Positions 1 through 30,198 of a DNA stretch of 30,198 nt are shown here, piece after piece. The stretch is taken from IMG/VR virus record IMGVR_UViG_3300046012_000574, positions 1-30,198 of that record, one strand, 5' to 3'. This DNA is from a virus. Each line of letters begins with the position of its first letter. Position 1 is the first letter of the stretch. A model generated the notes under the pieces. The model made no database searches. It was not told where the DNA came from and saw nothing but the letters and a program-made list of their open reading frames with translations. The position numbers and the translations under genes were made by a program.

Positions 1-21
1 ATCAACCAAATCAGAGATGAC

Positions 22-1884
22 ATGATCCGAGCCGCGGGTATCCTGCTGGTCGACAAGGAAGGCCGTGCGCTTTTCCTGAAGCGCGGCTCCGGGGGCGACA
101 ATCCCGGCGAGTGGTGCTTTCCTGGCGGCCGAATTGAAGACGGCGAGACCTCGATTGAGGCCGCGGTCCGCGAGACCGAGGAAGAGGCGGGTTATCGCGC
201 CGATGCGGGAAAGCTATCGCTCTGGACGACGCGCATCGCCAACCGCGAGACGACGGGTGCTGCGCCAACGCCGGGCCCCGGTGAGGGACAGGTCAATGCT
301 GCCGGCGGTGCGCCGCTGCCCATCGGCGGTGTTCCGTCCGGCGATGCGATCGTCGCTGAAGGCCAGGTCGAGTTCACCACCTTCCTGCTCAAGGGCATCG
401 ACAATTTCGTCCCGAACATCGACGCCTCGGACGAGCACGTCGCTTATGCCTGGGCGCCGCTGAATCAGCCACCGGAGCCGCTGCATCCTGGATGCCGCGT
501 CGCGCTGGACCGGTTCTCGATGGACGAGCTCGGCGTCGCCAAGGCAATCCGCGAGGGCGATCTCACCTCGCCGCAGCATTACGCCAATCTGGATCTCTTC
601 GATCTGCGCATCACCGGCACCGGTGTCGCCTATCGACGCGCGCTGGACGAATTCGTCTATCGCCGGCCGGAGCATTATCTGACGGCGGAGTTCCTCGAGC
701 GCTGCGCCGGCCTCCCGGTGATCATGATGCACCCCGAGGGCGATACGCTCGACCCGAAGGAATTCTCGGATCGCATCGTCGGCACGATGATGCTGCCCTA
801 TCTCGGCGACGGGATTCAGCACCCGGTCGATGAGGTCTGGGGCATCGCCAAGATTTACGACGACGGCGCGGCGCAGCTGATGCGCGAGCGGCAATTGTCG
901 ACCTCGCCCGCCGTGGTCGTGGTGCGCAGCGCCGACAGTACGAAATTGAAAATGGAAGACGGCTCGACCCTCCTGATCGAGGGCAAGCCGGCGTTACTCG
1001 ATCACCTCGCGATTTGCGTGCGCGGTGTTTGGGATAAGGGCGGCGAGCCCAATGGGGTCAACAGCAGCGAAGCACGGAAGGATTCCGACATGACCGACGA
1101 AGAGAAGAAAGCGGCCGAAGAGAAGGCCCGCAAGGACGCCGACATGGGCGACAAGCTCGACATGATGCTGAAGGGCATCGACACCCTGTCCAAGCGCATG
1201 GACTCTTACGACGAAGAACGCAAGGCGGACAAAGCCCGCAAGGACGCGGCCGAGGCGGAAGACGTCAAGAAGAAGGCCGATGGCGAGGCCGAGGAAAAGG
1301 CAAAGGAAGACAAGGCGAAAGCCGACGCCGAGGCGGAAGAGAAGGCCAAAGCCGACGCGACCGCCGAGGAAGAGAAGAAGAAGGCGGACGCCAGCAACGA
1401 GAAGGTCGAAGACAAGATCGCCGACGCGCTCGATCCGATCCGCAAGCGCATTGATGAAGTCGCCGCGGCGCTGCCGAAGGCGATGAGCGATGCCGATCGC
1501 ATGGCGCTCACCGACGCGCAGGCCTTTGCCGACAACTATTACAGCATGCTCGGCCAGCGCGCGCCGCGTCCCCAAGATGGCGAGACGGTTCTCGCCTATC
1601 GCAAGCGCCTGGCCAAGGGCCTGCGCGAGCACAGCCCAACCTGGAAGGGCGTCGACTTCACGGTGTTCGCCGATGACGCGTTCAGCGTCGCCGAGAAGCA
1701 AATCTATGCCGATGCCCAGGCCGCTTCGATGAATCCCATCGATCTCGGCGAAGGCGAGCTCCGGGAAATCGTGACGACCGACACGACCGGTCGCCGCATC
1801 TCGAGCTTCCGGGGTGAGCCGCGCACCTGGATGAAGGATTTCTCGGCGCGGCCGCGACGCCTCGCCGGCATCCGCAACGCCTGA
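22..1884 (+). CDS. Nudix hydrolase-DUF2213 prohead protease/scaffold fusion
   Basis: A 620-residue multidomain head-assembly protein. Residues 1-60 form the start of a Nudix domain with a complete Nudix box, G36-x5-E42-x7-R50-E51-x2-E54-E55-x-G57, so pyrophosphohydrolase activity is possible. A Pro/Gly/Ala-rich stretch (about 77-105) interrupts the domain before it resumes. Residues about 190-335 match DUF2213, a phage family next to capsid genes; His237 (MMHP) and Ser293/Ser295 (LSTSPA) are plausible protease residues. About 355-485 is a very charged Lys/Glu/Ala/Asp coiled-coil-like segment typical of scaffolds. The C-terminal 130 residues are not recognised. The gene sits directly before cement and capsid genes, as a protease-scaffold should. 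The ATG start fits a canonical Nudix N-terminus, although the frame is open to the window edge. Domain calls are family knowledge; catalysis by either enzyme domain is inferred. Confidence 0.8.
   Translation: MIRAAGILLVDKEGRALFLKRGSGGDNPGEWCFPGGRIEDGETSIEAAVRETEEEAGYRADAGKLSLWTTRIANRETTGAAPTPGPGEGQVNAAGGAPLPIGGVPSGDAIVAEGQVEFTTFLLKGIDNFVPNIDASDEHVAYAWAPLNQPPEPLHPGCRVALDRFSMDELGVAKAIREGDLTSPQHYANLDLFDLRITGTGVAYRRALDEFVYRRPEHYLTAEFLERCAGLPVIMMHPEGDTLDPKEFSDRIVGTMMLPYLGDGIQHPVDEVWGIAKIYDDGAAQLMRERQLSTSPAVVVVRSADSTKLKMEDGSTLLIEGKPALLDHLAICVRGVWDKGGEPNGVNSSEARKDSDMTDEEKKAAEEKARKDADMGDKLDMMLKGIDTLSKRMDSYDEERKADKARKDAAEAEDVKKKADGEAEEKAKEDKAKADAEAEEKAKADATAEEEKKKADASNEKVEDKIADALDPIRKRIDEVAAALPKAMSDADRMALTDAQAFADNYYSMLGQRAPRPQDGETVLAYRKRLAKGLREHSPTWKGVDFTVFADDAFSVAEKQIYADAQAASMNPIDLGEGELREIVTTDTTGRRISSFRGEPRTWMKDFSARPRRLAGIRNA
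1076..1092 (+). promoter_or_regulatory. Internal ribosome-binding site and start for a scaffold-only product
   Basis: Inside the fusion gene, GGAAGG (1076-1081) lies 8 bases before an in-frame ATG (1090) at codon 357. This is exactly where DUF2213 ends and the charged scaffold region begins. Starting here would give a 264-residue scaffold protein ending at 1884. The arrangement resembles lambda, where Nu3 scaffold is made from a start within protease gene C. Signal and position are seen; use of the start is inferred. Confidence 0.45.
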
Positions 1885-1897
1885 TCGGCCTTCGGCT

Positions 1898-1939
1898 AGA
1901 GGGCCTCAACAACATCGGGCTTCGCGATTGAGGCCCTCT
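1898..1939 (+). other. 12-bp perfect inverted repeat between scaffold and cement genes
   Basis: AGAGGGCCTCAA (1898-1909) is perfectly complementary to TTGAGGCCCTCT (1928-1939) across an 18-base loop. It occupies most of the 75-base gap after the scaffold stop. There is no T-tract, so it is not a typical intrinsic terminator. An mRNA-stability or processing hairpin separating low-dose scaffold from high-dose cement/capsid mRNA is a reasonable inference. Confidence 0.6.
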
Positions 1940-1959
1940 TCGAAGAAGGAAAGCACGAC

Positions 1960-2856
1960 ATGGTTTCCACTGTTGCGATCAATCCGATCATGACCACGAA
2001 TGCGGCGGGCTCGTTCTCCGTCGACACCGTCGGTCTGATCCAAGGCATGATGTATGACGACCCGGCTGTCCGCTACGCGCTGGCCGGCGGCGTCCTCGAT
2101 GCGCTCGAGACCCTCCCGATGTGGGGCGGCGTCGGCATCTCGGAATATGTGCCGGGTGCCAGCGGCAAGCCGAACGGCGTGCTCGGCGGCCCGGTGCGCC
2201 GCGCGACCAATCTCACCGCCGCGGCGGCGCTGACCCTGACCGGATTCTCGGTGTTCAATCAGGACCACTCGATGATCTCGTCGCCGCAGTCGCCGGTCCC
2301 ACTGGCCGCGGCGAACATGGGCGTCAACTTCTTCCGTCTCGGCTCCGGCGCGCGCATCGCTGTCGCTTGCGATCCCGCCCTGGTGTCGCTCGACGGCGGT
2401 GTCATCACCCAGCAGGTTTCCTGGGACTTCACCTCGCAACTGCTGGTCCCGTACACCCCGGCCTACAACGCCACGACGATCACCGGCGCCGTGTGGGCCA
2501 GCACCTCGGGCGGCCGCACCACGTTCACGGTCGGCACCGATCTCACGGCGGACCTCTCGGCTGGCTCCAATATCGACGTGTCCGGCGTGGTCTCGACCGG
2601 CGGCACCGGCGTCGGCTTCAACGGCCGCTTCGTTGTGGTCTCGGTCACCAGCACCACCATCGTGGTCACCCAGGTCGCGGCATCCTCGCCCGGCACCTAT
2701 TCGTCGGGTGGCACGGTCGCGGCGGGCGGCGGCTTGCTGCCGATCAAGGGTGTGCTCGAGATCGACGTCGGCAATAGCCTGACGGTCAGTTACGACCCGA
2801 CGACCGGCTTCGCCACCTGGAATCGTTCCGGATCCTGCGCGGTCATTCTGATCTGA
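1960..2856 (+). CDS. Capsid decoration/structural cement protein with inserted beta domain
   Basis: A 298-residue virion protein between scaffold and major capsid protein. The N-terminal part (DDPAVRYALAGG, ALETLPMWGGV) and the pair QSPVPLA / GSGARIAVACDPALVSL resemble a family usually described as structural cement protein (Gp24-like) in myophages with DUF2184 capsids. Residues about 179-255 are a Gly/Thr/Val-rich beta domain splitting the cement fold; related domains occur in the sheath and baseplate plug here. The fold resumes at LPIKGVLEIDVG and ends TGFATWNRSGSCAVILI. The start has GAAGGAAAG upstream. The family assignment is from memory of sequence character, so the function is probable rather than certain. 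Confidence 0.65.
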   Translation: MVSTVAINPIMTTNAAGSFSVDTVGLIQGMMYDDPAVRYALAGGVLDALETLPMWGGVGISEYVPGASGKPNGVLGGPVRRATNLTAAAALTLTGFSVFNQDHSMISSPQSPVPLAAANMGVNFFRLGSGARIAVACDPALVSLDGGVITQQVSWDFTSQLLVPYTPAYNATTITGAVWASTSGGRTTFTVGTDLTADLSAGSNIDVSGVVSTGGTGVGFNGRFVVVSVTSTTIVVTQVAASSPGTYSSGGTVAAGGGLLPIKGVLEIDVGNSLTVSYDPTTGFATWNRSGSCAVILI

Positions 2857-2875
2857 TCCCGCTGATCTGATCCAG
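2848..2875. repeat. 14-bp tandem duplication at a stop codon
   Basis: CTGATCTGATCC occurs twice with a 14-base period (2848-2859 and 2862-2873). The first copy contains the Leu-Ile-stop end of the cement gene, and the second is in the intergenic leader of the capsid gene. It looks like a recent slippage duplication that left a spare in-register stop region. Confidence 0.7.
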
Positions 2876-2914
2876 ACCCGCAACACGAATCTCATTCACG
2901 GAGAAATCTGAGCC

Positions 2915-3937
2915 ATGGGCAATATCGCGCCTTCCTTTGTCATGACCAACCCGAACTACACCGAGCCGGGTATCTTGCTGCCTTACGTGCAGGCATCCGG
3001 CGCTTTCGAAGCCTTCTGCGAGGGGCAACCGCTGGTTCGCCTGGCCGAAGGCGACCTCTACGCCTACATCAAGCGCATCGATCTGCGGAACCGCACGAAT
3101 GCCGGCCAGAGCGCCTACAATTCGCTCCCGTCGGTCTCGACCGCGCTGTCGATGATCTCGACCCCGACCTATCTCGCGCGCGTCCGCGCCGAATACGATC
3201 ACCACGACACGGCGGCGATGAACCGCTGGGGCGTGTCGATCGTCGAAGCGCAGCGTCTCGGTATGCGGCAGGGCCATTTCCAGCTGATGCGCACCGCGGC
3301 CCTGCAGGGCTTCAACCCGGCGAACGGCGAGGGCTTGCTCAATACCGGCGGCGCCACGGCGGTCTCCCTGCCGGCGGATAGCAACGGCAACACGACCGTC
3401 GTCACCTACGACAATGGCCAGATGGGCATCTTCTTGCTGACCCAGATCAGCGCGATGAAGACCCGGACCTTCCAGCTGGGTCTCGGTCAGAAGTTCACGA
3501 TCCTGGGGCCGCAGCGCGTGCTCGGCGCGTTCGAATACCAGAACATCGTCCAGCTGGTGCAGTATCAGCGTGCCGGCGCCGGCACTGCGACCACGGCCGG
3601 TCTGATTAAGGACGTGCTCGCGATGAACGAGGACGAGATCGCGTGGGTCTATGACGACACGCTGATCGGCAAAGGCGCGGGCGGCACCGACGCGGTTATC
3701 ATCACCATGCCGGAAGTGAAGAAGCCGGCCGGCACGAAGATCAACACCAACGAGTTCGCTCGTCTCGCACCGGGCATCGAGGCCTGCACGCTGATGTATG
3801 CCGACATGGCCGCGCCGCGCGAGATCCCGACCCCGTTGCCCGGCGGCGCGATCGATGTGCTCTCGGAGCTCCGGTACACCTCGGGCTGGGGCGTCCGCCC
3901 CGAGGCGGTCACCATCATGAGCATGCAGTACCAGTAA
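2915..3937 (+). CDS. Major capsid protein, DUF2184 family
   Basis: A 340-residue protein that forms the capsid shell, presumably with an HK97-type fold. The sequence is collinear with DUF2184 capsid proteins: YNSLPSVSTALSMIS in the N-terminal third, an AEYDHHDTAAMNRWGVS segment, GLLNTGG, and a C-terminal AGIEACTLMYADM-like and GWGVRPEAV pattern. The length is normal for the family. The start codon follows GGAGAAATCTGAGCC, a good ribosome-binding site for a highly expressed gene. It lies immediately downstream of scaffold and cement genes, the canonical place. No insertion or truncation is seen. Confidence 0.85.
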   Translation: MGNIAPSFVMTNPNYTEPGILLPYVQASGAFEAFCEGQPLVRLAEGDLYAYIKRIDLRNRTNAGQSAYNSLPSVSTALSMISTPTYLARVRAEYDHHDTAAMNRWGVSIVEAQRLGMRQGHFQLMRTAALQGFNPANGEGLLNTGGATAVSLPADSNGNTTVVTYDNGQMGIFLLTQISAMKTRTFQLGLGQKFTILGPQRVLGAFEYQNIVQLVQYQRAGAGTATTAGLIKDVLAMNEDEIAWVYDDTLIGKGAGGTDAVIITMPEVKKPAGTKINTNEFARLAPGIEACTLMYADMAAPREIPTPLPGGAIDVLSELRYTSGWGVRPEAVTIMSMQYQ

Positions 3938-3962
3938 GCGGATCTCTGTTGGGCGGCCCGGC

Positions 3963-4178
3963 GTGTTTGTGAAGCTCATGGATCGTGACGGCAAAGGCTC
4001 TCGCCTTATTGGCGGGGTCAAGTCGTGTCGTTTCAATGAGCGCAGCGGCGCGCCGGTCGCCGAGATCGTTCATGACGATGGCCAGCGGGAGACCCTGACC
4101 ATCGATGGCGACGCCTATCTCATGAACGACACCGGAAAAACCATCGACAGCTTCAGACAGACAGGAAAACAGCCATGA
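3963..4178 (+). CDS. Hypothetical small phage protein
   Basis: 71 codons from a GTG start; an in-frame ATG at 3978 is an alternative start, and neither has a strong ribosome-binding site. The product is polar and probably beta-rich (VAEIVHDDGQRETLTIDG, a strand-turn-strand look) with no membrane segment. Its stop overlaps the next start by four bases, so the pair is translationally coupled. The position right after the capsid gene suggests a head or neck accessory role. No family is recognised. Confidence 0.6.
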   Translation: MFVKLMDRDGKGSRLIGGVKSCRFNERSGAPVAEIVHDDGQRETLTIDGDAYLMNDTGKTIDSFRQTGKQP

Positions 4179-4705
4179 AAATGTTCATCGCGAATTGCAC
4201 CAAGCAGGTCGTCAGCTTCATCTATCGATTGCCTGAAGTTTCGGCATCGCGTCAGCAGCAGATCGAAATCGGCGGCCAGATCCAAATCTCGGGCGATCTC
4301 ACTAAGATCGAGGTCGACGCGATCATCGAGCAGCACACCAAATACGGCCTGGTCGCTGCCGACGAGTTGGACCGAAGCAAGCCGTTCATCGGACTCTGCT
4401 ATTCCATCGACAAGCCTGTCCGTGTCGGCAAGGTCGAGCAGGCGATTGAGCACAACGACAAGGTGCTCGAACAACGTGGCGCCCAGACCCGCAAGGAATC
4501 GGCGCTCGCCGTCGCTTCACAGGTCGAGCAGAATTCGCCGGGCGGCTTGACTGCGCTCGAGATGACGGTCGAGCAGGAAAAGCCGGGCAGCGAAGGTGAC
4601 GTCGTCGGGGCGCAGACGGTGCGCGTCGACCGCAACGCGCCGGCGCAGGAATTGACCGGTGACGCGGCGCAACGTCAGCGCAACAGCCGCCGCAAGAAGG
4701 ATTAG
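4175..4705 (+). CDS. Hypothetical phage protein after the capsid gene
   Basis: A 176-residue protein coupled to the preceding gene by an ATGA overlap. Residues 1-100 look folded (IGGQIQISGDLTKIEVDAIIEQHTKYG). Residues from about 125 are low-complexity and charged and end in a basic tail (RQRNSRRKKD). The position between capsid and neck genes suggests a virion or assembly role. I do not recognise a family. The C-terminal basic tail could bind DNA or a partner, but that is only a possibility. Confidence 0.65.
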   Translation: MKMFIANCTKQVVSFIYRLPEVSASRQQQIEIGGQIQISGDLTKIEVDAIIEQHTKYGLVAADELDRSKPFIGLCYSIDKPVRVGKVEQAIEHNDKVLEQRGAQTRKESALAVASQVEQNSPGGLTALEMTVEQEKPGSEGDVVGAQTVRVDRNAPAQELTGDAAQRQRNSRRKKD

Positions 4706-4711
4706 GCCCAG

Positions 4712-5167
4712 GTGGCGATCGTTGTCCCGCCCACAGAAGCCGGATTCCTGCAATGGGTCCGCAGCGTCATGGGCGTCACCACGCAACAGCTGCCCGACAA
4801 CGACCCCGTCATCCCGGTCGCCTATGAGGTTGCGATCGAGATCGTCAACCAGACGCTCAATCAAGCGTCGCCGACGATCTATGCGCTCGCGGTCTACAAT
4901 CTCGGCGGCTCCAATCTGGTCAATTATGCGCAGGATCAGACCGATCAGACGTTCTGGACCGATCTGAGATCGAAGTTCAACACCTACGGGTTTGTCGCCG
5001 GTGTCATTTCGTCGTCCAGCGACGAGGGCACCAGCGAAACCTTGCTCGTACCCGATGCGCTCAAGGGACTGACCCTCTCCAATCTTCAATATCTGAAGGA
5101 TCCGTGGGGCCGGCAGTATCTCAGCTTCGCGCAGCTTTACGGCCCGAACATCTGGGGGTTGTCGTGA
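4712..5167 (+). CDS. Probable head-tail connector protein
   Basis: 151 residues from a GTG start. The helical N-terminal part contains a run typical of small adaptor proteins (PVIPVAYEVAIEIVNQTL), followed by IYALAVYNLGGSNLVNYA and a C-terminal DPWGRQYLSFAQLYGPNIWGLS. The stop overlaps the next GTG by four bases. Gene order (capsid, small genes, sheath) places it among neck/completion proteins. The connector role is inferred from order and size, not from a recognised domain. Confidence 0.6.
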   Translation: MAIVVPPTEAGFLQWVRSVMGVTTQQLPDNDPVIPVAYEVAIEIVNQTLNQASPTIYALAVYNLGGSNLVNYAQDQTDQTFWTDLRSKFNTYGFVAGVISSSSDEGTSETLLVPDALKGLTLSNLQYLKDPWGRQYLSFAQLYGPNIWGLS

Positions 5168-5616
5168 GCCTCACGCTTCATCTCGGCGTCACCGAGATCC
5201 CTTACAGCCAGTCAGGCGGCAAGACCAAGACGACGCCGAATGAGACGACCGGCGATGTGGCGGACATCCTCGAAGCCAAATACGGCATCATGCAGTTCTT
5301 CTTCGATCATCATGCCGCGGAGATCGCCAAGGTCTTGGAAGAAGGACTTGCCGGATCGTTCGAGAGTCTCTTGTCCGGCGCGCCGCCACGGCGCGATCCA
5401 TTCATGTCCGGCGTGTCGAAGGTCGAAGCCATGTTCCGACAGTTCCTCGAGCGCGCCGAGATGAACGGTCAGGTTGCAGGTGTGCCGACCAAGGCCTCGC
5501 TGAAGGGCGTCAGCCATCGCTTCAAGCATCCCTCTGCCAAGCGCGGGGCGCGGCCGTCGTTCATCGATACGGCGCTCTTCGAACAGTCTTTCCGATCCTG
5601 GGTTGATGCTCGGTGA
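5164..5616 (+). CDS. Probable neck protein
   Basis: About 150 residues if started at the GTG that overlaps the previous stop; an upstream start at 5104 would run antisense-free through the previous gene and has no support. The N-terminus is strand-like (LHLGVTEIPYS), the middle is helical (KVEAMFRQFLERAEM), and the C-terminus is basic (KHPSAKRGARPSFIDTALFEQSF). The C-terminal R-P-S-F-IDTALFEQSFR segment resembles the end of small phage minor tail/neck proteins. It overlaps the next gene by four bases. A neck or tail-completion role is inferred from context. Confidence 0.55.
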   Translation: MSLTLHLGVTEIPYSQSGGKTKTTPNETTGDVADILEAKYGIMQFFFDHHAAEIAKVLEEGLAGSFESLLSGAPPRRDPFMSGVSKVEAMFRQFLERAEMNGQVAGVPTKASLKGVSHRFKHPSAKRGARPSFIDTALFEQSFRSWVDAR

Positions 5617-6626
5617 GCGCGGCAACTGAATCGGTGACGGCAAAGGGGCCCTTGGCGGCCCCGCTCGCCGCCGGCGTCCAGACGCTTTCGCAAAACCAGG
5701 AGGTCACCTTCACGCAATATGTGAGGACGATCCTGCCGATCGATGGCTTCGTCTTTCTGGTTCGGGCCGATCTGCTCACGTCGGATCAACGGGCGCTGGC
5801 GTATGGATCGGACGCGGCCGCGGCCACTGCGCCGCTGACGTTCACCCAGCGCGGGAGCCTGCACTACGCGACCGACTCGCATCAGGAAGAGACCGAGACG
5901 TTCACCACCAATCAGGTCATATTTACGGCCCTGGGGGAGGTGGCTGCTCTTAATCTCGCAAGCCCGGCTATCGTTTGGCTCGGTGAAATCGACGACATTC
6001 GTTTCGCTTTTTCGAGCCGTGGTTCGTTCTATCAGCAGGCCGATCTTTGGCACTATCGCGGCTCGACGCGATGGTCGGATCTGGCATCTCAGATTATCGA
6101 CGACCCGGCCGATCTCGATCTAACCCATGCTGTCGTCAGCGGCAGCCTGCCGATCTGGCTCAGCCTTCAGGCATACGTGCCACCGGTCGCGCTCGTCGCG
6201 AACCCGAATATCGTTCTCTACCCATCGTATTTGGTGCCGCGCAATCTCGTTCCGCCTTACGGTGTGGTTCATATTGAGCCGAGCGGCACAATCGGATTGG
6301 CCGCCGCGCCGACCATGCTCGACAATTCGACCCTGCAGCAGCTGTGTGTCGATGAAGTCGAGATCACGCTCTACGGCTGTCGCAACGATGCCGCGATCGA
6401 TCTGATCGCCTGGGTCCAGCAGTACGCTCTGTTCAATCACTTGATCATGGGGATCATGAACATTCCCGTGGTGCGGGATGAGAAGAAGGGCCAGGTCGAA
6501 CTGCAGGCGATCGCGCAGAAGAAGACCATTCGGTTCGACGTGAATTACTACCAGTTACGCGCCCAAAACATCGCGCGCCAACTGATCACCCAAGCCATCG
6601 TCAATTACATCCCGGCCGCTCTTTAA
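5613..6626 (+). CDS. Phage structural protein upstream of the sheath (neck/tail terminator candidate)
   Basis: A 337-residue protein from a GTG start overlapping the previous stop. The first ~240 residues are mixed and have no recognised domain. The last ~95 (VDEVEITLYGCRN ... IMNIPVVRDEKKGQVELQAIAQKK ... FDVNYYQL) alternate strands and amphipathic helices in a pattern reminiscent of tail-terminator folds. It is the last large gene before the sheath, where a terminator or neck protein is expected. The sequence supports a real, full-length coding region; the specific role is inference. Confidence 0.6.
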   Translation: MSAATESVTAKGPLAAPLAAGVQTLSQNQEVTFTQYVRTILPIDGFVFLVRADLLTSDQRALAYGSDAAAATAPLTFTQRGSLHYATDSHQEETETFTTNQVIFTALGEVAALNLASPAIVWLGEIDDIRFAFSSRGSFYQQADLWHYRGSTRWSDLASQIIDDPADLDLTHAVVSGSLPIWLSLQAYVPPVALVANPNIVLYPSYLVPRNLVPPYGVVHIEPSGTIGLAAAPTMLDNSTLQQLCVDEVEITLYGCRNDAAIDLIAWVQQYALFNHLIMGIMNIPVVRDEKKGQVELQAIAQKKTIRFDVNYYQLRAQNIARQLITQAIVNYIPAAL

Positions 6627-6653
6627 CGGCCTTTTCTTTGGAAGGGCGCAATC

Positions 6654-6980
6654 ATGCCGCAAATTCCGGTTCCCAGCACGCTGCTCGTCACGAAGGTCAA
6701 CCCCGGCTCGGGCATTACCGTCACACCGTCCGGCAAAACCGGTATCGTCACCGTCAGCGTTTCGGGGCCGAGCGGCACGTTCACCTTGAATGGCGCAACG
6801 CCGGTCACCGTCGCGAATGCGGCCGTCACGGCCAATTCGCAGATCCTGATCACGCTCAAAACCGTGGGCGGCACCGTTGGCGCGGTTCCGGCGATCAAGA
6901 CGATCACCGCGGGCACCGGCTTTACCGTTGCGGGCACCGCATCCGACACGTCCGTTTTCAACTACACGATCATCGGCTGA
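6654..6980 (+). CDS. Small beta-rich virion protein with fibre-type C-terminus
   Basis: A 108-residue protein, nearly all short beta strands rich in Thr/Val/Gly. The C-terminal stretch (VTVANAAVTANSQILITLK, GTGFTVAGTASDTS, NYTIIG) is a module I know from many phage fibre and head-decoration proteins, where it is likely a trimeric beta structure. It lies between the neck candidate and the sheath, with GGAAGGGCGCAATC before the ATG. A head fibre, collar whisker or decoration function is plausible; the module itself is more certain than the role. Confidence 0.6.
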   Translation: MPQIPVPSTLLVTKVNPGSGITVTPSGKTGIVTVSVSGPSGTFTLNGATPVTVANAAVTANSQILITLKTVGGTVGAVPAIKTITAGTGFTVAGTASDTSVFNYTIIG

Positions 6981-7026
6981 CGCCGGGCGCTGCATCAACT
7001 GAATAGCCGATAGGAGGGGCGCCGGC

Positions 7027-8406
7027 ATGGCGAATCCGATTGTTATCACCAATGTGAATTTGATCGTTGCGCCGGTGCCGAACACGCTGCAACAGACCGG
7101 CGCGTTCATCTCGCAGGGCGGCACGACGCTTTCCTCGGGAACGTATTCGCTCCTGACGCAACTCGCCGATCTGACGTCGCTCCTGGCCGCTCCGTTGGCC
7201 GTCACGTCTCTGGCCTGGTCGGGGGGGACCGTCACGGCGACCGCCACGGCCGCGCACGGCATTACCACTGGCGACACCTTTCTGACGACGATCTCCGGAG
7301 CAGCGCCTGCCGTTTACAACGGCACGTTCCTCGCCACGTCGACCGGCGCCGACACATTCACCTATGCGTTGGCGTCGGATGGCGGCACCACGCCGGCCAC
7401 GGGCACGATCAAATACACCCCGCGCAACGTCGCCGAACTCGTCGCGATGGCGACCACGTTCTTCGCGCAGGGCAACAACACGGCGGTTTACGTGCTCGAG
7501 CTCGGCGCTGGTGAGGTGGCTGCCGGCGTCACGGCGCTGGGGAATTTTATCACCGCATCGGCGCAGTTCTTCTACGCTTATCTCGTGCCGCGGAGTTGGG
7601 ATGGCGTCTCCGCATTCCTGACGTTTCTCGCTGGTTTCGAGGCGCCGAGCAAGAAGACCTATTTCTATGTGACGACGACGACCGGCACGTATACCGACTA
7701 CACGACCTTGATGAAGCCGGTGTTCCTGCAGATCGAGGCGCCGACCACGCCGACGGTCGAATTCAGCCTCGCGGCCGACTTCTACACCCTGCTGCACTAC
7801 TCGCCGAGCAGCACCAACAAGGTCGCGCCCTTTGAATACACCTTCGTGTTCGGCGTGACGCCTTACCCGCAGACCGGTAACGCAGCCTTGCTGGCGGAGC
7901 TCACCGCGGCGAATGTCAGCTATATCGGAACGGGAGCGGAAGGCGGGATCTCCGACGCGATCATCTTCGGCGGCAATTACGCCGACGGGAATCCGGTAAA
8001 TTTCTGGTACTCGGTCGATTGGGCGCAGATCAACGTCAATCTGAACGTCACCAATGCGGTGATCAACGGTTCGAACGATCCGTCCAACCCGCTCTACTAC
8101 AGCCAGACCGGCATCAATCGTCTGCAGGCGGTTGCCGCATCCACGATGGGCAGCGGCATCACCTTCGGCCTGGTGCTAAATCCTGTCATCCAGGTCGAAC
8201 AAAACGCCGCCGACTTTGCCGCAGCACTCGATGCCGGCAAATACACAAATTTCACCGTGATCAATGCGGTGCCGTTTGTCGATTACGTCACCGACAACCC
8301 CAGCGACTATCGGATCGGCAAGTATGCCGGCTACACGGTAGCCTATACGCCGCTGCGCGGGTTCGACCAGATCATCTTCAATATCGATGCGTCCAACTTT
8401 GGGTAA
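7027..8406 (+). CDS. Contractile tail sheath protein (DUF3383-type) with inserted beta domain
   Basis: A 459-residue protein forming the contractile sheath around the tail tube. The N-terminus (IVITNVNLIVAPVPNTLQQTG), a central LEL-GAGEVAAGV segment with the YAYLVPRSWD motif, and the C-terminus (NFTVINAVPFVDYVTD, YTPLRGFDQIIFNIDA) fit DUF3383 sheath proteins. Residues about 60-134 (SLAWSGGTVTA to ATGTIKY) are an extra Ig-like beta domain inserted between two sheath segments, probably exposed on the tail surface. GAGGGGCGCCGGC precedes the start. The tube gene follows after an inserted endonuclease gene. Confidence is high for sheath and good for the insertion. Confidence 0.85.
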   Translation: MANPIVITNVNLIVAPVPNTLQQTGAFISQGGTTLSSGTYSLLTQLADLTSLLAAPLAVTSLAWSGGTVTATATAAHGITTGDTFLTTISGAAPAVYNGTFLATSTGADTFTYALASDGGTTPATGTIKYTPRNVAELVAMATTFFAQGNNTAVYVLELGAGEVAAGVTALGNFITASAQFFYAYLVPRSWDGVSAFLTFLAGFEAPSKKTYFYVTTTTGTYTDYTTLMKPVFLQIEAPTTPTVEFSLAADFYTLLHYSPSSTNKVAPFEYTFVFGVTPYPQTGNAALLAELTAANVSYIGTGAEGGISDAIIFGGNYADGNPVNFWYSVDWAQINVNLNVTNAVINGSNDPSNPLYYSQTGINRLQAVAASTMGSGITFGLVLNPVIQVEQNAADFAAALDAGKYTNFTVINAVPFVDYVTDNPSDYRIGKYAGYTVAYTPLRGFDQIIFNIDASNFG

Positions 8407-8408
8407 TC

Positions 8409-8417
8409 TGCTATAGT
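8409..8417 (+). promoter_or_regulatory. Extended -10 promoter candidate for the homing endonuclease gene
   Basis: TG-C-TATAGT directly after the sheath stop matches the extended -10 pattern (TGn-TATAAT) in five of six hexamer bases. No good -35 is seen, which extended -10 promoters can tolerate. It would start a transcript carrying the structured leader described next. Confidence 0.35.
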
Positions 8418-8426
8418 CGTACACGG

Positions 8427-8508
8427 CGCAGCTAGGGTCGCTCCCGAAAAGCCAGCATCCACTGGCCTGCTGCGTCGCAAATCTTGGATATCGAGAGGGA
8501 TACTCGAT
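8427..8508 (+). promoter_or_regulatory. Structured leader hiding the endonuclease start site
   Basis: Two elements are visible. CGCAGC (8427-8432) pairs with GCTGCG (8469-8474), enclosing a GCCAG/CTGGC hairpin (8451-8466). ATCGAG (8490-8495) pairs perfectly with CTCGAT (8503-8508) across a 7-base loop; this stem-loop contains the GAGAGGG ribosome-binding site and the first two bases of the ATG. Translation of the downstream gene should therefore be low unless the stem opens or transcription starts within it. T4 homing endonuclease genes are known to use such sequestering hairpins. The pairing is seen; the regulation is inferred. Confidence 0.5.
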
Positions 8509-9286
8509 GAGCGGCGAACGAAGATTCTACGTCTATATTTGGTTCCGCAATAACGGCGTTCCTTGCTACGTCGGCAAAGGTCAGGGCGGACGGTGGAAGG
8601 ATCACGTTAAAAGTGCACGTAATCCGCATCTCGCCAATATATTCGCCAAAGCGAATAGCGATATGCCGGTCGTCATTGTTCGCGAAGGTCTGACAGAAGA
8701 ACAGGCTTTTGAGACCGAAGTCGCCCTAATCAAAGCGATAGGCAGGAAGATCGACAAAGGCCCGTTGGTCAATCTGACTGATGGCGGTGACGGCGTAAGC
8801 GGACTCGTCCATTCGGATCATACAAGGAAACTGGTCGGCGATATTTCCCGCGCGATGTGGGAAGACCCTGGAACGCGCGCAAAAATTATTGCGGCGCAGG
8901 CTCTCGGGAAATCTGATGCAGAATTCCGCGCCATGCGCTCAGCAGCATCAAAACTTACGTGGGCCGATGATGATCTTCGCGCAAAACTCTCTGCGACACA
9001 GCGCGCCAGATTAGCGGACCCTGGAAAACGTCTAGCGGTGAGCGTTGCCACCAAGGCGGCGATGGCGAATCCAGAAATTAGGGCAAGAGTAAGTGCGGCG
9101 CAGAAGGCAAGATTTGAAAGGCCGGATGAGCGCGCCAAGCAAGGCAGGACACGCGGTCGCTCGGCAACGCCAGAGCAGTTGGCGGCACGGAAAGCGGGTC
9201 TTGCGCGGCCTGAGGTTAGGCAAAAGATGAGTGAGGCGGCTAAGGCTCGTCTTGCGCGTCGCAATGCAACAAAACTAGGGGATTAA
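8507..9286 (+). CDS. Free-standing GIY-YIG homing endonuclease-like protein
   Basis: A 259-residue protein with an N-terminal GIY-YIG nuclease domain: F7-YVY at the GIY position, Y21-VG at the YIG position, catalytic-type Arg29, and acidic Glu69/Glu71 in a helix. LVNLTDGGDG closes the domain. From about residue 100 there are several imperfect 20-25-residue repeats of the form P-E-x-R-x-x-x-S-x-A-x-K-A-R, like NUMOD3 DNA-binding repeats. Codon use is less GC-biased than its neighbours (many AAA, ATT, CTA codons), which suggests separate transfer. It separates sheath from tube genes, which are normally adjacent. It probably cuts a sheath- or tube-region site in phages lacking it. Confidence 0.8.
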   Translation: MSGERRFYVYIWFRNNGVPCYVGKGQGGRWKDHVKSARNPHLANIFAKANSDMPVVIVREGLTEEQAFETEVALIKAIGRKIDKGPLVNLTDGGDGVSGLVHSDHTRKLVGDISRAMWEDPGTRAKIIAAQALGKSDAEFRAMRSAASKLTWADDDLRAKLSATQRARLADPGKRLAVSVATKAAMANPEIRARVSAAQKARFERPDERAKQGRTRGRSATPEQLAARKAGLARPEVRQKMSEAAKARLARRNATKLGD

Positions 9287-9290
9287 CTCA

Positions 9291-9728
9291 ATGGCCTTTC
9301 CAAATACCGTGCAGGGCACCTTGAATCGGCTCAGGGGTTCTCTTTCTTTCACCGACAATCCCGCGCTCAACGTCATCGCGTCGAATCTGGGCCCGGAGGG
9401 CATCTCGGTATCCTTCGGCGGCGGAGCCACAACCCGCATCGATACGCTCACCGGCCAGGTGACGTCGCCGGAGCCCTATATCCCGGTGAAGCTCACCGTC
9501 AATTTGCTGCGCACCCAAGCGCTGGCGGATGCCTACAAGACCCAGCAGGAGCTCAACTCCTTGCTCGGTGATGTCACGTTCCGCACCGATGCCGTGACTC
9601 TCGGCGTCTATCAGTTCTCCAATTCCAGCATCGGCCGGGTGGCGGATATGCGCGTGAACGGCAAAGACGCCGGCTATGCGCTCGAGATCGAGGGCACGTA
9701 TAATATAAACTCGAGCCTTTACGGGTAA
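9291..9728 (+). CDS. Tail tube protein (DUF3277-type)
   Basis: A 145-residue protein that polymerises into the inner tail tube. It has a small beta-barrel tube look: FPNTVQGTLNRLRGSLSF at the start, a central strand pair around ISVSFGGGATTRIDTLTGQ, and a conserved-looking end (YALEIEGTYNINSSLYG). Length and place (after sheath, before tail chaperone) match DUF3277 proteins. The start is 5 bases past the endonuclease stop, and its own ribosome-binding site (GGGGATTAACTC) sits across that stop, so the endonuclease insertion left it intact. Confidence 0.75.
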   Translation: MAFPNTVQGTLNRLRGSLSFTDNPALNVIASNLGPEGISVSFGGGATTRIDTLTGQVTSPEPYIPVKLTVNLLRTQALADAYKTQQELNSLLGDVTFRTDAVTLGVYQFSNSSIGRVADMRVNGKDAGYALEIEGTYNINSSLYG

Positions 9729-9772
9729 TCGGCTCGCGCAAAGTTTCTTCAGGCAGAAAGAAAGACAGATAA

Positions 9773-10384
9773 ATGGCGCTCGCCGTCGACCGCAATCTCA
9801 ACCTGGTCCTGCCGATTTACGACGACAAAGACCAGATCGTCGCCTGGGTGCATTCGGCGCCGATCGGCCGAGAAGTGTTCGAGACCTACTTTCGCGTTCT
9901 CGGCCGCACCTTTTCCGCAATCCATGGCGACGACGCCGATTCTCTGGGCGCCACAGCCGGCCCGCGCATGGCGGCGCTTCTTCTGCGCGATGAAGCCCGC
10001 AAGATGGGGCAGTGGGAAGGCGATGGCGGGGTCGAGCGCGGCTTGATGAATGAGATCAAGCGCCTCACGAACGTCGTGCTCCCCGGCGTGAAAGGCTGGG
10101 AAACTCTCCCCTATGACGATGCGACACGCACCGCAAAGATCAACGCCGATGATGCCGCCGAGGTCGATAACGCCCTCGTTTTTTTTACTGTCGGTTGGTG
10201 GGTCTACCCGAAGAGCCGCCGCGCGCCGGCGCTGAATGGCGCATCGAAGATGTGGGGCGGGCACTGCACGTCATCGAGCGTTACGGCGTTCGCCGCTGGC
10301 TTGCAGACATCGACCGAGGAAAAGAATACGGGGCAGGACGTGAAAACGGAGATCGAGCGGACACAATCGTCGCTTCCCTTCTGA
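9773..10384 (+). CDS. Tail assembly chaperone, 0-frame product
   Basis: A 203-residue protein encoded between the tube and tape measure genes, the place of lambda G/GT-type chaperones that coat the tape measure during tail assembly. The N-terminal 135 residues are mixed alpha/beta (LNLVLPIYDDKDQIVAWVHS, a strand hairpin, then helices). After the T8 run at 10179-10186 the 0-frame tail continues (MWGGHCTSSSVTAFAAGLQTSTEEKNTG). This tail keeps strong G/C third positions, so it is coding. AGAAAGACAGATAA precedes the ATG. The function is assigned by gene order and by the overlapping -1 frame described separately. Confidence 0.7.
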   Translation: MALAVDRNLNLVLPIYDDKDQIVAWVHSAPIGREVFETYFRVLGRTFSAIHGDDADSLGATAGPRMAALLLRDEARKMGQWEGDGGVERGLMNEIKRLTNVVLPGVKGWETLPYDDATRTAKINADDAAEVDNALVFFTVGWWVYPKSRRAPALNGASKMWGGHCTSSSVTAFAAGLQTSTEEKNTGQDVKTEIERTQSSLPF

Positions 10385-10512
10385 ATTGGGCCAGCAACGA
10401 GGGGTTCCTCGATCTGATGGATCATCTCGGCGTGACGCATTGGGCCGACGTCCACGAGTATCGGCAAAGACATCTCGTCAAGGTGATGCAGCAAAGAACC
10501 GCGCTGCCTTAG
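10171..10512 (+). CDS. -1 frame extension of the tail chaperone (programmed frameshift product)
   Basis: The -1 frame opens just after a TAA at 10168 and runs to a TAG ending at 10512. It is entered from the chaperone frame at T-TTT-TTT (10180-10186), a canonical slippery heptamer. A shift there gives a fusion of about 246 residues: 138 from the 0 frame plus about 108 ending in HWADVHEYRQRHLVKVMQ. The extension has no ATG and no ribosome-binding site; only TTG (10195) could start it alone. Its C-terminal half reads like genuine helical protein (LLNWASNEGFLDLMDHLGVTHW). This matches the G/GT strategy of tailed phages. An indel in the T8 run is the alternative. Confidence 0.6.
   Translation, partial: RPRFFYCRLVGLPEEPPRAGAEWRIEDVGRALHVIERYGVRRWLADIDRGKEYGAGRENGDRADTIVASLLNWASNEGFLDLMDHLGVTHWADVHEYRQRHLVKVMQQRTALP
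10180..10186 (+). promoter_or_regulatory. Slippery heptamer for -1 ribosomal frameshifting
   Basis: In the chaperone frame the ribosome reads GTT-TTT-TTT-ACT; the heptamer T-TTT-TTT lets both Phe tRNAs re-pair after slipping back one base. It lies 10 bases after the last stop codon of the -1 frame, so nearly the whole -1 open frame is used downstream. No stimulatory pseudoknot was verified by eye. Confidence 0.55.
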
Positions 10513-10694
10513 TTTCTCACGCGCACGGTATGGCGCGAGACATAGGTCATAAAGGCGCCGATCCCTGCAAGAAGCATCGCGATGACGAAGCCGATAAAGC
10601 CGTGCGCGCCGTTGAGTAGCCAAATCAGGAAAATGCCAAGTCCGGCCAGCTGTAAAAGTCCGCCGACAATACCTCGAAAAAAGCCACCAGCCAT
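10509..10694 (-). CDS. Antisense small membrane protein (moron-type gene)
   Basis: A 61-residue protein on the opposite strand to the whole tail module, filling the gap between chaperone and tape measure. The start at 10694 is chosen because GGGAG lies 6 bases upstream; a longer 84-codon frame from 10763 would begin upstream of the promoter. It has two hydrophobic segments, about residues 8-27 and 32-50, with a short NGAHGF loop and a basic C-terminus (SRHTVRVR), so a two-pass inner-membrane protein is likely. Its stop overlaps the chaperone stop tail-to-tail. A TTTGACG promoter lies just upstream. Superinfection exclusion or host-envelope modification would be typical for such a gene, but no function can be read. 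Confidence 0.65.
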   Translation of the reverse strand: MAGGFFRGIVGGLLQLAGLGIFLIWLLNGAHGFIGFVIAMLLAGIGAFMTYVSRHTVRVRN

Positions 10695-10719
10695 GTGTCG
10701 CTCCCAAAAATGCGGCGCA

Positions 10720-10749
10720 ATTCTGTTCTCTTGATCGCGTTTCGTCAAA
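10720..10749 (-). promoter_or_regulatory. Leftward promoter of the antisense membrane gene
   Basis: On the minus strand TTTGACG (-35; 10749-10743) is followed after exactly 17 bases by CAGAAT (-10; 10725-10720), then TGCG. The predicted start is about 20 bases before the gene's ATG at 10694, with GGGAG in between. It shares the TTTGACG -35 and a GCG after the -10 with two other leftward promoters in the window. Confidence 0.5.
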
Positions 10750-10784
10750 TCGGCCATTTCCACACTCTTAACGGTGAATTTTAG

Positions 10785-12410
10785 ATGGCCGTAAAAAGCA
10801 TTATCGATGTCGAGATGAACGATGAGGCGTTCAAGCGCTTCAACGATCTCTTCAACCAGTATCGGGCGAAGCTTGCCGAGACGCCGGCGGCTGTCGGCGC
10901 GGTAAACGAAGAGATCAAGAATTCAGAGGTGGGCTACAGTGCGGTCGTGGCAGCCATCTTCGCGCAGACGCAGGTTTTGAATAGCGCGCTGACGGCGCAG
11001 CAAAAATACAATAAAGAGGTCGATAAGAGCGCCCATTCGTGGTCGACGATCGCCAAGACCACCAAATCCGCGGTGGCCGATATCATTGCCGGGACCACAG
11101 CGATCTTGCGCTTCGCCTCATTGGGCGGCGCTCTTTCGGGGCTGCTTGGTATTGGCGGCATCTTTGGGCTCGACAAGCTCGGACAAGGCGTCAGCAACGC
11201 GCGGCGGACCGCCCAGGGGGTCGGCGCCTCGATCGGCGAGCAGCAGGCGTTAAATCTGTCGTTCGGCCGCTACATCGATACGCAGGGCCTGACGGGCGGG
11301 ATCAACGATGCGCTGACCGATCCGGCGAAGCGTTTTGCGCTCATCGGCCTCGGGGCGAGCCAATCGGATATCGCCGGCGGTGATTCGGTCAAGATCGCGA
11401 ACGATGTCCTGCCCAACCTCAAGAAGCTGGCGGACCAGACCCCGACCGAATTCCTCGCGCCGGCGTTGCAGGCGAGGGGTCTGCAAGGGGTTTTCTCACC
11501 CGAGGATCTGCGCCGGCTGAAATCGCTGTCCCCGGAAGAGTTTCAGGCCGCGCAGGCGCAGAATTCGGAATACGCGAAAAAGCTTACCGTCACCGATGCC
11601 GACGCGCGCGCGTGGCAGGATTTCGTGACTCAGCTGAAGCTGGCCGGCCAGGAGATCGAGAACATCCTCGTCAAAGGCCTGGCGCCTCTCGCCGCCCCGC
11701 TCAAGGATCTCTCCAAGGCTTTCGCCGATGTCGTCGCGGTGTTCCTACAGGCGGCGAAGGATCAGGGCTGGATTCAGAGCATCTCGGCCGGTCTCGAAGA
11801 GTTCGCCAAATATATCGGTACGCAAGATTTTCGGGACAACATCAAGGAGTTCGTCGACGATGTCGCGCTCGTCGCCAAGGCGATGGTGAATGCCTTGAAG
11901 TGGCTGGGCGTCATTCCCGACAAGGACGCCAAGCCGTCTGACGGGAAACCTGCGCTCGAGGGGCAACCTTCCTATATCGGTCCCGACATGGGCGTCGATC
12001 CGCTTCATCCGTTTGCCCGCGGCGGCCGGCACAATGTCGGAAATTTGCGTAATCCGAACGGCAGCGGATTTCAGACATTCGCCAACGATGACGACGGTGT
12101 CCGTGCCATCGCCAAACAGTTGCAGATTTATCAGGATCGCGATCATCTCGACACGATCCGCGAGATCGAATCGAGATACTCGCCCGCTAATGAAAACGAT
12201 ACCCAGCAGCTGATCAAGAACGCCGTCAACCAGACCGGATACGGACCGGATCAGCACCTCGATCTGCACGACAAGACCCAACTTGCAGCGATCGTCGCAG
12301 CGATCACCAAGCAAGAAGGCGTTAAGAGCTATTCGCCCGGCGCCGTTGTCACGATCATGAATCAGACGGGCGGCAATACGATCGTCACCACATCACAGTT
12401 GCCGCAGTAG
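10785..12410 (+). CDS. Tape measure protein with muramidase-like C-terminal domain
   Basis: A 541-residue protein that should set tail length and lie inside the tube. The N-terminal 90 residues are helical coiled-coil-like. A hydrophobic Gly/Ala/Leu-rich stretch (about 100-130, LRFASLGGALSGLLGIGGIFG) could cross the host membrane. Residues 210-385 are helical. From about 416 there is a distinct domain, NVGNLRNP ... FQTFANDDDGVRAIAKQL ... RYSPANENDT ... GYGPDQHLDLHD, resembling the 'structural muramidase' domain of virion proteins that digest peptidoglycan during entry. It is short for a tape measure, implying a short tail (roughly 80 nm by the usual 0.15 nm per residue rule). It lies after the chaperone gene and before the baseplate genes. 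Confidence 0.75.
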   Translation: MAVKSIIDVEMNDEAFKRFNDLFNQYRAKLAETPAAVGAVNEEIKNSEVGYSAVVAAIFAQTQVLNSALTAQQKYNKEVDKSAHSWSTIAKTTKSAVADIIAGTTAILRFASLGGALSGLLGIGGIFGLDKLGQGVSNARRTAQGVGASIGEQQALNLSFGRYIDTQGLTGGINDALTDPAKRFALIGLGASQSDIAGGDSVKIANDVLPNLKKLADQTPTEFLAPALQARGLQGVFSPEDLRRLKSLSPEEFQAAQAQNSEYAKKLTVTDADARAWQDFVTQLKLAGQEIENILVKGLAPLAAPLKDLSKAFADVVAVFLQAAKDQGWIQSISAGLEEFAKYIGTQDFRDNIKEFVDDVALVAKAMVNALKWLGVIPDKDAKPSDGKPALEGQPSYIGPDMGVDPLHPFARGGRHNVGNLRNPNGSGFQTFANDDDGVRAIAKQLQIYQDRDHLDTIREIESRYSPANENDTQQLIKNAVNQTGYGPDQHLDLHDKTQLAAIVAAITKQEGVKSYSPGAVVTIMNQTGGNTIVTTSQLPQ

Positions 12411-12419
12411 GCGCGACAC

Positions 12420-13163
12420 ATGGCTTTCTCGATCGGTCAAACGGCATTTCAACTCGCCTACGAAATATCGCCGATCATCCTGACGAACGGCATCGCGACC
12501 AACATCCCCGGCGGGATGCTGCCGATCATCTCGATTACCGAAGCGGCGAATTTCGTGGCTGGCGTTTTGAGCGGAGCCGACATCAACCCCGACAACTTCT
12601 TCGCGCACTTTCGCCCCCTTCCGGGGGCCGACCTCATTTCCCAGGAAATTGCTCGATTTCCGCTGGCTAACCAAACGGTCGCGGCGAACGCGACGATCCA
12701 GAATCCGTTGCGGATTTCCCTGCTGATGACGTGCCCTGTCCGGAATGAACTCGGATATCCGCTGAAGCTTGCCGCCATGACCGCACTGCAGACCGCGCTA
12801 CAGCAGCACAACACGAATGGCGGTACTTATACGGTGATCACACCATCGTATTTCTATACGAATTGCTTGCTGACAAATCTGTCCGAAGTGGGCGATGCGG
12901 AGGGGAAGCAAACGCAAGTCAACTGGCGTTGGGATTTCGAGCAGCCGCTGCTGACCCTTCAGTCCGCGCAACAGGTCCAGAACAGCCTCATGTCGAAGAT
13001 CTCCGGCGGCGCGCAGATTCAAGGCAGCCCGGCGTGGAGCGGCCTCTCGCAGACGGTTGGGCAGCCGCCGTCGCTTGCTGGGCCGAGCATCGTTCCAGCC
13101 GCAAGCGGCGCGCCGGGCGCGGGGGTTAGTGGCTTGTCGGCGAGTGGCGGGTTGCTAGCGTGA
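12420..13163 (+). CDS. Baseplate/tail-tip protein, Dit-like candidate
   Basis: A 247-residue protein directly after the tape measure. The middle (DLISQEIARFPLANQTV, ATIQNPLRISLLMTC, MTALQTALQQHN) resembles Dit-like phage tail proteins, where a first domain handles membrane of the baseplate ring. The C-terminal ~60 residues are a Gly/Ser/Pro/Ala linker-like tail (GPSIVPAASGAPGAGVSGLSA), probably flexible. Its stop overlaps the next GTG by four bases. The baseplate location is well supported by order; the Dit label is tentative. Confidence 0.55.
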   Translation: MAFSIGQTAFQLAYEISPIILTNGIATNIPGGMLPIISITEAANFVAGVLSGADINPDNFFAHFRPLPGADLISQEIARFPLANQTVAANATIQNPLRISLLMTCPVRNELGYPLKLAAMTALQTALQQHNTNGGTYTVITPSYFYTNCLLTNLSEVGDAEGKQTQVNWRWDFEQPLLTLQSAQQVQNSLMSKISGGAQIQGSPAWSGLSQTVGQPPSLAGPSIVPAASGAPGAGVSGLSASGGLLA

Positions 13164-14161
13164 GGGCCTATTCGATTACGCTGACAGACCCTTCTGGGGC
13201 CGTCTACACGCCGCCATCGCTTAGGGGCGCCAATCTTCAGGCCAGCTGGGCGAGTTTCGTCAGCGGAAAAGATATTCCCGGCGCGCTCAACGTGGAGCTC
13301 GATGCGCCGGTCTTCACGCTCGCAACGCCGATGGGCAGGGCCTGGGTTCGCGTCTGGGGCATTTCACTTCAAGAGATCAGGCTCGCGTCGCAGCTTACGA
13401 ATTTCACTTTCAAGATGTCGGCCGGCATGTCCAGGGGTCTCCCGCTGGCCAATCAGAAGCAATACGGGCCGGTTCTTCAAGGCAAGGTCTATCAGGCGCT
13501 CGGCAATTGGCAGGGCACAGACCAGACGCTGGATCTGTTCATCTATCCGGATGTCGGCACGATCGATAATCAGGCGAATCTCACGCTGCATTGGCCAGCC
13601 AATGCGTCGTTGGGTCAGGCGCTGCAGGATATGCTGCGGACCGCTTATCCCACCTTCACGATCCAGGTGAATATCAATTCGAACCTTGTGCAGGCTCGAG
13701 ACGAGACCGGAACCTTCACCTCCTTGGAGGGGCTGGCGCAATGGTGCCGGCAAAAGAGCCTGTCGATCCTTGGCGGGACAAACTATCTCGGCGTGGCGTT
13801 CTCCGCCGTCGGCTCGACCATCATCGTTTACGATAATGGTGTTCCGCTGACGTCGACGGCGGCGGTCAAAAAGATCGCATTCACGGACATGATCGGCCAG
13901 CCGGTGTGGCTCGACTTTCCGACGATCAGCTTCAAAACCGTGATGCGGTCGGATATCTCGATCGGCGATTATATCGAGCTCCCGCCCAATGTCGCGACGG
14001 CCACACCAGGGTCATTGATCGGCACGCCTTTGCGATCGTCTTTTGTGGTGCAGGGGACATATCAGGTTCAAGTCGTGCGGCATCTTGGAAACTTTCGGCA
14101 GCCCGATGCCGATTCCTGGGTCACCGCGTTCAACGCCTATCCAGTGATGACACCGTCCTGA
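13160..14161 (+). CDS. Baseplate hub protein
   Basis: A 333-residue protein from a GTG overlapping the previous stop. It shows hub-type segments: an N-terminal strand domain with SFVSGKDIPGALNVELDAPV, a middle with GPVLQGKVYQALGNWQGTDQTLDLFI, and LAQWCRQKSLSILGG followed by a beta domain ending in YQVQVVRHLGNFRQPDADSWVT. This domain order fits T4 gp27 / Mu gp44 type hubs, on which the spike sits. The next gene is a spike protein, as expected. The length is normal. Confidence 0.65.
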   Translation: MRAYSITLTDPSGAVYTPPSLRGANLQASWASFVSGKDIPGALNVELDAPVFTLATPMGRAWVRVWGISLQEIRLASQLTNFTFKMSAGMSRGLPLANQKQYGPVLQGKVYQALGNWQGTDQTLDLFIYPDVGTIDNQANLTLHWPANASLGQALQDMLRTAYPTFTIQVNINSNLVQARDETGTFTSLEGLAQWCRQKSLSILGGTNYLGVAFSAVGSTIIVYDNGVPLTSTAAVKKIAFTDMIGQPVWLDFPTISFKTVMRSDISIGDYIELPPNVATATPGSLIGTPLRSSFVVQGTYQVQVVRHLGNFRQPDADSWVTAFNAYPVMTPS

Positions 14162-14162
14162 C

Positions 14163-14765
14163 ATGGCGAACAATGCACAGCGAAGCCACTACGCTCTAGA
14201 ACAAAATCGTTTTGCCGAGCAAAAGGCGCGCAAGGCGATCGACACGATTGGGCAGGCCTTGCCGTGTCGGGTGGTGGCGATTTCGGGTTCTATTGTCACG
14301 GTGTCATTCGAGGTCAATTCGGCGCCTTACACGCTGCCGCATGTGACCATCCCGGTGGCGCAGTCGCACTATTTCTTTCAGCCGATCCAGATCGGCGATT
14401 TCGGCGTGACGGTTCCGGCCGATGTCTATCTCGGCGGGGTCAGCGGTCTCGGGGGCGGCACGCCGGACCTGACGCTGCCGGCGACACTTGCGGCCCTGTT
14501 GTTCGTTCCTGTTGCCAACAAGGCTTGGGTGCCGACCGATCCCGACAAGGCAGAAATCTTCGGTCCCGCCGGAACAATTATCCGCAATGGTGCGGGTGAT
14601 TCGATCGTCACGGTAGCGAATGATTCGATAACGCTGAGCGTGGCGGGGCATAGCATCGTGATTAATGCGGACGGCGTCACGATCGACGGAATTCTTTGGG
14701 ACACGCATGAGCACGGCGGCGTCGTGCAGGGCGGCGACAAGACAACTGGTCCGGTGTCGCCATGA
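14163..14765 (+). CDS. Baseplate spike (gpV/Gp138-like) protein
   Basis: A 200-residue cell-puncturing spike. An OB-like N-terminal domain (LPCRVVAISGSIVTVSFEV, QIGDFGVTVPADVYLGGVSG) is followed by a repetitive beta-prism region (IVTVANDSITLSVAGHSIVINADGV read in strands of about six residues). The tip carries H182-x-H184 in DTHEHGG followed by GDKTTGPVSP, the pattern of spikes that bind an iron ion with paired histidines at the trimer tip. Its ATG lies one base beyond the hub stop. It overlaps the next gene by four bases. No lysozyme domain is fused, so peptidoglycan digestion is left to other proteins. Confidence 0.8.
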   Translation: MANNAQRSHYALEQNRFAEQKARKAIDTIGQALPCRVVAISGSIVTVSFEVNSAPYTLPHVTIPVAQSHYFFQPIQIGDFGVTVPADVYLGGVSGLGGGTPDLTLPATLAALLFVPVANKAWVPTDPDKAEIFGPAGTIIRNGAGDSIVTVANDSITLSVAGHSIVINADGVTIDGILWDTHEHGGVVQGGDKTTGPVSP

Positions 14766-15106
14766 GAGTGTGGGGAAGGGTCACCAATCAGGACGGTAGC
14801 AAGCCTTGGGTGGAGGTATCGACAACGCCGGACGGAAACAACAGCTACGTCGTCCTGACGTGGCTCGTCCAAGTACTCAAATTGAACCTCAACGAAAGCC
14901 CTTTTGCAGGGGACTGGGGCATACCGGCACATCCGAGTGTCGTTCAGCAGATCGCGCCCGATTTCTATGTGACGCTGACGCAGCAGCGCTTTGCGCCATA
15001 CTTCGCGGCGCTCACGATTGCGAAAGTCCCAGGCCGTCAACCCACTTATGCCGTAAACGTCACCTTCGTTGACGGTACGAAAATGCAAGCGACGGTCGCA
15101 GTATGA
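14762..15106 (+). CDS. Baseplate wedge protein, gp25-like
   Basis: A 114-residue protein coupled to the spike gene by an ATGA overlap. The pattern VVLTWLVQVLKLNLNESPF followed by GDWGIPAHPSV and QQRFAPYFAALTI resembles the small wedge proteins (gp25/W-like) encoded between spike and baseplate J in myophages. It is expected to join the sheath initiator to the wedge. The length fits. The assignment rests on this pattern and on the gene order spike, wedge, plug, J. Confidence 0.6.
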   Translation: MRVWGRVTNQDGSKPWVEVSTTPDGNNSYVVLTWLVQVLKLNLNESPFAGDWGIPAHPSVVQQIAPDFYVTLTQQRFAPYFAALTIAKVPGRQPTYAVNVTFVDGTKMQATVAV

Positions 15107-15600
15107 CGACTTACGTAAATTTCGCGCCGTCAAATTCGTCGGTTCCGCCATTCCAGTTCCAGGCGACTTTGGACGGTACGGTCTACACCGTCTCGACTGC
15201 TTGGAATTTCGCCGCGCAACGCTGGTATCTCTCGATCACCGATCAATCGGGAAATCAGATCGTCACCAGGCCGCTTATCGGATCTCCGGCTCAAACGCCG
15301 ATTACCGGCCTGTCGTGGGCGGGTGGTGTCGTAACCGCAGTAACGGCGGTTCGCCTCGGATTTGCACTCGGCTCGCTGATCAATATCTCGGTTTCCGGAG
15401 CGCTTCCGAGCGCCTTGTCCGGGACGTTCCCGTGCACTGTGATTGGCGCGAACAGCTTCACGTATGCGGTTGCGAGTGACCCCGGTCAGATTCTCACCTC
15501 AGGCTCATGGAGCATCGATATGAACCTTGCCGGAGGTTTCTTCACGCAGTCGACGCTCGTTTATCGCGCGGCATCGAACAATTTTGAGATCAATCCGTAA
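15103..15600 (+). CDS. Baseplate plug protein with inserted beta domain
   Basis: A 165-residue protein. The outer parts, FQFQATLDGTVYTVSTAWN / RWYLSITDQSGN and the end STLVYRAASNNFEINP, look like small baseplate plug proteins (the DUF6983-type domain, as in cyanophage Pam3 plug). The plug fold is interrupted at about residues 69-140 by a beta domain (GLSWAGGVVTA ... ANSFTYAVASDPG) closely resembling the sheath insertion (ADTFTYALASDGG). It overlaps both neighbours by 1-4 bases. The insertion nearly doubles the protein. Confidence 0.6.
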   Translation: MTTYVNFAPSNSSVPPFQFQATLDGTVYTVSTAWNFAAQRWYLSITDQSGNQIVTRPLIGSPAQTPITGLSWAGGVVTAVTAVRLGFALGSLINISVSGALPSALSGTFPCTVIGANSFTYAVASDPGQILTSGSWSIDMNLAGGFFTQSTLVYRAASNNFEINP

Positions 15601-16817
15601 TGGCTATCGATGTCCCGCTGAACATAACGGAATCGGGACCGATTCCGACCCCGCCGGCCACACTTCGGCAAACGCTCGTGACGAGCGTTGCGGCACAGGT
15701 TCCCGACTATACGTCCGATCTCCCGGGCACCTTGATCGAGGACGTGGCCAGCACGGACACGGGCGCCCTGGCGATGATCGATCAGGCGCGAGTCGATGCG
15801 ATCCAAGCTCTTGCCATTGTTGCGAATGCCTACCTCACCATTCAGTTGGGCCAGCAAACAGGCATCCTGCAAGGGGAGGGGTCAAACACTAGCGTCAATA
15901 TTGTCTTCTCGACGCCCAGCTCAGGTGCCGGTTCTTCGCCTGGCTACGTGATAGCCCAAGGCTTTCTGGTCAGCGATGGAAGTCATCAATATCGCACGCT
16001 CGAAGGCACAATCATCGGTGCCGACTTTCTGTCGAATGTCGTCACAGCGGTGGCGACGCAAGCCGGGTCCTGGGCGGTGCCCGAGGGGTCGGTAAACCAA
16101 ATCATCACGTCCGTCCCGTCGCCTTACGCGATCACGGTGACAAATCCGCAAGCGGGCACGCCATCGGCCGCGCCCGAGACCCTGGAAAGCTACCAAGCCC
16201 GTGTTCTGCAGGCCCAAAAGGCTCTCGGCATTGGTATCGTCCAGTATCTCTATACGGCGCTTCAGGCGATCCCTGGCGTCGTGCCGCGCCTCGTCAATGT
16301 CATGCAGGTTTCGGCCGGCTGGAAAGTGATTGTCGGCGGCGGCGATGTGTATGCCGTTGCGCTCGCGATCTTCCTTGGCGTCTCGGACATTAGCCGTCTT
16401 AGCGGCTCGACTGAGGGCGATCGCAATGTGTCGGTGGATATCATCCAGCCACCGAACACGTATTCGATAATCTTCATCAACCCACCGGATCAGGCCGTTA
16501 CCGGCACAATTACGTGGAACACCAATCTGCCGAATTTCACTTCTGGCGCGCAGGTCAATGCTCTCGCCGCCCCGGCGCTCACGAACTACATCAATTCGAT
16601 CCAGCAAGGTCAGCCGATAAACGAGCTCGATATGGTTTCCGTTTTTCAGGCCGCAGTCGCATCGGTTCTTCCAATCTCCAACATCATCGCGCTCGATTTC
16701 GATATTGAGATTGATGGCGTCGAGACCGCCCCTGACGCAGGAACGAGCGTCATTCCTGGAGATACTGAGTCCTATTTTTCCGCATCGAACGCGGCATTCA
16801 CCGTCACCCAGGGGTAA
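15600..16817 (+). CDS. Baseplate J-like protein
   Basis: A 405-residue baseplate wedge protein; the ATG shares its A with the previous TAA. Typical baseplate J features are the N-terminal LPGTLIEDVASTDTGALAMIDQARVDAI, a strand domain with GFLVSDGSHQYRT, the central motif ETLESYQARVLQAQ followed by YTALQAIPGVV, and a C-terminal ...INELDMVSVFQAAVASVLPI. The length is normal. It works with the downstream DUF2612 protein to form the wedge that triggers sheath contraction. Confidence 0.85.
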   Translation: MAIDVPLNITESGPIPTPPATLRQTLVTSVAAQVPDYTSDLPGTLIEDVASTDTGALAMIDQARVDAIQALAIVANAYLTIQLGQQTGILQGEGSNTSVNIVFSTPSSGAGSSPGYVIAQGFLVSDGSHQYRTLEGTIIGADFLSNVVTAVATQAGSWAVPEGSVNQIITSVPSPYAITVTNPQAGTPSAAPETLESYQARVLQAQKALGIGIVQYLYTALQAIPGVVPRLVNVMQVSAGWKVIVGGGDVYAVALAIFLGVSDISRLSGSTEGDRNVSVDIIQPPNTYSIIFINPPDQAVTGTITWNTNLPNFTSGAQVNALAAPALTNYINSIQQGQPINELDMVSVFQAAVASVLPISNIIALDFDIEIDGVETAPDAGTSVIPGDTESYFSASNAAFTVTQG

Positions 16818-16820
16818 GAA

Positions 16821-17798
16821 GTGACGGATATCCCGACGCAGCAAACGTCCGCACTGCGGGTGCTACCCAGCTACGTCTATCAAGAATTTAGCGATAGCGA
16901 CAGCCTGCAGGCGTTTGCCTCGGCCTATAACCAAATCGCCCAGGGTTACCTGGATTGGTTCAACGAAACGCCGTTGCCGGTCTACACGAGCGACAGCATA
17001 AACGGTTTCTTGCTGGATTGGATTGGAACTCGGCTATACGACATCCGCCGCCCTGTGATCGGGTCCATGACCACCTTCAACGCGGGAGCGGTCAACACCT
17101 TCACGATCAACACGATCCCGGTCAATGCGTCTACGCACACGACGAGCGGAACTGCCAGCGCGGTTTCGGACGACATCTACAAGCGCGTGCTGACGTGGTG
17201 GCTGTATTCGGGTGATGGCAAGGTAACGTCGATCGACTGGGTGAAGCGTCGCGTCACGCGGTTTCTTTATGGCGTGAATGGAACGGATGCCGCGTACCCC
17301 CAAGAGATTTCTCCCAGCATCACTGTTGGAACGTCTTTCCCCATCGGAGCAGTAGACACCTTTACCGTCAACGCGCTTGCTGTCGGTGGGAGCGGAACCG
17401 TAACGATACCCGGCTTTACGATCACTGTGCCGCCGGGTGCGGCGGCGAATGCGCTTCAGGCGCTTGTTGCGAGCGGCGCGTTACCGCTTCCGTTCCAGAA
17501 TAAGTACACCGTCCTGATATCGGACTTTCTGTTCAATGACGGCGGCCTTGTGGCCCTGTCGTTTAATCCGGGATATCCGACCAGCCCAACGGGGCTGAAC
17601 GCAGGCGCCCTGTGGTCGAATGGCGGCCTTGTTTGTGTCGTCCCCGGTTCAACACCGCAGGCCGCACCTGCGATCTACTTCTCCGGCCTAAACGCCATCA
17701 CGCTCTTGAATATTGGCGGCGCCAATCTCCCAACCTCGAACCCAGGGAGCGGGACCGGGCAGCTTTGGAATTACGACGGCATCGTCAGCATCGCTTGA
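16821..17798 (+). CDS. DUF2612 baseplate wedge/tail protein I-like
   Basis: A 325-residue protein from a GTG with TAAGAAGTGA context. The N-terminal helical part (LQAFASAYNQIAQGYLDWFNETPLPVY) and SDDIYKRVLTWWLYSGDGKVTSIDWVKRRVTRFLYG are typical of DUF2612 proteins following baseplate J. Two similar strand units (GAVNTFTINTIPV near residue 90 and GAVDTFTVNALAV near 176) suggest internal duplication. The C-terminal ~60 residues (AGALWSNGGLVCVV, LPTSNPGSGTGQLWN) are a common phage carboxy-terminal module that probably carries the fibre attachment. Confidence 0.75.
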   Translation: MTDIPTQQTSALRVLPSYVYQEFSDSDSLQAFASAYNQIAQGYLDWFNETPLPVYTSDSINGFLLDWIGTRLYDIRRPVIGSMTTFNAGAVNTFTINTIPVNASTHTTSGTASAVSDDIYKRVLTWWLYSGDGKVTSIDWVKRRVTRFLYGVNGTDAAYPQEISPSITVGTSFPIGAVDTFTVNALAVGGSGTVTIPGFTITVPPGAAANALQALVASGALPLPFQNKYTVLISDFLFNDGGLVALSFNPGYPTSPTGLNAGALWSNGGLVCVVPGSTPQAAPAIYFSGLNAITLLNIGGANLPTSNPGSGTGQLWNYDGIVSIA

Positions 17799-17805
17799 GG
17801 AAAAG

Positions 17806-18948
17806 ATGACAATTTTCGTATTCGCCAATAATGCGAGCACTTCGCTTGCCGCAGCTGCGTCATCGGGAGCGACGACGCTCACGCTCGCGAGCGCCACAAA
17901 CTTTCCATCTTCGATTCCGTCTGGATTTGTCCTGCCGATCACCCTCAACGATCAGGCGACGCGGCAGATTTACGAGATTGTTTACGCAACCGCGATAACC
18001 GGCACAACGGTCACAGTGCAGCGCGGGCAGGAAGGGACGGCGGCCCAAAATTGGGGTATCGGCGACCTCGCTTTCGTTGGTCTCACGGCCGGTGTGGAAA
18101 CCTCTTTGGCCGGCGGGAATGGGCGCCCCGTTGTCGGTGGCCAATGTCAGATCCAATACTCGAGCGCGACGTTGATCAAGCTAATGCCGAACAACGGCAG
18201 CGCCGTCATCAGCGGTGGCGTGCAGTTTCAACTGCCTGCGGCGGGAGTCTCTGCCGCGAATACCGGCGTGACCGTCAACGGGACCGGCAGCAGCAATCTC
18301 GCGGATTCGACCGCGTATCTCGTTTCCTATAATGGCGTTTCCAACATCCTGAAATTCTGGGCCGTTGGAACCTATAGCCACGGCCAGGACACAACGGCAG
18401 GAAATATCGGCGTCGAGGTGATTATTCTAAGCGGCTCGCCGATGACAGCCGAAACTCTTGTCGGCGGCGTTGTAACCAACGGCTCTGGGCAATTTCAATC
18501 GGGCCTACTGACGAGGACATGGTATCGGCCCCAAAAAGCCATGAACGTCACGTCATTCTCCGCGGCCCATAACACATCCAGCACATCTCTGGTTGAGCTC
18601 AATACTGAAATCCGCAACGCGTTTTTTGCTTGGGCGGGAGAATCGATCGACTGGCGGTTGTCGGGCGGCGCGGAGGTTGGCGCCACTGCAGGCGCAATCG
18701 GAACCGTAGCAGTCGGATTCGACGGTACAGTACCGGAAGGGACCGGGACGGCAGTTGATAATGCTTTCGAATCAGGTAGCCAGCCTTGCTACGGCACGAT
18801 CAGCCAAAGTAGCGTGAAGTCTGGTCTTTCGGAGGGCCCCCACTATCTGACCGTTCTAGCGTGCGTCAGCAGTTCGACCCTTACGCTTTTCGCCGGGGTG
18901 CCTGCGACGAACAATTACCCGGCCCTATTGACCGTCAGCGTGAATTAA
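17806..18948 (+). CDS. Tail fibre-like protein
   Basis: About 380 residues from the ATG at 17806, chosen because GAGGAAAAG sits immediately upstream; the frame is open further left but that part overlaps the DUF2612 gene. The N-terminus (FANNASTSLAAAASSGATTLTLASATNFPS ... read as alternating Ser/Ala/Thr-rich strands) is a standard phage tail-fibre start, followed by TVQRGQEGTAAQNW and GDLAFVGLTAG. The rest is Gly/Ser/Thr-rich beta structure without a recognised domain. The position after the baseplate genes supports a receptor-binding role. Confidence 0.65.
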   Translation: MTIFVFANNASTSLAAAASSGATTLTLASATNFPSSIPSGFVLPITLNDQATRQIYEIVYATAITGTTVTVQRGQEGTAAQNWGIGDLAFVGLTAGVETSLAGGNGRPVVGGQCQIQYSSATLIKLMPNNGSAVISGGVQFQLPAAGVSAANTGVTVNGTGSSNLADSTAYLVSYNGVSNILKFWAVGTYSHGQDTTAGNIGVEVIILSGSPMTAETLVGGVVTNGSGQFQSGLLTRTWYRPQKAMNVTSFSAAHNTSSTSLVELNTEIRNAFFAWAGESIDWRLSGGAEVGATAGAIGTVAVGFDGTVPEGTGTAVDNAFESGSQPCYGTISQSSVKSGLSEGPHYLTVLACVSSSTLTLFAGVPATNNYPALLTVSVN

Positions 18949-18960
18949 GAGAGTCGTAAA

Positions 18961-19725
18961 ATGATCACGCACAAATGTTTTGGTATTTTTGTCGTTGCGG
19001 GCCTAATTCTGCATTCGCTTGCCGCGCTCGCGCAATCATTCCCCACGCCGCAGTTCAACTCGGTCGGTGTCAACGAACCAGCGCCGAGCGCCGGTAGCAT
19101 TGATATTTCTGGCCAGTATCAGGTCGGTGGGTCGCAGATCAATTTCGGCAATATTGCCGGGTCAGTTTCAACAGGGCAGCTTCCCTCCCTGGGGGCCAAC
19201 CCCACCGCGACCGCCGGCCCCAACGCCACCAATGGCATCGCCACAACATACATGCGTTCTGATGCTGCGCCGGCAGTGCAGAAGGCGAGCGGTTCGCAGT
19301 TCGGCATCGTGGAGGTCGACGGAACGTCGGTCACGCAATCCGGCGGCGTCATATCGGCGGCGGCTGGCGGCCTGACGGGATCATCGCTCGCCTCAGGGGT
19401 GACGGGCTCATCGCTGACTTCGTTCGGTGCTGGGGCGACGCAGCAGAATCTTGCTCTTACGTCGTCGGCCCCGACTTGTGGGACGGGATGCGCTTCGATC
19501 ACGAGCGGCAACGATCATCATTTCATTGCCGTGGCCGGATCGTCTGTCACGACTGTTACCGTGACGTTTGGGCATACCTGGGCGCACACGCCCTATTGCA
19601 CCGCTAACACTAACGCAGGCGCCGCAGGGATTACGATGAGCCCGGTCGCAGGCACAACGTCCGTGACCTTTACCTTCTCGGCTCCCGTTAACGGGAACAA
19701 CCTGACGGCGCTTTGCTTCGACTAA
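18961..19725 (+). CDS. Fibre-like protein with N-terminal signal peptide
   Basis: 254 residues. Residues 1-25 form a classical secretion signal (basic MITHK, hydrophobic FGIFVVAGLILHSLAAL, AQS cleavage site). The remainder looks like a phage fibre: GSIDISGQYQVGG, a GSSLASGVTGSSLTSFG repeat-like region, and a C-terminal domain (SAPTCGTGCASITSGNDHH, TFGHTWAHTPYC, NNLTALCFD) found at the ends of many phage fibres. AGAGAG lies before the ATG. Phage fibres are assembled in the cytoplasm, so a signal peptide is odd; it may be a gene adopted for export or a surface decoy. Its stop overlaps an antisense gene. Confidence 0.65.
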   Translation: MITHKCFGIFVVAGLILHSLAALAQSFPTPQFNSVGVNEPAPSAGSIDISGQYQVGGSQINFGNIAGSVSTGQLPSLGANPTATAGPNATNGIATTYMRSDAAPAVQKASGSQFGIVEVDGTSVTQSGGVISAAAGGLTGSSLASGVTGSSLTSFGAGATQQNLALTSSAPTCGTGCASITSGNDHHFIAVAGSSVTTVTVTFGHTWAHTPYCTANTNAGAAGITMSPVAGTTSVTFTFSAPVNGNNLTALCFD

Positions 19726-19925
19726 GTCGGTTGGGATGTTGTCGGCGCGAACAGCTTACCTTCCGGCCCGCACGGCATTGAAGCGAGCCGCATATCCGCG
19801 CAAGTCGGCGTCACGTGATTGTTAACCGCGCTGTCGTAGCTGGCGAGATGGTGTTCACAGCGATCGAAGCGTGAATCAACGTATACCGCCGCGCGTCGCG
19901 ATGAACACTTTGCGCAATCGATCAT
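19722..19925 (-). CDS. Antisense small zinc-finger-like protein (moron-type gene)
   Basis: A 67-residue protein on the opposite strand in a 300-base gap between fibre genes. The start at 19925 is chosen because AGGGGCGGCAAG directly precedes the ATG. Cys4-x2-Cys7 and Cys23-x2-His26 (with His27 next) could form a single zinc site; the segment is basic and ends in a low-complexity tail. No DNA-binding family is recognised. Its stop overlaps the fibre stop tail-to-tail, and a strong TTTGACG promoter lies about 40-70 bases upstream, so it can be expressed independently of the late genes. Confidence 0.55.
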   Translation of the reverse strand: MIDCAKCSSRRAAVYVDSRFDRCEHHLASYDSAVNNHVTPTCADMRLASMPCGPEGKLFAPTTSQPT

Positions 19926-19964
19926 CTTGCCGCCCCTAAAAACCCACTCCCGATGGAGATAGGG

Positions 19965-19997
19965 CGCACGGTATGACCGTCTCGGTCCTTCGTCAAA
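19965..19997 (-). promoter_or_regulatory. Leftward promoter with overlapping dyads
   Basis: Minus strand: TTTGACG, 16 bases, then ATACCGTGCG. Read as -35 TTGACG, 17-base spacer, -10 TACCGT. Two short dyads overlap the spacer and -10: ACGGT-ATG-ACCGT (19968-19980) and GACCG-TCT-CGGTC (19975-19987), which could be an operator. The -35, the spacing and nine of ten downstream bases are identical to the promoter at 28641-28673. Confidence 0.6.
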
Positions 19998-20025
19998 TCT
20001 AGATAGAAACAAGTGATGGAAGCGC

Positions 20026-20820
20026 ATGTCCCGCATATTTCTTACGGCTCCCGCTGCCTATTTCGTTGACGAAAGCGCAGGCTCTGATTCCAATGATGGT
20101 GCGTCGGTTGCAACTGCCTGGAAAACCGGCACGCACGCCTACGCGTGGTGCCGAGACCATCTAGACCTCGGGGGTCAAAAGGTCACAATTCAGGCGCTTA
20201 CCAACCCATCCACCTTGATCGTGTGTGAAGGGCCGTTGATCGGGCAGAACGAAACGTCCGATTTCCTGTTTTCGGGCGCGGGCGGTCCGCCGATCACTTT
20301 TTACAATCCATCCATCGGCGCCGAATTGTTCCTTGGCAAGGAAACGGCGCGTTTCGGCATTACAGGCATGACGCTCACGGCTCCCGGAAGTGGCGGGTTC
20401 GGTGTCGTCTGCGCTGATGGCGTGGTTGATATATTCAACGTCTCGTTCGCGGCCATGGGAGACGCGGCTTTAGACACTTGCGGGCCGCGCGCGCTGATAA
20501 ATGGCTCGCAATATCTCGTCTGGATGCCGGGGACGAATAACTGCGGCGCGATTGCGGAGGACGGTTCTCTCGTCACGCTGAACTGCCACCTCTATATCGA
20601 TGGCGCGGTTTCATTTGCGGATGCGTTCGTGCAAGCGGACTGGGGCGGCATGATCGACGCGACGGGAGCGATTGTTACTCCAGGAGCAGCTACGGGTAAG
20701 CGCTTCAACGCTTCGCTCGGCGGGAAAATCTTCGCCGGGAACTACGACCCGAATTTCTTTCCGGGGTCGCTTCCCGGTATTGCCGATGCCTCGACCTTCG
20801 GCCTTTATCACGGCCAATAG
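20026..20820 (+). CDS. Beta-helix tailspike-like protein
   Basis: A 264-residue protein. The start (YFVDESAGSDSNDGAS, TAWKTGTHAYAWCRDHLDLGGQKVTIQAL) is the standard entry to a right-handed parallel beta-helix. Later rungs show regular strand-turn units (GFGVVCADGVVDIFNVSF, GAIAEDGSLVTLNCHLYIDG). It has no signal peptide. It is likely a receptor-binding or glycan-degrading tailspike head; the active site is not identifiable. The gene lies downstream of the antisense gene and is followed by a terminator, so it closes the fibre operon. Confidence 0.65.
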   Translation: MSRIFLTAPAAYFVDESAGSDSNDGASVATAWKTGTHAYAWCRDHLDLGGQKVTIQALTNPSTLIVCEGPLIGQNETSDFLFSGAGGPPITFYNPSIGAELFLGKETARFGITGMTLTAPGSGGFGVVCADGVVDIFNVSFAAMGDAALDTCGPRALINGSQYLVWMPGTNNCGAIAEDGSLVTLNCHLYIDGAVSFADAFVQADWGGMIDATGAIVTPGAATGKRFNASLGGKIFAGNYDPNFFPGSLPGIADASTFGLYHGQ

Positions 20821-20845
20821 AAGATCAGAAGGACATTGGAGATAG

Positions 20846-20868
20846 CCCCGCCTCGCGCGGGGTTTTTC
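20846..20868 (+). terminator. Rho-independent terminator after the fibre genes
   Basis: CCCCGC-CTCGC-GCGGGG forms a perfect 6-bp GC stem with a 5-base loop, followed by TTTTTCTT. It ends the structural transcript before the lysis genes. Confidence 0.85.
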
Positions 20869-20897
20869 TTTGCTCGCGCTCAGGGGAAGCGAAATAG

Positions 20898-21107
20898 ATG
20901 TCTATCGGCAAGATCGGCGATTGCGTACTCGGCGGTATTGGATGCGCGGTCGCGTCAGTCACACCGGACTCGTTGGGGCAGGCAATTCTTTTGTGGGGCT
21001 CGGTCGCGCTGGTCGTCGGCCGCTGCGTCCAACTGTTCATTGTCGAGATGCTTTTTGGCATCACTTGGCCGCCGCGACCGCGCTGGTGGCGGCGCAGGAA
21101 TGGCTGA
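20898..21107 (+). CDS. Small membrane protein, holin candidate
   Basis: A 69-residue protein ending 3 bases before the endolysin start. It has a weakly hydrophobic N-terminal stretch (residues 7-20, DCVLGGIGCAVASV) and a clear membrane segment (about 28-52, ILLWGSVALVVGRCVQLFIVEMLF), then a basic tail (PRPRWWRRRN). Small size, membrane segments, basic C-terminus and adjacency to the lysozyme fit a holin. It could equally be another lysis-cassette membrane protein. GGGGAAGCG precedes the ATG. Confidence 0.55.
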   Translation: MSIGKIGDCVLGGIGCAVASVTPDSLGQAILLWGSVALVVGRCVQLFIVEMLFGITWPPRPRWWRRRNG

Positions 21108-21110
21108 TCC

Positions 21111-21530
21111 ATGGAAACGCTGCAGCAGCGCTGCGCGCGTCACGAGGGACTGCGTCTCAAGCCATATCTCGACACGGCAGGAAAGCTGACGATCGGCTAC
21201 GGCCGTAATCTCGATGATTGCGGCATCCGTCAGAGCGAAGCCGACGCGATGCTTGCGAATGATCTTCTCTCGGCAAGCGTCGAATTGAATCGCGATCTGC
21301 CGTTCACCGCGCAATTGATGCCGTCGGCGCGCCGCGAGGTCATGGTCGAGATGGCGATGAATCTCGGGATGCCGAAGCTTCTCCAATTCCACGACATGAT
21401 CGCCTGCCTCAAGGGCGCGGATTATGCCGGCGCCGCCGATGCGATGCTCGATAGCCGCTGGGCCGGTCAGGTTGGCGACCGCGCGCGCGAGCTCGCAGAG
21501 ATCATGCGGACAGGCGTGGCAACGCGGTGA
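21111..21530 (+). CDS. Endolysin, T4-type lysozyme (GH24)
   Basis: A 139-residue peptidoglycan muramidase. The catalytic triad spacing is exact for T4 lysozyme: Glu12 in RHEGLRLKPY, Asp21 in LDTAG, and Thr27 in KLTIGYGRNL. The C-terminal helical part (MVEMAMNLGMPKLLQF, LLDSRWAGQVG-like) is complete. There is no signal peptide or SAR anchor, so release through a holin is expected. The gene is slightly shorter than T4 lysozyme (164). It overlaps the next gene by four bases. Confidence 0.9.
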   Translation: METLQQRCARHEGLRLKPYLDTAGKLTIGYGRNLDDCGIRQSEADAMLANDLLSASVELNRDLPFTAQLMPSARREVMVEMAMNLGMPKLLQFHDMIACLKGADYAGAADAMLDSRWAGQVGDRARELAEIMRTGVATR

Positions 21531-21769
21531 CCAAGAACGAATTCCTCGACCGCTTCCTCGAGCGCGCCGGCATCCCAAAATCCTTCCGCACGCCTGACGG
21601 TGTGAAAGTCGGCGTGTTCCGCCGCATCGCGGTTTCCTGTCCCGATATCGAGACGAGCGGGCCGAATCACTTTCATGCGGGCCGCGAGTGCCTGGGCTGG
21701 ATCCTCATCGAGCCGCCCAACACCCCTAAATACCGGGGCGGCGAATACACCGTCACCGATCACCGATAA
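21527..21769 (+). CDS. Hypothetical protein in the lysis cassette
   Basis: 80 residues from a GTG overlapping the endolysin stop. It is soluble and polar, with a compact-looking middle (GVKVGVFRRIAVSCPDI) and a HFHAGRECLGWILIE segment. It has no membrane segment or signal. Translational coupling to the endolysin suggests an accessory role, but no family is recognised. Confidence 0.6.
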   Translation: MTKNEFLDRFLERAGIPKSFRTPDGVKVGVFRRIAVSCPDIETSGPNHFHAGRECLGWILIEPPNTPKYRGGEYTVTDHR

Positions 21770-21810
21770 CCGCCGCCGCGTCGGTCACGCGGCAAATCAC
21801 AGGAGTTTTC

Positions 21811-22359
21811 ATGAACAGCAAATCGATTTTTGCATCGAAGACGCTTTGGCTGAATCTGCTCGGCCCGGTCTTCACCCTCTTGGCCGCGCATGGACTTTCG
21901 CTCACGCCGGACCAGCAGCTGGCGACCGTCGGCATCGTCATGAGCGCTGCCAACATCGTCGTGCGCCTCTTCACCAGCAAGCCGGTCCACGTCGTCGCCC
22001 CGCCGGCGGCGCTCTTGGTGCCGATGCTCATGGTGTCGGTCGGTCTCGTGCTCGCGGCCTGCGCCGGCGGCTCGGTGAAGCCGATCCCGCTGCCGGATGC
22101 GAAGACGCTCTTCGCTCAGGCGTGCGCCGGTATCTCGACCGCCAATGGCGCGTTCCAGGCCGTCTCCCCGGCGTTGCTCGTCGCGGGCAAGCTGAGCCAG
22201 GCACAGATCGACCAGGAGAAGGCGACGTTCGCTGTGGCGAGCGGCCGCTGCGATAACCCGCCGGTCGACGCGACCACCGGCGCCATCGATTACCAGGCGC
22301 TGGCGATCGATACCGCGGGCGACGCGGCCGCAGTTTACCTGCTGCTCGCCGCGCGCTGA
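21811..22359 (+). CDS. Holin-like domain fused to a lipoprotein-like domain
   Basis: 182 residues with two distinct parts. Residues 1-60 (SKTLWLNLLGPVFTLLAAHGLSLTPDQQLATVGIVMSAANIVVRLFTSKPV, read in segments) match small phage holin-like proteins. Residues 70-90 form a second signal with lipobox LAAC (VSVGLVLAACAGG), followed by a helical periplasmic-type domain. In-frame ATGs at 22024 and 22030 could start the lipoprotein alone. GGAG lies before the first ATG. The arrangement suggests a fusion of a holin gene with a lipoprotein gene, or a dual-start gene. Confidence 0.65.
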   Translation: MNSKSIFASKTLWLNLLGPVFTLLAAHGLSLTPDQQLATVGIVMSAANIVVRLFTSKPVHVVAPPAALLVPMLMVSVGLVLAACAGGSVKPIPLPDAKTLFAQACAGISTANGAFQAVSPALLVAGKLSQAQIDQEKATFAVASGRCDNPPVDATTGAIDYQALAIDTAGDAAAVYLLLAAR

Positions 22360-22568
22360 TGCGGCGCGTGATCTTGCTGGCGGGGCTCCTGGGCCTCGCC
22401 GGCTGCACTCCAGCCGCTGACACGGCGCTCCTGCAGGCGCTGGCGCAGGACAGGAACCCGGTCTGTGTCGATCTGACCTTCACGACACCTTGGGGGACGG
22501 AGCACGTCCAGATCAATCGCCTGAGCGGCTGTGGCCCGGCGATCACGGCACCGGTGGCCCGGCCATGA
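22359..22568 (+). CDS. Small lipoprotein, outer-spanin candidate
   Basis: A 69-residue lipoprotein whose ATG shares a base with the previous TGA stop. The signal MRRVILLAGLLGLAGC has a clear lipobox (LAGC). The mature part is about 54 residues with two further cysteines (NPVCVDLTF, RLSGCGP). Size and place in the lysis cassette fit an outer-membrane spanin subunit, but no matching inner spanin is obvious, so the function is tentative. Confidence 0.6.
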   Translation: MRRVILLAGLLGLAGCTPAADTALLQALAQDRNPVCVDLTFTTPWGTEHVQINRLSGCGPAITAPVARP

Positions 22569-22759
22569 AATGGGTCGTGATCGTCCTCGCCGCCATCGCC
22601 GCGCTCTTCTTCGGCTTCGGCTGGTGGGTCGACCGTTTCGCGGCCAGCGAGCCCAAAAAGCTTTCCGCCGTGATCCCCTTCGGCATCGGCCTGCTCATCG
22701 GCGCGATCGACATGCTGATCGGCGTCATCTGGGCGGGCTGCGTGCTTTGGGACCGGTGA
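22565..22759 (+). CDS. Small two-pass membrane protein
   Basis: 64 residues from the ATG overlapping the lipoprotein stop. Segments at about 2-21 (KWVVIVLAAIAALFFGFGWW) and 38-60 (AVIPFGIGLLIGAIDMLIGVIWAGC) are separated by a charged RFAASEPKK loop. It may be a second holin/antiholin or a spanin partner. It was chosen over a longer frame from 22490, which would run through the lipoprotein gene. Confidence 0.6.
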   Translation: MKWVVIVLAAIAALFFGFGWWVDRFAASEPKKLSAVIPFGIGLLIGAIDMLIGVIWAGCVLWDR

Positions 22760-22764
22760 CGCCC

Positions 22765-23385
22765 ATGGATTGGCCGCTGGCGATCCGCAGCGCCGAGATT
22801 GCGCTCGCGGCCTATGCCGGCGCCACCATCGAGACCAAGGACGTGCACGCGCTGATCGTCGAAGATCCCGACATCCTCTGGATCGGCCTGCGCGGGACGG
22901 ACGACTTCATTGCGGTGCTGCGCGACGCCGCCGCGGCCTTCGAGCGTAACGACCCGATTCTCGGCTGCACGCCGAACAGTTTCGCCGAAGACGTTGAGGA
23001 AATTTTCTGGCGCATCTTGCCGAAGCTGCCGCAGGGCAAGGCGATCGGCATCGGCGCGCACAGCAAGGGCGCCAGCGAGGCGCAAATCCTGGCGGCAATG
23101 TTCGCCTATGCCGGACGGCCGGTGTCGTGGCTCGGGGCCTTTGAACCGGCGCCTGTCGGCACGCTGAGCGGCTGGCTGAAAGATCAACCCGGCATCGCGA
23201 CGTGGCGCGGCGAGGATATCGACCGGCCGCTGATCCGCGATCCGGTGCCGGCGATGCCGCTGGGCAGACCGCATGCCATGCCAATGACCGCGCTCGCCTG
23301 GTGGGGCCCGACGCCGCTGAACCTCGCGAACTACCACAGCATGTCCGGCGTGCTTGAGGCGGTGAAACGTCTCGCGATCGCCTAA
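22765..23385 (+). CDS. Lipase-like alpha/beta hydrolase
   Basis: A 206-residue protein, start at 22765. It has a lipase class 3-like core: the strand LWIGLRGTDDF, then the nucleophile elbow GIGAHSKGAS with Ser100, an AHSKG version of GxSxG with the first Gly replaced by Ala. A late His in LANYHSM is a candidate for the triad. There is no signal peptide. The gene lies between membrane/lipoprotein genes and a secreted nuclease in the lysis module, so action on host envelope lipid is possible. The frame from 22531 overlaps the preceding genes and is not used. Confidence 0.6.
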   Translation: MDWPLAIRSAEIALAAYAGATIETKDVHALIVEDPDILWIGLRGTDDFIAVLRDAAAAFERNDPILGCTPNSFAEDVEEIFWRILPKLPQGKAIGIGAHSKGASEAQILAAMFAYAGRPVSWLGAFEPAPVGTLSGWLKDQPGIATWRGEDIDRPLIRDPVPAMPLGRPHAMPMTALAWWGPTPLNLANYHSMSGVLEAVKRLAIA

Positions 23386-23398
23386 GATGGAGATGATG

Positions 23399-24163
23399 AT
23401 GCGCATCTTGTTCGCGACCGTCCTGCTGCTGATCGCTGGACCAGCCTTCGCCGAATGCCCATCTGCGCCGCTCGGTACGCCGGTCGTCAACGGCATCGAG
23501 ACGGTCATCATCTGCCACACCGGCTACGAAAGCCTGCTCGATCCCGCGGCAAAAGAGGCCCGCGTCGTCACCTACGGCCTCACCGCGGCGCATTCGCACG
23601 CGCACGGCTCACGCAAGGGCATGACGTTCAAGCCCGACGCTATGGCGCCGGCGAAAGATCAGGGCAGGGCGAGCGATTACGCGGCCTCTGGCTACGACCT
23701 CGGCCACATGGTGCCGGCCGAAGATTTCGCGTGGAGCGAGGAGCTCGAGCGCGACACGTTCTCGATGGCGAATGTCGAGCCGCAGCTGCCCGGCCTCAAT
23801 CGCCAGGGCTGGGAGCGCATCGAAGAGATCACGCGCGCCGAGGCCTGCCGTCATGGCGAGGTCGTCATCTTCACCGGGCCGATCTATCCCGGCAAGAAGA
23901 CCATCGGCAAAGACAAGCTCGCCGTGCCGCAGGGCTTCTTCAAGATCGCGATCGATCCGGCCACCGGCTGGGCGTTGGCCTTCTTGGTCCCGCAAGCTGC
24001 TCTGACGAAAAGCCGGGCGGCCGATAAAACCGTCGCGGTCGAGACCGTGATCAGCGCCACCGGCATCGTCTTCCCGTTGCCGGCATCGGTCGACCTGACC
24101 AAAGCAACGGCGCCAGACGCTGGCGTTCTCGCCGACTATCGCGCTGGCCGCTGCAAGATCTGA
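23399..24163 (+). CDS. Secreted DRGH-type DNA/RNA non-specific endonuclease
   Basis: 254 residues from the ATG that lies six bases after GGAG (23389-23392); in-frame ATGs at 23387, 23393 and 23396 are alternatives. A signal peptide (MRILFATVLLLIAGPAFAEC) precedes the nuclease. The motif is D100-L-G-H103-MVPAEDF, where the usual second residue Arg of DRGH is Leu; His103 is the expected general base. The metal-binding Asn125 and the Asn134/Trp138 block (NVEPQLPGLNRQGW) are present. It probably degrades host nucleic acid released on lysis. Its SD overlaps the stop of the lipase gene. Confidence 0.8.
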   Translation: MRILFATVLLLIAGPAFAECPSAPLGTPVVNGIETVIICHTGYESLLDPAAKEARVVTYGLTAAHSHAHGSRKGMTFKPDAMAPAKDQGRASDYAASGYDLGHMVPAEDFAWSEELERDTFSMANVEPQLPGLNRQGWERIEEITRAEACRHGEVVIFTGPIYPGKKTIGKDKLAVPQGFFKIAIDPATGWALAFLVPQAALTKSRAADKTVAVETVISATGIVFPLPASVDLTKATAPDAGVLADYRAGRCKI

Positions 24164-24177
24164 TGTTTTAAGAAATC

Positions 24178-24196
24178 CGACCATCCGAGATGGTCG
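24178..24196 (+). other. Inverted repeat after the nuclease gene
   Basis: CGACCATC-CGA-GATGGTCG is a perfect 8-bp stem with a 3-base loop in the nuclease-to-fibre gap. It lacks a T-tract and precedes the terminator, so a stabilising 3' hairpin is the likely role. Confidence 0.65.
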
Positions 24197-24210
24197 AGAA
24201 AATTAACAAG

Positions 24211-24241
24211 CCGCCGCCCGATCCAGGGACGGCGGATTTTC
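24211..24241 (+). terminator. Rho-independent terminator after the lysis module
   Basis: CCGCCG-CCC and GGG-A-CGGCGG form a 9-bp stem with one bulged base around GATCCA, followed by ATTTTCT. It separates the lysis/exported-enzyme operon from the following fibre gene. Confidence 0.75.
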
Positions 24242-24260
24242 TGTTCCAAGGGAAATCCGC

Positions 24261-25634
24261 ATGCTCAAATTGATCACCCTCCGCAAAATGATCTGCTCCC
24301 TTCTGGTGGGGGTGGGGCTGCTGCTCTCGGGACAGGCGCATGCGTCTGGATGCACCGCTCAGCTTGAGGTGGTTGTTTGCAGCGGCGGTCAGCGTGCCGC
24401 TCTCGACCTCAACTTCGCCACCCTCCCGTCTCTCCCGTCCTACGCCACCTTCACCCGCACCTCAGCGGCGTGGGACTTCAACAGCCAAGGCATCCTGACG
24501 CAGTTCGCCTCGGGTGTGCCGCGCTTCCCGGTCTATGACCCGGCAACGCTGGCCAATCTCGGGATACGGATCGAGCAGGCGCATACGAACTCGATCCTGA
24601 CGAGCGCGGGCGGGTTCTCCAATGCATCCTTCTGGGCGCCAACCAACTCTTCGGCGACTGACAGTAACGTCAATAGTCCGGGGGGGACGAACACCGGCTC
24701 GACCTTCGCGGACAACTCCACGAGTGGCGCCCATTTCATTGCGTCCAATACGATTTCTTTTACGAGCGGGACGACCTACACCTTCTCCATCGTCGCGAAG
24801 GCTGGAACGGGCAATCTTATCCAGCTTGCATTCCCTACGGCATCTGGTGTGTTCACCAGTTCCTACATCAACTTTGATCTCTCGGCCGGGACCTCGACCG
24901 CCAATGGCGGCTCGCTCGTCGCATCAGGCATCATCCCGTTGGGGAATGGTTGGTATCGTTGCTGGGCTGCGATGACCGCCGCAGCGACTGCGTCCTCTAC
25001 GGTCTTTGCGGTTCGCATCAACTCATCGACAGCTACCCGCGCCCCGTCTTATGTCGGCACCGGCACGACCATCATCATCTGGCAGGCCGACGTTATCGCC
25101 GCCTCGCTGCCGCTCTCTCCGATCCCGACCTCTGGCACAGCCGTCACGGTCAACGCGGAAACCCTCTCGATCCCGCTCTCCTCCATCGGGATACCGGCGA
25201 ACCCGAGCGGACTGACGGTGCTGGCGAAGGCGCGGACAGCCGGAGGCTGGGGGCCGGGGAACCAGACCATATTCTCGGTTAACGACGGCACCACAAGCAA
25301 TCGAATGCACATTGCACAAAATGGCGCTACGTCGTTGTTGGCCGCGTTTGAACCACAGGGGTCTTTGAACACATTCGCGCTCGGCAGCGGCTTCTCTGCC
25401 AATCAGGATGAGAAAGTCTGGTTTGCCGCCTCAACGAATAATCTAAGCGTTCAAGCAATCGGCGGCACGAAGCAGACATCCGCCGCATTGCCTATGGTTA
25501 CAGGGCTGACAACCCTGAACATTGGCGCGGCTCAAGCGGCATCCGCGCCATGGAACTCCACCATCTCCCGCTTCGTCATCTACAACTCGCGCCTCTCCGA
25601 TGCGGTGGCAGCGCAGAAGGCGGGTGGGCTATGA
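24261..25634 (+). CDS. Lectin/fibre-like protein with N-terminal signal peptide
   Basis: 457 residues. Residues 1-29 form a secretion signal (RKMICSLLVGVGLLLSGQAHASG). The mature protein resembles tail-fibre/lectin modules: YATFTRTSAAWDFNSQGIL, a GTTYTFSIVAKAGTGNLIQL jelly-roll-like CBM domain, NGWYRCWAAMT, and a C-terminal concanavalin-A-like LamG part (TTLNIGAAQ, SRFVIYNSRLSDAVAAQ). This domain set is standard for phage receptor-binding proteins, but the signal is not. AAGGGAAAT lies before the ATG. It is the first gene of a new transcription unit and is coupled by ATGA to the next gene. Confidence 0.7.
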   Translation: MLKLITLRKMICSLLVGVGLLLSGQAHASGCTAQLEVVVCSGGQRAALDLNFATLPSLPSYATFTRTSAAWDFNSQGILTQFASGVPRFPVYDPATLANLGIRIEQAHTNSILTSAGGFSNASFWAPTNSSATDSNVNSPGGTNTGSTFADNSTSGAHFIASNTISFTSGTTYTFSIVAKAGTGNLIQLAFPTASGVFTSSYINFDLSAGTSTANGGSLVASGIIPLGNGWYRCWAAMTAAATASSTVFAVRINSSTATRAPSYVGTGTTIIIWQADVIAASLPLSPIPTSGTAVTVNAETLSIPLSSIGIPANPSGLTVLAKARTAGGWGPGNQTIFSVNDGTTSNRMHIAQNGATSLLAAFEPQGSLNTFALGSGFSANQDEKVWFAASTNNLSVQAIGGTKQTSAALPMVTGLTTLNIGAAQAASAPWNSTISRFVIYNSRLSDAVAAQKAGGL

Positions 25635-25831
25635 GCGGGTTAGGTCTCGCTCGCAAGCTTTGCGGCTACATCATCGGGGAGCCGATGATTCCAAGCCCGG
25701 ACGGACACGACGCCATCATCAATGTAAAAGCTGCGGAGCCACGCCACAACTTCCCACCCCAGCATCTCGTCGTCTTCGTCAATTTCGATCGGCATCATCA
25801 GGCTCCATTCGCGGCGGAGTATAGCACATGA
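25631..25831 (+). CDS. Small hypothetical protein
   Basis: 66 residues from the ATG that overlaps the lectin gene stop by four bases. It is soluble, with hydrophobic N-terminal and C-terminal segments (RKLCGYIIGEPMI, QHLVVFVNFDRHH). No domain is recognised. The tight overlaps on both sides make it part of the lectin operon. An upstream frame from 25550 would read through the lectin gene and is not used. Confidence 0.5.
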   Translation: MSGLGLARKLCGYIIGEPMIPSPDGHDAIINVKAAEPRHNFPPQHLVVFVNFDRHHQAPFAAEYST

Positions 25832-26205
25832 GCGGGGAAGTAGATTATCTTTGTAAATTCGCCGACGAAGCCACGGCCCAATCCGATCCCGTCATTGGCA
25901 AATACTATCTCCCGCCCTCCGACGATCAGCCCGGCCAGTGGAACGGCGTCTACGCCTTCCCCGCCAGCGTCTATCAGAACGGCGTGCAGGACACGACAGG
26001 ATTTTTCCTGTGGCTCTCGCTTCCAAAGGCCGATCCCGATTTAGACACCAGCCCGGCGCTCGTCATATCGGCGGATCGGGACAAGGCATTGCACGGCGAT
26101 CCGACCTTCATCCGCGCCACGCCGATTCCGAGCGATCAGCTATCGAGCTACACGGTCAGCCCGGTGGTGGCGGGGAGCAATTACCCGTTCGGGGTCGCGC
26201 GTTAG
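25828..26205 (+). CDS. Hypothetical protein at the end of the fibre operon
   Basis: 125 residues, ATGA overlap with the previous stop. It is a beta-rich, soluble protein (LPPSDDQPGQWNGVYAFPASVYQ, LWLSLPKADPD, a final GSNYPFGVAR). It has no signal or membrane segment. Its stop is eight bases from the stop of the convergent leftward cluster, marking the end of rightward late genes. Function unknown; a tail-tip or fibre-chaperone role would fit context but is not evidenced. Confidence 0.6.
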   Translation: MSGEVDYLCKFADEATAQSDPVIGKYYLPPSDDQPGQWNGVYAFPASVYQNGVQDTTGFFLWLSLPKADPDLDTSPALVISADRDKALHGDPTFIRATPIPSDQLSSYTVSPVVAGSNYPFGVAR

Positions 26206-26213
26206 ATTGGCGC

Positions 26214-26456
26214 TTACCGCTCGAAGTCGATATCTTCTTCCGGCACCCACCAGCCTATCTGTTCCGGCTCTAGCTCTGTGTCGTGCTTGCGGTCCATCAG
26301 CCAGCGCGTCTGAGATGGGCAAGGCTCATCCTCGCCGCCTGTGCCTGCGTAGGTCCAGTCGAACGACTTGCCCGCCAGTGACGCCATGCACGCGCGCAGC
26401 GTGTCGGTGTTCTTGGGCTGGAAGATGCCGCGCCGCTTGCGGGGGCCTTCGTACAT
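26214..26456 (-). CDS. Hypothetical small protein, end of the leftward cluster
   Basis: 80 residues. It has a basic N-terminus (MYEGPRKRRG) and an acidic Trp-rich C-terminus (EQIGWWVPEEDIDFER), with SFDWTYAGTGGEDEPCPSQ in the middle. It is well conserved in character and soluble. GAGGGATC lies upstream. It is the last gene of the leftward cluster. No family is recognised. Confidence 0.55.
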   Translation of the reverse strand: MYEGPRKRRGIFQPKNTDTLRACMASLAGKSFDWTYAGTGGEDEPCPSQTRWLMDRKHDTELEPEQIGWWVPEEDIDFER

Positions 26457-26478
26457 GGCAGGTCGATCCCTCGCTCCG

Positions 26479-26652
26479 TTACGACTTGGTGATGATTTTA
26501 AGTCCGGCGACTATCAGAAAGAATAATCCGCACGCGAGCAGCGGAGCAGATTTGGCCGCACTGCCCGTAACGGCCATCGCATGCATTCCAAGCAGGCATG
26601 CGAACACCCCTATCCCCGCGAAGAAGTATTGGCTGAAAGCGATCTTATCCAT
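26479..26652 (-). CDS. Small membrane protein
   Basis: 57 residues from the ATG at 26652, selected because AAAGGA precedes it by a few bases; the same frame is open much further upstream but without good signal. Two hydrophobic segments, about residues 7-25 (SQYFFAGIGVFACLLGMHAM) and 34-52 (APLLACGLFFLIVAGLKII), make a two-pass membrane protein. Function unknown; it lies just after another membrane gene. Confidence 0.55.
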   Translation of the reverse strand: MDKIAFSQYFFAGIGVFACLLGMHAMAVTGSAAKSAPLLACGLFFLIVAGLKIITKS

Positions 26653-26660
26653 GTTTCCTT

Positions 26661-26774
26661 TCACCGCCCAGAGCGTATCACAAAATACAACGCGACCGCG
26701 ATCACCACCAGCGCCGCCACATACCACCATCCGCTCATCCGGTTGAAGCGATAGGCGAGGCGATGCCAGTTCAT
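26661..26774 (-). CDS. Very small single-pass membrane protein
   Basis: 37 residues from the ATG at 26774 (MNWHRLAYRFNR, then membrane segment WWYVAALVVIAVALYFVI, then RSGR). It is basic at both ends with one transmembrane helix. The start overlaps the upstream lipoprotein stop and its own stop is eight bases before the next start. It is too short for certainty, but coupling to both neighbours supports it. Confidence 0.45.
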   Translation of the reverse strand: MNWHRLAYRFNRMSGWWYVAALVVIAVALYFVIRSGR

Positions 26775-27115
26775 CGGCCCCTCGCATCGTCGGCCCGTAG
26801 CTGCGCGGCGACCTCGGGTGGATCGGGCCAGCCTTGCTGACGGTGAGCGAGCTCCCAACTGAAAAGTCTTGCATATTCATCTCGTGGGTAGAACTGCGGC
26901 AGCGGCATGACGATCTGCCCGCTCGCCGACAGGATGCACGCATGCGACCACGGCGAGTTGGGGTGGCATAACTGGCGCTGCTCATCCGGCGTCGTGAACC
27001 GGATATCGCCGACGACGCCCGGTAACGCCGGGGGTGGCTCGGCCGGCGAATCCATGGCGCACCCGCCTAGCGCGAGGGTCAACAATACGGCTAGATTTGT
27101 CCTGATCGATGACAT
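26771..27115 (-). CDS. Lipoprotein with a degenerate HExxH-like segment
   Basis: 114 residues from the ATG at 27115, with GGAG nine bases upstream; a start at 27130 is possible. The signal SSIRTNLAVLLTLALGGC has a lipobox. The mature part has HACILSASGQIVMPLP and FSWELAHRQQGWPDPPE. The latter resembles the HExxHxxGWP core of small phage/bacterial metallopeptidase-like lipoproteins, but the first His is Trp, so zinc catalysis is unlikely. The similarity is a pattern judgement only. It may act at the outer membrane. Confidence 0.6.
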   Translation of the reverse strand: MSSIRTNLAVLLTLALGGCAMDSPAEPPPALPGVVGDIRFTTPDEQRQLCHPNSPWSHACILSASGQIVMPLPQFYPRDEYARLFSWELAHRQQGWPDPPEVAAQLRADDARGR

Positions 27116-27212
27116 TGGATGCTTCTCCATCCTGTGAGTTGATCCAGGCCGGGGGACGATTGCAGTCGTCGCTCCGGCCACCTACGCGGTACTACACGGA
27201 TCTCCTATTCAG

Positions 27213-27249
27213 AGCCCGGCCTGTCCTTCGCGGATGGGCCGGGCTTTTT
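27213..27249 (+). terminator. Rightward terminator inside the leftward cluster
   Basis: AGCCCGGCC pairs with GGCCGGGCT around a 14-base loop and is followed by TTTTT on the + strand only. No rightward gene lies between it and base 26205. It could stop read-through of late transcription into the leftward genes, protecting their promoters. Confidence 0.7.
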
Positions 27250-27250
27250 G

Positions 27251-27493
27251 TCATTTCTGGGCCGGGAAATTCTTATCGAGCCAGCCACGCAGCCATACCG
27301 CGTCACTCGGCGTAATGTCGCGCGAGCCACATGCCATCATGCCGGGATCAGAACTGAGGGGCGCGTGAGAGCAGACGGTGAGCGTGTGCCCGCGCGTCTT
27401 TATGATCGATTGTGGCGCGTCAGCGCGCGCGGTGAACGTGACCGCCGCGATGATGAGAGCGATGAGCGCGGTTCGGCGCATAGAACGCGGCAC
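27251..27493 (-). CDS. Small periplasmic protein
   Basis: 80 residues from a GTG at 27493; an ATG at 27481 is an alternative start (76 residues), and neither has a strong ribosome-binding site. A secretion signal (MRRTALIALIIAAVTFTARADA) precedes a compact domain with two Cys (TVCSHAP, MMACGSRD) that could form a disulphide, and an end DAVWLRGWLDKNFP. It is one of several envelope-directed proteins in this cluster. Function unknown. Confidence 0.55.
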   Translation of the reverse strand: MPRSMRRTALIALIIAAVTFTARADAPQSIIKTRGHTLTVCSHAPLSSDPGMMACGSRDITPSDAVWLRGWLDKNFPAQK

Positions 27494-27494
27494 T

Positions 27495-27701
27495 TTATTC
27501 TGAGAGTGAAGTTCCGTGGAGCGTCATCACGCCGAACGCGGCGAGGCGATTCCCGAGTTCGTCTAAGTCGCCCCATTCCCACTGGTCGTATGGTGGCCCG
27601 AGCATCCTCAAGGCCGTGTGAATGTCGTCAGCGGCGCCGCCCATGTGATCGGCGAGCGTCAAAGACGCGATGAGGCGTAGCAGAATATCTTTGTCCGTCA
27701 C
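27495..27701 (-). CDS. Small acidic hypothetical protein
   Basis: 68 residues from a GTG with AGAAAGGGCCGGCC immediately before it. Helical, with Leu/Ala-rich parts (DILLRLIASLTLADHMGG, DELGNRLAAFGVMTL). The leader is one of five near-identical start cassettes in this cluster. Function unknown. It is two bases from the next gene. Confidence 0.65.
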   Translation of the reverse strand: MTDKDILLRLIASLTLADHMGGAADDIHTALRMLGPPYDQWEWGDLDELGNRLAAFGVMTLHGTSLSE

Positions 27702-27714
27702 GGCCGGCCCTTTC

Positions 27715-27948
27715 TCAGTCTGCGATAAGCTGCACTAGAACGCCGGGGCGAGCTTCCTCGACCTCATCGAATTGGCGCCCGGCCATCATGCCGATGATGC
27801 CGTGCGGCAGATCGTCTTCGCGCTTCCCGCCGCACCATGCATCGAGCACGTCTCTGACCTCCTGAAGCGTCAGGTTGTCATAGCCGAAATCACGCAGCGC
27901 CTTATGGACGGGGCGGCATACATCGGTTCGGTTGCGGTACTTAGCCAT
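27715..27948 (-). CDS. Small hypothetical protein
   Basis: 77 residues from ATG with AAAAGGGCCGGTCG upstream. Helical N-terminal part (VHKALRDFGYDNLTLQEVRDVLDAW) and an acidic C-terminus. Charged and soluble. It has no domain I recognise. The start cassette supports it as a real gene. Confidence 0.65.
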   Translation of the reverse strand: MAKYRNRTDVCRPVHKALRDFGYDNLTLQEVRDVLDAWCGGKREDDLPHGIIGMMAGRQFDEVEEARPGVLVQLIAD

Positions 27949-27964
27949 CGACCGGCCCTTTTGG

Positions 27965-28105
27965 TCAGGAATGAAGAAGCAGTATCAGTTCGTCCTTGGC
28001 GCGGCCGAGACGATCGCGAGCGGTGCGGCTTTCGACATGGCCTTGAAGCTTCTCGATCTTCGCCAAGATCGTTTCGAGCTTCTTCACTTCTTTCGGCGTC
28101 ATCAT
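27965..28105 (-). CDS. Small helical protein (46 residues)
   Basis: A 46-residue protein starting ATG-ATG at 28105 and ending in TGA at 27965. The start follows AAAGGGCCGGTCG, the same cassette as its neighbours. The product is one long helix-like repeat of Leu/Lys/Glu (KKLETILAKIEKLQG, LGRAKDELILLL). Similar short helical proteins are common in phage accessory regions. It is soluble; function unknown. Confidence 0.65.
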   Translation of the reverse strand: MMTPKEVKKLETILAKIEKLQGHVESRTARDRLGRAKDELILLLHS

Positions 28106-28116
28106 CGACCGGCCCT

Positions 28117-28422
28117 TTACGTCGGAGAGGTTTGCAGGAACTTAGCGAGCTGCGTGCGCTTATGGGCGGCTCCACGCTCAATGCCTTCCAGGGAGATCAG
28201 GCCGGCCGAGACGCAGCGGTTGACCATCTCGTCGATGTCGCCAAGCTCGTTCGCCAAGCGCTCGGCGTTGGTGAGGAGCTGACCCGGCTGGATTTCGTCG
28301 CGGCCAAAGCGCAAGAGCTTCGTTGCGCGCTGCGCGGCCTCGGCCAGCTCTTCGATAAGCACCGTGAGCAATTCCCGCTCATGCTCGGTCGGGAGCGGCA
28401 TCGGCGTGACGAACTTATCCAT
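28117..28422 (-). CDS. MazG-like nucleotide pyrophosphohydrolase-fold protein
   Basis: A 101-residue all-helical protein. E24-E25-x2-E28 and E59-x2-D62 (NELGDIDEM) give the EExxE / ExxD pair that binds Mg2+ in MazG-type NTP pyrophosphohydrolases. TLLRFGRDEIQPGQLL-type residues between are usual for small phage versions. GAAAGGGCCCGAGC precedes the ATG. It may remove aberrant nucleotides or alter (p)ppGpp/NTP levels; the fold is probable, the substrate unknown. Confidence 0.7.
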   Translation of the reverse strand: MDKFVTPMPLPTEHERELLTVLIEELAEAAQRATKLLRFGRDEIQPGQLLTNAERLANELGDIDEMVNRCVSAGLISLEGIERGAAHKRTQLAKFLQTSPT

Positions 28423-28434
28423 GCTCGGGCCCTT

Positions 28435-28614
28435 TCAGGTCTGAGGACAAACGAGGCGTGCGGCACGGAAGCATTCCTCTTGGTAAACAGCGCAGATGGG
28501 AGAATCCTCGCCATGTTCATCGATAATAAACTGCGGGATTTCAGACGCCATGCGCGAGACGATTTCGCGGGCGATAGCTTCCCGTGCGATCTTTCTAGCC
28601 TCTCGCTTGGTCAT
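28435..28614 (-). CDS. Small hypothetical protein, first gene of the leftward cluster
   Basis: 59 residues. A basic helical N-terminus (TKREARKIAREAIAREIVSRM) precedes a DEHGEDSPICAVYQEECF segment with three Cys in the last 19 residues. GAAGGGCCAGGG precedes the ATG. The promoter at 28641-28673 starts about 25 bases upstream. It is the first gene after the divergent control region. Function unknown; the basic helix could bind nucleic acid. Confidence 0.6.
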   Translation of the reverse strand: MTKREARKIAREAIAREIVSRMASEIPQFIIDEHGEDSPICAVYQEECFRAARLVCPQT

Positions 28615-28640
28615 CCCTGGCCCTTCTGTGAATTTCTAGA

Positions 28641-28673
28641 CGCACCGTATCGCGGCGCTTGCTACCCGTCAAA
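28641..28673 (-). promoter_or_regulatory. Leftward promoter of the accessory cluster
   Basis: Minus strand: TTTGACG, 16 bases, then ATACGGTGCG. As a sigma-70 promoter this is -35 TTGACG, 17-base spacer, -10 TACGGT. The predicted start is about 24 bases before the first leftward gene. The same elements occur upstream of the antisense zinc-finger gene. Confidence 0.6.
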
Positions 28674-28687
28674 CTCTGTATTACATT
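28659..28687 (+). promoter_or_regulatory. Rightward promoter giving a leaderless regulator transcript
   Basis: TTGCTA (28659-28664), 17 bases, TACATT (28682-28687). The expected transcription start, about seven bases on, coincides with the ATG at 28694. No Shine-Dalgarno sequence precedes that ATG (TTGCCAGC), consistent with a leaderless mRNA. The promoter overlaps the leftward promoter, so regulator binding could affect both. Confidence 0.45.
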
Positions 28688-28693
28688 GCCAGC

Positions 28694-28861
28694 ATGAAAT
28701 CTGTTCTGGTGAGCGTCCGCATATCGAAGGAGCTACGCGAGCGTATCGCGAAGGCGATGGACAAAGCCCGCGATCCGTATGCGCCAAACCTATCCCAGAT
28801 TGTGACGCGCGGTATCGAGCTGGCGCTGCGCGAGATTGCCAAGAAGGCGGGTAAGAAGTGA
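28694..28861 (+). CDS. Ribbon-helix-helix (Arc/CopG-type) transcriptional regulator
   Basis: A 55-residue protein. One beta strand (SVLVSVRIS) is followed by helix KELRERIAKAMDKA and a second helix (NLSQIVTRGIELALREIA), the order and lengths of ribbon-helix-helix dimers that insert the strand into DNA. Val/Ser/Arg in the strand alternate as in such DNA contacts. It lies at the divergent point between leftward and rightward clusters and is the likely repressor or activator of both promoters. No Shine-Dalgarno is seen upstream. Confidence 0.65.
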   Translation: MKSVLVSVRISKELRERIAKAMDKARDPYAPNLSQIVTRGIELALREIAKKAGKK

Positions 28862-28991
28862 CGGCGGGCTGTCTATTAATCGTACGGAAAGTGGACACCC
28901 CGGCATTGTCATCACGCCGAAGCGAACGGCACTGACGCATTTGAATATTGAGAACGGCACGCGATGAGTGCGAACGAAGGAGGAAGAGGCC
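28862..28991. other. 130-base gap between the regulator and the rightward cluster
   Basis: It holds a small leader frame from 28964 (MSANEGGRGHE) that overlaps the next start, and AT-rich patches near 28873 and 28942. No convincing promoter or terminator is seen. Confidence 0.4.
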
Positions 28992-29168
28992 ATGAGTAAA
29001 CCGAAGAGCATACGTCATTCGCCCGGCTGTGATTGCGTTAACTTCTACACATGGGATTGCACCTGCGGGCTGATCAAGGAGCCCCAGACAGGCTATGAGC
29101 CGGTGTGGCCGGGCGAATACAATCTGCCGCCAGCGCCAATTGCGTCATCAACCGACCGTCAGGAATAG
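28992..29168 (+). CDS. Small Cys-rich zinc-ribbon-like protein
   Basis: 58 residues from ATG with AGGAGGAAGAGG upstream, one of the strongest ribosome-binding sites in the window; an earlier GTG (28968) is possible but weaker. Cys13-x-Cys15 and Cys23-x-Cys25 (GCDCVNF, DCTCGL) could coordinate zinc. The rest is Pro-rich and probably extended (PVWPGEYNLPPAP). Function unknown. Confidence 0.6.
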   Translation: MSKPKSIRHSPGCDCVNFYTWDCTCGLIKEPQTGYEPVWPGEYNLPPAPIASSTDRQE

Positions 29169-29174
29169 GAATCC

Positions 29175-29324
29175 ATGGCCGACGACCACGCACAGTTGAT
29201 GAAATTCTACGGCGTCGAGAAGGTCGATGATCTGATCAACGCCATGGAAGAACATATCGCGCGGCTCCAGGCGCGCGTGCCGCCTCGCCCCGATCAAACC
29301 CCTCAACGCGTCCGAGAAGGATAA
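29175..29324 (+). CDS. Small helical protein (49 residues)
   Basis: 49 residues with AGGAATCC before the ATG. A helix-loop-helix-like N-terminus (DDHAQLMKFYGVEKVDDLINAMEEHIARLQARV) is followed by a Pro/Gln-rich charged tail. It begins six bases after the previous stop. Function unknown. Confidence 0.55.
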   Translation: MADDHAQLMKFYGVEKVDDLINAMEEHIARLQARVPPRPDQTPQRVREG

Positions 29325-29334
29325 GGGAACGGCC

Positions 29335-29493
29335 ATGCCAGCCTGGGAATACACCAGCAGTACGATTCGCCCCGGCGAGAGTCGCTATGACGAGTTACGT
29401 CGCATGGGCGCTGACAGATGGGAGGCGTGGCACATGACGAACACGCCAGACGGCTGGTGGGAGATTTATTTCAAGCGACCACAGGAAAGATAG
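29335..29493 (+). CDS. DUF4177-like small protein
   Basis: 52 residues. The pattern MPAWEYTSS ... LRRMGADRWEAWHM ... DGWWEIYFKRP matches the small strand-helix-strand-strand layout of DUF4177-like proteins (WEY, LxxLGxxGWE, FKR). GGGAACGGCC precedes the ATG. Soluble; function of the family is unknown. Confidence 0.55.
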   Translation: MPAWEYTSSTIRPGESRYDELRRMGADRWEAWHMTNTPDGWWEIYFKRPQER

Positions 29494-29501
29494 GGAAGAC
29501 C

Positions 29502-29663
29502 GTGGAAGACGACAGGAGGCTGTTGAATCTGTTCAAGGCCGTGGGCAACCTCATCGACCGATGGGATGGTCTGCCGAATGACCTTAGATCGCAGATCAAT
29601 GATGAGGCCCCGGTATTCACGGCGGCGGTGCAGCAATTAATTCGTGCAATCATAGAGGACTAA
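29502..29663 (+). CDS. Small acidic helical protein
   Basis: 53 residues from a GTG with AGGGAAGACC upstream; a longer frame from 29418 would read through the previous gene and is not used. Highly helical (RRLLNLFKAVGNLIDRWDG, FTAAVQQLIRAIIED), acidic and soluble. Function unknown. Confidence 0.55.
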   Translation: MEDDRRLLNLFKAVGNLIDRWDGLPNDLRSQINDEAPVFTAAVQQLIRAIIED

Positions 29664-29673
29664 GGGAACCAAG

Positions 29674-29967
29674 ATGAGCGTCGTGAAAGGCAAAGATGGT
29701 GCGCTACACGAAAGCCCGATCCATGTAGCATTCGGGCTGACCTATTCGGCTTATCTGTGCGTGCCTCGGCTTGTCCTGCAAAGCATGCCGCTCGAATGGC
29801 AGCAGCAGTTTGTCGAGCTACTCGAAAAATTGCCGACGACGCCAACCTATGAGTGCCGTATCCGCAATGAGCGCGGCCGGTATGTCGATGATCCGCTGCG
29901 CGATTACCGGAGGGGCGAGTTGCCTGAGGATATAGCGAAAAAGATCGCCGAAGTGGACGAGGAATAG
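29674..29967 (+). CDS. Hypothetical phage protein
   Basis: 97 residues with GGGAACCAAG before the ATG. A folded centre (HVAFGLTYSAYLCVPRLVLQSMPLEWQQQFVELLEKL) is followed by a charged C-terminus (YECRIRNERGRYVDDPLRDY). I have the impression that this type is common in phage early regions but cannot name a function. Soluble, with no cofactor motif. Confidence 0.65.
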   Translation: MSVVKGKDGALHESPIHVAFGLTYSAYLCVPRLVLQSMPLEWQQQFVELLEKLPTTPTYECRIRNERGRYVDDPLRDYRRGELPEDIAKKIAEVDEE

Positions 29968-29974
29968 GGAATCC

Positions 29975-30198
29975 ATGGACTGGGACAAAGAAATGGAGCG
30001 CGCGCTCGAATCCGACGGCGACAAGCTCCGCGCCTTGACCGGCGAGGATCACGGCCCGCACTTCGTCACCCTCGTACCGTGCCAGACGTGCGGTAGCGAG
30101 GGGCGCATTCTCCGAGAGAGGCGCTATCCCGGACGCGAGCCCGAGGAAGTCGATCTCGGTGTTTGCCCCACATGCGAAGGGACAGGCGGCGAACTTCC
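29975..30198 (+). CDS. Zinc-ribbon protein, partial at window edge
   Basis: At least 74 codons, with no stop before the window ends. ATAGGGAATCC precedes the ATG. The acidic N-terminus is followed by CQTCGSEGRI and CPTCEGTGGE, two CxxC units with the GxG pattern of DnaJ-type or rubredoxin-like zinc ribbons. Likely a small zinc-binding phage protein continuing right of the window. Confidence 0.6.
   Translation, partial: MDWDKEMERALESDGDKLRALTGEDHGPHFVTLVPCQTCGSEGRILRERRYPGREPEEVDLGVCPTCEGTGGEL

Follow-up and report, generated by a model that had tools for sequence, protein, structure and literature searches.

Three leftward promoter-like sites in a soil tailed phage, here called P1, P2 and P3, are probably separate, ordinary sigma-70-type promoters of the alphaproteobacterial kind, each belonging to small accessory genes, and the gene behind P3 appears to be moron-like. 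The firmest new result is that P3 and its gene form an inserted cassette of lower GC content, as judged by sequence comparison with relatives. The window analysed is the whole viral record IMGVR_UViG_3300046012_000574 (30,198 bases, classed linear). Its main gene direction is that of the rightward head and tail genes, which include a major capsid-like gene (2915-3937), a tape-measure-like gene (10785-12410, a name borne by some of its phage matches), a baseplate hub gene (13160-14161), and a baseplate J gene (15600-16817). Relatives of the capsid protein are common among viral contigs and are also found in bacterial genomes, namely a Rhizobiales bin (73% identity), a Nitrospira bin (66%), Paraburkholderia and Caballeronia (60%), and acetic acid bacteria (44%). 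Some relatives are prophages, given that one of them lies on a Paraburkholderia scaffold of 740 kb; lysogeny is known for distant relatives only, and an alphaproteobacterial host is a guess.

The first-pass annotation had described TTTGACG followed by a -10 element at a 17-base spacing at three minus-strand sites, and all three are found at the coordinates given. P1 (28673-28641) reads TTGACG-N17-TACGGT, P2 (19997-19965) reads TTGACG-N17-TACCGT, and P3 (10749-10720) reads TTGACG-N17-CAGAAT, with TTTGACG at 10749-10743 and CAGAAT at 10725-10720, 17 bases after TTGACG. The sites lie 26-72 bases 5' of minus-strand start codons (28614, 19925, and 10694), P1 being 27-59 bases from the ATG at 28614 and P2 40-72 bases from the ATG at 19925, and each start codon is preceded by a plausible ribosome site. 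The genes behind the sites do point against the late genes, as had been claimed. P1 stands 5' of a leftward cluster of about ten small ORFs (26214-28614), with a first ORF of 59 aa (28435-28614) that has no family match and a MazG-like nucleoside triphosphate pyrophosphohydrolase at 28422-28117 (phrog_4856, E 2e-14). Behind P2 is a leftward ORF of 67 aa with cysteine and histidine pairs (19722-19925), situated between two rightward genes, and behind P3 is a hydrophobic leftward ORF of 61 aa (10509-10694), probably a membrane protein.

Read as sigma-70 promoters, all three sites have TTGACG, a 17-base spacer, and a -10 element with A at position 2 and T at position 6. P3 agrees with the consensus at nine of twelve positions, while P1 and P2 have weak -10 elements that match TATAAT at three of six positions. 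The sigma-70 consensus of Sinorhizobium meliloti is CTTGAC-N17-CTATAT (PMC2873474). Aligned with this consensus, which may not be that of the host, the -35 elements of P1, P2, and P3 match at five of six positions with the same spacing, whereas the -10 elements of P1 and P2 match at two of six and GC-rich sequence follows the -10.

The placement of TTTGACG is good evidence for promoters, whose activity is predicted. All six copies of the heptamer are on the minus strand (total expected from shuffles, 4.0), and three of them lie in promoter windows, defined as the 20-100 bases 5' of five minus-strand start codons and comprising 400 of 30,198 bases (1.3%; binomial P 4.5e-5). The same test with all 41 minus-strand copies of TTGAC gives P 0.017; both values are somewhat generous, because the genes were already known when the windows were set. 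The other three copies (27663, 15134, and 11675) fall within genes. Since half of the copies lie in 1.3% of the sequence, the three sites are probably real sigma-70-type promoters. It is unlikely that one or more of them is instead a chance match 5' of a small ORF that is read by read-through or is silent. Sites of the form TTGACG-N17-TANNNT with a single mismatch are at chance level (five found, 3.1 expected), which would suit such a reading, as would the weak -10 elements of P1 and P2 and the lack of usable relatives for the ORFs behind them; however, the placement of TTTGACG, the start codons with their plausible ribosome sites, and the near-exact correspondence of the P3 insertion to one gene plus the P3 site all argue for promoters.

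If the sites are promoters, it can be asked whether they form one class. The agreement of P1 and P2 at 16 of 17 chosen positions was confirmed, and the suggested motif search, run over the window and thus the whole record, finds TTTGACG-N16-ATACSGTGCG exactly at P1 and P2 and at no other place. This pairing, unique in the window, speaks for a regulon in which P1, P2, and perhaps P3 would be switched jointly by one phage or host factor, with ATACSGTGCG as an operator or a special -10/discriminator, but such a regulon is unlikely. Within the window, 45 pairs of sites with the same 7+16+10 layout, mostly GC-rich, are identical at no fewer than 16 of 17 positions. When 41 TTGAC-N18-TANNNT sites taken from the fetched loci serve as the reference, the identity of P1 and P2 outside the core is 11 of 25, compared with a mean of 6.5 (nominal P 0.06). 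The surroundings of the -10 alone are more favourable to a regulon, with six of seven non-core positions identical (nominal P 0.017), but this region was picked afterwards because it matched. The decamer ATACSGTGCG has three exact copies compared with 0.10 expected, the third (10531-10522) falling close to where the P3 gene ends, without a -35 element; this excess was discounted, since 379 degenerate 10-mers of comparable kind are likewise present in three copies on that strand. The likeness of P1 and P2 is mostly that of a sigma-70 core at standard spacing, the extra likeness around the -10 is marginal, and their near-identity is weak evidence that they are under common control.

The proposal of a single promoter class is not supported by the comparison with the other leftward genes. 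P3 had been said to share TTTGACG and a GCG after the -10; the first is present, but the GCG is one base out of register, and P3 has no ATACSGTGCG. A further antisense ORF of 52 aa (25640-25798, minus strand) has an unrelated extended -10 (TGCTATACT) in front of it and no TTGACG, so not all leftward genes share a promoter type. Nor is the motif conserved at the promoters of relatives. With up to three mismatches allowed, 50 related records contain eight matches (each with two or three mismatches) and nine matches to a reversed control. The exact pattern occurs in seven IMG/VR stretches compared with nine for the reversed control, and as all seven matches are inside ORFs of at least 150 aa, the pattern was rejected as a recurrent viral promoter class. 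In five bacterial genomes carrying relatives there is a slight excess (132 matches, 99 for the control), with none having fewer than two mismatches. Given no excess in the 50 relatives or in IMG/VR, the motif is not a promoter class common to relatives or to viruses at large, and what remains is a class confined to this phage and based on two sites.

A possible regulator for such a private class is encoded divergently from P1. This protein of 55 aa (28694-28861, plus strand) resembles a ribbon-helix-helix protein by eye only; nothing useful came from searches of Pfam, PDB sequences, or folds, and AlphaFold2 run from one sequence predicts two helices with a mean pLDDT of 72. Among the 50 related records there is one homologue (G034), which is likewise divergent from a small ORF. 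The arrangement suggests that the protein may exert local control at P1. A small regulator-like protein at this position is also consistent with the regulon, and in the phage-specific version P1 and P2 alone would have in common an operator or -10/discriminator of the CGGTGCG type, perhaps controlled by the 28694 protein, with the leftward genes turned on separately from the late genes; that version is very unlikely.

The preferred reading, separate promoters, gains support from P3, where the insertion can be seen against relatives. The probable tail chaperone gene (9773-10384) precedes the tape-measure gene, and its end is overlapped by a rightward frame (10195-10512) that is conserved in relatives and is probably a tail-chaperone extension made by frameshift. 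The distance from the chaperone gene to the tape-measure gene is 400 bases in the window, compared with 105-131 bases in 29 of 32 relatives, where it is taken up by the overlapping frame. In the window the frame ends at 10512 and the first base of the tape-measure gene is 10785, which leaves 272 extra bases (10513-10784) containing P3 and almost the whole of its gene. The insertion has a GC content of 52% (0.522), compared with 60% (0.601) in the surrounding late genes. In the other three relatives (L012, L083, and L127) the slot spans 335, 563, and 815 bases and carries inserts that differ from the P3 gene, one of them a likely GIY-YIG endonuclease. With these differing inserts, the chaperone/tape-measure slot looks like an insertion hot spot. 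No relatives of the 61 aa ORF itself were found, and since nearly all relatives lack the gene in this slot, it is not a core gene of the phage. At the other sites, the P1 cluster, the P2 gene, and their neighbours have no usable relatives, none being found for the 67 aa ORF or for the gene adjoining P2 that was sought as an anchor, and the only small-gene relatives found were a partial match and a MazG-like ORF whose neighbourhood is unrelated.

The features of the P3 insertion are close to those by which morons are recognised. A moron is an additional gene that separates genes adjoining each other in relatives, with its own upstream sigma-70 promoter, a rho-independent terminator downstream, a differing GC content, and a fitness advantage to the host instead of a core function (PMC5567305, PMC7067206). 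Like a moron, the P3 gene is inserted between conserved late genes, is antisense to them, differs in GC content, and has its own predicted sigma-70-type promoter; unlike a moron, it has no clear terminator. A search of the minus strand beside 10509 for a rho-independent terminator found no terminator-like site, and the gene is therefore termed moron-like. As an accessory gene with its own predicted leftward promoter, it would represent an arrangement that is already known. The closest precedent is gene STMMW_20121 of the Salmonella ST64B prophage, a lone gene that lies antisense to lytic genes, has a promoter of its own, and whose transcription was measured (PMC7067206). The leftward genes resemble it in being antisense to lytic genes and in having their own predicted promoters, but their transcription is inferred. 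An antisense RNA of a Salmonella prophage that excludes superinfecting phage is also known (PMC7067206), and as P1, P2, and P3 all face into late-gene regions, their transcripts might be antisense RNAs acting against late genes instead of mRNAs. This is very unlikely, because the ORFs have starts with plausible ribosome sites and the P3 insertion is almost exactly one gene plus its promoter.

Separate promoters are thus favoured by the placement of TTTGACG, the fit of the -35 elements, the insertion of P3 relative to the 32 relatives, the lower GC of the insert, the differing -10 elements at P3 and 5' of 25798, and the Salmonella precedent; the weak -10 elements of P1 and P2 and the terminator not found beside the P3 gene speak against them. 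Under this reading each leftward unit would have arrived, or evolved, together with a promoter of its own that host RNA polymerase recognises, and each site would drive a small accessory gene or cluster opposed to the rightward late genes. The P3 promoter and gene would have been inserted as one cassette between the tail-chaperone frame and the tape-measure gene. Having their own promoters and a direction against the late genes, the leftward genes could be read while the late genes are silent, and host RNA polymerase may read them independently of late activation by the phage, for instance in a lysogen. Bacterial-type promoters on genes that run counter to their surroundings are common for accessory phage genes. 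The analysis marks a concrete accessory gene cassette in a little-known group of soil phages, and a slot between tail chaperone and tape measure that has accepted foreign genes more than once. Were the regulon real, accessory genes could be located by a simple rule, but a regulon is not supported by the evidence obtained here.

Other features of the record were observed in passing. A homing endonuclease-like gene (8507-9286, plus strand) is also inserted between two late genes, which in most relatives are separated by 13-72 bases. The head-gene region directly 5' of the capsid module encodes a protein of 627 aa with an N-terminal NUDIX domain (1-1884, plus strand), and this protein is retained in 77 of the fetched relatives. 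A nuclease-family protein (23387-24163, plus strand; phrog_14168) has a signal-peptide-like start and is perhaps exported. The leftward cluster contains a strong rightward intrinsic terminator (27211-27247, plus strand), at a point where late and leftward transcription would converge. Two leftward terminator-like hairpins (24177-24235), in the gap that follows the nuclease gene, could stop transcripts of the leftward cluster.
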